Of a DNA stretch of 64,000 nucleotides, positions 1 through 64,000 are shown piece by piece. Made by a program: the position numbers and the translations under genes. Under the pieces are notes generated by a model. The model saw only the letters and a list, made by a program, of their open reading frames with translations. It searched no databases and was not told the origin of the DNA. The DNA comes from Styela clava (lineage: Eukaryota; Chordata; Ascidiacea; Stolidobranchia; Styelidae): NCBI RefSeq assembly GCF_964204865.1, contig NC_135262.1:12524001-12588000 (forward strand), in the 5' to 3' direction. Every line of letters begins with the position of its first letter. Within the stretch, counting starts at the first letter, position 1.

Positions 1-708
1 TATTGAGTGCTGGGACATCGACGTAGCCTACGTCTAGTTTGGATCCTAAATCAATCTGTAACTGCACATTATGCAAGTCAATGATAGCTCACAGATTTGA
101 AATTTTCTTTTGATGCTGGTGTATAATCCTTGTTTTTCCAATTATTAGGGACGAGTATTGTGACGTCTTTGAAGTAAGCTCTCCGTTTTGTAGCTGTAAA
201 TAGAGCAGCTGAAGCATCAGTCATCATGTTCTAAAATAAGAAGATAAAATGCTAAATACCGATACTAATATCGCAAATATTTGTTTGTCTCACCACGTGT
301 GCCAAACAATCGAGTTTCCAAACAAGCCTTAGTTTAACTACTACCTAAAATAGTTTTTATGGTTCCAATTGGTGCATGGATGCAACTCTATAGGGCTAGG
401 CCTACGTACCAATTGGGTAACCACGATTAACATTTTCACCGACAATTTATGTATGATGATGTAAGATAATATGTTCGGTTTAAAATACAGGTTTTTAATA
501 CAGCCGCTTCTTTTTCTAGTTCTCCATTCTTACTTACCTTAATGGAATCGATTATTTGTTCGTTCTCCGGGACATCAGGGTGAATCGCGACCACTAAATC
601 TGTAAATCCATTGTTTTTGAATTTGAGTAATTTTTTGTCTCCAAGACCAGTCTGTGATGCAATCGTCATCAATATTATTAATTCTTTTAATTTCACCATT
701 TCCAACAA
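1..708 (-). CDS. CLCA-like (calcium-activated chloride channel regulator) gene, 5' end only
   Basis: Partial gene running off the left edge. Proposed exons (minus strand): 708-538 (start ATG to GTAAGT donor, 57 codons), 230-93 (46 codons, GTGAGC donor) and 55-1 (edge). All junctions are phase 0. Exon 1 begins with a hydrophobic signal-peptide-like stretch (about residues 5-22), then GFTDLVVAIHPDVPENEQII. Exon 2 has ALFTATKRRAYFKDVTILVP. This spacing of an 'IVVAI.P.VPE' strand followed by 'LF.ATKRR..F..V.ILVP' is the N-terminal hallmark of CLCA proteins, secreted or membrane-tethered proteins with an N-terminal metalloprotease-like domain that modulate calcium-activated chloride currents. The HExxH region and the VWA domain would lie outside the window. 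Exon 3 is the weakest call because its residues do not obviously match the family. The start is the first ATG ahead of the signal peptide; a second Met lies three codons downstream. Confidence 0.72.
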
Positions 709-2621
709 TTTTAAGTTGCAATGTTTCTATTTTACTTGCTGTGCTGTCACGTCATCATACCAAACGAAATAAAATAGAGTAGTTCACAGCAAGAATTGCA
801 ATGAAATATCACAAAGAAAAGGTTGGCGTTCAGAAGTTTGATGTACATTATATTTAAAATTTATTCTATATTTACAGTACTTTGAAGTCCTATTTTGAAA
901 TTGTTTTTACCTTCTGTCGGTACGCTTGTGGTTTTGTGGAATTTTATACGAACCCGGATTACCCGCCTGACTGAAAACGGCATTTACAGATATAAAGTAT
1001 CGACAAGGATGATCTAACATTCGTTACAATAACATCAGTCTTTTAAGTAAGCTTTATCTCATGATTTTTGTGGGGTTTGTTTACGCAAAAAGGAACTGTG
1101 TGAAACTGAAGTACGCAGATTGCGTTTCAAAACCCCTACAACCCCTTTACCATTGCCAAAAAGATCAACCCAAATAGAATTGCATGCACCGTCAACTCCT
1201 CATATATTTATATTAGAATATATTTAATTTTACTTGCCATAGTATTCATATGAAAATTATTTTTATGCTGCAATATTCTACGCTATACTTATTGTTCTAT
1301 AGTAGACATTATTCAAGTCGGATTAATATAAAAACAAGAATATCGGTCAGAGACCGAAGACTTATCGATCAAAAGTTAGGGGATCCCCAAAACAGCGCTC
1401 TTACTCCATAGTGACACCTTGTGTCCCATCACTAATTAATTAATACATCGCTAATTATACGACATAATTCATCTAAAATCAATAGGCTTCTGGTCCGACA
1501 TATGATGAAGGCACATGCAAAATCTGGAGCAGATTCAATCTCGCTTTCGTGAGATATCGCGTGCATCTAACAGACAAACAGACAAATACCTATCAACATA
1601 CTTACCGATTAAAATCGATAAGTAATAACAGGTAAAAAAAAATACCAAAACGTACATTTTAAAAATTTTGCACACGGGTCAATAAGTTATTACATATTTA
1701 GGAACCTTTTTTTAAAAAATGTTCGATTCTGCTATATTCTGGCAGTCTAAATTGGATTATAGGATTCAAATTTACAATATCTTAAGTAAACTGCAACATA
1801 TTTGTATCTCCTGTCCCTATAAAGAACTTCAATCAAGGCTCACAAACTTACATTTAAAAACTATTTGTCTTTCTATCAGCGGATATCGGACGGTCATGTC
1901 TTGAGTTTGAAAAAAAAAAATTGAAATAAACCATTCAAGTTTGTAGAACCGTGGCAAAATAATGAAAACGATACGTTCAAGTTTTATTTATTGTTGGGAT
2001 CAAAAATTTCCGGAATACTTGCGATATCTGTCTTTTAGTAGGATTTCAATTTTGAAAACGAGTTATAGTTTTCTGATACTAGAGCAGTTCTTTCCATTCA
2101 GAAGAGTTGGCATGCAACCAGATTTAACGAAGAAGAACCAGAAAAATACCAAACAATATTAACCCATCTAAACTCACTATTTTTCTTACGATAACATGAA
2201 GTTTACAAAGTGTGATTTCCGCAAATAATTCTATTCCAGTGTTAAATTGAAATAACGTACAGAAAATAGTTCCTATTCTTTCCTCAGAAAATGCAAATAA
2301 ATTCAATCATCTAATTTAAAGTTTGGACAAAATTGTTTATATTCCTGCACTATTTATAACAGACTAGTGCTATGCACATGACTTAAGTTACAATGACGCG
2401 ATAGAAGAAGCGATAGTCATACTTGCAAATGAGTTTATTGAATTCGAAAACTTCGGATTAGTAACTAGCCATTATGGTTGATAGAAGAAATTGTGCGCAC
2501 CTCTTTCTATTTCAACAAAACTCGACTCGTTATTTTACGGATTGGTCTGCGCGGTATGCCATGTTTTTGAAAGGGTTCTGCTACAATCTTCGAACATTTT
2601 TGAAAAAATATTGTTGTGTTT
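709..2621. other. intergenic, nothing recognised
   Basis: AT-rich DNA upstream of the CLCA-like start. No conserved exon, RNA gene or repeat structure was recognised. Short ORFs at 1719-1904 and 1962-2162 have no family resemblance and no splice context. Confidence 0.5.
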
Positions 2622-2899
2622 TCAAAATAACTCTTCTGAAGCAAATCAACAACAAACATGTAGTCTTCGCAATCCTCACTGCGAACATTTATGACAAGAC
2701 AGATTTATACATTATTTTTTGTACGTGAAATCTTCCGTTTTTGAATTCTCTTCAAAAATTTGAATTCTCTTCAAAATAACTCTTCTGAAGCAAATCAACA
2801 ACAAACATGTAGTCTTCGCAATCCTCACTGCAAACATTTATGACAAGACAGATTCATACATTATTTTTTGTACGTGAAATCTTCCGTTTTTGAATTCTG
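2622..2899. repeat. tandem direct duplication, 149-bp period
   Basis: The sequence from 2622 (TCAAAATAACTCTTCTGAAG) recurs at 2771 almost without change. Unit 1 is 2622-2770; unit 2 is 2771 to about 2899, where the match ends after TTTTTGAATTCT. The two copies differ at very few positions, so the duplication is recent. It is non-coding; the ORFs read through it are chance. Confidence 0.85.
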
Positions 2900-3367
2900 T
2901 GTGGGTGTATAAATTGCGTTTTAATGTTCTGGGTATTCAAAAGCATCCATCCATGTTATTTGCGGAAGTTTTGTTGCCATTCAGACGTATCGAGCAAGAA
3001 AGACAAAAAATATCAGTTAAATGAATTGATAGCCCATGTAAATTTTACTGTGCTGGCTTCATATGTTTTACAATTTGAACGTTACCTTTATAGCATTTCA
3101 CGAAGAATACGACTATTCCATAAAGGTTGAAACTAAAACAAATTTTTTTCATTATCTCGTTTTAATTTGTCGAACCGTCGAGTCCACTGCATGATGTAAT
3201 CTCATTTGCATATAAATATTAGAAAGGATTTTCCACACTGTAGACAGGAATTTGGTGGTTTCAGAGAAAATATCCTTTCATTCTTGTGAATCGGACCACA
3301 GCCAATTTTGAGTTATTTCGGTTAGTAAAAGTACCTCATATTTCATCTAAATTATCTTGATTAAATA

Positions 3368-4191
3368 TCGTCACGCCAATAACCGAATTGCGTAAGTCAT
3401 TTTTAGCATTTTTGAGAAAAACGTAAAAAACTTCCTAATGATATTGTTATGCCATTGAGAGTCAATAATTTGCCATGGATCAATTTTTTGATCGTAGCCG
3501 GATTTAATTTAATTTGTATGACGCAGTTAACTGACGTCAAAATGGCGCACTGTGACTTAGGCAGAAATGTGTCTATGACTTGGGGACATACGCAATTTTG
3601 CAACTTTACTATATGCACCAGTCCTGAAAACTAAACATTCCAAAAACGAATGTAATTCTTAGTATCTACAATGTCTAATCCCCAAAATAGCTAATCAGTT
3701 CCAATTACATTATTTTTTTATGTTTAAAAATATATATTTCATCATTATAACACAATCTGCACACCCACCGAAATAAGACTAAGATTAAATATAATGAATA
3801 AAACAGCAATGCACCCAATATAAAAGCCAATCAAGGTGAATTGGACTCGGACAGTCAATATCACAAATGCACGTCTTCCTATACTGTAGTATAAATTCAA
3901 ATTAATACGTGCTAAGCTAGAATCCGAGATGCAAAAACTCGAAAATACTTCGCCGAGGTTATTTTGTCTTTGTGACGTCACAATAGTACTGCGTAACCAT
4001 GATAATTCATTATGACGGAACAATTGCACAAATGTGCATGTCATACTAAATCTCCATTTTCATGGGTTTCGGAATTCTTAAAATAAAATCTGAGTTAACA
4101 GGCAGGTGCGCAGCATTACATAAATACCTATTTTATAAAAAACTCAAAATCGCCAAAAATGACTTACGCAATTCGGTTATTAGCGTGACGA
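3368..4191. mobile_element. 824-bp MITE, TA target-site duplication (Tc1/mariner-like)
   Basis: The ends are inverted repeats of about 50 bp. The left end starts TCGTCACGCCAATAACCG. The right end, read on the other strand, starts TCGTCACGCTAATAACCG, and the match continues through AATTGCGTAAGTCATTTTT. Both ends are flanked by TA (3366-3367 and 4192-4193), the signature of Tc1/mariner-type insertion. No transposase is visible: the 99-codon minus-strand ORF at 3745-4044 has no transposase motif. This is therefore a non-autonomous element; the superfamily is inferred from the TA duplication alone. Confidence 0.82.
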
Positions 4192-5027
4192 TATTGTGGT
4201 ATCCAAGCAACAAACTTGCTACATATGATTAAATTATATCCATTGTGGCAATTTGCATTGTGAACTGCTGCACCTTTATATTCTCATTGAAATTGCTGTC
4301 TGGTAATTATATTAAAACATTAATATATGACACGCCAGTGAGGTAACTTAATATAAATTTTGTAGCAATTTTCTGTTAACTGCAAATGTTTAGCGGAGGA
4401 TTGTCTGTAACTTATTCTACTTTCAGGATAACTTTCAACAACCGGAAATTTCAACATTAGTCTATTCTAAAGTTATTCTGAAGTATAGGAAGTCTAAATA
4501 TTAGAAAACTATCTAATAATTTTACTCGGCCCCCAAAATACGGTGTTGAATAGTAAAATCATTTATCGAAACAAACGGATCGCGGTCATTACTGAACTTA
4601 TAATTGTTTGTTTATCCGAGCGCCGACTGTCATATATCGGGGAGTTGTTTGTACCCCTCCAGTTTATGTATATATATATAGTCTTAATAATTGAACAAAA
4701 GTATTAACCGTATATATTTAATATCTTTATTCACGTTTATCCGCATAAATCAAAATGCAGTGGTAACATTTCGTTGCCATTGATCGTGCTTTCAAGTCGC
4801 TTGTAATTGAAATCTAACAATATTTTGTTAGTAATCAAACTTTGAAATATACGTGTTTCAAATTTTTGAACAGAATAAAATTTGGAAACAATATCTTTTT
4901 TGGGAAGGCGAAGATACCATATGCAGCCATAATTTTGCAAGCTTTAGTAAGTAATTTTTTTAGAAGAAACTTCCATAGTTCTGCTTTATATACCGCATGA
5001 TTGTTGAAAAGTAGAAAACTGTGACAA
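4192..5027. other. 3' flank/3' UTR of the fucosyltransferase
   Basis: No coding signal. It contains a short TA run near 4670 and, on the minus strand, an AATAAA hexamer at 4731-4726, about 300 bp past the fucosyltransferase stop codon. That hexamer is a plausible polyadenylation signal. Confidence 0.45.
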
Positions 5028-8000
5028 TCATGTTCGTTTTGCTAATGTCTTTGCAGCTAATGATACATTGTCTCTGTAAAATCTTGATGGTGATTTCAAG
5101 CAATCTTTGTATTCAGTTTTGTAGTACCAATTGTATAGAGATTTTACAGAACGAGGATATATTTTATCTGATATTAAAGGTCTTTCGTATGTCGACTCGT
5201 TGTAATTCGGATTAAACATGTCATCTACATTTATTCCGTGTAAAATACGACATAATTGACAGTATCGTATCTGACGTCCATATTCTGTCAATTTTTCCAA
5301 TGGCATCTGGTACCATCTATAAACAAATTATTAAAAATTAAGTTTGCTATTTTAAATTGTAGCTTTATTATAAAACAAACAATAAACCAGCCTATGGATG
5401 TTTATATGCTAATAATTTATATTTCTGTAATTTGAGTAATTTCGATTTATAATGTACTAAATGGACAAAATGTGAGAATATGATATACGCCAAACTTTCG
5501 AGGTAAATTTTCAGAAGATAGTACATGATTTTATTGCAAAGATGACGGGGAGAAATTAATAATCTGATTACCTCTGATTACTGAAACCTTCATTGGGAGA
5601 CTCACGTAAGCTTAGACAAAACTGTAATGACATTGGGCCAATTTGTTATTTAATTTCGATTACTGCATCACTAGTTATAAAAACAACTCAAAAATTACTA
5701 CGATATGATATGCAATTATGGAAAAAATTACTTACTTGAAATATTCCAGATATGCTGTGTCGTTTTTATCGAGGTAATTAATGTAGTTAATGAGTTCTTT
5801 CACTGTAGAAAAATCGTCTGCGTATATATAAGATCCAGGAGGAGCTATTGCGTCATAGTCTTGTTTTGTTGCTCCCCATACAATTGGTATTGCGCTTGCA
5901 TCTAGTCCATTTACAAAAAACTTTTCTGTTATGTAATCTCGACAGTGATAAGAGTTTTCAAACGCGAAATAAAATTTGTAAGTTTTTAATAGATCAGCAA
6001 ACTTCTTTTTTTCTAATTTCGGAAAAGTTGGAAATTTGAAGCATCCACCCAAGGTGTGTAAATTCATCCCTTCAGATTTGATATCTCGTACAAATTGTAA
6101 ACGAACGTTGGCTCCAGGCATGGTATGGCAGTTTGATATAACAGCCACAGCAACTCTACTTTTATTCTCCAAAATAAGGTTCAAATTTTTTTGATATTCC
6201 GACTTTTTCTTCTTCCAAAGTGATAAGTATGTACTTCCGTATGGATGATAAATATCAGCATCACGACTGCAAATATGAAATATCTTTATCACATTTTTTT
6301 CATGATTTGTTTAAATGTGAAAAAGTTTTGATATTATCTTTACCAAATTTTAGGTTTACTTATAGTGCAATACATTGATATACCGGAAACTTTGAGTTAA
6401 ATTAAATCCTAGCTTTTCTTCATATTGAAAATATCGTCGATGTAGATAAAGCAAAGCTGGTGGAGCTTCTCCAGTTTGCCAAACATAGAATTGATCTCTT
6501 CTCCTGTAACGAAATGTAATATCAGTTGTACTTTCACTGAGAAAAAATCAGTTATGAAGCCTGAAATATAATTTTGCTGAATTTTTCCAAGGAATTCCAT
6601 TACGCATCATAATAAAGATAAAATCGTTGTATCATTTTTTTTTCAATAAAATCCCTTCTAGCTTAGCTGTGAGGCTGAAATAGTTTAGATTTATGATACA
6701 TTATTGTAATGTTACCTTTTTTACTACCCATTGGGGTTTTGTGATTATCTCGATCTCAAATTTACTCACATTAAATTAAATCGACTAGTTCTGTTGTACT
6801 TAATTGTAATTAATTAATTAATTGCTGTTGTAATCCGAAAACATTTTAGTTTGATAAATATCGACGCCTCGATCCTTTGATTTTGATATGTTTAATATTC
6901 CATACCGATTGGAGTATATTGTGTTGCATACAACAAATTGATTATCCATTACAATGCTATGTTTTTTCTTGTGCAAAAGTCCTCACTAGTCAAGAGCCAC
7001 AGTTTTTACCGTAAATTATTGTTCTAACATATTATATTGCTTACCTGTTTCGTCGATCAGGCATTGTGTGGGCGAATATTTTTTTGTAATTGAATACGAC
7101 AGCTTTTGTGGCGTTATCATTGAGCTAAAAATATTATACATTTTTTTTGAAATATTTCTGGAAACGCTTTTGACTTCTGTGCTAAAGATAGGGGATCTTA
7201 AATTTTGCAGCATTGAAATAGTTGTTTGCTGCATGCACATATTATATTTTAGAAGAAGGTTACGTTACAATGGAGATTAATGCGGAACAAATGGGACTAG
7301 TACGAGACAAGCGGGACATGACATTTTAGAACTCTCCTAATACATCTATATGTTGCTAATACATCTTTCGCATAGAAGAAACTCAATGATACCAAACTTA
7401 CCAGCGATTTATCAGATGTTATCTCGCACAATCCGCATATACCCTGCAATCTGATTGTCTTGGGATTTTCCCCGTACCATTCAAGAATGATCTGAATGGC
7501 AAACAAAATGCAGACAAATTAATAAACAGGCTTATTATCAAACTTTAGTTTAATAATACAACATCAGAGATAAACAAAATGACATGCAAATTATTTTATT
7601 GTGATTTGTCAGCTTTCTTATTTCTGCTAGAATACTGTCATAGTTTTACAGTTGTAGTCTTGTCATTGCGGAGAAATGAATCGATACCATAAAGTTCGAT
7701 CAAATATTCGGGTTATCTCGAGATGAAAGCTATTTTAAAATTAATGGGTTCGCGAATGACGGGTGGTTTTCATTAGACTATTGTTTTAACGGAAGACTTA
7801 CCTTCTTAGTTGTTTGTGCCTTACGAAGAGCAGTATCTAATTCACTTTTTAAACTTTCACTTAAAAAGGTCGGTGCAAGGGAATTGAACTTTAATTTCGG
7901 TTTCAGATTTGAAATTGTGGTTGAAGAGTTTGATTGCTGTAAAGTTTCTGAAGAATTCTGAATGTTTGGGATGACTTGAACACGTTGTTGGTCTTGATTG

Positions 8001-8092
8001 TAGTAATGATTCGTCAGCAATATGAAAAGTATTGCTGCACATAAAAGTACGCCAAAGTATTTTCTCAATTGATGGATGTCCCTCAAATCCAT
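5028..8092 (-). CDS. alpha-1,3-fucosyltransferase (GT10 family), six exons
   Basis: Exons (minus): 8092-7802, 7491-7402, 7124-7045, 6503-6384, 6266-5736, 5316-5028; 1401 nt, 466 aa. Product: a Golgi type II glycosyltransferase moving fucose from GDP-fucose to N-acetylglucosamine in alpha-1,3 linkage. Residues 1-12 are the cytosolic tail, about 13-28 the signal anchor (FGVLLCAAILFILL), then a Ser/Asn-rich stem. The GT10 N-lobe has KAVVFNYKKIF and MPDRR, then SFRRDADIYHPYG around residue 200 and VAVAVISNC (232-240). The donor-binding GT10 signature is at residues 291-325, with KFYFAFENSYHCRDYITEKF followed by NGLDASAIPIVWG. The C-terminus has EYFKWYQMP and paired cysteines (YCQLC). Length is normal for the family (about 400-500 aa). 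Exon 4 has two in-frame donors 24 nt apart; the one used here (GTATAT) restores the conserved SFRRDADI. Exact acceptor specificity cannot be told. Confidence 0.93.
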
Positions 8093-8962
8093 CAGCGAAT
8101 GAGTGGCAAATTACTCGTTTCTTATTAGTAGTGTAGGTATTCCCATCTCTATATGCTGATGTAAACTGTGAATCGCTTTACTAACACAATACTGAGAGAC
8201 CAATAAACGCACGCTGAGTAAAAGTCTAACAGCTGACTTCAAGTATCTTATTACCTTCTTATTACCTCAATGACTGCTGCCACAGAGTCAAGTTCTGTTA
8301 TAGTTTCAATTTGCCTAGGGCTATAAAAAATATTATCATATACTATAGCTACTGAATACTGATGTAAACAGAACGACAGCATACTTAGGTCGCATAAAAT
8401 CACTTATGAAGTATGTTATGAAATCAACTACAAATTGGTATTTGTCAGTTTCAGAAATATTTAGGTATTTTCAGGATGGTTTACGTTAGTGATAGTTCAG
8501 TTTAATCTTTTTCCTAACTCGACAATTATAGAAAAGGCTGACTATTTTTAATTTGACTAACCATTATCTATATTGTTTTTGCGTTATACGAAAAAGACAA
8601 ATCATAACTGTATTACCCTTTCAGGCCTGCAACTAACGCCTAAGTCATGGATAAGTTTAGTAGAATTTGAGCATCTAACTGTTAACTGGTTTGAAATTTA
8701 TCCAATAATCAAAACTTGCATAAGTGCATATAGTTACGAATCTACAAATTCTATTGAACCACCCATTTATAAAAAAAAAATCAAAACATATTTTGATATA
8801 TTGCTTGAAGTTTTATTTTTGATAAATGTCTTTATGCTTTGAAACATCCGAAAGATGGAGAAAATTGATATACATCCACATAAAAATCCAAAATAATGTG
8901 GGAACCAAATATTTAAATTGGAGAAATAAATCCATGTATGCAATTGACAATATAGCAATTGG
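8093..8962. other. gap between fucosyltransferase 5' end and ACS-1 3' end
   Basis: Upstream region of the fucosyltransferase and 3' flank of ACS-1, with no recognisable exon. A minus-strand AATAAA lies at about 8816-8811, some 150 bp past the ACS-1 stop, and may be its polyadenylation signal. The plus ORF at 8573-8842 has no family resemblance. Confidence 0.45.
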
Positions 8963-11900
8963 TTAATTATCTTTTTTTGTCACCCATGTCTTCAGTTCTA
9001 GGCGATTTATTTTTCCGAATTTTGATTTCGGTATTTTGTTAACAAATTGGATTCCTCCTCTTAACTGTTTGTAATCGACAAGTTCATCTGGAATTAAGAA
9101 AGAAAGTAATATTCATAGATTAAAATTCCAAGTAAAGTAAATTTCAATATGTTTGTACTTTTAATTAGCGTTTGAAGTTCATCCGCTGTAAGTGATTCAA
9201 CTTTTCGAACAACAAACGCTTTCGGTAACTCTCCACAAGTAAGATCGGGGACACCAACCACCCCAGCATCTTCAACATCTGGGTGACTCAACAGCACATT
9301 CTCTATTTCAGCAGGAGCTACCTATATACGACAAAGTGAAATAAAAGTCATATTATGAAAACGGGGAAGACATGATAGGATTTTAATGGAAATTCAATAC
9401 ATTCGTAATAGAATGACAGCAAAATCATCAAAAAGTTATTGTAATATCCCTATGTTTTATTTTTGTGTTTCCACGTAAACAATTTTATTGATAGATTTGA
9501 ACAACATGGTTCTGCTATTTTGAAATGAATTTCAAAGCAACTCTGTCTGACTGATGTGCAACAAAAATGGGTGTTGGATGCTAGTGATCCTGGTCAAGTT
9601 ATCGATTTATGAATAGTAAACTATATAATCATATGGCTCACTTGTAGAGTTTTGTACTTGATAACTTCCTTCAGTCGACCAATCACATAAAGCTTTTTAT
9701 TCTTAATAACCCCGATATCGCCTGTACGAAGAAATCCATCCCTATTAATTGTTTGCTCCGTTGCTTCAGTATTTTTAAAATAACCAACGGTCACCTATTG
9801 AAAAAAGATACTCTATCATAATTTCAAAATCTAGTTATTTTTTTTTGTCAATTCATAACTTTTAAAAATATTTCAATTTTTTTGGTTTGAACCAAGATAA
9901 TAATGTTCAACTGGCTTGATTGTTTGAATGGTCGGTCTATTACTTGAAGGGGATTAAATTGTTTTTGTTCTTAATGAGTTTTTTTTTATAACTTAGTAGG
10001 TCGCATTGGAGGAAATATTATAACAAAGTCATAGTACAGTATTGTAGTGAAACGATGTATTTAACGACGGAGTTTATGTGCATTTTTAACGGATATTGTG
10101 TACTAATAAAAAAAGAAATATACTTGTGGCCCTTTTATCCAAATTTCTCCTTCCTGGTCAGATTTTAATTCTTTACCTGTATTCGGATCAACTATCTGAA
10201 AAACAAGAGTCAAGTATTGTTACAAATCAATTTTTTGTTAAAATCTGCCGTTTAATTGTCCCATTCATTATCCCCACGGCCCTATATAAGTTGGAATAAC
10301 TGTTATTAAAGCTATTTACTACAAAATGTCTTACTATTTCAGCATACAATCTTTGTTAATCCCACCAAAACATACTTACCATCAATTCTGAGTTAACACA
10401 GATGGAGCCAGCTGAATCAACGACTGAGTCGTCGTTATCCTTCCAAGATATAGGACAGCATTCCGTCATTGCGTAAACTAAACATGTTAGGTTATAAAGT
10501 AATTCACTCAATTTTGATTTGAGTGGTCGTAAAATGAAGCAAGTGCTTATGGTATAACCCATACTTGTAAATCGTTGATCCACGCACAGAAAGCAAATAA
10601 AGTCTGAGGCAAGTGTTTTTCCAAGGAAAGTTATACTTTGACTGAGTTTGTCATTTGAACGAATATCGAAATATTCGTTTCTTTACGTTAGGGTATTGAT
10701 ATTGTATTTGGTTCTGACGTCTGTATGCTTGAACAGTATGATCAACCAATACAGTGTGACAACTGACCTGGGAACAATTTAACATTGAAACGATCGATGA
10801 CTGATTTCATTACTGTTGTTGAAATAGATGCACCTCCCGTGAGCGCAGTTTTCCACGATGTTGTATCATATTTGTGATGCAATTCTGTCTGCGATAGTTG
10901 CAGCAAATTTGGTGGCACCACGAACATGTGATTTACCTAAGACATATAATTTGTCTATTTTTAGGCTGCATAATCAAAATAAATGATGAATAATTCAGGT
11001 AGATTTGGATGAATGAAAATTGAACAATATAGCTAGACCAGTAGGGACGCAAGGAAAAAACTACAAGAAAAACAAAAAATTCTTTTCGCAAAGATAGAGA
11101 CTTCAGTACTACGTTCAGTAGCAAAACAGCATTATCATTCATTTTATTATAACTGGTTTACTTATATTAAAATATGGAACAACACAATTGGTCGTTGATA
11201 GAATATTGGAGCATTCTATGTTGTACATAGGTATAGTAAGGGTAAGTTTTCAAATAAATCTACTTAGACTTTTACTTTAATGATAGCCTTGACTTGGAAA
11301 ACGACTTTTTGAGTAGACTTAACTTTGGTTATGCGTATTCTAGACCAGTGGTTCCCAAACTTTTTTGTACCATCGCCCCCCTAATTTGTGCAACTTCATC
11401 GGAACAGCGCGCGAAGACTGCGACAATTCGTGAACTCAACTCAGTCGTTTTATTAAAAGAAAAAAGGTTTCCGACTCCTGGGCTACGTGAACTACCTAAT
11501 TCTGACGCGACTATGCAATACATTAGATTTTTGCAAACTTCCAATAGAAATATTCAAATTTTCTGAATATAGATATCACGCAATATAGCAATCTTTTAAC
11601 AAGGTTTCAAAAATTTGGCATACCTTGTACTTTTGTATGGCTGATAATGTTTCTCCAACGTTAAACTCCTGATCCATAACTACACTTAGCCCTCCTTGCA
11701 AAACAGCCAACACTAACATGAAACCACCCCCGTGAAACATCGGTCTTTCGTTGTAATAAGTTTCTCCACGCTTGTATTGTGAATGATGCCTTGAAATTAA
11801 GACAAGTATTGCGTCTATTGTAACAATAGAAATCAAAAACTTTAGATTCATTTAGCAAGAACGAGCTGGAGCACTCTGACTGACCAGCATAGTATTACCT

Positions 11901-14900
11901 CTCGAATAGACATGTTGTAATATGTATGAACACGATACACAGAAGTCGAAGAAGAGGGCTATACACAGAAGTAAAAACAGTCGCGATAACATAGGTTTGA
12001 GTAGTATACTCGACTCGGTCATTATTGTAAATTTGTTAATTGGAAATTATTCTAATTTCCTATCTAGTTCAATTTAGCCAAGTAATTTTCTTTGTTTAAT
12101 AGCATTGCATTTTTTTGAAATATTAAGTTCAATTTCATTTTAAAAATGTTTTTCTTACCACAAACACAATATAATAGAAATCGTGCTATAATGAGTGTGC
12201 ATGACACATTTTGGCATTCCCGTTGTTCCGCTTGAATACGGTAATATGGCCAAAGTTTTTCTGGGTGATATTTTGCAATGAGGCACAAAGTTATCTAAAA
12301 AATAATGACACTCATGGGAAAATTTGCAAGCAATATATTTTTGCTAATAGACATGTATTTTTACCAATATCTTTCTTCAAGAGAATGACTTCATCCCAAG
12401 TTTTGAATTCACTACTTTTTCCAAGAACTATGATTTTCTAAAATACAATAATATAATTGTACATAATGCAAGATCGTGTCAGATGACATAACTAGATAAA
12501 TGTGTCACAAATCTTATAAAAATGAATCATATTTCTCGGGCAATTATCAAAAGTTATCTAAATTGTTATTGTTTAAAAAAACTGATTACTTTAACTTGAT
12601 TCTCTGAGTATTGTTTGAGAGCTTGCTTCACGTTATTGATGCTTTCGTCTGATACGATTAGCATTTTTGGCTCAGTGATTTTGAAGATGTGCTGCATTTC
12701 CCCCTACAAATAAATAAAGCAAGGAATGCGTGATAAGTTTAAAAGAGTTTGGCATGTTATTTAGATAAAATAGTAGTGTATATATGGATAGTTTGTATGT
12801 AGTTGAAAAGTCGAATGGGGCGATAGGGGGGCGATTTCGCAAAATCTGTTTTCGTTCGGCGCATCGTGCACTTGATTACTGTACTCTGCGTGCTTTCGTA
12901 GGTTTGAATCACGTAGGCAATTATCACACGCGAAAGGATTGTGTATCCAAGTGGTCGGCAAAGTACGGCCGGAGTAAAATAATCTGGCCAGGACGCTTCA
13001 CTGAATGGACCTTTCCCCGACATTTGACTCCGGAAAATTCTTCCTATATTTTACCACTAAATTTTCGGTGCTTATTTTAAGAGCGGTTTCGCGAGTTGTT
13101 GCTTGTAAAATGGGGTATTTGTTTCAAACTATTATTCTAATTCATACCATTCAACAATCTGATTTTTAAAAGTACCGGTAAAGAATTTTAGCCTAGTCTA
13201 CCACAGCTATTTCTACACTGATTTTTTGATTACTGTAATTAAACTAAAACTTCTAGAAAGACAAAGTCATCATTGACTTATATTTAAAATTCCGAAAAAC
13301 AACTAAAAACTAACGAATATAATTCAAAAACGCGAAAATGAGGTAATGTTCACGACCACACCTGAAAATCTGTTTGAGTGAGAAATGTGTCTGGCGGAAG
13401 CGAAAGGGACATTGTTACGTTTATTTTTACATCTTGCTGATTGGCCAATGTTACGAAGTGAACAAGGAAGTCTATGCCCGGGAAAACATCCAAACGGCGG
13501 TTTTGATGATGGATTAATTTTATTTATAATCTACGCTCGAGGAGTAAATTACATTTTTTTACGTAACAAAATGTATCGTGAGACACGTCTAGACTAAATT
13601 TTGTTATATCCTAAGGGTTCTATTGAACAGCAGTTACTCGTTTAACCAGCCTACAATTTAATTATAGTTAGACAAATGGAAACACGGAGAAAATTTGATG
13701 ATGAGCGCGGGTGTTCAATAGCGCAATAAATATTCTAATATATTGCAATGCAATAAGGAAATAAAATTCATATTCTATTCGAGAGATTCATCCCTGCTTA
13801 AATTTTGGAGGGAATGTATCTTCTTAACGAAAATCTTAATCAAAATTTCACAATGCGAAAATATTCACTTCGATGTTTGGAAGTACATATTTGTGCGAAC
13901 AAATATTTTTGAAAATGAACATTACAAAGAACAAGCAAAGAACTAGGATTAGTAATGCCCTTTTAGAAAATGTTCCAAAATGTTGGCGTTGTAAAGCTAT
14001 CAAGCGTGATGCAGCAAAAAGACAATGTCACATTTATTGTCATTGTAATTTTTTTTTTAATAAGACGACTGAGTTGAGTTCATTGTCTCAGTTTTTGCGC
14101 GCTGTTCCGTTTTAAACTTTCAAAAAATATATATGACCCGCAAAAGACTAGCAACCTTTAATTTTGTCCCGCGAGCGACGAAAAATTTGCCGACCCCTGG
14201 GCCGTAGCCGATAGTCGGTCACGGCTTCTTCCATATCCAAGTGCACGAATCCAAAACAAATGGTGATCGGACTGGAGGCCGTGGTAGGATGAGGAATCAG
14301 GGATGAATTTTACCGAAGACCGTTATATATCATGTACTTTGGTGCAGGTCATCAGGCTGTTGGGATGAATGAGATGTACGAAAATAATTATTATAAGTTT
14401 TGGAAATTTAACTTTGCTTTCATTATTTTAATGTGAAATGGGGTGAATTTAGGGAGTCAAATGCTAAAGGGAAGAGTACACCGCTATTAATGAATTTAAT
14501 AGTACTGTTAGATGTCCCATGCAGCGAATATTTATTTGGCTATTTTTCGTATGACTGGGATATTTTATAGAATATTAGCAATTGCTTCATTTTAGCTGAA
14601 AAGTTGATCAAACTTATTTGCTTGAGAAGAGAAATTCTACCAACTTTATTTCAGAAGTTGATCAAAGGCATATCTAGAGAATTATGATTTTGCTAAATAA
14701 CATCACTGAAGCTTGAATAGATAGATTTTACCTCCTTTGTATAATGGATTGCAAGGTGATATAGCTGCCCCACAAGATATCACTCCCATCATTGCTATTA
14801 TATATTCCACACAATTCGGAAGAACCAGGCCAACAACATCGCCTTCGCCTATATTTTGCTCCTGAAAATATTTTCCACAGGATTGTATTTGTTCGTAAAC

Positions 14901-15862
14901 TTGTTTGAATGTGAGTTGTTTTTCCTCGGTGACGCTATCAATCTGAATTTAAGCAAAGATTTTGAGAAACGAAAGATTCAGTCCGCGATACTATTGAACT
15001 TATAACAATGACACTTTTGTAAAACTCCACAAATTAATTTTTGAGTTGCTTATTTATCGACAATTATAACAAATGTTATTATAAATAAATAATATGATAC
15101 CAGAATATTAAGCAAAAATGGGTTGCAACTTGGAGATGAAGTGCTAGCCCCCAGTAGATGAGGGCATTAATATGGCATCATTAATAACACGTTATTGCTG
15201 ACATGCCCACGCCACGAACGCAAAAGCTTTGACACTTTAGAGGAGGGTGTGCGATATTTTGTCGACGGGCCATATAACCAGGTTCGGACAAATAGCTGGG
15301 CTACACAAAATATTTAGTTTTACCATGTACACAATGAATTAAAAAATTCTCACAATGCAAAATCTTATTTATTTAACATTTTGGTGGGACACTTGATATT
15401 TCGACTTCCTGCATAGTTTGTTAACATCAGCTTTGACGAAAGTTGTAGCAATTCTTCACTGACTAATCAAATGTTCTACATCTGCTTTTGAAAAAGGCAA
15501 ATGAAGAGAGTATGGCTATCGCTTAGCCGGGCAAAACGGTGAAATATTTAACGCAACGACAAGACCAAAAAACAATATTTATTTTTACCCATGTGAGCAC
15601 TTTTTAATGCTTGATTGGGAAAATCTGAGTGTTGAAAAAAGCCACTCCAAATAGCTTTTCGAGCCGGGTTGCAAAAACTTGCCTTCATCATAGTATACAA
15701 GTAAAAAAAAATATGAAAAGTATACAAACGTATAGCCTACAAGAATAAAACTCTACTTACCAAAGCAACTTCGCTACCATACTCCTTGATACGCGACAGA
15801 AAAAAATCGCTCAAAGATAATTCCGGTATATCAAAAGCCACATGTTTTGATTTTGTGGGCAT
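8963..15862 (-). CDS. ACS-1: 4CL/luciferase-like acyl-CoA synthetase, 12 exons, one apparent frameshift
   Basis: Exons (minus): 15862-15761, 14942-14732, 12703-12590, 12437-12365, 12294-12159, 11789-11624, 10936-10768, 10477-10380, 10195-10124, 9794-9642, 9321-9159, 9087-8963; about 526 aa. It is an ANL-superfamily adenylating enzyme: ATP plus a carboxylic acid gives acyl-AMP, then acyl-CoA. Motifs: [18 protein letters not shown] (P-loop), [24 protein letters not shown], and the catalytic-lysine region SKFGKIN. Every intron position and phase matches ACS-2 and ACS-3. Exon 3 is 114 nt where the paralogues have 113: five G residues at the acceptor leave one extra base, shifting the frame. This is either a real mutation or a homopolymer base error. 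Exon 4 is 3 nt shorter. The C-terminus (TKKDN) has no SKL-type signal. Intron 2 is about 2 kb and holds repeat fragments. Substrate unknown. Confidence 0.85.
11347..11480. mobile_element. short degenerate hAT-type MITE in ACS-1 intron 6
   Basis: The left end CAGTGGTTCCCAAAC and the right end (read inverted) CAGGAGTCGGAAACC resemble hAT termini. No convincing 8-bp duplication is left. Its inner part (GAACTCAACTCAGTCG) is repeated inverted at about 14057-14080 in intron 2 of the same gene, so both belong to one family. Confidence 0.5.
12704..14731. other. long intron 2 of ACS-1
   Basis: About 2 kb with no exon of the synthetase. It includes a relatively GC-rich tract (12800-13030), with an uninterrupted 98-codon ORF at 12784-13080 that resembles no family I know, and the hAT-like fragment near 14040-14201. 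The GC-rich tract is probably a decayed repeat. Confidence 0.4.
14040..14201. mobile_element. second fragment of the same hAT-like family, ACS-1 intron 2
   Basis: On the minus strand this begins CAGGGGTCGGCAAATTTTT, a typical hAT terminus, and continues to GAACTCAACTCAGTCG, shared with the fragment at 11347-11480. It looks truncated at its other end. Confidence 0.5.
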
Positions 15863-18636
15863 TCTGACTCTATTGTGTAAAATTAAAATACACTTTTTCA
15901 AATCTGAAATTTATTATAGTCCAGTCATGTTAATATAAATATATGCTTGACAAATTCCATTCGTTAGGCATTCCGACCAGTACACAATATTTGCTCTGTT
16001 ACAATATACGTTGCTGCCTGTCGTTGTTTGCATAACTGAACAGGTCAGTGGGGCAGATAAAACGAATATGTAATGTTAATACGGGTTAAAAAAAAAGAGT
16101 TTAAAAGTACTCTGTCTGTGCATCGAAATATTTTAGAATCCGTTCATGTTCAATTCTAAAGGTTCAAATAGGAACAGCCATTTTCTGATGTATTTGGATA
16201 TATATATTAGTCCCTAGTGATTCAGATCTACATAAATGTTGAGTGATTTTTTGAAATAAATTAATATTGTATTTCAAACCCTCTTTGCTAAATTTTGTTT
16301 CTGAACACGACAGTTTCCCTTTACGCGTGCTACACATATACAGCCAAACATGGGCGCATACAGCTATAGGTAAGTATATATTTGGACATGTTGTTGGTTG
16401 TTCGTTCTCGAGAACGGATTCTTCTGACGTTACACGAAGTGCCTCCACTGCGAACTCCAAACCTTAGTCAGATACTTAACGATACAGTTTCTTTATTAGC
16501 AGCTCTCATCTTACACGTAATCAAACAGCGAATAAACACCAATGCATGGAAATGTACTAATCAGGTGTGGAACGGGATAAATTATATTGAAACTTGTTTT
16601 GGTGGCCGGGGGCTATTAAACTTAATATGCTTAAATATATAAATATGTACTTAGTCTACAGTGCGTTACGGGTTTCGAAAGTCTTCCGACTTTTGAATAT
16701 CACGGGTTCGCAATATCGAAATGAAAGGCACTCGCCACGCTTGGTAGAATAAATAGCGTGTTCTCATGACTAAATATGAAACAGTGAACTTTTGGGTGAA
16801 ATGTCGGATCTCGGGTGAAAGGAAATTTTAGGAATATTTAAATACGTGTCGGCTGTTGATTGGTCAAATGACGCGTTGGTCACGTTTTGATTTTAGGACG
16901 TCATTAAAATTTAGGCATTTAAAAATGTTGCAATTAGTAGCATCAGGATGTTTATAGAGTCGGAGTAGAAGTGACTGTTTTATCGCATCTATACATTGAT
17001 ATATTGATGATAGTTTTCTAGCCAAAAAAGCAATCTTTTAAAAATACGAACAAGTCGAACAACAACACAATAATGATAACAAAACGATCCATATGTACAT
17101 TTAAGGTCCAACCTCATTATTTATTTCATCTATGCAGAACATCAGTGTGAAGGCTGTCCGTGTTTATTGCAAATAAGTAAATCAATTCGAGGAGCGTTTT
17201 TAGACAGGCAAACAACACATTGTCTTCTGAGATTTCACACTTAGGCTGCAAAGCTGTGGATGTCACATTGTTGCGTCACAACAACGTAAGACCAGAGAAA
17301 TTCTACGTTGAGTTTCAAACGGCACGCATTTTCCCCTGGTAGTAAAGGATATTAAAAATAGCAACACATGAAAACTCAACTACCATCCAAGTACTCCTGG
17401 TCACCCTAAATGTTCACTTCAGGTTGAGAACCTCTAGTCTAAATGACCTGTTTTGATCTCGTTTTCTATCATTAATTCAATATACATCTACTATTGAGCT
17501 AAGTTTCAGTAAAATTTTACCAAATAACCAAATGATTCCTAAACGGCCAACTCAGGTACATATACAGCCAATGTCATTCGTACGTATATAAGCATTCAAG
17601 TGAGATACATAATAAGCTAATCCATTCTGCATGTACTCTATTCTACATAACAAATGCCGTTGCATCTATCTTAACTAATATGGCCATTTTTGCCTTCAAA
17701 ATTTTGTTATATACATTATAAATGGGAGATGGACAATTTATTTCAAAATCAAACATAGCAGTATAAAAATTTTGGCATCATATTATCACAAAATCCTGGT
17801 TACACCAATGTATGCAATGTTTCTTATAAGATATGTTGATGAAAAGAACATATTATCGTATATCAGTATCGGTAAAATCGACAATCTGAATGTCTTCAGA
17901 TTTACCCCTAATTCCGAATACGCCACAGATAATTTAGAATCGTATCCACGAACATTTGAGCAAGCGTGCCCAATACTATTTCTACCTTCCTACAACACCA
18001 ACGATACGGTCTCAATGCACCCAAAAACTTCACTTTTCAGCATTAACACATAATTGGATACATAAATGTAAAATGCAGCCAGTCATATCTGAATGCTTCC
18101 CCGACGTTAAGTTCCTTCAACTTTGTTAGCATGCTTCCACCGAATTCGAATCACAAACAATTGCATGTGTTTGAGTTGAGTGGATTAGGGTCGTCGTAAT
18201 AGATAGTTGTAAAGGGTGTAATTAGGTATGTAGGTTAGCAGGTAGGTTGAGAGTAGTGTGAACGAGTTGTATAGGTTGGGAAACGGATTGGAAGCTTAAT
18301 TTTGAGCTTGAAATTGAATACAGAACCTATGCCCTATAAAGATTGTTGATTGTAAGGTATTGAAAATCGTCACGGTGCGTTTAGTGGCAAAAACAAACGG
18401 GATTATCGAATGATGAATCACTAAAACTCTCTTTTGAACGAAAATGACAAGATGGACAATCAACAAGTTCAAAGCGAAATGAGCTCGGGCCGCGTTGAAT
18501 ACGATAAATCTACGAAAAATTCACATACCACTGGAAATAAATTGAGACAAAAGCATCGTCACGCCACGTACCTGGAGTGCATGTGGTCTCGGCTCATTCA
18601 CCCGTAGCCCTGAGACGAAGCTCGATAACTCTATAC
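15863..18636. other. intergenic between divergent synthetase genes (left part)
   Basis: No gene recognised. Short ORFs at 16164-16460 (minus), 16267-16642 (plus) and 17772-18053 (plus) have neither splice context nor family resemblance. Around 17425-17445 a TTGAGAACCTCTAG motif looks like one end of a hAT element, but I could not find its partner end. Confidence 0.4.
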
Positions 18637-19969
18637 CAGGGGTCACCAACGCGTTGCCCGCGGGCACCAAGTCGCCCGCGAAGACCATATGAATCGCCCG
18701 CAGGTCTGTTCCAAACTAAGCTTAATAACGGCTCTTATAAGTAAGCTACATCAATTAAATTTTGTCCTGCTATTTTAGTATAAATCACACTTATATGGAA
18801 CTGAGAATAACACTATATTGATTATTGTAACCATCAACTTTATTTTTATTTGACCCCAGTAATGTGACGGGTCAATTACCACTCTTCCAATTATGACATC
18901 ACACTGAGATCACTTTCCACGAACCTGCGCTTTTTCTTGTCCGTTGGTTAGCGTAGCAGTAATAATACAATTATTGATTCCAAAGAAAAATCCATCATTT
19001 TCACGATGAATGGTAGGTGGATATATTTATACCACCATAAAAACAGCCTGCGTGTGTCTCATTAGTGGGGCGATTTTAGCGACGGCAAAGCGGAGAGATA
19101 TTTCACATCTTGTCACGTAATCTTCCGCTCTAACTACCCACTGGTCAGCACAGTACGGACAGAAAAAGCTCGCGATTCAAATCATACAGCAATCCTATTT
19201 TACGAGACCATCGTTTGTTTCAACCTATCCTTTCGAATCAACATTTTTGACAAACTCAGGATAGGAGGAGATTTACATATTTATCCCGGATGAGAAGATA
19301 GCCGATAGGACGGCTTAACCATATGACAAACCACGGCTTTTCGCCGGTTACCATTCGATGTCGGGTATGGAATTATTTGTTTCCGGAAGCCTGGACTTGA
19401 TGGCGAAGGAAGCCTTAACCGACCAGCGGTTACCTGAACCACCCAACGGCGGCGAGGAGTCCAGCAATCCTTTCGCACATAACTATCCCCGCATGGGATT
19501 CTAACCTGCGAACCTAACGCTTAACACGATGGGCCATAGCGCCGCGACTCACTCCACCAGGAACAAACATGGAACACGCCTCACTGATGAAAATCTGCAA
19601 GACTCGGTCAGAGTTACAGTGTCAAGTTACACGTCGGAGTATAATACTATGCAACATTTGATAGTACAACTGTTAAGTCCATTTTATCTTCGACTTGTGC
19701 AGAGTGTTTGTAAATAATTCAAGTACATTGTTGTTTCCTATGAAAATCAATTCAACACTCAGTTTTGAAATACAAGTGTTATTGATGGAAATTTATTTAC
19801 AACGTTGTGATAATCGTTTGATTTCTTGAAGAATCCTAAAGTTTATTAATAATAATTGAAGCTTAATCGAGCAACTGATTTTTTTAGAAGTGTACGTTGA
19901 ACTGGTAGCCCGCAGCTTAATCTGTACCCTAAAAGTAGCCCTCGGCTTCGAAAAGGTTGGTGACCCCTG
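18637..19969. mobile_element. 1,333-bp hAT-type non-autonomous element
   Basis: It starts CAGGGGTCACCAAC and ends GTTGGTGACCCCTG, a perfect 14-bp terminal inverted repeat. It is flanked by the 8-bp direct repeat CTCTATAC at 18629-18636 and 19970-19977. An 8-bp duplication with CAGGGGT ends is diagnostic of hAT insertion. The left arm is GC-rich with repeated CGCCCGC motifs. No transposase ORF is present. A tRNA-like SINE lies inside it. Confidence 0.92.
19281..19548 (-). mobile_element. tRNA-derived SINE-like insert inside the hAT element
   Basis: Read on the minus strand, the segment begins with a tRNA-like head: a box-A-like TGGCCCATCGTG (19536-19525) and, about 20 bp on, a box-B-like GGTTAGAATCC (19506-19496), one base from the GGTTCGAATCC consensus, followed by a GC-rich body ending near 19281. 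This is the organisation of a tRNA-related SINE. No clear poly(A) tail or target duplication was found, and the right limit is approximate. It is not a functional tRNA gene, as it forms no good acceptor stem. Confidence 0.5.
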
Positions 19970-19977
19970 CTCTATAC

Positions 19978-20998
19978 CGTCCCCTCGGTCCCACATCCAA
20001 CGTTCATATCCGGTTCTGTTAAATACAAATCCTAGATCTGTTTCAAATGAGCTTCATACTCTGCTGCCACTACCATTCTATGTTTTACTTTACACGCTAA
20101 TATCTTACTAACCTCCTCATCCAGCCACTGGCTTCTGCATCGACGTATCTGAGTATAGCTAAACGGGGTAGTGAGCGTGATAAGCGGATTCCGGTTCGTG
20201 GATAGGTTTTGTAGTTGATAAAACAGAGTTGAGGTTATATTGGCGATTGGTAGAAAGGTAAGTCTGTTGAAAAACAAACAATATTTGATTTTGCATGACT
20301 TTTTGTTCTAAAACAGTTTATATATCTTATCGTATAGTTAGATTTTTTGTATAATTCATTGTATGTAGATCATCGACTTGTGGTTTGAATTTATTAAACT
20401 TTCGATAACGTTTCAGTAGAATTTTAAGATAGCGTTTCAGATTGAATCTGGACGAAGTTTATGTTTGCACTGCAACGGCTGTCATATTTTTTGATGATTT
20501 GTCATTCTTCATATTTGTCCGAATGTATAGTCAAAGGTATTTGTTTATAAGACATTGGTTCCAAAGCAAATTACTCTAAACATACCACGGCGCGACCTTA
20601 TAGAAAAAAGGTTTGATTTCGGGGATGGCATTCGACACTGAGAATTTCCACATGGTGCACTAGAAATTTGATGATTCATATGCACAAGCAATGAACTGCA
20701 AGACAGGCAGTCAAGCAGAGTGTCTCTAAACAGGTTCAATATGTCAATATATTTGGAATCAGTAATGCTATATTTCCCGGGTGTTATAAAACAAACGGGT
20801 ATTATATATTATGTAAATAAACCTACAACCTGCAGATATTTGTTTTTTCAAACATATATAAACTTGTCTGTAATTATACATGAGTTTTCTGCAAAATGTT
20901 TGGAGCACTTCAAACAAATCAGTGGTGCTCTGCCACAAGGAATTAAACTCTTTATTGTTGAGCTAGCTACGGTATTTAGTTAAAACCCTATATTTCCC
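19978..20998. other. intergenic, nothing recognised
   Basis: Unique DNA between the hAT element and the left edge of duplicated block A. No exon or repeat structure was recognised. Confidence 0.4.
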
Positions 20999-21079
20999 AC
21001 CAATTTGAGCCCATTTTAACACCCTTAATTAAAATAGTCATTTCTCTTTGTTCAAACACGCTAGAAACATCACTTAGGT

Positions 21080-21701
21080 CAGTGCTTTTCAACAGGGGTT
21101 CCGCGGACCCTAGGGTTCAATAGTACATGCAGTGGGGTTCTGTGAGTTTATATGGTTCCTTAGGGGTTCCGCGTTTTTTTTTTTTTTTTTCAGGGGAAAT
21201 CATTTCTTGCTTCCAGCATGTTGATGCGTCATTATAAATATTCTTAGACCACCGCGTCGCATTCAAACTCCAAGTAGGCCAGTTCGTTAAACATGAGGTT
21301 TAGTCCCAGTGCAGTTAATAGACAAAACAGAAATATTCTCGGTTTTTGCGTCACTTTAGTCATTGTTATGGAACTAACAAGAACGCTATTGTTGCACCAT
21401 AGTTACATGATGTTCAAAATATGTAGATATTGCTCGAGACTAGAGAGAATATATACTAGAAACTAGAGCTGTTGTTCAGCTTTTGTTGGAATATATTATA
21501 AATAGTGTGAAACCCAACTTTCTAAAATTTAGTCAATACAGATGAAGCAAAATAGTATATTTTCTTATGTGAGGCGAAATAATAACAACGGTGACCTGCT
21601 CCTCCTCCGAAGCGAACCAAATGTAATTCAATTGCCAAAGTTAGAATTTTTTTTTTTAATTGGGGTTCCATAAAAAACGAAAAATTATATCAGGAGCACT
21701 G
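21080..21701. mobile_element. 622-bp hAT-type MITE (block A copy)
   Basis: It begins CAGTGCTTTTCAAC and ends GGAGCACTG, flanked by the 8-bp duplication ACTTAGGT (21072-21079 and 21702-21709). The orthologous insertion with the same duplication is at 46037-46855 in block B, so it predates the segmental duplication. It contains a T-run (21174-21190) and no transposase. Confidence 0.88.
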
Positions 21702-23061
21702 ACTTAGGTATCTCTAAAAAGATTGTTTTGTACGTATTCTGGCAACCGTTGCTTAAAATACGTAACCGGTCCCTCTAATATACATACGAACATACATGAA
21801 ACTTTACAAAATTTGTACACATAAAAATCACACTGTTGTAAAAAAATAGATAAATATATACAAAGGTAACACGAAGTTTTTATCTCCAATATTCCACTTT
21901 CTTGCGGTAATCTTCAATTCAATTTTTGCGAGTTACTGATACACGTCACTTTCAACGCAAATGATCGTGCTTCGCGAAACCTTCGTACATTTTTGTTGAA
22001 AGAACGTCGGCCGCCGATTCTATATCTGAAATATGGAAAACAACATGTAAAACATGTGCATTCGCATATGTTATGAATACTTTCAAAACCAGTAGAGTTT
22101 CAAAACCGAATCTTGCTTTGTCGGTTCCTCATCTCATAATGACACATCGTTGTCATCGTAATTTTACCCCTCCACGTCAGACCGAAATACGGCTCAAAGC
22201 TTCATCGGCATCGAACTCAACTCGTAATCGCCATTTTTCCATATTTGGTTTTGTTTCAGTGAAAAGTTATGCGGACACTAAAACGCACTTGGTATAATCG
22301 GATATGCTTGTTTGACCTTTCTTTTCTCGTCGAATGTTTCCCACAGCGCGAATGATATAGCCCTGACATGACATTGTTATACGCAGCGAGAGAAATATAA
22401 GCGCAAATATACGCATGATATGTCATCTACATCGACAAGGAAAACAAACACAAAAAAAGCAATGACAAACTCGTCGCCGGACTCTAACTTGCAACAAGGA
22501 TGGGCCAAGAATGAACCAAGGATAAACACACACTACAACGCTGTTGTAGGTCGGACGACTCTGAAATACTTTTAACATTCCAAAAAACAATAAGTTAGCA
22601 ACCTATAGCTAGATTATGGCTTGGAATAACGTGCTCATCTATAATTCACTTTCTGGAACAAAAAAGAACTGTTTAGCGCTGTTTTGATGAATGATGATTC
22701 CCGGTATACAAATTGGATATCTAAAACATTTAAAACAGGTTTTGTACCATACCGTAAATAACATCTACCGAAACATGTTTGAATACACATCCCTTCAGGC
22801 AGAATACTGTTCCAGTCGTTTTTGAGTAAACAGTAAAGAAATAGCAAACACATGTAAGTTCGGAGCCTAACTTGACTTGATAAGATTGTTTACTAATCTG
22901 GTGGATTAACCTACAATATTCGTAGCAAGCAAGTAATGAGTATGTTACATCAAAAAAAAAAAAACAGTGGGCTGTATAAACATATCTTGAACTGACAAGG
23001 TTTAAAAATTCCATTTGCTAACTATTGGCATTTGGATATAGTGATAAGCATCACAAGCAAA

Positions 23062-26000
23062 ATGCCTTTGAGATCGAAGCATGGAAATTTTGATATTCCA
23101 GAAATATCGTTGAGCGACTTTTTTCTCGAGCGTATAAAAGAATATGGTGACGATATTGCTCTGGTAAGTACCATAATTGTATTTGCTTGTATATTTCTAA
23201 ACTTGTGCCGCATGCGGATTGTATATATATTATAATTTTTATATAATGTTGATCAAACCCCACAATTATGCAGAATTGAGGTGTCATCTCTACACCCTGA
23301 ACAATGAAATTGATTTATTACCCAAATACATAGTATATCTAATATATATATATGTAAATTTCACAATAGGTCAGTTGAGGCACAAAAGTCGCTTACTTTC
23401 TACATGATTCTGATCAATCGATTCTCGGAATCTGCACAAAAAAATCATCTGTTCTGAGACAGTTGTAACTTCATTTTTAGTTGCTTCACAAAAAAAAAAT
23501 TAACGTAGCAATGAAAGGCAAAAACCGCTTGTTTTGTGTAATTGTTTAGACACATTTTTTTAATATTTCCTTTTTAATTCAGATTGACAACACCAACGAA
23601 GAAAAACAGCTTACTTTTAGACAAGTTTACGAACAAATACAATCCTGTGGGAGATTTTTTCAAAAGCAAATGATAGGCAAGGGAGATGTTGTGTGTCTGA
23701 TCACTCAGAATTGTGTAGAATATATAGTGGCAACGGTTGGTGTGGTATCTTGTGGGGCGACCATATCACTTTGTAATCCGTCGTACAAAGAAGGTAACTC
23801 TTTTTCGTTGAATATTTATTAGCTTCAACATTATGATAGATATGACTGATGAGGGATTGTTTCAGTCAACTATTTGTTCTCATTGACTTGTGGGGTATTG
23901 TATGCTACGAGTGCTACTCCTGAATGAGGAGGCTTCGTTGGTCTGTATGCCCGGAAAACAAATTGGAACAATTACTTCACCAATGGTTAATTCTTTTGCT
24001 TGAATTGTATTACTTCAATGGTCAGGTTGAGAATTTGATTATGAGAATGCTATTCGCACAGTTCGCTCTGAACAAGGCTATGCGGAAACATTCACTGATA
24101 TTGAATAATAAGTAAGGAAATACAATTCTATTAGAAGGACCGGAATATTTCGGGTTCGGGATTGCCGCCTGATTTATTATAACTCGGGTGAGGTGGTGGA
24201 ATGAAGCTATATGACCGAAAAATATTCAAATTCGAAGTTGGGAGCCGAATTGAAGATATCTGTCAATCGTATACAGTGTAGACGTTCTGATGGACAGAAG
24301 GATGTTACCTGCGCGAGACCATGAAGCGCAATAAAGTTCCGTTTGTGTGCTTTGGATTTAGACCGATATTTGAACAAACGAACACAATGGTTTTGTTCAA
24401 AGTAGAATCATTTCATTGATATGAGTTCTTTCACGAGTTAATTTTGAACAATTTTTTTTGTTTTGCAGGAGAAATACAGCATATCTTCAAAATCACCGAA
24501 CCAAAAATAGTTATCGCATCTGAAAAAAGCATCGATACTATAAAGCAAGTACTCAATAATAACCCAGAGAATCAAGTTCAGGTATCCTGATTTTTAAATT
24601 ATAGATATTATTAATAATAAAATACAAGATCTTTTATATTGTCCATGTATTTATTCTATTTTAAATGTGTTAAGAGGCAAATTCATTGACTTAGAATATC
24701 GATCGCGGTTGTTTGAGCGTACTGTGTAAACACAATTTTCACTTTTAGAAAATCATAGTCATTGGAAAAAGTAATGAATTCGAAACTTGGGATGACATTA
24801 TAATCTCAAATAAAAATAACAGAGGTAAGAAATTATTTCTAATTGTAAAAAATATTGATTTCAAATTTTTCTTGATTCAATAATTTTTCTAGAAAACATT
24901 GTTCCGACTTGCAAAATATCACCAAAGAAAGATTTAGCGTTCCTACCATATTCAAGTGGAACTACAGGAATGCCGAAATGTGTTATGCACACTCATTATG
25001 GTACGATTGCGATGATATTAGCCAGTTGGTAAGAAGAACTTTTCTGATATCGTATCGTTATTCTGCTTAAACCAAAGCACGGAAAATCACTTTATAACAA
25101 TTAAATTCATTACGTTTGGAAATTTCAATACAATATTTATTAATATACATAAACTATCTCATACAATATATTTGAAATGTGTACTTGTAAGTCATTTTTC
25201 AATAAACCTTCGCACAAAATGTTGATGCCAAAGTATTGCTTAGTCGCTTCATTTCGCAAAACTAGATATAAGTATGGATAATTGCATCTTTAACTCAGAC
25301 AAGTTTTAGTATTTTGTATATAAAAATTTATATGAATAGAAAACGTATTCCTAACTTATGAGCATATAAGATATTTTTAGTTGAGTGATATGTCATTTAC
25401 TTCATTTTTGGTGTTACAAAAACTATTTCAAAACTTGATATGGATTATGGCAGCGTGGTATGTATCTTTCGCGACGCACGATTGTAAGTCGATGTGATAT
25501 GTCTAAACATTTTGAATTCTTTTGAGGCACCATTTAAACTATCAACGCGGAGATGTGTTCTACAACGAACGGCCTTTGTATCACGGAGGTGGTTATTTTT
25601 TCTTACTTGTTGCACTGCAAGGCGGGTTATGTGTTATCATGGATCAAAAGTTTGACGTTGAAGGTACACTGGCTGCGATACAAAAATACAAGGTAAAAAT
25701 ATCTTTTACCATATACCATTCGTTTGCTATATTATTTACTCTGGTGATAGTAATATGATATTGTAGCGATTTCAAAATCAGACTTCAATGTGCCAGTACA
25801 TGACCACATATTTGAACGTCGGAAAACATTTGAAAAATTTGGTTTTCATTTGATGGGTATTTGATGCGGATGTATACGTGCATGTTTTCCAACTAAGATC
25901 TTTTTACAGTATATTTGGTTTTCATTGAACGCTTCGTCGGACACCAAGGCTTCCAAGGTTACATTATGTTGGAGGAAGAATAATTCTCGCTGCAATTTAT

Positions 26001-28504
26001 TCATATTTTTCTTTATATTCATTCATGTCGTCAAGGCAAATCATATGCTTCTGGTGCCACCAAATTTGCTAAAACTGTCCCAGACAGAGTTACATCACAA
26101 GTATGATACCTCGTCGTGGAAATCGTCATTTATTGGAGGTGCATCAATTCCACCCACAGCATTGAAAGAAGTTATCGATAGGTTCAACATTAGAATATTT
26201 CCATGTTAGTTGACAAATTTTTATAAACTTTTATAGTAAAGGTGAAAAACAAAGTCTAACTTTATCCAATCAGGTCGGCAGGCAACGTTTCAAGCCTAAA
26301 ATGGAATGAATTGAGTATTTGGAATAACTCGATAAACGACCGTTTATTACCTTTGGCAGCTTGTGTAATTTGTAGGTTCAACATTAGAATATTTTCATGT
26401 TAGTTGACAAATTTTTATAAACTTTTATAGTAAAGGTGAAAAACAAAGTCTAACTTTATCCAATCAGGTCGGCAGGCAACGTTTCAAGCCTAAAATGGAA
26501 TGAATTGAGTATTTGGAATAACTCGATAAACGACCGTTTATTACCTTTGGCAGCTTGTGTAATTTGTTTTATAAAATCGTTTACTATTATTTTGGAAATA
26601 GATATTATTTTAAACATGAACCCGAGCTTAAAGTACAAGTTTGTCTTGGACATAATAGCTGGCTGTTACTGGCGACATTCATTCTTAATTTGAAACTACC
26701 TGTCCAATATCACGCTCGTTCTTCTTGTATTTCATCTTGTATGTACATATATCAATTCCAATTCATATATCACCAATTCCGATGCATTCCTAACTTTGCA
26801 AGTAGATATGTACCTAAATCATTTAATTTTTAACGTGTTGGTATTTCAGGTTATGGGCAGACTGAATGCTTTCCTGTATCTTGGAATGACAAAGTAGATC
26901 AATTCATTGATTCAGCTGGTTCAATTGCAGTCAATTCTGAAATTATGGTGAATTAATTTAACGATTTTTGTAATACAAAAATAGAGTTATATAAAATTTA
27001 CGTTATATAAAGTAAGACAAAAACTTGAAGATTTTGTTTATTCATTTTAAAATCCTTTGGGCTCTATGTGATTCGTTTTTCAATTCGAAATTGTGCTACC
27101 TTCCTATTACGCTTTGAAGTATTTTGACGGTACTGGTATTGTACAAGGTAAAGTAGACTACTGGTCTTCGTTTTCATATATTTGAGCATCGCTGTCTTGT
27201 TTTGTATGCGATGACGTCATCAACATTAAAAATTTCACACTGCGTTCGCGTTCGTTGCTATCTGGGGGTCAGGGGAAGTCGTTAAGACTACGGTACCGGT
27301 AATCTAAGCAGATTGCTTACCCGTACTAGTTCATTTTGCTCTTCGTGTCCATATATTTAAACAGAGCTCTTTTGTTTGACTCTTAAATGTTTTACAGATT
27401 GTTGATCCAAATACGGAAAAAGAGTTGAAATCTGGCGAAGACGGCGAAATTTGGGTCAAAAGTACACATGTAAGGCATGAGATTCTTTCGTCAATATTTT
27501 ACCACATTTTCTGTAGAATAAATTAGTAGAAGATATATTCACACATTTTAATCTAAATGTATATAGGTAGCGATTCCAATTCAACTGTTAACAACATTTG
27601 ATCGTAACGATCATCCTTAGAATCAACAAAGACATTGAGAATCAAAGCAATCATTCCAAACTATCTTATATACGTTTTGCTAGATGGCTGCTGGATATTA
27701 TAAAAATTCGGAAGCAACAGAACAAGCAATAAATAAAGACGGATTTCTTCGTACTGGCGATATTGGACATATTGAAAATGAAATGCTTTTTGTGGTTGGC
27801 CGGCTCAAGGAAGTTATCAAATATAACACGTTCCAGGTAAAAAAAACAAACTTTCAATCACATATTTACCCGCCAATGTACGTTTTGATTTTCAAAAAAA
27901 AAAATTCGGTTTTCTTCAGAATAGTTTTTTTTTTTTAAATACGTTATTTATCTAAGTTAGTTCTTATGTTGAATTTTATGACTTCTCGATATATATCAAG
28001 ATATATTTATGATCGTGTTTAAATTGTTTCGCCTTGTTTTATACTATGACATGTTTAATCATTAATATATTGTTAACCCACTGTTACTTAGAAGATTCGA
28101 CACTTTGAATTTCTAACTATTTCATTTTTTTCTTCATGTTCAGGTTCCACCTGCAGAAATAGAGCATGTACTTATGAAACATCCTGGTTTAAAAGATGCT
28201 GCAGCGGTTGGTGTGCCAGATGAAGCATGTGGGGAGTTACCAAAAGCATTCGTTGTACGGAAAATGGAATCGGTCACAACAGATGAACTGCATGAATTGA
28301 TTAAAAGTACCAACTACATATAAATTTTACTTTATTCCACATGTTCTGTAATAAAAGTACAATTTTATTTTTCTAGATGAACTTGTCGATTACAAACATC
28401 TTCGTGGCGGGATCCAATTTGTCAATCATATTCCGAAATCTATACTTGGCAAAATAGATCGCATAGAATTGAAGAAATGGGCGATGAAAAACGAGAACCT
28501 ATAG
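23062..28504 (+). CDS. ACS-2: 4CL/luciferase-like acyl-CoA synthetase, 12 exons, intact
   Basis: Exons: 23062-23163, 23583-23793, 24469-24581, 24749-24824, 24893-25028, 25527-25692, 26036-26204, 26850-26947, 27398-27469, 27684-27836, 28144-28306, 28377-28504; 1587 nt, 528 aa, frame open throughout. It is an ANL-superfamily enzyme that should adenylate a carboxylic acid and transfer it to CoA. Landmarks: [10 protein letters not shown] (187-196, ATP-binding P-loop), [11 protein letters not shown] (A4-like), YGQTEC (326-331), TGDIG (405-409, ribose-binding Asp407), GRLKEVIKY hinge (420-428), and [11 protein letters not shown] with the likely catalytic Lys512. Length is typical of 4CL/firefly-luciferase relatives (about 540). 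It ends KNENL, so it has no SKL-type peroxisomal signal and is probably cytosolic. It lies head-to-head with ACS-1, 7.2 kb away. Intron 7 carries a private 194-bp tandem duplication. Relative to ACS-3, the stop codon comes four codons later. Substrate is not deducible. Confidence 0.93.
26179..26566 (+). repeat. 194-bp tandem duplication at the exon 7/intron 7 border of ACS-2
   Basis: Unit 1 (26179-26372) contains the last 26 bases of exon 7 and its GTTAGT donor. Unit 2 (26373-26566) repeats it, including TTCAACATTAGAATATTTTC followed by ATGTTAG, preceded by TTTGTAG. ACS-3 has a single copy. The second unit carries a duplicate donor and a new acceptor-like AG, so a microexon is conceivable. 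Confidence 0.85.
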
Positions 28505-28657
28505 CAATGTCCCTCAAGAGATAATTTGAACCCCCAAATGCAAAAATGAAATTTTCTGTAATATTGCCGTAATTTATAATATTAGGATGATTTTGATTTA
28601 CTACTGAGTATTTTGAAAAAAAGTTTCGAACAAGTAATTAAAATTGTTCATATTATT

Positions 28658-28663
28658 AATAAA
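28658..28663 (+). other. candidate polyadenylation signal of ACS-2
   Basis: AATAAA about 155 bp past the stop codon, kept in block B at 54829-54834 after ACS-3. Confidence 0.5.
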
Positions 28664-31091
28664 CTAGGTTGCATGCATTTTGTTCACTTTTCTTAAGCAA
28701 CTCATATTTTTGTTTGTATGTTTGAGAAAATAACTGAAGGTGATGAATTTCAAAATCATGGTCAGAAATATTGATTTCAATGCAAACTCGTATATATACT
28801 GTTGAATGCGTGTTCAAATGTACTGCGACGCGATCGACCGCGGAACAGATGAAGAAACTATTCAAAATTAGTCGCCGAATGAGAATCTACCAAGATATTA
28901 GTATTATAGTCTGTAGTCATATTAGTCTGGTTCTGGGTCACTGGATGAATACGACTTACATTAAAGGATTTCATGGACAAAAAACAATAATCAAACTAGA
29001 CGTTAAAATCGATGTTCAATCAACATTTCAATATAAATTGTAAATAAAATTATATATGAACAGGTACTGGAAAATGAAAACGTAAATATCAAGCTTGCAA
29101 GAGTATGGTATTCCTAAAATGTAAGTATTACAAGGGAACTGTCGACCTAATTGGCGATTTGGGAACCAATCGTTTCTCAAACACAGTCCGCGAATAAGTT
29201 GATTGTCTTTATTCTCTGCTAGCGTAACCGCTTGGTTATCGATAGCTATGGTGTTACCGAAAACTCGAAGTTGCGAAGCGCAATGAGACGTTTTATTCTA
29301 TGTCTTCGAATTGGGTGTTGGACATTGTTTGTTCTTGTTCGACCGCATACATGAAGTCTCTAAAATAATCTACGCGTTTAATCTAGTCCAAACTCGCACA
29401 AAAATGGTAATTTTATAACTAACGATACAGTAAACGTATTATCGGAACTGCATGACAAAGAAAATATTTCAAGAAACAAAAAACAATAGTATGAAGCTTG
29501 TATATTCACCATTTTTGATTAACACAGTACTAACATAAGTATCTGAGTACTAAATAAAACATATAACATCCTCGTGAAGTACATGTTCACAAATATAATT
29601 TAGACATACCGGTATATACTTCGAGAAAAAATATTTGCTTTGAAATTACTATAACTTGAACTCGACCGAATTGCTTATCGTGGATTTGTTTGTTCATGCT
29701 TGACGTTAAATAGTTGGTTGACTGGAAAATAGAAGACATCCATCTCTTTTTTTATATATTTACCAAAATGGTTTAGTTCGTAAAATTGGCCTATATACCT
29801 GAAATATTTATTAACCACAATCATAAATTCTGAGCGGGAATTACCTGCAGTGTAAGCAAAGAATCGGTTATGAGAAAACTTTAGGACTGAATCATCAGCC
29901 TCACTATCATATCAACCTTATGTTATTTCTATAATTATCCCTTATAATCCCGTTGCTTTCATACTATTCAACATTGAAGTTCGAAGACATTATCAAATCG
30001 TATTATCTACTAGCAGTATAATGGCTTTCCCGTGTAAAAGCAGTCGTGCTTTAAAGACGCACGCAATTACATGTGATTACACGATATGAAGTAATTTATA
30101 GCTTTCTTTTTAGGCATCATTTTTAATTTTTTCCCGATGATTTTTTGAGACAATGTTACGGTAAATAGCTATAGCGTGGACACCGCAGCGTTGGTAGTCA
30201 GACTTTCGAACTTCATAACATCTTAAATAGTGTCGTGATATTGCATTGAATATACACTATACACTTAATTTCAAATGGATACTTGAATTATAGCAAATAA
30301 GAATAAGGATTCTTCTTTTTGTATTAAATATATTTCTTTCTAATTAATCATAAAAAGTTGAATACAGATTGCGAACGACACGGTTAACGATGTTGAATTA
30401 GGTTCGTAGAAGATATAGCAAATCATCAGAGTAAAATATGCTTGAATACCCAAAAATATTTTAGTGCTCATAAAGTTGAACCATGTATAATTGTTGATAT
30501 TCAATTAATTATAAAAAATCTATCACGGAACCACGCAGAAATATTCACGAAATGAATCTAATTATTCGTAGCGCTATGAGGTCAAATATGGAAACATGAC
30601 CAATCGGAGTAGTTCAACAGCTACCTATAACCATACGATTTACACGTACGCGTTTTTGCTTCTTCCATCACGGACGTCACGGACTTGAGAAATTGGTTTT
30701 TAGTCCTTGACATATCATCCAGATTTCTTGAATCAATATAAAATTGAATTGGCCCCATCTCTGAAGAACCATCGCGGTGATCATTCAAAAATTCAGAATC
30801 AAGCAATAGTAATATAGATTTTGATTCAACTCAAATTGTTTAAAGTCATTGAAAGCATGGTGCGAATAACAGTGCATTTAAAGTTTGAACACGAAAGCTG
30901 AGGATTATTCTAATGACAGTTTACGAGTTCACACGTCTGTCTCTCACATGCTTTTTGCGGCTTGAGTGATTTATATCAATGTTCCTTTACATTCCTATCA
31001 CATCATATTCATGTCCGGTATCCGATATGTGCACGTACCCAATGACTAGAATTCGAAGTGATATAAATTCACCGAAACAACTTATTTACAG
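28664..31091. other. intergenic between ACS-2 and its pseudogene
   Basis: No gene recognised. Up to about 28820 it matches block B. From there to 30526 no counterpart is seen in block B. The segment 30527-30759 matches block B only in inverted orientation (55553-55788). ORFs at 28771-29043 and 30621-30806 are not supported by any family resemblance. Confidence 0.45.
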
Positions 31092-32359
31092 TTTATGCAA
31101 TGACCGAATGTTGTCCCATATCATGGACGGATAAAGCTGATACATTCACGGATTCAGTTGGCTCTGTTCTGCGTCAATTCGGAAATTATGGTAATGTTTT
31201 AATATGAGTGTGAATTATCATCAGTGAAGAAGATGTAGATAATAACCAGCACACAGACAAAATGACAAAAACTATTTTTCACTATCGAAATAATGTTTGA
31301 TAATGTTTTACAGATTGTTGATCCAAATACAGAGGAAAAAATGAAACCTGGTCAAGACGGAGAGATTTGGGTCAAGGGACCACAAGTAGGCGAACTTTTT
31401 GTACGATGTACACAAGTCCATGTGTTTTGAAATACTATTAATGGCAATTTGCTCTCTTTATTTCTTTTTGAAAGAAAATAATTAAATTGAAAAAATCAAT
31501 TACAATACATTTAATCAAAGAGATAATCGTCAGTCATGCAATCAAGGAGTCGATCATTTCGAAGTTGCAACTAAATTGAGAAAATGTGACAAAGTCTATA
31601 TTTCAAAAGTAATTCCTAGTTGTGCCATTTACTAGATGAACGTTGGATATTATAAAAATGCCGAAGCAACGATGAAGTCAATCAATAAGGATGGATTTCT
31701 TTGTACAGGCGATATCGGAGTTGTTAAGAATGAAAGGCTATATATATGTTATTGGCCGATTGAAGGAAGTTATCAAGTATAACACATTCCATGTATCTGT
31801 TCTATATGGAAATGGGTCATCTAGACTAGACACATAAGTTAATTGAATCCATCAATCAGACAGTTTACTGGGCGTTCATATACGATAAGAAACATGTTTC
31901 ATCAATAACTGACTAGCAAAAGAAGATTCTTACGACATTGTAAAAATATGAGGCCGATTTTTTTTTACCCACAGGTTAAATTGATTCGTGTAGCGATTAA
32001 TTCGTATACTGTCTGTTTAGGTACCACCTGTCGAAATAGAAAATGTACTTTTGCGTCACCCTGGTGTTAAAGATGTTGGAGTGGTTGGTGTTCCAACCCC
32101 GTTTGTGGAGTGTTACCAACGTTTGTTGTAAAAAAAATCTTGAATCGGTCACAGCGAACGAACTTCAAACTCTGATAAAAGGTGAAAAAAAGTATATTAG
32201 TTTTACTTTAATCTACGTGTTCAATTAATATTATTCAAAGTATTTAGTTCAATTTCAGATGAGATTGTCGATTATAAACAGTTGAGAGCAAGTATCCAAT
32301 TTGTCAATATGATACCAAAATCAAAACTCGGAAAAATTGATCGCATAGAATTGAAATAA
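31092..32359 (+). pseudogene. acyl-CoA synthetase pseudogene (exons 8-12 only), block A
   Basis: Unprocessed 3' half of a synthetase: exon-like segments 31092-31190, 31314-31385, 31636-31792, 32021-32181 and 32259-32359 match exons 8-12 of ACS-1 and ACS-2, with introns retained. No exons 1-7 lie upstream. Disablements: an extra T in exon 8 (99 nt instead of 98); four extra bases (TATA) in exon 10 just before the GRLKEV hinge; loss of the AG at the exon 10 donor; and base losses in exon 11 that place a TAA after the GELP region. Motifs still readable are GEIWVKGPQ, TGDIG and [15 protein letters not shown] is shared with ACS-1 rather than ACS-2, so it descends from an ACS-1-like relative. Loss of the 5' half probably came from an older partial duplication. 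Confidence 0.85.
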
Positions 32360-34462
32360 TGGGCTATGAAATAGGCGAACTAAACTACACAATCACTGTA
32401 TGCTCAATTACAAATTCACGTCATCTTATCAAGTTTCAATTTATACAGTGATTTCAAGTAGATTTAAGAATGTGTATTAATTTAGGACTTTGTCGAAATC
32501 TCTATTTTATTGCATGCAAACAAAGAACAATGTCGTACATGGAGAACAACATTGAGCTCTAACGATAAATCTAGTTTCCCGAGAGTAAAATTACCCAATA
32601 AAGCATTATTAACATGACTAATAGCTAATTGTCTTTATTGGTGTTGAAAAAACTGCATTTTCATAAGCCGGAAGTACAAATAAAAATATCATCAAATTCC
32701 CTTTGTAATATTATTTATTAACAAATCATTATTATTATTAAATATAACATATGCCTGGGATGAGTATAATTTTCTGCATTCATTTCGGAGTTTGCCTACA
32801 TTTATCATATAGTTGCTACTCATATAATTTTGTCATACTTGTATTATTTTATTTATATTCCTGTTAATTTGACAAGCCTCATCCAAAGATTGGCAACAAA
32901 ATGAACATACGTTTAAAGCTATTCTTCCCTTTACCCGTGCATAATGCATGCTTTATAAAATACCATTTATATTGAATAATTTTAGTCCAGTCCGCAACTG
33001 CTTGGTTGAATACTTAGATGTGTTTCAGAGTTTTATATTAAATTTGGGTGTAAACATATATTTGTAAATGAATTGAGCATTGCTCGAATTTTTTGACACT
33101 ATGCATTCGCGAGAGTTAATTCTGGAAATAAATTAGATTGTAAAGAGTAAAACGGCTTTGAGCCATCAGACGTTTAGAATTTTATGTTAAATATTTACTA
33201 GTCGTTTCAAATTAACTCGCGGTATTTTGCGAAGGACTGCAACTCACGAAAAAAAGTTTACGAGGTTACAGTCGGGCGCATTCCCTTGTACTTTTGATCT
33301 CACACAAAAATAAAATCCCAAGTATCCAAAGCGGGGAAAATATAATCTTTAAGCTCCAAATTTCAAACAATTGGTTCATTAGTTACGCAGAAACCTTTTT
33401 TTTAACAATAAAAAGGAAAAAGATACCACCAACAACATAATAACAGAACGGTCGGTCCATAGGTCTTTTCGTGTCGAAATAAATGAAGCAAATCACCTAA
33501 AAGGGATTCGATGAGATTATTTATTGATTTCGAAGAAACAAAAGACTATATTAAAAGACTATTGCAGACTATATTAAAAATTATAAATAAGTTTTGCCAA
33601 ATGCTGCACCTGTATGTGGCTGGGTTCTTCAAGTCGTCAGGGGTTTTGTCTATTTGCGATTGATTAAGCATCCCATAAATGTAAATTTTAGAATTAGGTA
33701 AAATCTTCAGATGCGCATCAGTCAATAAAACAAAATTAATGTTATTTCACTTTTTAACTTAGGTTGTGAAACATGTTCAACAAAACGCATCGATATGCGT
33801 TATTGAAGGTCCCACGCTTTATCAGTCTTAGCCTAAAATAATAGATCGGTAAGACAGACAACAAGCAGCCTTGAGAAAAAGATTCCAAGGAATATATTAC
33901 AAGCACGTCGTGGTGTCCGAAACAAAGAGGAGCGGAACTACGAAGGCCTTTCAAATCGATGATTTACCAATTCTGTTGAATAGACACGCAGGAGGCCCTT
34001 CAGGTACATGAAAAGAAATTCCTATTGCTACGCGTTGCATCATGTTGACATTGTAGAATTTGTGTAATTTGATTCCAAGGAATACATTACAACCACGTCA
34101 TGGTGTCCGAAACAAAGAGAAGCGGAACCATGAATGTCTTTCAAAATCGATGGTCTATAAATTCTGTCGAATAGACCCGCAGAAGATCCTTCAAGTACAT
34201 GAAAAAAAAACCTAAATTTAACAGAATGCTGATTGCTGACGTCTTGAAAAATTCTTGTTTAAAAGCATATTTTGTCGGTTGTGGTGATGAATTCTCTTTT
34301 TTTTTCAACTTGTGATAATAGCCGCAAACTTATTCTCAATTAGGTCTAATATCCGAAAGGAACAATAAAAACATAGTTATTATATTGGTTAGGATTGGGG
34401 GAGGTAGGTGATTGATATCACAATCATATGTACCCACTAAGTGACAAGCGTCTAGATCTCTT
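32360..34462. other. intergenic upstream of gene U
   Basis: AT-rich, matches block B (58253-60006) apart from indels; for example about 190 bp near 33510-33700 is absent from block B. Apart from the 190-bp-spaced direct repeat at 33881-34205, nothing is recognised. Confidence 0.5.
33881..34205 (+). repeat. imperfect direct repeat (~135-bp units, 190-bp spacing) upstream of gene U
   Basis: Unit 1 starts GATTCCAAGGAATATATTAC (33881) and unit 2 starts GATTCCAAGGAATACATTAC (34071). Both run through GTCCGAAACAAAGAG to a TACATGAAA end. Units are about 85-90% alike by eye. The same pair is at about 59425 and 59614 in block B, so it predates the segmental duplication. It lies 370-700 bp upstream of the gene U start and could be regulatory or simply repeat-derived. 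Confidence 0.75.
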
Positions 34463-34470
34463 TATAAATA
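34463..34470 (+). promoter_or_regulatory. TATA box of gene U
   Basis: TATAAATA followed by GGACGC, 107 bp ahead of the gene U ATG, placing a start site near 34495. The motif is preserved in block B at 60007-60014. Confidence 0.55.
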
Positions 34471-34576
34471 GGACGCACATCCATCGTTTTTGAGAAACAT
34501 TAGTTTGAGTTCTAATTTTCATTTTGTATTTATGTTTAAACTTTAGTGGTCAGAAATATTAATTGCAGCTCTCATA

Positions 34577-37500
34577 ATGTCGACAAAAAAACTGGTCTCA
34601 AAAGAAATTAAAAGCTCCAAAGATTTGGAAAAAATCAAAAAAGATTTGAATAAAATTAAGCAACCGTTTTTTCTCAAAGTCATCAAGTTGGATCGTATTG
34701 AATATCCAGAGTTAATTCTGCTGATTAATTTGATGAAAAGAAATCGACTGCAGGAAATAAGTGTACGAGAATGCTGTGAAACTGCGGATGATCTGGCAAG
34801 ACTACTTCAGGCTATTTCAAGCAACCCGTACGTTGACACAACGGTGAGTAGTGATATTCGTTTAATTATTTCATTGTGTACAATTTCCCTTCAGAATCGT
34901 ATTTATTCACACTGATCCTATTCCATGAAATTTCCATCTGCAGTATGAAAATGTAATCTTTTTTTCAAACAACAAAACAGCCGTTGTCATTGGATATCAG
35001 GGAAAATCAATGTGATGGTAGATGTGTCGAACTTCTCCGTGACATGATTGACCGAGGGATTATAGCAAGTTTGGAGCTTCCGTCGAAGCAGAAAGAAAAT
35101 CACATTTTCACGTTATTGCGTTCCATTCGTTACTGCGAAAGTCAGGTTATAAAGTAATTAGTTGTTAAACGTGCGTAAACACTAGCTATCTATATGTATT
35201 CCCTACATGTATTCTTCTATTTGCAACAGATGCAACTACTTAATATAAATGACAATGTTATTGATGAAAAAAGTTTTGAATTACTGATGAATATCTTGAT
35301 GGAAAATAAAGTTCAGAAGAAACTTTACTTGAAAGATTGTAGAAAACCCAAAGAGCAGTTTACTGAAGCAGACAAACAATCGCTGCAACAAGCACAATCT
35401 TCAAAGGTAGTGATACAAATTGAAACGTTTTAGATTCTTACCTTTATTATCTTTTCTAATGTACCAAAAGTCGTATCGACAAGTTATCCTGTCAGCGACA
35501 TCTTTTGTAAATGGTCGAAGATCTAACTACAACCAAAAAAATTTCAGAAATTAGCGATCAAATGGTTCAAGACTAAGCCTGCAGTGAACAGCTCACTCAT
35601 AGCATATCAGGTTTGTGGATTCAATGATGATTTTATATATCTGGCTAGGATAAGCATTTGCCAGTAACATCCGTATATAAAATACGTTTGGAAGTACAGA
35701 GCCACAAAATGGGTTTTACACTTTTTTAAACTTAAGCTGCAAGAAAAAGTCAGTAAAAAATCAAATAAGTGGGATACTGAATAACACATTTCAACGTTTT
35801 GAACAAATTCAAAATTTTTAACAATATTAGATTTGTTTTCCAGAAATCGAGATTTATTATGATTTTAATAAAATACTGTAATAAATTTATCATTAAGCAC
35901 AGGTAAATGTATTTTCAGGATGGAAATAGATTACTTAGAAGAGTGACTGATAGATTGTTGTCATATGTACCTGAAAGTCACCGGGAAGCCGCAAAACTTT
36001 CAATTTCTAACCAATTCCGTCCAAAAGTATTAATTTAATTTTGTTATTCGAGCGACTATACTATACTATTTGTTGGCATTTATTGCGCTACAAAATGTTT
36101 ATATATCCTCAAAGTGCAGTCACCATAGCAACTTCTTATTTTGAACAAAAGTTCCTATACAATTTCACACAAACCAAATATTTTGCCGTTTACACTCAGC
36201 TTAGAGATAAAGTTTAAATATACTTTATAATATGGCAATTATATAGATTACCATTCTTAAAATATTCATCCGATTTATCAATTCGGAGTACGCCATGTAA
36301 AAAAGTGGTTTGGAGTCGATATATTATGATGTTCCGTGGCTCACATGTTTAGATTTGATTATTATGAATAATACGTATAAATAAATGAAACAATCTGACT
36401 CTGACGTGCTTACATAGTCACATTTATGTACATTTCGTCTAATGCTAGTTGTAGATATGGATGTAAAGTGCGTTCATTTTTAGAAAAAACGCAACAAACA
36501 CAGATATCCAGTTTATCAAGTAAGGTTTTTATTTATTTTTTCTATGTATGTGTGTAATATGAAATGCAATAAGCAATATTACATTTAAATTTTATAATTA
36601 TTAAAGTGAAAACGATGCAGAAAATTAGAATTTTTATAAAATAAAAGTGTTTAAAACTTTCATTTCTAGTATTCAAGTACTTACCTATCGTAGTTATACT
36701 TGATTGAAACCGAAAAGATTCAAAATTTTCAACAAAAAAAAAACGATACAGAGAAGCAGTATTGTATTTCCTATTTATTACAGGACGATATTTCGTCAAG
36801 TGAAGATCAGTATTGTTCGGAGGACGAAGAAATGATCGATAATTGTATGTACCGATTACAACTAATTACCATATTTCTTTGTGAATAATACGCACCTGTG
36901 GATAATACGCACCCAGGTTTTAGTACATTTTTAACGAGAATTTTCCATGCACTCCATGTATGATACGCATATCAAAATTCCGTCCTCTCTTGCCTTGTAG
37001 GTATTTTTATATATATATATGGTAATATGTTTATTGTATTTGCCTGTGGAACATCTGCCAATCATGATGTGATGTTATTTGACATTAAGTATCTTGTAAA
37101 GTTATTTGTCCCTCCCCTTTATACGCGGAGAAATACGGTATTTTTGAAGTGCCCCATCACCGTAAGAAACTAGGTTTTAAGTATAAGGTCACTTACGTAG
37201 GCGTAAAATTACCGAAGCTTACCTGCAAATTTAAATAATTACTGGAAAAAGCTTAAAAAAATTAATGTGAGTGTAATATTAAACTTAAACTAAACAGTAA
37301 TGAATTATTGTATTGTCTTGATTTGTTGAAGTTTGTCAAAATGAACACATTGCGACGACTCTCGCTTGTTCTCTTTACGGTTTTTTAAGAACGGTGTTCT
37401 GATATATTTTTATTATATCCAAAATTATATAAATTTAGCTTTTTGGTATGTACCGGTTTGGCTTGCACTCCTTTTTGCTTTTTGTTGTTACAATAGATGC

Positions 37501-40500
37501 TAATTAGTTTACCACATTATTTAATTCAATTTTTTTTTATTTATATGATAATCATTTTACTTCATTTAAATTTTTATACAAAAGGTCCCACTGACAGTGA
37601 AGACATGGATACTTCATCCGCCATTGATGCTTTAACAACGCCGAGATTTGAAGGTGGCTTAATATTATTGTTACCAATACCAAAATAATATAAAAAACGA
37701 ATAGTCAAAACGTGAATTCCTATATATGAATGTTATTCAGTTTGAAATCTTCTGGTCTGGCATGACTTTATCTTACAAATTTCGACAATATTCATTGTCA
37801 AAAAATGTGAGAATAAAATCGTCAAATTAAATAACCATACAGAAAATATGAAGATAGCAGACTCCCAAAGAAAATAGTCAATTTGTAAGCCCTTTGGCTA
37901 CTATTAACGCATCTGACATGATTATTTGATACGCTTTTCTGCTCTTTGAAATTCATTTTCGATTTGATTTTGCGTAGCGAATGAAAAATACCACTAATAC
38001 CGAAAATATTCAAACACAAATAATATTAACACATCATAGTAAGAAAAAGTAACTCGTGTGTGAGTCTGGACAAATAATCTGATTATTTAGAAGTGACATA
38101 AAATATTTTGGGTGCAGCGCGAATTGACAAATCCAACGTAAATAAATTTTGATTTTTATAGAAGGGTACCCAATAAAAAATGACATTGGAAAGAACAACA
38201 GCAGAAGATGGCCAATGAATTACGGAGAAATGTATTATACGCCCCTAGGTAGGTCTGTCACATAACCTGGTACATAAATTTCCTATGATTATTATTACTA
38301 TTTTTTATGTACTTTGTTCTCAAAAGCGGGTTCTCATGAGGGTTTTCATATCTCTCATGAGGGTTTTCATATCTCTAGAGAGTCCAGACACAGACTTGAT
38401 CTCCGTGGGCACAACGAATACCACATAAACCATTTACTTTTTTAACATATGAATAAGAACAATCACGAGGAATATTAGAACAATCGTAAATATCCCACAT
38501 GATGAATATTTATCATCATATTTTACTAAAAATTGCATTTTAATAAAACCATATATTTTTTTCCATATTTTCTTGGCGTGGTTCCTAAATTCAGTATACA
38601 TTTCAAGTATATTATACGTTGACAGATGATCGTCAAGAAAAAACATTTTCAAGAAAATCCAGAGCTGGTATTTTTACAAACAACCCAGTCTATCCGAATT
38701 CGAACCAAGGTTGGTATCTAAATATGATTAAATATAATGTGAGTATTTGGATTTCTGCTTGGCAATTTTTACGTGTCATTCATATTGTACCGCGAATTTA
38801 AAATATTTTCCAACGTCTCTTTTAAAATCCTTTGACTTTTATTATTAATTTGAAAGGCTTTTGCCAGCGATTGGTGGGTTTCATTGATCTCATCTAATCT
38901 ATTTACCCTGACTAGTAGTGGTCATGGTCGCAAAATAGATGTCTACGACGACTCAACATAGTTTAATCTCTAATTTATGATTGAACATTTTAACACAATT
39001 TTATAGACACGTACTCACACGAAAACATTAATATTTGCAGGTGAACAATATACGAACCAGCAACTACACTCGTCGTCGAAAGGTTAGTGGTTTGAAACAT
39101 AAGAATTGTATCCCTGCGACGTAACACGCTTGTCACAAACATAATATACTGAATTATACACCAGATTGGGTAGTACAACAATTTCATTTTTTAACGCTTT
39201 ATAATTCAGTTCAAGAAGAACCGAATGCTAGATATGTGCATCAACAATACTCTGATTACAATCAAAGCGAAGAGTACCGACGGAATCAATACGTTGCGAG
39301 AACAGGTGCGGGGAGATATTCAATGCCTTTACTTTTAGAACATAATAGCTTTTTATAATTTCACTCCGCTTGTATAATCATCCTTTTGGGAAGCATGACA
39401 ATGAAGCAATAATGAACTTGTTTCATCAATAGATAGTCAATTATCTTCGCACTGAATTTGAGAACTCTGCTCAAAATTTAGCGTTGTATACCAATTCTTT
39501 ACAAAAGAGAAAATGGGTCAAAAAATATGGCAGTACCTCAATTTATCATTGTATATTTACAGAATTTGATGCGCATGAAAGACAGTTTCCTGGATATCGT
39601 ATTTCAAGTGGTATGTAAAATATAATGGTTGTATTTCTGTCAAATAGAATTAAGGAATTTATTTGTACCCTTTGTCTTCGCTTCAGACCCCCTCGTTCGA
39701 ATTGTTATTCTGTTAAGTATAAATAAAATTAATACTCATACTATGTACCCAAGTTGTGATAAATATTGTCAAGTCGTCATAAAAATAAAAAGTAAATTGA
39801 TGCCATATTGTTACAGTAGAATTTGAAAAGCTAGCAAAAGTGCGACAGATGTTTGCTTTTTTACGAATGTGATCAAACTGTTACATCACCATAACAAACA
39901 CATTTTAATTTACTGATACGGCATCGATTTTTAACAGGTTTTCTAAATCTGTTAAGAGATTTTGAGAAAAAATTTTGGTTGAAGAATATGCTCAACGTAG
40001 AATCGTAGATAACAGTTAAGCGCACAAAAAGGAATAAGTCAAAATTTATTTTCAGTTTCTCCCGACTACCGCCAGGAGATGAGTCGTATTCCACCTCCCA
40101 CCGCAGACTACACTGTGCCCCCAACAGTTGCATATCCATCAACTGACGGACCTGGTTAGATTATTTCATTTCTTACAAATTAATATTTCCATAAGTATAA
40201 TCAAGTACAAAAAAATGGGTCTTTGATACGATTAAAACATTTTAGCGCGGGGATGGGGTAAATGAATCGAATATTTTACTCTATAATAGGTAGAACCATT
40301 GTGATGTAGCTGAATTCTGCCTACATCTATCGAATCACATACTCACAAGTTTATTTGAAAATGTAAGAGTTGAAGATTATGAGATATCCCATGACAAAGA
40401 AGTATTTAGGAATCATGTAATAGTGACAACAAAAAGATTTTATTTTCATATTGTGCCTGTATCTTATCAGTAACGGCATGACATTGTTCTATTTGATACC

Positions 40501-40936
40501 AAAATATTTCCCACCTCAGGTCCAAAACGAGGAACTCATCGGAGGAGACAAACTAGAGAACGCCACCATCCACTTGGTTGGTAATTCAATCTACTCCTCG
40601 AATTTATAAAATCATTATATGCATAAATAAATAAACACGTATTCTAACGCAGATCTATAGTTACATTTCCCTGTATTCAGCTTTTTATAATACGCCGTTT
40701 CTATAAGATCCTATGAACTGCATTATCAATGTGTGTGGACCAACTTATTATTACCTACTAAATCGTCGAACATAGCTCAACAAAATGTAGTCGGATACTT
40801 TTGATATCCACAATAAAATTAGAAAAGCAAATTTTACATTCTTGATCTATTCAATCTAGAGGATGGACACAACAGAGGAAGACGGGAAACACTAATGACA
40901 ATGAGATTCGACGTTTCCAACAATGACAATGGATGA
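34577..40936 (+). CDS. gene U: unrecognised protein, LRR-like N-terminus with long low-complexity tail, 16 exons
   Basis: Exons: 34577-34843, 34981-35145, 35230-35406, 35548-35610, 35919-36026, 36483-36518, 36784-36844, 37585-37653, 38162-38248, 38626-38709, 39041-39082, 39210-39305, 39563-39610, 40056-40154, 40520-40576, 40860-40936; 1536 nt, 511 aa, all frames joining cleanly. Residues 1-200 show degenerate leucine-rich/ribonuclease-inhibitor-like spacing (LQEISVRECCETADDLARLL; LLNINDNVIDEKSFELLMNI). A basic patch KKRNKHR (261-267) precedes an acidic stretch DDISSSEDQYCSEDEEMID (273-291). The rest is hydrophilic, rich in Y, Q, P, N and R, and probably disordered. No catalytic motif, signal peptide or membrane segment is seen. 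Exons 1-6 are phase 0 at both ends, exon 7 is 0-1, exons 8-15 are all symmetric 1-1, and exon 16 ends the frame. Exon 2 has a weak donor (GTTATA). Function unknown; LRR-like scaffold is a guess. Confidence 0.8.
37011..37020. repeat. TA microsatellite at the right edge of block A
   Basis: A short (TA)n run begins 2-3 bp past the point where blocks A and B stop matching. Confidence 0.6.
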
Positions 40937-42049
40937 AAATTTTTTTAAAAGGAATAGACTGCTGAAAGAATGTTTTCCCGCTGTACATATATATATACTT
41001 CTTATTATAATGACATTCATTAACATAGCATACTTCGACTGTGAAAGCATTTTGAATTGGATTGTAAATAAGACTTGAATTAAGATTGAATGGGATAATG
41101 AGAAAATAATTCAAAACCATGTATGTCGACAATATATTGTTATGCGCAAAAACATGTAAGAACATCTACTTTAAAACTGTTAATTTATCATTTCAATGAA
41201 TTGTCGTTTTGTAGTTTCTGTTAACGAAAAAACACTACCATATTTTGTCTATTAGGATAGCTAAATAGCGCATTATCAATGGAAACCCAAAAGTTACCCA
41301 AAATCGTTAAAAACTATTTATCTTTGTCATGAACGAATTATGCAATAAATTTAATTTCAACCATTTTGGCAAGCCGACTTCAACGAAACTAATATTATCC
41401 CACAATAGAATGTACATTTCCATGGCTACGACTTAAATAATTACTTTTCAATTAACCCATAATAGGATTTGTAGAATTTGTGTTGATGATCGTAAAATCA
41501 AAAATTGTCAGAAATGTATCAATGAAGCGAATTTACGATATCATGTTTGTTTTTAATAATTTGAGGTCGACGTAAATGGATATAATTTGCAATTTTTTTA
41601 TTTTATTTTTTATAGTGTTAGTCATTGTAGGCATAGAGCGTTTTGATTGGAGTTTTGTATATACTATTCGAAATCTAAAATAAAATCAATGAAGGTGTCT
41701 TTGTCTACACTGTAAAAAATATTAAGGGCGATTTACAACCAAACGCGCGGCAGCAGCGATGCCATGCACTTCGTTGTGAACACAATATACAACTTCAGAT
41801 GTATTGTATCGTTGCAAGCGCTTGTAATTTTACAACCAAATGTATGTACTAGGCAAAAGCAGTGGGTTGGATGTCTCCGATTTTTACAGCCGTAGCGATG
41901 CTAACCTTAACTACAAGAAGAAGTTGTAAAACTAAACAACATCCGCAAAGTAACTCGATTAACCCTCATGCCAGCACTTGAAGAAATGAAATACAATTGA
42001 AAAGAAATCACTTTTAATAAAATATGTGATCAAATATCAGCAACGAAAT
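40937..42049. other. 3' flank of gene U
   Basis: Possible 3' UTR with AATAAA hexamers near 41344 and 41676. From 41709 a CACTGTAAAAAAT motif begins that is mirrored at 45942-45954. No gene recognised. Confidence 0.4.
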
Positions 42050-43998
42050 CATAGGCGTAGCCAGGGGGGGGGGGGCCAGAGGGGCCATGGCCCCCCCCAA
42101 AATTTTCAAGAATTCCATTCCTAATCCACCAGTTTTGTGGCATCTCGTCTCGTCACGCTTGTTGATTGTCATTGTTACGTCACAAAGACTTGACCGTTCG
42201 CTCTTATGAGCAGTATGGGAAAGACTGTTTCGCAAGCTTTCGGTCAGTTGCTCGGTCTTGATTTGTTCTCGCCGGATTTTTATTCGAAACGCTTGAATTT
42301 TGATGACCAAATTACTTCGATCAAATTACAAAATGAAATTCTCAAGGTAGCAAGCAACATGATAGTGCAAGATATCGTTATGGAGGCTAATAAATCGTTT
42401 GGGTCCGTAATAGCCGACGAATCATGTGATATTTCTGGGAAAGAACAACTAAGCATCGTTTTGAGGTATGTGAAAGGTGGTGAAGTGTGCGAGCGCTTCA
42501 CAGGATTAGTGGAAATGGATTCTGTTTCTGCCGAATCAATTTCCTCAAATATTTTGACCCACCTCTCTGGTATAGGAGTGGATGTGCAAAAACTTGTGGG
42601 GCAAGGCTATGATGGTGCAACGACAATGGCAGGTCACGTCAGCGGTGTGCAAAAACGCATTCGTGATAAATATCCGCGCGCAATATTTGTGCACTGCGCT
42701 TCTCATTGTTTGAATTTGGTCATAAATGACCAAAGTAAAGTTGCAATCATCAGAAGCACCTGTGATATCATTCGTGAGACTATTCGTTTTTTCAGGGAGA
42801 GCCCTAAAAGGCGCGCGGGTTTAAGAATTAACATCCCTTTGTTCTGCCCCACCAGATGGTCTGAGAAGTACAAGAGCATCCGAATCTTCAAATGCAACTT
42901 CAAACGAGTACTTGAGGCTCTTGATTCTTTGGCGAGAGATGCTAACAGTGAGACGCGGGCGAAGGCTTTTTCTCTGAAATCTGCTCTAGAAAAGTCGTCG
43001 GTTATCTACGCCGTATGTTTGATTGGTCGATATTCGGCACTAATGGAGTCACTAGCGCGCGCACTTCAGGCGGTCGGAGTCAGTGTGCCGTCAGTAAAGA
43101 ACCTCACATCCTCTCTTCAGAGCGTTATCGCTGAAGAACGCAATGACTCTGAAATCGCATTGAATATTTACAAAGAAGCTTGTGAAATAGCTGGCTTGAA
43201 AGAGTTGACAATACCCAGAGTAGTCGAAGTACAAGTGTATCGCGACAATGTCTGTGCTGATTCAGCATCCCAGTATTTTAAACGTTCCGTATATCTCCCA
43301 TACGTCGACGGCTTGAGCTGCTCTATTCGGGAACGCTTCATTGACAACCCATCATTTTTTTCATTGCTATCAATTCTTCCACCGAACAAACCAGTTCACG
43401 TGGATGAGGTAGAGCATCTGTATTTATTGGATAACCTCCAGAATGAAGTGAGACTGTGGAGAACTTTTTTAAGTTCCGACGTTGACGACGAATGTTTGGA
43501 GGGGCTTCTTCTGAGCTCTCGAGATTATCCAAGCGTGTACACCGCAATACAGATCGTTATGACGCTACCAGCAACCATCGTTGAGGCTGAGCGGTCTTTC
43601 TCCTGCATGAAACGGGTAAAGACATGGCTGCGCTCATCAATGACGTCCAATCGCCTTTCTGATTTGTGTGTGCTTCACTGTCACCGTGAAATGGTCACCG
43701 AGGAGAAAATTAATCGAGTTGTGTCGAGCATAGTTATCGGGAAGCGAAGGATGGACTTTTAATCGGGGCGATGTATTTTACTTATTTAAATTGCGTTGTT
43801 AATATTTGTTGTTTCAAATAAAAAATTGTTTATTAATGGATTTTGTATTCACAATATCCAGCTGAGTAATTGAATCAGTTTGCTTGTTGACCAACTGTTG
43901 TTGTTTTGCGCTTGAAGAACGGGTGTTTTAAACTCAATATAATTTCTAAAATTTTCAAATTTGGCCCCCCCCAAAATTTTGGGCTGGCTACGCCACTG
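42050..43998 (+). mobile_element. complete-looking hAT transposon, 1,949 bp
   Basis: The left end is CATAGGCGTAGCCAG. The right end, inverted, is CAGTGGCGTAGCCAG. They are flanked by the perfect 8-bp duplication AACGAAAT (42042-42049 and 43999-44006). The left end is followed by a run of G and the right end is preceded by a run of C in the plus-strand text, extending the inverted repeat. One uninterrupted transposase ORF fills most of the interior. Near-identical ends, an exact target duplication and an open ORF point to recent mobility. Confidence 0.95.
42206..43762 (+). CDS. hAT-superfamily transposase (ZMYM/KIAA-like group), 518 aa
   Basis: Single-exon ORF with no internal stop. Residues about 60-200 match the DUF4371-type start of the hAT RNase-H-like domain: FGSVIADESCDISGKEQLSI, with the first catalytic Asp expected in ADESCD; then GQGYDGATTMAGHVSGVQ with the second Asp (YDGA); then FVHCASHCLNLVIND. 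The C-terminus has the hAT dimerisation region, with PATIVEAERSFSCMKRVKTW followed by LRSSMTSNRLSDLCVLHCH; its catalytic Glu is probably in VEAERSFS. No BED/TTF zinc finger is present upstream, and the ORF opens about 60 residues before the catalytic domain, so it is shorter than most full-length relatives (often 600-800 aa). Either an upstream exon is missed, the start is truncated, or this subfamily lacks the finger. Codon use is more GC-rich than in the neighbouring host genes, consistent with a mobile origin. Confidence 0.93.
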   Translation: MSSMGKTVSQAFGQLLGLDLFSPDFYSKRLNFDDQITSIKLQNEILKVASNMIVQDIVMEANKSFGSVIADESCDISGKEQLSIVLRYVKGGEVCERFTGLVEMDSVSAESISSNILTHLSGIGVDVQKLVGQGYDGATTMAGHVSGVQKRIRDKYPRAIFVHCASHCLNLVINDQSKVAIIRSTCDIIRETIRFFRESPKRRAGLRINIPLFCPTRWSEKYKSIRIFKCNFKRVLEALDSLARDANSETRAKAFSLKSALEKSSVIYAVCLIGRYSALMESLARALQAVGVSVPSVKNLTSSLQSVIAEERNDSEIALNIYKEACEIAGLKELTIPRVVEVQVYRDNVCADSASQYFKRSVYLPYVDGLSCSIRERFIDNPSFFSLLSILPPNKPVHVDEVEHLYLLDNLQNEVRLWRTFLSSDVDDECLEGLLLSSRDYPSVYTAIQIVMTLPATIVEAERSFSCMKRVKTWLRSSMTSNRLSDLCVLHCHREMVTEEKINRVVSSIVIGKRRMDF

Positions 43999-44006
43999 AA
44001 CGAAAT

Positions 44007-45954
44007 AGTATCAAATACACTCGAGAAGTGATCGTCTCCGCCAGCAAAATAGTTCATTTCATCTCTTCAAATAGGTGGAAACCATCTAAAAGATTCAACA
44101 TTGCAGTGGCCCTCTGTCACTTTTTCTTGCACAGGCTGTTTATCTTGGCAATTCGGCTGAAAAAAAAGGGCATAGCTGGTATAAAATGTAAGTAGTTGAG
44201 TGAGAAGTCAACATATTTACATATGTTATAACTTGATCTGCTGGGGTAAAATGATTCCATTAGCAAAGTGGTAGATTCATAGTATATTCAATGCTCAGAA
44301 GAAGTTAAATTTATTATAGGCTATATCATTTCTGAAGCTCGCAATTATATCATTATTTCTCCAAACAATGAAAATTGTTATATAGAAAGACAAAAAACTA
44401 TATTTGAATTTTTTTGTCTATTCATTGCACAAAAATCAACTTAGTGCAAGGAGGCTCACTATATACAGGTCAGTAACATGATGCTCATATTTATAAGCAA
44501 GGCTTTTTTTATTAAACAGTTAAGTCCATACCATTGCCATCGAAAAAAGAAACACCAATAGGCTACCAGTTCCTCATCTTTCCAGAAATTCTTTTGTAGT
44601 GTTGATACAATGACAGACTTGATAAGGGCCAAATGTGAATGCCCCAGAGGTAAAATGGCAGAATATGTTTGTCCACTTTCGAACTGAAAAGAATTAGCAG
44701 ATTGAAGATGTATGAAAATGATATAGGCATGAAAAGTTCATGACTGTCTACTGCAGTAGCTAATCTTGCAGTTTCACTAGAGATGTCTTTCCAGATGCAT
44801 TTTATTTTAGATTAGTCTAGTTCAAATCTCGAATCAGTCATTTCAAATCGCAGGGTAACTGAAATTACAATTTTACCAGTCTGCTAATAGGCTATTGTAA
44901 ATCCTTTTCTGCTTTTTAAGAATTAGGCTAACATTGTCTGAAATTTTTAAAAAATAAGAGACCTTTCTGCATTGGTGTAGACTACCTTGGTTTAGAACTC
45001 CAATAAATAGAATACCGGTAACAAAGATTAAACATGAGCAATTAAAAGTAAAACAACAGAATATGGTACAGTACAGCAGTAGGCCTACAATAGCTCATTG
45101 TCTAAATGCAGGGATGGGACATCTAGTACGGCAATGCTGTAGTTAACAGGCCAATCCAATTAATGCAAAATTGATTAATAATGACAGATGTGGCATAAAT
45201 TAACTCACCTTCCAAAACCTGAAGATCTACCGGTAGTCTACAAGCACCAGTAGTCCAGAGTTTACAACCTAGGTAACGGTACTTCTTTCTCCATACTTTC
45301 TGTTTTACAACCTTCAGATTCGCCAGTAGTTGGAGTCGTGACTGCCGTTTGAGAATGAGTGCTGTCAGTTGAATCAGAGCCATTATATAATGGCTCTGGT
45401 TGAATCACCAGTTTACATGATGCCTAAAATAAAATATCCTTCCACTCGATATAATATTAAGTGCAATATTAGGATTTTTTTTTATCGTAAGCTATAAATT
45501 CTATGTGGAGATGACATACGAAGCCGCAGGTTTACGTAGCATTGTATGACTTGCGCCTTATGACGCGAAGCCAAATTTGTATCAGTTTGGAACCAAATTC
45601 GTCGCACCAATGTATTTTTTATTGGCATGCATTTTGCTGATAATATGTGGAAGACTGTCTTCTGAGCTCTATGCTTTTGATTACTACCAAGTGGACTTAT
45701 TTTAACATAACCGCGAGATAGCTGTTTTCAGTACAGCCGTTTTTGTATGTTACGTATAATTCATTGTATATTTAACAACCGTATGTTTGTTTTATGATTA
45801 TGCAACAGTATATGTAATTTTACATCGTACAAGCGGTGAAATTACAACACGATGATGTAAAAATACGTATAAATAGTTGCTCGTCCAAAATACTGCCAAA
45901 CCATCGTATTTTTTACAAAGAAATGGCTGTAAAATTACAAAATTTTTTACAGTG
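44007..45954. other. region right of the hAT element up to block B
   Basis: Mostly unrecognised. It includes a possible minus-strand exon (45427-45234) and a T/A-rich right edge that ends AATTTTTTACAGTG at 45954, the inverse of the CACTGTAAAAAAT at 41709. Confidence 0.4.
45234..45427 (-). CDS. possible exon of an unknown minus-strand gene
   Basis: Minus strand: a good acceptor (TTTTATTTTAG) precedes an open segment reading ASCKLVIQPEPLYNGSDSTD and then a Ser/Thr/Glu-rich stretch up to EKEVPLPR. It is open in this frame until a stop just past a possible donor (CCTAG|GTTGTA). The composition looks protein-like, but no family is recognised and I could not join it to other exons with confidence. 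It may belong to a mobile element delimited by the CACTGTAAAAAAT ends. Confidence 0.25.
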
Positions 45955-46036
45955 CACCAATTTGAGCCTATTTTAACACCCTTAATTGAAATAGTCATTT
46001 CTCTTTGTTCAAACACGCTAGAAACATCACTTAGGT

Positions 46037-46855
46037 CAGTGCTCTTCAACAGGGGTTCCGCGGACCCTAGGGTTCCATAGTACATGCAGTGGGGTTCTGT
46101 GAGTTTATAGGGATCCCTAGGGGTTCCGTGTTTTTTTTTTTCAGGAAAAATCCTTTCTTGCTTCCAGCATGTTGTCCAAGTCCAAGTAGGCCAGATCGTT
46201 AAACATGAGGTTTAGTCACAGCGCAGTTAATGGACAAAACAGAAATATTCTCGGTTTTTGCGTCACTTTAGTCATTGTTATGGAACTAACAAAAACGCTA
46301 TTGTTGCACCATAGTTACACAATGTTCGAAGTATGTAGATATTGCTCGAGACTAGAGAGAGTATATACTAGAAACTAGAGTTGTTGTTCAGCTTTTGTTG
46401 GAATATATTATAAATAGTGTGAAACCCAACTTTTCAATATTTAGTCAATACAGATGAAGCAAAATAGTATATTTTCGGGGCTCCCGAAGTATGCGAACCA
46501 AGATGGCGGACATCGGAATGTAATATGTGTACTAGGTTAGGGTTAGGCCATAATTTTAGGTATAAATACTACGGGAGGCTCTTGGCTAGTCTTTGAACTG
46601 ATAATAGGACTAAAATAAGAAAAATTGGAAAAAAATTATCGCCTAACCCTAACCTGTTACCCATGTTACGTTCCGATGTCCGCCATCTTGGTTCGCATAC
46701 TCCGGGAGCACCATATTTTCTTATGTGAGGCGAAATAATAACAACGGTGACCTGCTCCTCCTCCGAAGCGAATCAAATGTAATTCAATTGCCAAAGTTAG
46801 AATTTTTTTTTAATTGGGGTTCCATAAAAAACGAAAAATTATATCAGGAGCACTG
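46037..46855. mobile_element. hAT-type MITE, block B copy, interrupted
   Basis: Same element and same ACTTAGGT duplication (46029-46036 and 46856-46863) as 21080-21701. It is lengthened by the nested insertion at 46477-46712 and has lost about 40 bp relative to the block A copy (the stretch after CCAGCATGTTG). Confidence 0.88.
46477..46712. mobile_element. 236-bp MITE nested in the hAT MITE
   Basis: The ends are inverted repeats of about 42 bp: left GGGGCTCCCGAAGTATGCGA and right (inverted) GGTGCTCCCGGAGTATGCGA, both continuing ACCAAGATGGCGGACATCGG. It is flanked by the 8-bp duplication ATATTTTC (46469-46476 and 46713-46720). The empty site is intact in block A near 21560, where GTATATTTTCTTATG is uninterrupted. 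Superfamily is uncertain: GG ends with 8-bp duplications fit Merlin or an atypical hAT. Confidence 0.92.
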
Positions 46856-48210
46856 ACTTAGGTATCTCCAAAAAGATTGTTTTGTACGTATTCTGGCAAC
46901 CGTCGCTTAAAATACGTAACCGGTCCCTCTAATATACATACGAACATACATGGAACTTTAAAAAATTTGTACACATAAAAATCACACTGTTGTAAAATAG
47001 ATAAATATATACAAAGTTAACACGAAGTTTTTATCGCCAATATTCCACTTTCTTGCGGTAATCTTCAATTCAATTTTTGCGAGTTACTGATACACGTCAC
47101 TTTCAACGCAAATGATCGTGCTTCGCGAAACCTTCGTACATTTTTGTTGAAAGAACGTCGGCCGCCGATTCTATATCTGAAATATGGAAAACAGCATGTA
47201 AAACATGTGCATTCGCATATGTTATGAATACTTTTAAAACCAGTAGAGTTTCAAAACCGAATCTTGCTTTGTCGGTTCCTCATCTCATAATGACACATCG
47301 TTGTCATCGTAATTTTACCCCTCCACGTCAGACCGAAATACGGCTCAAAGCTTCATCGGCATCGAACTCAACTCGTAATCGCCATTTTTCCATATTTGGT
47401 TTTGTTTCAGTGAAAAGTTATGCGGACACTAAAATGCACTTGGTATAATCGGATATGCTTGTTTGACCTTTCTTTTCTCGTCGAGTGTTTCCCACAGCGG
47501 GAATGATATAGCCCTGACATGACATTGTTATACGCAGCGAGAGAAATATAAGCGCAAATATACGCATGATATGTCATCTACATCGACAAGGAAAACAAAC
47601 ACAAAAAAAGCAATGACAAACTCGTCGCCGGACTGTAACTTGCAACAAGGATGGGCCAAGCCTGAACCAAGGATAAACACACACTACAACGCTGTTGTAG
47701 GTCGGACGACTCTGAAATACTTTTAACATTCCAAACACAATAAGTTAGCAACCTATAGCTAGATTATGGCTTGGAATAACGTGCTCATCTATAATTCACT
47801 TTCTGGAACAAAAAAGAACTGTTTAGCGCTGTTTTGATGAATGATGATTCCCGGTATACAAATTGGAGATCTAAAACATTTAAAACAGGTTTTGTACCAT
47901 ACCGTAAATAACATCTACCGAAACATGTTTGATTACACATCCCTTCAGGCAGAATACTGGTCCAGTCGTTTTTGAGTAAACAGTAAAGAAATAGCAAACA
48001 CATGTAAGTTCGGAGCCTAACTTGACTTGATAAGATTGTTTACTAATCTAGTGGACTAACCTACAATGTTTGTAGCAAGCAAGTAATGAGTATGTTACAT
48101 CAAAAAAAAAACACAGTGGGCTGTATAAACATATCTTGAACTGACAAGGTTTAAAAATTTCATTTGCTAACTATTGGCATTTGGATATAGTGATAAGCAT
48201 CACAAGCAAA

Positions 48211-51200
48211 ATGCCTTTGAGATCGAAGCATGGAAATTTTGATATTCCAGAAATATCGTTGAGCGACTTTTTTCTCGAGCGTATAAAAGAATATGGTGAC
48301 GATATTTCTCTGGTAAGTATCATAATTGTATTTGCTTGTATATTTCTAAACTTGTGCCGCATGCGGATTGTATATATATTATAATTTTTATATAATGTTG
48401 ATCAAACCCCACAATTATGCAGAATTGAGGTGTCATCTCTACACCCTGAACAATGAAATTGATTTATTACCCGAATACATAGTATATATATATATATATG
48501 TAAATTTCACAATAGGTCAGTTGAGGCAATAAAGTCGCTTACTTTCTACATGATTCTGATCAATCGATTCTCAGAATCTGCACAAAAAAAATCAACTGTT
48601 CTGAGACAGTTGTAACTTCATTTAAGTTGCTTCACAAAAAATTTAACGTAGCAATAAAAGGCAAAAACCGCTTGTTGTGTGTAATTGCTTAGACACATTT
48701 TTTTAATATTTCCTTTTTAATTCAGATTGACAACATCAACGAAGAAAACCAGCTTACTTTTAGACAAGTTTACGAACAAATACAATCCTGTGGGAACTTT
48801 TTTCAAAAGCAAAAGATTGGCATGGGAGATGTTGTGTGTCTGATCACTCAGAATTGTGTAGAATATATAGTGGCAACGGTTGGTGTGGTATCTTGTGGGG
48901 CGGCGATATCACTTTGTAATCCGTCATACAAAGAAGGTAACTCTGCTTCTTGAATTGTATTATTTAATGGTCAGGTTGAGAATTTGATTATAAGAATGCT
49001 ATTCGCGCAGTTCGCTCTAAACAAGGCTATGCGGAAGCGTCCACTGATATCAAATAATAAGTAAGGAAATACAATTCTATCAGAAGGACCGGAATATTTC
49101 GGGTTCGGGATTGCTGCCTGATTTATTATAACTCGGGTAAGGTGGTGGAATAAAGCTATATGACCGAAAAAACGAAAAATATCCAAATTCGAAGTTGGAA
49201 GCCGAATTGAAGATATCTGTCAATCGTATACAGTGTAGACGTTCTGATGGACAAAAGGATGTTACCTGCGCGAGACCATGAAGCGCAATAAAGTTCCGTT
49301 TGTGTGCTTTGGATTTAGACCGATATTTGAACAAACGAACACAATGGTTTTGTTCAAAGTAGAATCATTTCATTGATATGAGTTCTTTCACGAGTTAATT
49401 TTGAACAATTTTTTTTTGTTTTGCAGGAGAAATACAGCATATCTTCAAAATCACCGAACCAAAAATAGTTATCGCATCTGAAAAAAGCATCGATACTATA
49501 AAGCAAGTACTCAATAATAACCCAGAGAATCAAGTTCAGGTATTCAGGATTTTTAAATTATAGATATTAATAAAAAAAAAATACAAGATAATTTTTATTG
49601 TCCATGTATTTATTTTATTTTATGTGTGTTAAGAGGCAAATTCATTGACTTAGAATATCGATCGAGGTTGTTTAAGCGTACTGTGTAAACTCGTATTTTC
49701 TTTTTAGAAAATCATAGTCATTGGAAAAAGTAATGAATTCGAAACTTGGGATGACATTATAATCTCAAATAAAGATAACAAAGGTAAGAAATTAATTCTA
49801 ATTGTAAAAAATATTGATTTCAATTTTTCATGATTGTCAATAACGTTTTAAGGAAACATTGTTCCGACTTGCAAAATATCACCAAAGAAAGATTTAGCGT
49901 TCCTACCATATTCAAGTGGAACTACAGGAATGCCGAAATGTGTTATGCACACTCATTATGGTACGATTGCGATGATATCAGCCATTTGGTAAGAAGAACT
50001 TTTCTGATATCGTATCGTTATTCTGCTTAAACCAAAGCACGGAAAATCACTTTATAACAATTAAATTCATTCCGTTTGGAAATTTCAATACAATATTTAT
50101 TAATATACATAAACTATCTCATACTCGCTATATTTGAAATGTGTCGTTGTAAGCCATTTTCCAATAAACCTTCGCAAAGAATATTGATGCCAAAGTATTG
50201 CTTAGTCGCTTCATTTCGCAAAACTAGATATAAGTATATGGATAATTGCACCCTTAACTCAGACGAGTTGTAGTATTTTGTATATAAAAATTTATATGAA
50301 TAGAAAACGTATTCCTAACTTATGAGCATATAAGAATATTTTAGTTGAGTGATATGTCATTTACTGCATTTTTGGTGTTACAAAAACTATTTCAAAACTT
50401 GATATGAATTATGACGACGCACGACTGTAAGTCGATGTGATATGTCTCAACATTTTGAATTCTTTTGAGGCACCATTTAAACTATCAACGCGGAGATGTG
50501 TTTTACAACGAACGACCTTTGTATCATGGAGGTGGTTATTTTCACTTACTTGTTGCACTGCAAGGCGGGTTAAGTGTTATCATTGATCAAAAGTTTGACG
50601 TTGACGGTACACTGGCTGCGATACAAAAATACAAGGTATTGGAAAAATATCTTTTACCATATACCATTCGTTTGCTATATTATTTACTCTGGTGATAGTA
50701 ATATGATATTGTAGCGATTTCAAAATCAGACTCAAATGTGCCAGTTCATGACAACATATTTGAACGTCGAAAAGCATTTGGTTTTCATTTGATGGGTATT
50801 TGATGCGGATGTATACGTGCATGTTTTCCAACTAAGATCTTTTTACAGTATATTTGGTTTTCATTGAACGCTTCGTCGGACACCAAGGCTTCCAAGGTTA
50901 CATTATGTTGGAGGAAGAATATTTCTCGCTGCAATTTAATCATATTTTTCTCTATATTCATTCATGTCGTCAAGGCAAATCATATGCTTCTGGTGCCACC
51001 AAATTTGCTAAAACTATCCCAGACAGAGTTGCATCACAAGTATGATACCTCGTCGTGGAAATCATCATTTATTGGAGGTGCATCAATTCCACCCACAGCA
51101 TTGAAAGAAGTTATCGATAGGTTCAACATTAGAGTATTTCCATGTTAGTTGACAAATTTTTATAAACTTTTATAGTAAAGGTGGAAAACAAAGTCTAACT

Positions 51201-54200
51201 TGAAAGGAAATGAATTGAGTATCTGGAATAACTCGATAAACAATCGTTTATTACTTTTGGCAGCTTGTGTAATTTGTTTTATAAAATCGTTTACTAATAT
51301 TTTGGAAATAGATATTATTTTAAACATGAACCCGAGCTTAACGTACAAGTTTGTTTTAGACATAATAGCTGGCTGTTACTGGCGACATTCATTCTTAATT
51401 TGAAACTACCTGTGCAATATCATGTTCGTTCTTCTTGTATTTCATCTTGTATGTACATATATCAATTCCAATTCATATATCACCAATTTCGATGCATACT
51501 TATTTTTGCAAGTAGATATGTACCTAACTCATTTAATTTTTAACGTGTTGGTATTTCAGGTTATGGGCAAACTGAATGCTTTCCTGTATCTTGGAATGAC
51601 AAAGTAGATGAATTCATTGATTCAGCTGGTTCAATTGCAGTCAATTCTGAAATTATGGTGAATTAATTTAACGATTTTTGTAATACGAAAATAGAGTTAT
51701 ATAAAATTTACGTTATATAAAGTAAGACAAAAACTTGAAGATTTTGTTTATTCATTTTAAAATCCTTTGGGCTCTATGTGATTCGTTTTTCAATTCGAAA
51801 TTGTGCTACCTTCCTATTACGCTTTGAAGTATTTTGACGGTACTGGTATTGTACAAGGTAAAGTAGACTACTGGTCTTCGTTTTCATATATTTGAGCATC
51901 GCTGTCTTGTTTTGTATGCGATGACGTCATCAACATTAAAAATTTCACACTGCGTTCGCGTTCGTTGCTATCTGGGGGTCAGGGGAAGTCGTTAAGACTA
52001 CGGTACCGGTAATCTAAGCAGATTGCTTACCCGTACTAGTTCATTTTGCTCTTCGTGTCCATATATTTAAACAGAGCTCTTTTGTTTGACTCTTAAATGT
52101 TTTACAGATTGTTGATCCAAATACGGAAAAAGAGTTGAAATCTGGCGAAGACGGCGAAATTTGGGTCAAAAGTACACATGTAAGGCATGAGATTATTTCG
52201 TCATTATTTTACCACTTTTTCTGTAGAATAAATTAGTAGAAGATATATTCACACATTTTAATCTAAATGTATATAGGTAGCGATTCCAATTCAACTGTTA
52301 ACAACATTTGATCGTAACGATCATCATTAGAATTAACAAAGACATTGAGAATCAAAGAAATCATTCCAAACTATCTCATATACGTTTTTCTAGATGTCTG
52401 CTGGATATTATAAAAATTCGAAAGCAACAGAACAAGCAATAAATAAAGACGGATTTCTTCGCACTGGCGATATTGGACATATTGAAAATGAAATGCTTTT
52501 TGTGGTAGGCCGGCTCAAGGAAGTTATCAAATATAACACGTTCCAGGTAAAAAAAAACTTTCCAATCACATATTTACCCGCCAATGTACGTTTTGATTTT
52601 CAAAAAAAAAAAATTCGGTTTTCTTCAGAATAGTTTTTTTTTTAAAAAATACGTTATTTAAGTTAGTCCTTATGTTGAATTTTATGACTTCTCGATATAT
52701 ATCAAGATATATTTATGATCGTGTGTAAATTGTTTCGCCTTGTTTTATACTATGACATGTTTAATCATTAATATATTGTTAACCCACTGTTACTTAGAAC
52801 ATAGGTTCTCAAAGTGCTCCGTACGGAGCCCCAGGGCTCCGCGAGAGGAACCCAAGGGCTCCGCGAGCTATTCGATTACTTTTTAAAATACTGGCTAATT
52901 TTGTAACTGTTCAAAGAAGCAAGAACAGCTTTGATAAAATTTGACAATAATATAGCCTTGAAATATGGTAAAGATGCGGAATTAAAAATGACGTTATTTA
53001 TGAGCTGGAGCGCAGTCAGGTTTCTTGAAAGGGTTCAAAATTGAAATCGGAAATTTCCGCGCAACATCATTTAGCAATTGGAAAAAAACGGATAACGAGA
53101 TTTCTGTTGCGTAAAATATTCATTGCATGACGATGCGAGTATTTAAAGTGTCTTGTCGTAATAATTTATTTCTGCTCAACTTTACTCACGTTTCATTCGA
53201 AATTACTATTAGGATTGCTAAAAGGAAAGAATACTTTTCTAAAATAACATAAAATACGTGATAAACTGCCAACTATGAATAAATTGGAGTTGTATTTTTG
53301 CGATTTGTCAAACTTGATTTGTTTTTTCGCACTCGAGATTATTTTTAAGCAAGATAAGATCGCTGTTTGAAAAATCACAAGATCTGGGCAAAATACGAAT
53401 GATTGAAATTTATTTTATTGCATGCGGCTCCGTTGGTAGTTTCAGAGTGAAAAAAGTTACACCATGCGTACAATTGACTGTGTTTCAATTTCGCAGTTAC
53501 TACGATGAATAACCAATAAAAAACTAACAAAACATCAAATTTTGTGATTTACAATGCCTATAAAAGCATTTTTAATCTGACATGAGTCTGCTGAAACTAA
53601 ACTTATAGTGTGATTTTCCATTTCAAGTTTTAATATTTTAGAATACCGTTTTTCAATCAAGAAATTTGAGCTGCGGATTTACCTCTTTAATAATTATTAT
53701 CTTTAGCATTTCGTCGCAGATGACTATAATACGGTAACATGTTTTTCACATTGAACTCATAATTCCCCACGAGAACAAATAAGCAATTATCGTCGTCATT
53801 GTAGAACAATACATGTATATATATGCCGAAGGAAATTTTTGATTTAGGGAGAATAAACACCGACGTAAAGATGTTTAAAAACACGCCATGCTGACGAAAA
53901 CAATCGGCGATTGTAACAAAATGCAATCGCGCACATTATTAGTGGCCTTTCAAGTCCTCCGAAAATGTCAAAAAGTAAAAGATTCGACCCCCCAATTTAT
54001 TAATATGTTTGTCAAGTGTCAAATTTACAGCTTTAGTATATTTAATTTATTTTTGAAATTGACATTTATATATGACTTGTATTACCCTATTAAAAAGGTT
54101 TAGCATTTAAGTTAGGTAAAGTACGTTTAACTTACTCAGGAATATTAATCGGAAAGTAACAATTTTAACATTTATTTTGGGGCTCCGTGAATGATAGTCA

Positions 54201-54654
54201 ACTCTTCAAGGGCTCCGCAACACCAAAAGTTTGAGAACCCCTGACTTAGAAGATTCGACACTTTCAATTTCTCACTATTTTATTAATTTTTTTCCCCATG
54301 TTCAGGTTCCACCTGCAGAAATAGAGCATGTACTTATGAAACATCCTGGTGTAAAAGATGCTGCAGCGGTTGGTGTGCCAGATGAAGCATGTGGGGAGTT
54401 ACCAAAAGCATTCGTTGTACGAAAAATGGAATCGGTCACAACGGATGAACTGCATGAATTGATTAAAAGTACCGACTACATATAAATTTTACTGTATTCC
54501 ACATGTTCTGTAATAAAAGTACAATTTTATTTTTATAGATGAACTTGTCGATTACAAACATCTTCGTGGCGGGATCCAATTTGTCAATCATATTCCGAAA
54601 TCTATACTTGGCAAAATAGATCGCATCGAATTGAAGAAATGGGCGATGAAATAA
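48211..54654 (+). CDS. ACS-3: 4CL/luciferase-like acyl-CoA synthetase, 12 exons, intact
   Basis: Exons: 48211-48312, 48726-48936, 49427-49539, 49708-49783, 49853-49988, 50470-50635, 50975-51143, 51560-51657, 52108-52179, 52394-52546, 54306-54468, 54539-54654; 1575 nt, 524 aa, open throughout. It is the block B paralogue of ACS-2 with identical intron phases and the same motifs: [10 protein letters not shown] (187-196), YGQTEC (326-331), [14 protein letters not shown] and [14 protein letters not shown] with the likely catalytic lysine. It ends KKWAMK after a TAA where ACS-2 reads on to NENL. Differences from ACS-2 are mostly scattered substitutions (for example the last part of exon 5 reads MISAI where ACS-2 has MILAS, and [13 protein letters not shown] versus [13 protein letters not shown]). 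Intron 11 is 1.76 kb because of a hAT-type insertion; in ACS-2 it is 307 bp. Predicted activity as for ACS-2; substrate unknown. Confidence 0.93.
52800..54243. mobile_element. 1,444-bp hAT-type element in ACS-3 intron 11
   Basis: It starts CATAGGTTCTCAAA and ends TTTGAGAACCCCTG, with the 8-bp duplication ACTTAGAA at 52792-52799 and 54244-54251. The uninterrupted empty site (TTACTTAGAAGATTCG) is at about 28088-28103 in ACS-2, which proves both the boundaries and the timing. Its left arm has inverted CTCCG repeats (GTGCTCCGTACGGAGCCC). No intact transposase was recognised inside; the small ORFs (53193-53378, 53687-53926, 53888-54103) have no hAT motifs. Confidence 0.95.
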
Positions 54655-54828
54655 GAGAACCTATAGCAATGCAAGCAATGTCCCCCAAGAAATAATTTGA
54701 ACCTCTAAATGCAAAAATGAAATTTCCTGTAATATTGCCGTAATTTATATTATCAGTATGATTTTGCTTTACTACTGAGTATTCTGAAAAGAAGTTTCGA
54801 ACACGTACTTAAAATTGTTCATATTATT

Positions 54829-54834
54829 AATAAA
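54829..54834 (+). other. candidate polyadenylation signal of ACS-3
   Basis: AATAAA about 175 bp past the stop codon, orthologous to the one after ACS-2. Confidence 0.5.
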
Positions 54835-55130
54835 CTAGGTTGCATGCATTTTGTTCACTTTTTATAATCAAATCATATTTTTGTTTGTATGTTCGAGGAA
54901 AAAAGTGTCAAATTTTAATTTCATTATTAAAAATGTTGATTTCAATGCAAACTCATATATGTATACTGTTTAATGCGTACTGTATCTTCGTCATCTTCTC
55001 TTATTCTAAATATAGCTGCACAACTGACCTTATTTTTGGTTAGAGATCGCAACAAATATCCACCAATACACAATTACCGAAACATCAGCTACCGAAGCAT
55101 CAGCTAATTACCTATCAGCTACTTCTATTA

Positions 55131-55482
55131 GGCCTGGCATATCCATTTTTGCATATGTTATTTGTAACTCGCACCTGACTAAGTCATCCAAAAATTACGT
55201 CACTACAAAGTCACAGTGTCGAGATAAGGCTTAAAATGTACGGATTGTCGTCTGAAACGCGCAGACGATCACCCGAAATCAAGCAAGCTATTTCTCATGT
55301 TTCTCGTCGGAACAGTTCCTATATGAGAGAGATTGCTGGCGTTGGCTTTTATTGCGGGCGATCGTAACTTTTTTTGGCAAGCTCTATACGTGATTGGGAC
55401 GTTTCAGTGACGTAATGTTTGGATGACCTACCTAGTCAGGTGGGAGTTAGGAATACTAAATGCAGCAAAATTTGTGCCATGC
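55131..55482. mobile_element. 352-bp foldback MITE, probable TA duplication
   Basis: Long imperfect inverted repeats. The left arm contains AACTCGCACCTGACTAAGTC, then ATCCAAAAATTACGTCACT. The right arm mirrors it with AGTGACGTAATGTTTGGATG, then CTAGTCAGGTGGGAGTTA. The outermost ends are GGCCTGGCA and TGCCATGC, with TA on both sides (55129-55130 and 55483-55484). It is absent from block A. It may be a Tc1/mariner-like MITE. Confidence 0.68.
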
Positions 55483-56220
55483 TAACTAGAAGTACTTACA
55501 GCGTTTAGTGAACATGCATGCGCCTTCATTTTTGATAATGAAAAAGCTATCATGAGGCGAATTCAATTTTACATGGATTCACAAATCAAGATAATATGGC
55601 AAGGACTAAAATTGAATCTTTCCAGTCTAAAACAGCAAGACCGCGTATCGGGTAAAACGTTTGGCTGACTATTGGTAGCTGCTGAACTACTTTGATCGGT
55701 CATGTTTCCATATTTCCAACCTCATAGCGCTACGAATATTTAGATATTTTTAGATTCATTTCGTGAATATTTCTGCGTGGATCCCCCCTCTCTGAAGGGC
55801 TATCACGTTTTTCATTCAAAAAATCAGAATCAAGCAATAGTAAATCGGCAGATTTTGGTTCAACTCAAAATGTATAAAGCAATTGTGTTACAGCAGTTAC
55901 GAAAACTGGAAGCATGGTCCGAATCACGTGGCATTTAAATTTGAAAACGGAAGCTGAGAACTAACCTAGTATATTCTGACACCAGTTTTCAAACTCAAGT
56001 TTCGTGTTTTTTTCATGTGCAGAAGTTGGGATCGGGTGTCAGTTTTCGAGTCTCACACGTCTGACTCTTACATGATTTTTGTGGCTTGGGCGATACATAT
56101 TAATGTTCACTCTGCATTCCCATCACAGCATATCCATGTCTGGTATCCGATATTTGCATACACAATAACTTGAATTCAAAATGATATGAATTAACCAAAC
56201 CAATCGTAGGCTATTTATAG

Positions 56221-58252
56221 TGAATGCAATGACCCAATACTGATTCATTCACCGATTCAGTTGGCTCTGTTTGCGTCAATTAAGAAATTATGGTTATAAA
56301 ATTAGGATTTTATTATCAGTGTGAAGTTAAATAATAATAAGGACATGCTCTGGAGGAAGCTGTAACTAGTAACCAGAAAACAGACAAAATGAGTAACAGT
56401 TTTTCATAATCGAAATATTGGTTGGTATTTGGATGCTGTTTTACAGATTGTTGATCCGAATACAAAGGAAAAAATGAAACCTGGTCAAGACGGAGAAATA
56501 GGGGTCATGGGACCACAAGTAGACAATCTCTTTGTGCAATGTACACAATATGAACTGACATAAATGAATATTAAAATTCTATGTGTTATGTTATACTTTT
56601 AATGGCAATTTACTATTTATTTATTTTTGAAAAAAGAAATTGAATTAATTAAAAGAATCTCAGTACATTTTTCAAAGCGACATTCATACAATAAAGGAAT
56701 TATCAATTTGTAGTTGCAACTGAATAAGAAAATGTGACAAAGTCTATATTTCAAAAGTAATTCCTAGTTATGCCATTTACTAGATGACCGTTGGATATTA
56801 TAAAAATGCCGAAGCAACGATGAAAACAATCAAATAAGGATGGATTTCTTTGTACAGGCGATATCGGCGTTGTTAAGAATGAAAGGCTATATGTTACTGG
56901 CCGATTGAAGGAAGTTATCAAGTATAACACATTCCAGGCGAGCAGCATGTTTATCGTTTTTTCCTCCAGTACGTACTTAGACTCAAAGCGACAAAGCTGT
57001 TTAATGACAGAAATACTTGACTGACACATCTGGACATGGGGATTTTCTAGAACTTGATGATTTAAGAATTGAATAGAATATTTTTTATCAAATTAAATTG
57101 AATCTTCTCGAATACTGTTCAAGACGTGTAATTGTATCTGTTTCATATGGAAATGGGTCTACTAGACTAGACACACAAGTTAATTGAATCCATCAATCAG
57201 ACAGTTTACTGAGCGTTCATCTACGATAAGAAACATGTTTCATCAATGACTGACTAGCAAAAAAGAGAAAATTCTTACGACATTGTAAAAATATGGTTGA
57301 GGCTGAATTTTTTTACCCGCTGGTTAAATTGATACGTGTAGCAAATATTGCGTATATTGTCTGTTTAGCTACCACCTGTCGAAATAGAAAATGTACTATT
57401 GCGTGTTAAAGATGTTGGAGTGGTTGGTGTTCCGATTCCGTTTGTGGAGAGTTACCAACGCCTGTTGTAAAAAAAAATCTTGAATCGGTAACAGCGAACG
57501 AACTTCAGACTCTGATAAAAAGTGAGAAAAAGTATATTAGTTTTACTTCAATCTACGTCAGGGGTCGGGAACCCATGGCTCGCGAGCCATATATGGCTCT
57601 TTTGGTGACGGCATATGGCTCTCAGAAAAATCTAATATTCTAAGACTAAGCTTACTATTGTTACGAGATCCCAAACTCTTTTATAGCCGAATTTGGCAGG
57701 AAATTCCCAATACGTTTTAAAACACGCGTCCAGCACATGTCTATGTTATGTAAGATATGTACTAGAGAGGCATTGAGACAAACAAGGGGATTCTGGAACA
57801 TATATTGTGACATCACAAAGCGATATAGTTTAAAAACACTACGGAGATGTCTAAACGAAAAAGGGTGATGAGTATCGTAGATTTCTACATTGGGCTGCAG
57901 GTGAGCAACCGTTCAAGGCCCGCAGCGCCTACATGCAGCATCAGAAATCACATTAAATGTATATTGACATTGTATGTGTTGACTTTCGAGTAAACATTTC
58001 AGGTCTGATTAATTGAAGAAATGTTATATGGCTCGCACGGAAATGCAATTGAAAATATGTATATTTTATGGCTCTCTTGACCAAAAAGGTTCCCGACCCC
58101 TGATCTACGTGTTCAATTAATATTATTCAAAGTATTTAGTTCAATTTCAGAAGAGCTTGTCGATTATAAACAGTTGAGAAGAAGTATCCAATTTGTCAAT
58201 ATGATACCAAAAACAAAACTCGGGAAAAATTGATCGCATAGAATTGAAATAA
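56221..58252 (+). pseudogene. acyl-CoA synthetase pseudogene (exons 8-12 only), block B
   Basis: Counterpart of the pseudogene at 31092-32359. Exon-like segments: about 56221-56292, 56447-56518, 56784-56937, 57369-57520 and 58151-58252. Independent damage: exon 8 is shortened and has an in-frame TAA where Ser-Glu is expected; GEIW has become GEIG; exon 10 gained an A, giving a TAA; the exon 10 donor is GC; part of exon 11 is lost (the LRHPG segment); and an extra A precedes the terminal KIDR. A 544-bp hAT MITE sits in its last intron. The two copies share the older lesions in exon 11, so the ancestor was already broken before the segmental duplication. Confidence 0.85.
57559..58102. mobile_element. 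544-bp hAT-type MITE
   Basis: It starts CAGGGGTCGGGAACC and ends GGTTCCCGACCCCTG, a perfect 15-bp inverted repeat, with the 8-bp duplication ATCTACGT (57551-57558 and 58103-58110). The empty site TTTAATCTACGTGTTC is present in block A near 32207-32222. Inside the left end, GGCTCGCGAGCC and repeated ATGGCTCT motifs are seen. No transposase. Confidence 0.95.
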
Positions 58253-60006
58253 TGGGCTATGAAATAGGCGAACAACATGGAGCTCTAACGATAAATCTAA
58301 TTTCCCGAGAGTAAAATTACCCAATAAAGCATTATTAACATGACTAATTAGCTAATTGTCTTTATTGGTGTTGAAAAAAATGCATTTTTATAAGCCGTAA
58401 GTACAAATGAAAATATCATCAAATTCTCTTTGTAATATTATTTATTAACAAATCATTATTATTATTAAAGATAACATATGCCTGGGATGAGTATAATTTT
58501 CTGCATTCATTTCGGAGTTTGCCTACATTTACCATATAGTTGCTACTCATATAATTTTGTCATACTTGTATTATTTTATTTATATTCCTGTTAACTTGAC
58601 AAGCCTCATCCAAAGATTGGCAACAAAATGAACATACGTTTAAAGCTATTCTTCCCTTTACCCGTGCATAATGCATGCTTTATAAAATACCATTTATATT
58701 GGATAATTTTAGTCCAGTCCGCAACTGCTTGGTTGAATACTTAGATGTGTTTCAGAGTTTTATATCAAATTTAAGTGTAAACATATATTTGTAAATGAAT
58801 TGAGCATTGCTCGAATTTTTTGACACTATGCATTCGCGAGGGTTAATTCTGGAAATAAATTAGATTGTAAAGAGTAAAACGGCTTTGAGCCATCAGACGT
58901 TTAGAATTTTATGTTGAATATTTACTAGTCGTTTCAAATCAACTCGCGGTATTTTGCGAAGGACTGCAACTCACGAAAAAAAGTTTACGAGGTTACAGTC
59001 GGGCGCATTCCCTTGTACTTTTGATCTCACACAAAAATAAAATCCCACAAAGTATCCAAAGCGGGGAAAATAGAATCTTTAAGCTCCAAAAGTTCAAACA
59101 ATTGGTTCATTAGTTAGGCAGAAACCTTTTTTTTAACAATAAAAAGGAAAAAGATACCACCCACAACATAATAACAGAACGGTCCATAGGTCTTTTCGTG
59201 TCGAAATAAATGAAGCAAATCACCTAAAAGGGATTCGATTCGAAAATCTTCAGATGCGCATCAGTCAATAAAACAAAATTAATGTTATTTCACTTTTTAA
59301 CTTAGGTTGTGAAACATGTTCAACAAAACGCATCGATATGCGTTATTGAAGGGCCCACGCTTTATCAGTCTTAGCCTAAAATAATAGATCGGTAAGACAG
59401 ACAACAAGCAGCCTTGAGAAAAATATTCCAAGGAATATATTACAAGCACGTCGTGGTGTCCGAAACAAAGAGGAGCGGAACTACGAAGGCCTTTCAAATC
59501 GATGATATACCAATTCTGTTGAATAGACACGCAGGAGGCCCTTCAGGTACATGAAAAGAAATTCCTATTGCTACGCGTTGCATCATGATGACATTGTAGA
59601 ATTTGTGTAATTTGATTCCAAGGAATACATTACAACCACGTCATGGCGTCCGAAACAAAGAGAAGCGGAACCATGAATGTCTTTCAAAATCGATGGTCTA
59701 TAAATTCTGTCGAATAGACACGCAGAAGATCCTTCAAGTACATGAAAAAAAAACCTAAATTTAACAGAATGCTGATCGCTGACGTCTTGAAAAATTCTTG
59801 TTTAAAAGCATATTTTGTCGGTTGTGGTGATAAATTTTCTTTTTTTTTCAACTTGTGATAATAGCCGCGAACTTATTCTCAATTAGGTCTAATATCCGAA
59901 AGGAACAATAAAAACATAGTTATTTATATTGGATAGGATTGGGGGAGGTAGGTGATTGATATCACAATCATATGTACCCACTAAGTGATAAGCGTTTAGA
60001 ACTCTT
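58253..60006. other. intergenic upstream of the gene U copy
   Basis: Matches 32560-34462 of block A, including the ~135-bp direct repeat (units near 59425 and 59614). No gene recognised. Confidence 0.5.
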
Positions 60007-60014
60007 TATAAATA
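60007..60014 (+). promoter_or_regulatory. TATA box of the gene U copy
   Basis: TATAAATA, 107 bp ahead of the ATG, the same spacing as in block A. The promoter may therefore still be active although the gene body is broken. Confidence 0.5.
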
Positions 60015-60120
60015 GGACGCACATCCATCGTTTTTGAGAAACATTAGTTTGAGTTCTAATTTTCATTTTGTATTTATGTTTAAACTTTAGTGGTCAGAAA
60101 TATTAATTGCAGCTCTCATA

Positions 60121-62521
60121 ATGTCGACAAAAAAACTGGTCTCAAAAGAAATTAAAAGCTCCAAAGATTTGGAAAAAATCAAAAAAGATTTGAATAAAAT
60201 TAAGCAACCGTTTTTTCACAAAGTCATCAAGTTGGATCGTATTGAATACCCAGAGTTAAATCTGCTGAATAATTTGATGAAAAGAAATCGACTGCAGGAA
60301 ATAAGTGTACGAGAATGCTGTGAAACTGCGGATGATCTGGCAAGACTACTTCAGGCTATTTCAAGCAACCCGTACGTTGACACAACGGTGAGTAGTGATA
60401 TTCGTTTAATTATTTCATTGTGTACAATTTCCCTTCAGAATCGTATTTATTCACACTGATCCTATTCCATGAAATTTCCATCTGCAGTATGAAAATGTAA
60501 TCTTTTTTTCAAACAACAAAACAGCCGTTGTCATTGGATATCAGGGAAAATCAATGTGATGGTAGATGTGTCGAACTTCTCCGTGACATGATTGACCGAG
60601 GGATTATAGCAAGTTTGGAGCTTCCGTCGGAGCAGAAAGAAAATCACATTTTCACGTTATTGCGTTCCATTCGTTACTGCGAAAGTCAGGTTATAAAGTA
60701 ATTAGTTGTTAAGCGCGCGTAAACACTAGCTATCTATATATGTATTCCCTACATGTATTCTTCTATTTGCAACAGATGCAACTACTTAATATAAATGACA
60801 ATGTTATTGATGAAAAAAGTTTTGAATTACTGATGAATATCTTGATGGAAAATAAAGTTCAGAAGAAACTTTACTTGAAAGATGTAGAAAACCAAAGAGC
60901 AGTTTACTGAAGCAGACAAACAATCGCTGCAACAAGCACAATCTTCAAAGGTAGTGATACAAATTGAAACGTTTTAGATTCTCACCTTTATTATCTTTTC
61001 TAATGTACCAAAAATGTACCAAAGTTATCCTGTCAGCGACATTTTGCTACTGAACCATATTGCACCCCAAAAAAACCTCATAGACCGAAAAAGCCAAAAT
61101 ATATTAATGAATAGTAGTAATATATGGATATTAAATATATGTAAAATGCAAAATCATATTGTTGAATATATAAATAGATATTGTAGAACGTTTGTAAATG
61201 GTCGAAGATCTAACTACAACCAAAAAAATTTCAGAAATTAGCGATCAAATGGTTCAAGACTAAGCCTGCAGTGAACAGCTCACTCATAGCATATCAGGTT
61301 TGTGGATTCAATGATGATTTTATATATCTGGCTAGAATAAGCATTTGCCAGCAACATCCGTATATAAAATACGTTTGGAAGTACAAAGCCACAAAATGGG
61401 TTTTACACTTTTTTAAACTTGAGCTGCAAGAAAAAGTCAGAGAAAAATCAAATAAGTGGGATACTGAATAACACAATTCAACGTTTTGAATAAATTCAAA
61501 ATTTTTACCAATATTAGATTTGTTTTCCAAAAATCGAGATTTATTATGATTTTAATAAAATACTGTAATAAATTTATCATTAAGCACAGGTAAATGTATT
61601 TTCAGGATGGAAATAGCTTATTTAGAAGAGTGACTGATAGATTGTTGTCATATGTACCTGAAAGTCACCGGGAAGCCGCAAAACTTGCAATTTCAAACCA
61701 ATTCCGTCCAAAAGTATTAATTTAATTTTGTTATTCGAGCGACGATACTATACTATTTGTTGGCATTTCTTGCGCTACAAAATGTTCATATATCCTCAAA
61801 GTGCAGTCACCATAGCAACTTCTTATTTTGAACGAAAGTTCCTATACAATTTCACACAAACCAAATATTTTGCCGTTTACACTCAGCTTAGAGATAAAGT
61901 TTAAATATACTTTATTATATGGCAATTATATAGATTACCATCCTTAAAATATTCATCCGATTTATCAATCAAGAGTACGCCATGTAAAAAAAGTGGTTAG
62001 GAGTCGATATATTATGATGTTCCGTGGCTCACATGTTTAGATTTGATTATTATGAATAATACATATAAATAAATGAAACAATCTGACTCTGACGTGATTA
62101 CATAGTTACATTTATGTGCATTTCGTCTAATGCTAGTTGTAGATATGGATGTAAAGTGCGTTCATTTTTAGAAAAAACGCAACAAAAACAGATATCCAGT
62201 TTATCAAGTAAGGTTTTTATTTATTTTTTCTATGTATGTGTGTAATAAGAAATGCAATAAGCAATATTACATTTAAATTTTATAATTGTTAAAGTGCAGA
62301 AAATTAGAATTTTCAAAATAAAGATGTTTAAAACTTTTATTTCTAGTATTCAAGTACTTACCTAACGTAGTTATACTTGATTGAAACCGAAAAGATTCAA
62401 AATTTTCAACAAAAAAAAAACGATACAGAGAAGCAGTATTGTATTTCCTATTTATTACAGGACGATATTTTGTCAAGTGAAGATCAGTATTGTTCGGAGG
62501 ACGAAGAAATGATCGATAATT
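60121..62521 (+). pseudogene. truncated, frameshifted copy of gene U (exons 1-7)
   Basis: Exon-like segments: 60121-60387, 60525-60689, 60776 to about 60950, 61235-61297, 61606-61713, 62172-62207 and 62461-62521. Exons 1-2 are intact and nearly identical to gene U. In exon 3 two single-base losses (GATTGTAG to GATGTAG and AACCCAAAG to AACCAAAG) shift the frame and reach a TGA at 60908-60910, so the product would stop at about 188 residues. Exons 8-16 are missing because the duplication ended in intron 7. Intron 3 gained roughly 150 bp (about 61040-61190). A short LRR-only protein, or a decoy transcript, remains possible because the promoter and first two exons are preserved; otherwise this is a pseudogene. 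Confidence 0.85.
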
Positions 62522-62716
62522 GTATGTACCGATCACAACTAATTACCATATTTCTCTGTGAATCGCACCTGTGGATAATACGCACCCAGGTTTTAGTACA
62601 TTTTTAACGAGAATTTTCCATGCACTCCATGTATGATACGCATATCAAAATTCCGTCCTCTCTTGCCTTGTAGGTATTTTTTCCGGACGTTTCAGGCATT
62701 CAGGCCTTTTGTTAAC

Positions 62717-62742
62717 TATATATATATATATATATATATATA
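62717..62742. repeat. TA microsatellite
   Basis: (TA)n of about 26 bp, 36 bp past the right edge of block B. A similar TA run lies at the corresponding edge of block A. Confidence 0.85.
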
Positions 62743-64000
62743 CATCTATTTGCTGCATTTCGGTCACATGTTATTTTTTGCTGCAGTTGGGCTACTCGTT
62801 TTCTGTGGCATATGGTGAGCCACTCACAGCGTTATTTTTAGCGGTTTTCAATAAAAAATGGTATGACGAAATTTCACGCAAGTAATACAGTTCGTTTTAA
62901 ATATAGTGGAGTTGGTGCCCAATCGTCGTCGCCCAATTCCGAGGGACTACGTTATTTAGCCTATTTGCGGGAATGAGGAACATCATTGGATATGGTCGAC
63001 ACCGCGAGCTGGCTATTTAATCATAGTCCATTATTAAAAACGTTCGCGCTTCCCCTAAATGCTTTGATTGTAAGCCACTGCCCACCCCGTTGAATATATT
63101 TGTGAAAATATAGTCTGCAAAACGCTCTGCCCGGAAACAGAGCTCAATGACCTGTAAACATTGAAATCACTCGAGTGTGACTAGATTGACGGGTACTCGC
63201 ATCCGAGACCCAAAAACCCGATTTTGCAAAAAAAAAAAACTCTTCCTTTGGCCTGATCACTTTTGTGGGTTTTGTAGACATCGTGACAGACCTTCTTGCC
63301 AAGTTTGGCACGGATTAGTTCCCTGTAAAATGTTCGTTTGTTCCCGAAACCCCGAATATACTTTCGTATCAAGTTTCTTCGTGCGTAACGACATCTGACT
63401 CCGACTGCGCTTTCGAACTGAAGTGCTCTCGGTTGCCTAATCATAAATAACCATAAATTCTCGTGTAACAGACGATATTAGACCATGCACATGAAAATAT
63501 GAGACTACTCATTTAATTATTTTTATACTCGTAATAGATGACACACATGGAAAAATAATAAATTGACAGTATACATACTGAAAAGTATTGTTCAGGAATT
63601 GTTCAGAACTAAAATCTCATCGTCTACAAAATTATATTTTGCGAAGTAATTGCAATTTCAAAAATAGAATAGACTATTTTATTGAGATCAAAGTGTAACC
63701 TGAAAAGAGATCTAATAGCGATTTTTTGAAAGTTGTTCATAGTGGAGTTTTGAATACCACATGACAAAATTTCCATAATTTCATAAATTGGATTATCTGT
63801 TAAATGACTTATTGCTGAAAGTTACGAAGTCGTGAGTTGAACTTCAAACACATATAAATGAGCGAATTTTCAGTCAAACTTAATTTTTTTTTGCATTAGT
63901 CGATGTGGGAATTTTATATTTATATCTTTATATTTGACCTCGGACTCCAAAATGGAAAATTTGTTCTATTGCATTTGGATTAAAATTTTTAGTATATTCG
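62743..64000. other. unique DNA past block B, nothing recognised
   Basis: No exon with family resemblance on either strand. The overlapping ORFs at 63177-63398 (plus) and 63181-63444 (minus) occupy a more GC-rich tract (about 62930-63430) that is probably an old repeat. Confidence 0.4.

Follow-up and report, generated by a model that had tools for sequence, protein, structure and literature searches.

A repeated acyl-CoA synthetase and gene U neighbourhood in Styela clava: a pair of 16-kb blocks as the left edge of a mosaic tandem array

Two direct repeat blocks, A and B, lie in the window analysed here, a 64,000-nt stretch of Styela clava DNA. They are the first two of four units bearing a predicted acyl-CoA synthetase gene (ACS), which stand on one contig (C17) in the layout L-[A S]-(P[B D S])x3-R, where S is the spacer that follows A, P a filler, and D a long stretch following each of the three B-type blocks (B, B' and B''; Table 1). 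The 5' exons of a second gene, U, and spacer S each occur five times on this contig, and an ACS 5' query finds four full-length matches; all are on the + strand, and together they span about 350 kb. The order of events behind this layout we infer. Judged from the sequence, it is probable that a 20.7-kb ACS-plus-U unit was duplicated together with P, that the copy of U was split by D, that P-B-D-S was tripled, and that ectopic exchange then acted between units.

Table 1. Positions of features in the window (position 1 is the first base; TSD, target-site duplication)
Feature	Position	Strand	Remarks
Block A (array unit 1)	20998..37008	+	holds ACS, 3'-exon ACS pseudogene tail and gene U exons 1-7
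ACS in block A (ACS2)	23062..28504	+	12 exons, 528 aa, intact; AMP-binding and AMP-binding_C
195-bp tandem duplication in A	26179..26567	+	repeats last bases of ACS exon 7
Block A core without BLAST match to B	28811..30527	.	counterpart without match in B: 54978-55552
ACS exon 8-12 pseudogene tail in A	31092..32383	+	only exons 8-12; ends from local alignment
Gene U exons 1-7 in A	34577..36842	+	undamaged in exons checked (1, 2, 3, 4, 7)
Spacer S	37009..41714	+	later gene U exons; five copies on C17
Filler P	41715..45954	.	about 2.3 kb without hAT; links S to next B at 3/3 junctions
hAT transposon	42049..43998	+	8-bp TSD AACGAAAT; first P copy (P1) only; empty sites in P2 and P3
Block B (array unit 2)	45955..62681	+	matched collinearly to block A
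Hairpin MITE, 244 bp	46469..46712	.	TSD ATATTTTC; empty in A; in B, B', B''
Tract identical to B'	47642..56364	+	8,723 bp; B' about 123 kb away
ACS in block B (ACS3)	48211..54654	+	12 exons, 524 aa, intact
hAT-like insertion, 1,452 bp	52792..54243	.	ACS intron 10; TSD ACTTAGAA
ACS exon 8-12 pseudogene tail in B	56193..58279	+	ends from local alignment; exon 8 matched over 2/3
hAT MITE, 552 bp	57549..58100	.	TSD ATCTACGT; B only, not A, B' or B''
Gene U exons 1-7 in B	60121..62519	+	frame broken by two single-base deletions in exon 3
Start of D	62682..64000	.	D = 84.3 kb, continues to C17:12670971, then copy of S

Within the window, BLAST matches block A to block B directly and collinearly (E = 0 for the longer pieces), the blocks lying 8,946 bp apart. 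The direct duplication proposed by the sequence-only reading is therefore real, and its block ends were correct to within 1-2 bases. That the blocks match from end to end did not hold up: the core contains unrelated sequence (1.7 kb in A, 0.6 kb in B), the 230 bp right after the unmatched core match in inverted orientation, and the adjoining tail is only 71-88% identical overall (76% over A 30914-31791, 88% over A 31792-32218), against mostly 92-100% in the flanks around core and tail. Divergence mostly lies between 0 and 8% per 250-column window, and the blocks form a segmental (tandem) duplication in the usual sense (at least 1 kb, at least 90% identity, more than one place, same orientation), the core and tail falling below the 90% level. 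Since core and pseudogene tail are far more diverged than their flanks, a single duplication of one age does not predict the pattern. The 195-bp tandem duplication of A is absent from B, B' and B''. Scans of the window against Rfam (gathering thresholds) and for tRNAs were both empty.

The second block carries, as had been claimed for it, a full duplicate of the synthetase: a complete 12-exon ACS is present in both A and B, with the stop codon of the latter four codons earlier. ACS is also intact in B', where its coding sequence is identical to that of B, while ACS of B'' has a mutated splice acceptor. Between A and B, two alignments gave Ks of 0.046-0.048 and Ka of 0.019-0.022. The AMP-binding and C-terminal domains exceed the Pfam cut-offs, and matches to solved structures include 5bsw (4CL2; E 8.4e-75) and 7kyd (CG6178; E 2.5e-70). 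The protein is thus predicted to be an acyl-CoA synthetase of the AMP-binding family that activates fatty acids, and it shares both Pfam domains with the group of 4-coumarate-CoA ligase, insect luciferase and CG6178; we take such acyl-CoA synthetases to belong to the "ANL" type. The pseudogene tails of A and B are 93.0% identical over 574 exon bases. An unrooted tree separates the tail exons of all four units (A, B, B', B'') from ACS-1 and the ACS genes of A and B (support 0.998); in the underlying alignment the match is poor for exon 12 of B'' and covers only two-thirds of exon 8 in the three B-type tails. We had considered that the core and tail of B were imported from another ACS locus; because the four tails group together, no outside source is needed.

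Among the five 5' copies of gene U, that of A alone is free of damage in the exons checked (1, 2, 3, 4 and 7). The exon 3 deletions of B are common to B', which has an insertion in exon 1 as well; the copy in B'' lacks its start codon and 21 bp; and the fifth copy has a 16-nt deletion in exon 2 (exon 3 of these last two was examined for gaps only, and none were seen). Judged by lesions of frame, start or splice sites, U is a pseudogene in all three copies beside D and in the fifth copy. The sequence-only reading had block B hold only U exons 1-7. The first exons are indeed within B, and the window holds only 1.3 kb beyond 62681, but S sequence returns after 84.3 kb. Since the later U exons reappear there, the B copy of U is not simply truncated at exon 7, and, assuming that the S exons after D came with the same event, the copied segment does not end inside the gene as it would in a partial gene duplicate. 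What survives of the proposal that one gene was amplified and the other truncated is that ACS was kept and the copy of U is unusable; that copy was split, its later exons following D. Later U exons do lie in the spacer, where exons 8, 10, 11 and 13 can be recognized as open pieces, and the total of 16 exons is the count of the sequence-only reading. Against Pfam, exons 1-4 of U gave two matches, both below the cut-off (E 0.084 and 0.57), and the joined pieces gave none; a comparison with solved structures returned no relative up to E 5.

Stretch D is 76-84 kb long in the different units, with U exons 1-7 on one side and the later exons on the other, an arrangement from which we infer that D arrived by insertion between U exons 7 and 8. 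Its copies are 98.8-99.5% alike in the aligned parts, and the first two, D1 and D2, differ by 0.5% over 31 kb. We also considered D as a giant transposon, as the end of B and the start of the next S share eight bases that resemble a target-site duplication. This reading was rejected, since the eight bases are part of an AT microsatellite and not a genuine target-site duplication, and since the first and last 200 bases of D1, compared by eye, show no match to each other of the kind that terminal inverted repeats would give.

The smaller mobile elements are of known kinds. The hAT transposon that had been placed in the spacer was borne out, with a transposase ORF containing the DUF4371 and Dimer_Tnp_hAT domains, terminal repeats, an 8-bp target-site duplication and an empty site. 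Block B contains three insertions, all bounded by 8-bp duplications, whose sites are empty in A; the 1,452-bp hAT-like insertion is present in B and B' and its site is empty in A and B''. An LTR-type element occurs in P2 only. In their transposase domains, 8-bp duplications and empty sites, the hAT elements of the array resemble known hAT transposons and MITEs, and nothing about them is unusual.

Divergence is strongly mosaic throughout the array. In all six unit pairs mismatches are more clustered than in any of 2,000 permutations, the value for the B-type pairs being inflated by inclusion of the gap-rich tail. The identical B/B' tract takes in the whole ACS, starting about 0.6 kb ahead of the gene and running on for 1.7 kb past its end, and 0 of 2,000 permutations reach a run of this length. 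A stretch of identity that so greatly exceeds what the divergence around it would permit is the sequence mark of interlocus gene conversion. The identity may reflect either recent conversion or an assembly artefact, as a repeat node used twice by the assembler would also yield the same 8.7 kb.

The breakpoints shared across the array are 20998 and 41714, not 37008. S, P and B are joined identically at all three junctions on the one contig, as are B and D in all three units. In the two of three D-S joints that were read, S starts at 37001-37002, the point where B stops, and the last S ends at 41714, where it meets a flank that gave nothing beyond short weak matches within the region read; of the third D the reading took in 18.6 kb, and of the last S a minor part. 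These two observations place the end of the duplicated unit beyond 37008. The simpler account, a single copying of the 16-kb block to a site 8.9 kb downstream that gave a second ACS and cut U off at exon 7, fits the window taken alone, but it could be reconciled with these observations only if the S copies arose by separate events, which makes it very unlikely. With four ACS-bearing units, these outer breakpoints and the mosaic divergence, a clean 16-kb partial duplication does not describe the locus.

Could A and B instead be two alleles of one locus that the assembler arranged one after the other? If the animal is very polymorphic, divergence of mostly 0-8% and many element insertions could be allelic. 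However, one contig carries ACS in four units and the 5' part of U in five copies, rather than two, and 334 kb of it contain no N; the sequence after A is S but that after B is D, where alleles would share both sides; and since the S-P-B and B-D junctions are present three times with different element insertions, the mis-join raised by the sequence-only reading appears unlikely, and we consider the allelic reading highly improbable. A related concern is that some of B, B' and B'', with their D, are false duplicates of an array that really has two units. The 8,723 identical bases, with sharp edges and about 123 kb apart, and the near identity of D1 and D2 could be so explained, but individual units carry insertions of their own (the hAT of P1, the LTR-type element of P2, the 552-bp MITE of B, the ACS intron insert missing from B''), the lesions of U differ between units, and one diploid cannot give three alleles; this we regard as quite unlikely. 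Somewhat less improbable, though still doubtful, is that D is ancestral between U exons 7 and 8 and that the compact A-S arrangement arose by its deletion at the microsatellite. Deletion between two AT tracts explains the junctions equally well, and P-B-D-S, found in three units, is the more frequent arrangement. Against this, the compact arrangement is found twice with the same joint, and the sole undamaged U is compact while all three 5' copies beside D are broken, an argument weakened by the other compact copy being broken too.

We therefore return to stepwise growth of the array by duplication, splitting, amplification and exchange. Tandem duplication of the 20.7-kb unit (20998-41714), which held ACS together with gene U and an older pseudogene of ACS 3' exons, would have left the 2.3-kb filler P at the joint. 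In the second copy, the repeat-rich D, 76-84 kb long, would then have come in at an AT microsatellite that separates U exons 7 and 8, so that this U was split. The whole P-B-D-S unit (100-117 kb) would later have reached three copies, with unequal crossing over as the probable mechanism. Ectopic exchange between units would have homogenized parts of them, most recently the 8.7-kb ACS tract of B and B', while stretches beside large non-homologous inserts would have remained diverged. As the outcome, ACS would persist as extra copies of a near-identical enzyme, and the extra copies of U would be dead or dying. The second contiguous U-S copy (12674066-12682294), whose U is broken without being split by D, would need an extra exchange beyond these steps.

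Much of this has precedents. Tandem arrays undergoing interlocus gene conversion, as the available text of two reports describes them (PMC3924837; PMC4132178), likewise consist of direct repeats of one gene neighbourhood with mosaic divergence, and show tracts of identity between diverged flanks, as well as divergence next to large inserts; compared with those described there, the identical tract here is long, at 8.7 kb. According to the portion of PMC3924837 available, conversion continues until substitutions, element insertions or other large indels disrupt pairing. Partial duplicates are common, making up 21% of 290 young pairs in C. elegans and 27% of new genes in D. melanogaster in the part of PMC3449122 at hand. 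As in the cases that part covers, the array has an incomplete flanking gene that decays beside a copied gene; it differs in that the missing U exons were copied too, beyond D, so that U is split rather than cut short. The array is thus ordinary in kind, though instructive, as a route of genome growth.

In summary, a block pair in one 64-kb view should not be taken as a finished event: here the pair opens, at its left end, an array of about 350 kb, and what looks like truncation at exon 7 marks the start of a stretch that extends outside the window. The same repeat units offer one undamaged and several decaying copies of U beside intact copies of ACS, with element insertions marking which unit copied which. 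A further possibility, which we hold only tentatively and think rather unlikely, is that the array is under selection for more of one acyl-CoA synthetase, with very long ectopic conversion tracts keeping its copies identical while the passenger U decays. On that reading the 8.7-kb tract would span one whole gene and carry a transposon insertion along between units about 123 kb apart. If true, the locus would let one see, for each gene inside a repeat unit, whether concerted evolution is maintained or has been given up.

The duplication observed in the window is real. Self-alignment of the window bore out the direct match between blocks A (20998-37008) and B (45955-62681), which are collinear and in the same orientation, with E = 0 in the longer pieces, and the boundaries proposed for them by the sequence-only reading were accurate. 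The left boundary lies in both copies within the same CACCAATTTGAG sequence, about 75 bp ahead of a sequence that by eye resembles a hAT-MITE, and the right boundary is an AT-rich tract. That reading's end-to-end match did not hold, as A 28811-30527 and B 54978-55552 gave no BLAST hit against each other. Computed in 250-column windows, the flanks mostly show 92-100% identity, which falls to 88% adjoining this core and to about 50% across A 28771-30556. At the core edge, the next 230 bp (30527-30758 against 55552-55784) match in inverted orientation at 73%, and rightward of them identity rises stepwise through 71%, 76%, 88% and 96%. The remaining A-B differences are insertions and deletions; three insertions in B (244, 1,452 and 552 bp) each have an 8-bp duplication with a single target copy in A, a signature seen in none of the remaining length differences listed. 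Elsewhere in the window are a 149-bp tandem duplication (2621-2898, 98% identical) and, at 5732-6310 on the minus strand, an open frame with a glycosyltransferase family 10 (fucosyltransferase) domain (Pfam E 5.8e-43).

Searches of the genome (376.6 Mb, 379 contigs) with the 5' part of gene U and with the spacer each returned five matches, all on the plus strand of C17, the contig in which the window occupies 12524001-12588000 (5/5 candidates scored in each case). The query 21600-23800, covering the first two exons of the acyl-CoA synthetase gene (ACS), gave at least four full-length matches, again all on C17 plus, the other 44 of 48 listed being shorter than the query; since the best 40 of 171 candidates were scored, these repeat counts are lower bounds. 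The ACS portion of this query also matches, more distantly, a cluster on another contig (C1:10.706-10.747 Mb) and one place past the array's right end (C17:12914667-12915185). The layout was read on C17:12494001-12828000, which includes the window, and on 12892501-12898000, with 64.5 kb lying between.

Parts of the array on C17, in order from the left flank (L) to the right flank (R); B' and B'' are further B-type units, S carries the later exons of gene U, P joins S to the next B, and D is a stretch of 76-84 kb
Part	Position on C17	Strand	Remark
A	12544998-12561008	+	preceded by L
S (first)	12561009-12565714	+	
P1	up to 12569954		after first S
B	12569955-12586681	+	
D1	12586682-12670971		
S fragment	from 12670972		3.1 kb, directly after D1
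U exons 1-7 joined to S again	12674066-12682294	+	
P2			after second U-S copy; with inserted element
B'	12692698-12710557	+	
D2			between B' and S at 12787021
S after D2	starts 12787021		with inserted element
P3			between S (from 12787021) and B''
B''	12795135-12809418	+	
D3			between B'' and last S
S (last)	from about 12888.5 kb to 12893178		then R

The S-P-B junctions are alike in 3/3 cases, as are the B-D joints. Because the last S runs no further than window-equivalent 41714, the unit common to the copies is 20998-41714, and P (window 41715-45954) is filler between units. Within P, 42049-43998 is a hAT present in P1 only, and P2 alone has an inserted LTR-type element, by eye a putative BEL/Pao, whose open frame spans 2,140 aa (C17:12683297-12691409). 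D holds satellite-like arrays (C17:12628878-12639461) with shifts near 500 bp and periods near 39 and 78 bp, as well as tandem pairs of 5.8 kb and 5.1 kb. In the second unit, the first 3.1 kb of S precede U exons 1-7 and S again (C17:12670972-12682294); the U sequence there resembles A most (98.15%), and the S part is about equally close to S1 (98.58%) and S3 (98.43%).

Gene U had been thought cut at exon 7 in the copy. In both of the D-S joints read, out of three, S starts at window-equivalent 37001-37002, within the same AT tract where B stops (37008), and the later U exons therefore recur 84 kb downstream, beyond D. D would have been inserted between U exons 7 and 8; alternatively, D may have been deleted from A. 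Open exon pieces of U comprise 1-4 and 7 in A plus, from the spacer, 8, 10, 11 and 13. Only exons 8 and 13 show AG and GT precisely at their marked ends; Pfam and solved-structure searches with exons 1-4 and the joined pieces recognised no family. Exons 1, 2, 3, 4 and 7 are undamaged in A. Exon 3 has the same two one-base deletions in B and B', exon 1 of B' has an additional one-base insertion, and in B'' the start codon is gone along with 21 bp of exon 1. The S-joined copy at 12674247 lacks 16 bp of exon 2, so decay of U is not confined to copies beside D. Some of the one-base changes could be homopolymer errors of assembly.

Divergence among the blocks is mosaic. In 250-column windows, mismatches cluster above every one of 2,000 permutations in 6/6 block pairs (28700-32400 being left out of the three A pairs and retained, gap-rich tail included, in the other three). 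B and B' show no difference along 8,723 bases (window 47642-56364), a run reached by 0 of 2,000 permutations, as were the 1,174-base runs in the two other B-type pairs; the U parts of B and B' differ by 1.2%, and D1 and D2 by 0.5% over their first 31 kb. Within the identical tract lies the 1,452-bp insertion, absent from B'', and sharing of the insertion thus follows the tract. At sites present in all four blocks, A-only differences number 189 in 22751-28700, 10 in 32400-34500, 2 in 34500-35600 and 20 in 35600-37008, which places the right part of A nearer the B-type units than the left. Because the longest identical runs involving A are 507 bases (A-B, reached in 1 of 2,000 permutations; A-B', in 0 of 2,000) and 345 bases (A-B'', in 14 of 2,000), conversion of A with the others rests mainly on the clustering. 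Conversion can make duplicates look young, according to PMC3857721.

Modelled from conserved exons and GT-AG sites, ACS in A has 12 exons and 528 aa with no premature stop, and contains AMP-binding (5.5e-77) and AMP-binding_C (4.2e-17) Pfam domains; its best solved matches are 4-coumarate-CoA ligases, with CG6178 of the fly and luciferases next. In B, the lengths of exons 1-11 and the splice dinucleotides are unchanged, and the stop comes four codons earlier. Codon by codon, A and B give Ks 0.046 and Ka 0.019 (0.048 and 0.022 in a second alignment). B and B' have 0 differences over the 1,596 coding bases compared; B'' departs from B at 11 bases and 6 residues, and its intron-2 acceptor reads AT instead of AG. 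Each full gene in A and B is followed downstream by a pseudogene tail consisting of exons 8-12 alone. ACS-1, another ACS gene on the minus strand of the window, has 68% protein identity to ACS and Ks of about 1.08 with one base of its exon 3 left out, values that point to a split much older than the A-B divergence. That surplus base, in a G run at the acceptor of exon 3 (window 12590-12703, minus), breaks the frame and makes ACS-1 either a pseudogene or the site of a homopolymer error in the assembly.

Caution over an assembly artefact was fair, but the number and diversity of the copies make a mis-join of A and B unlikely. Instead of a clean partial duplication, we read the locus as a tandem array in which filler lies between units, a large stretch was inserted, gene U has decayed and ACS has been partly homogenised, each of these being of a known kind.
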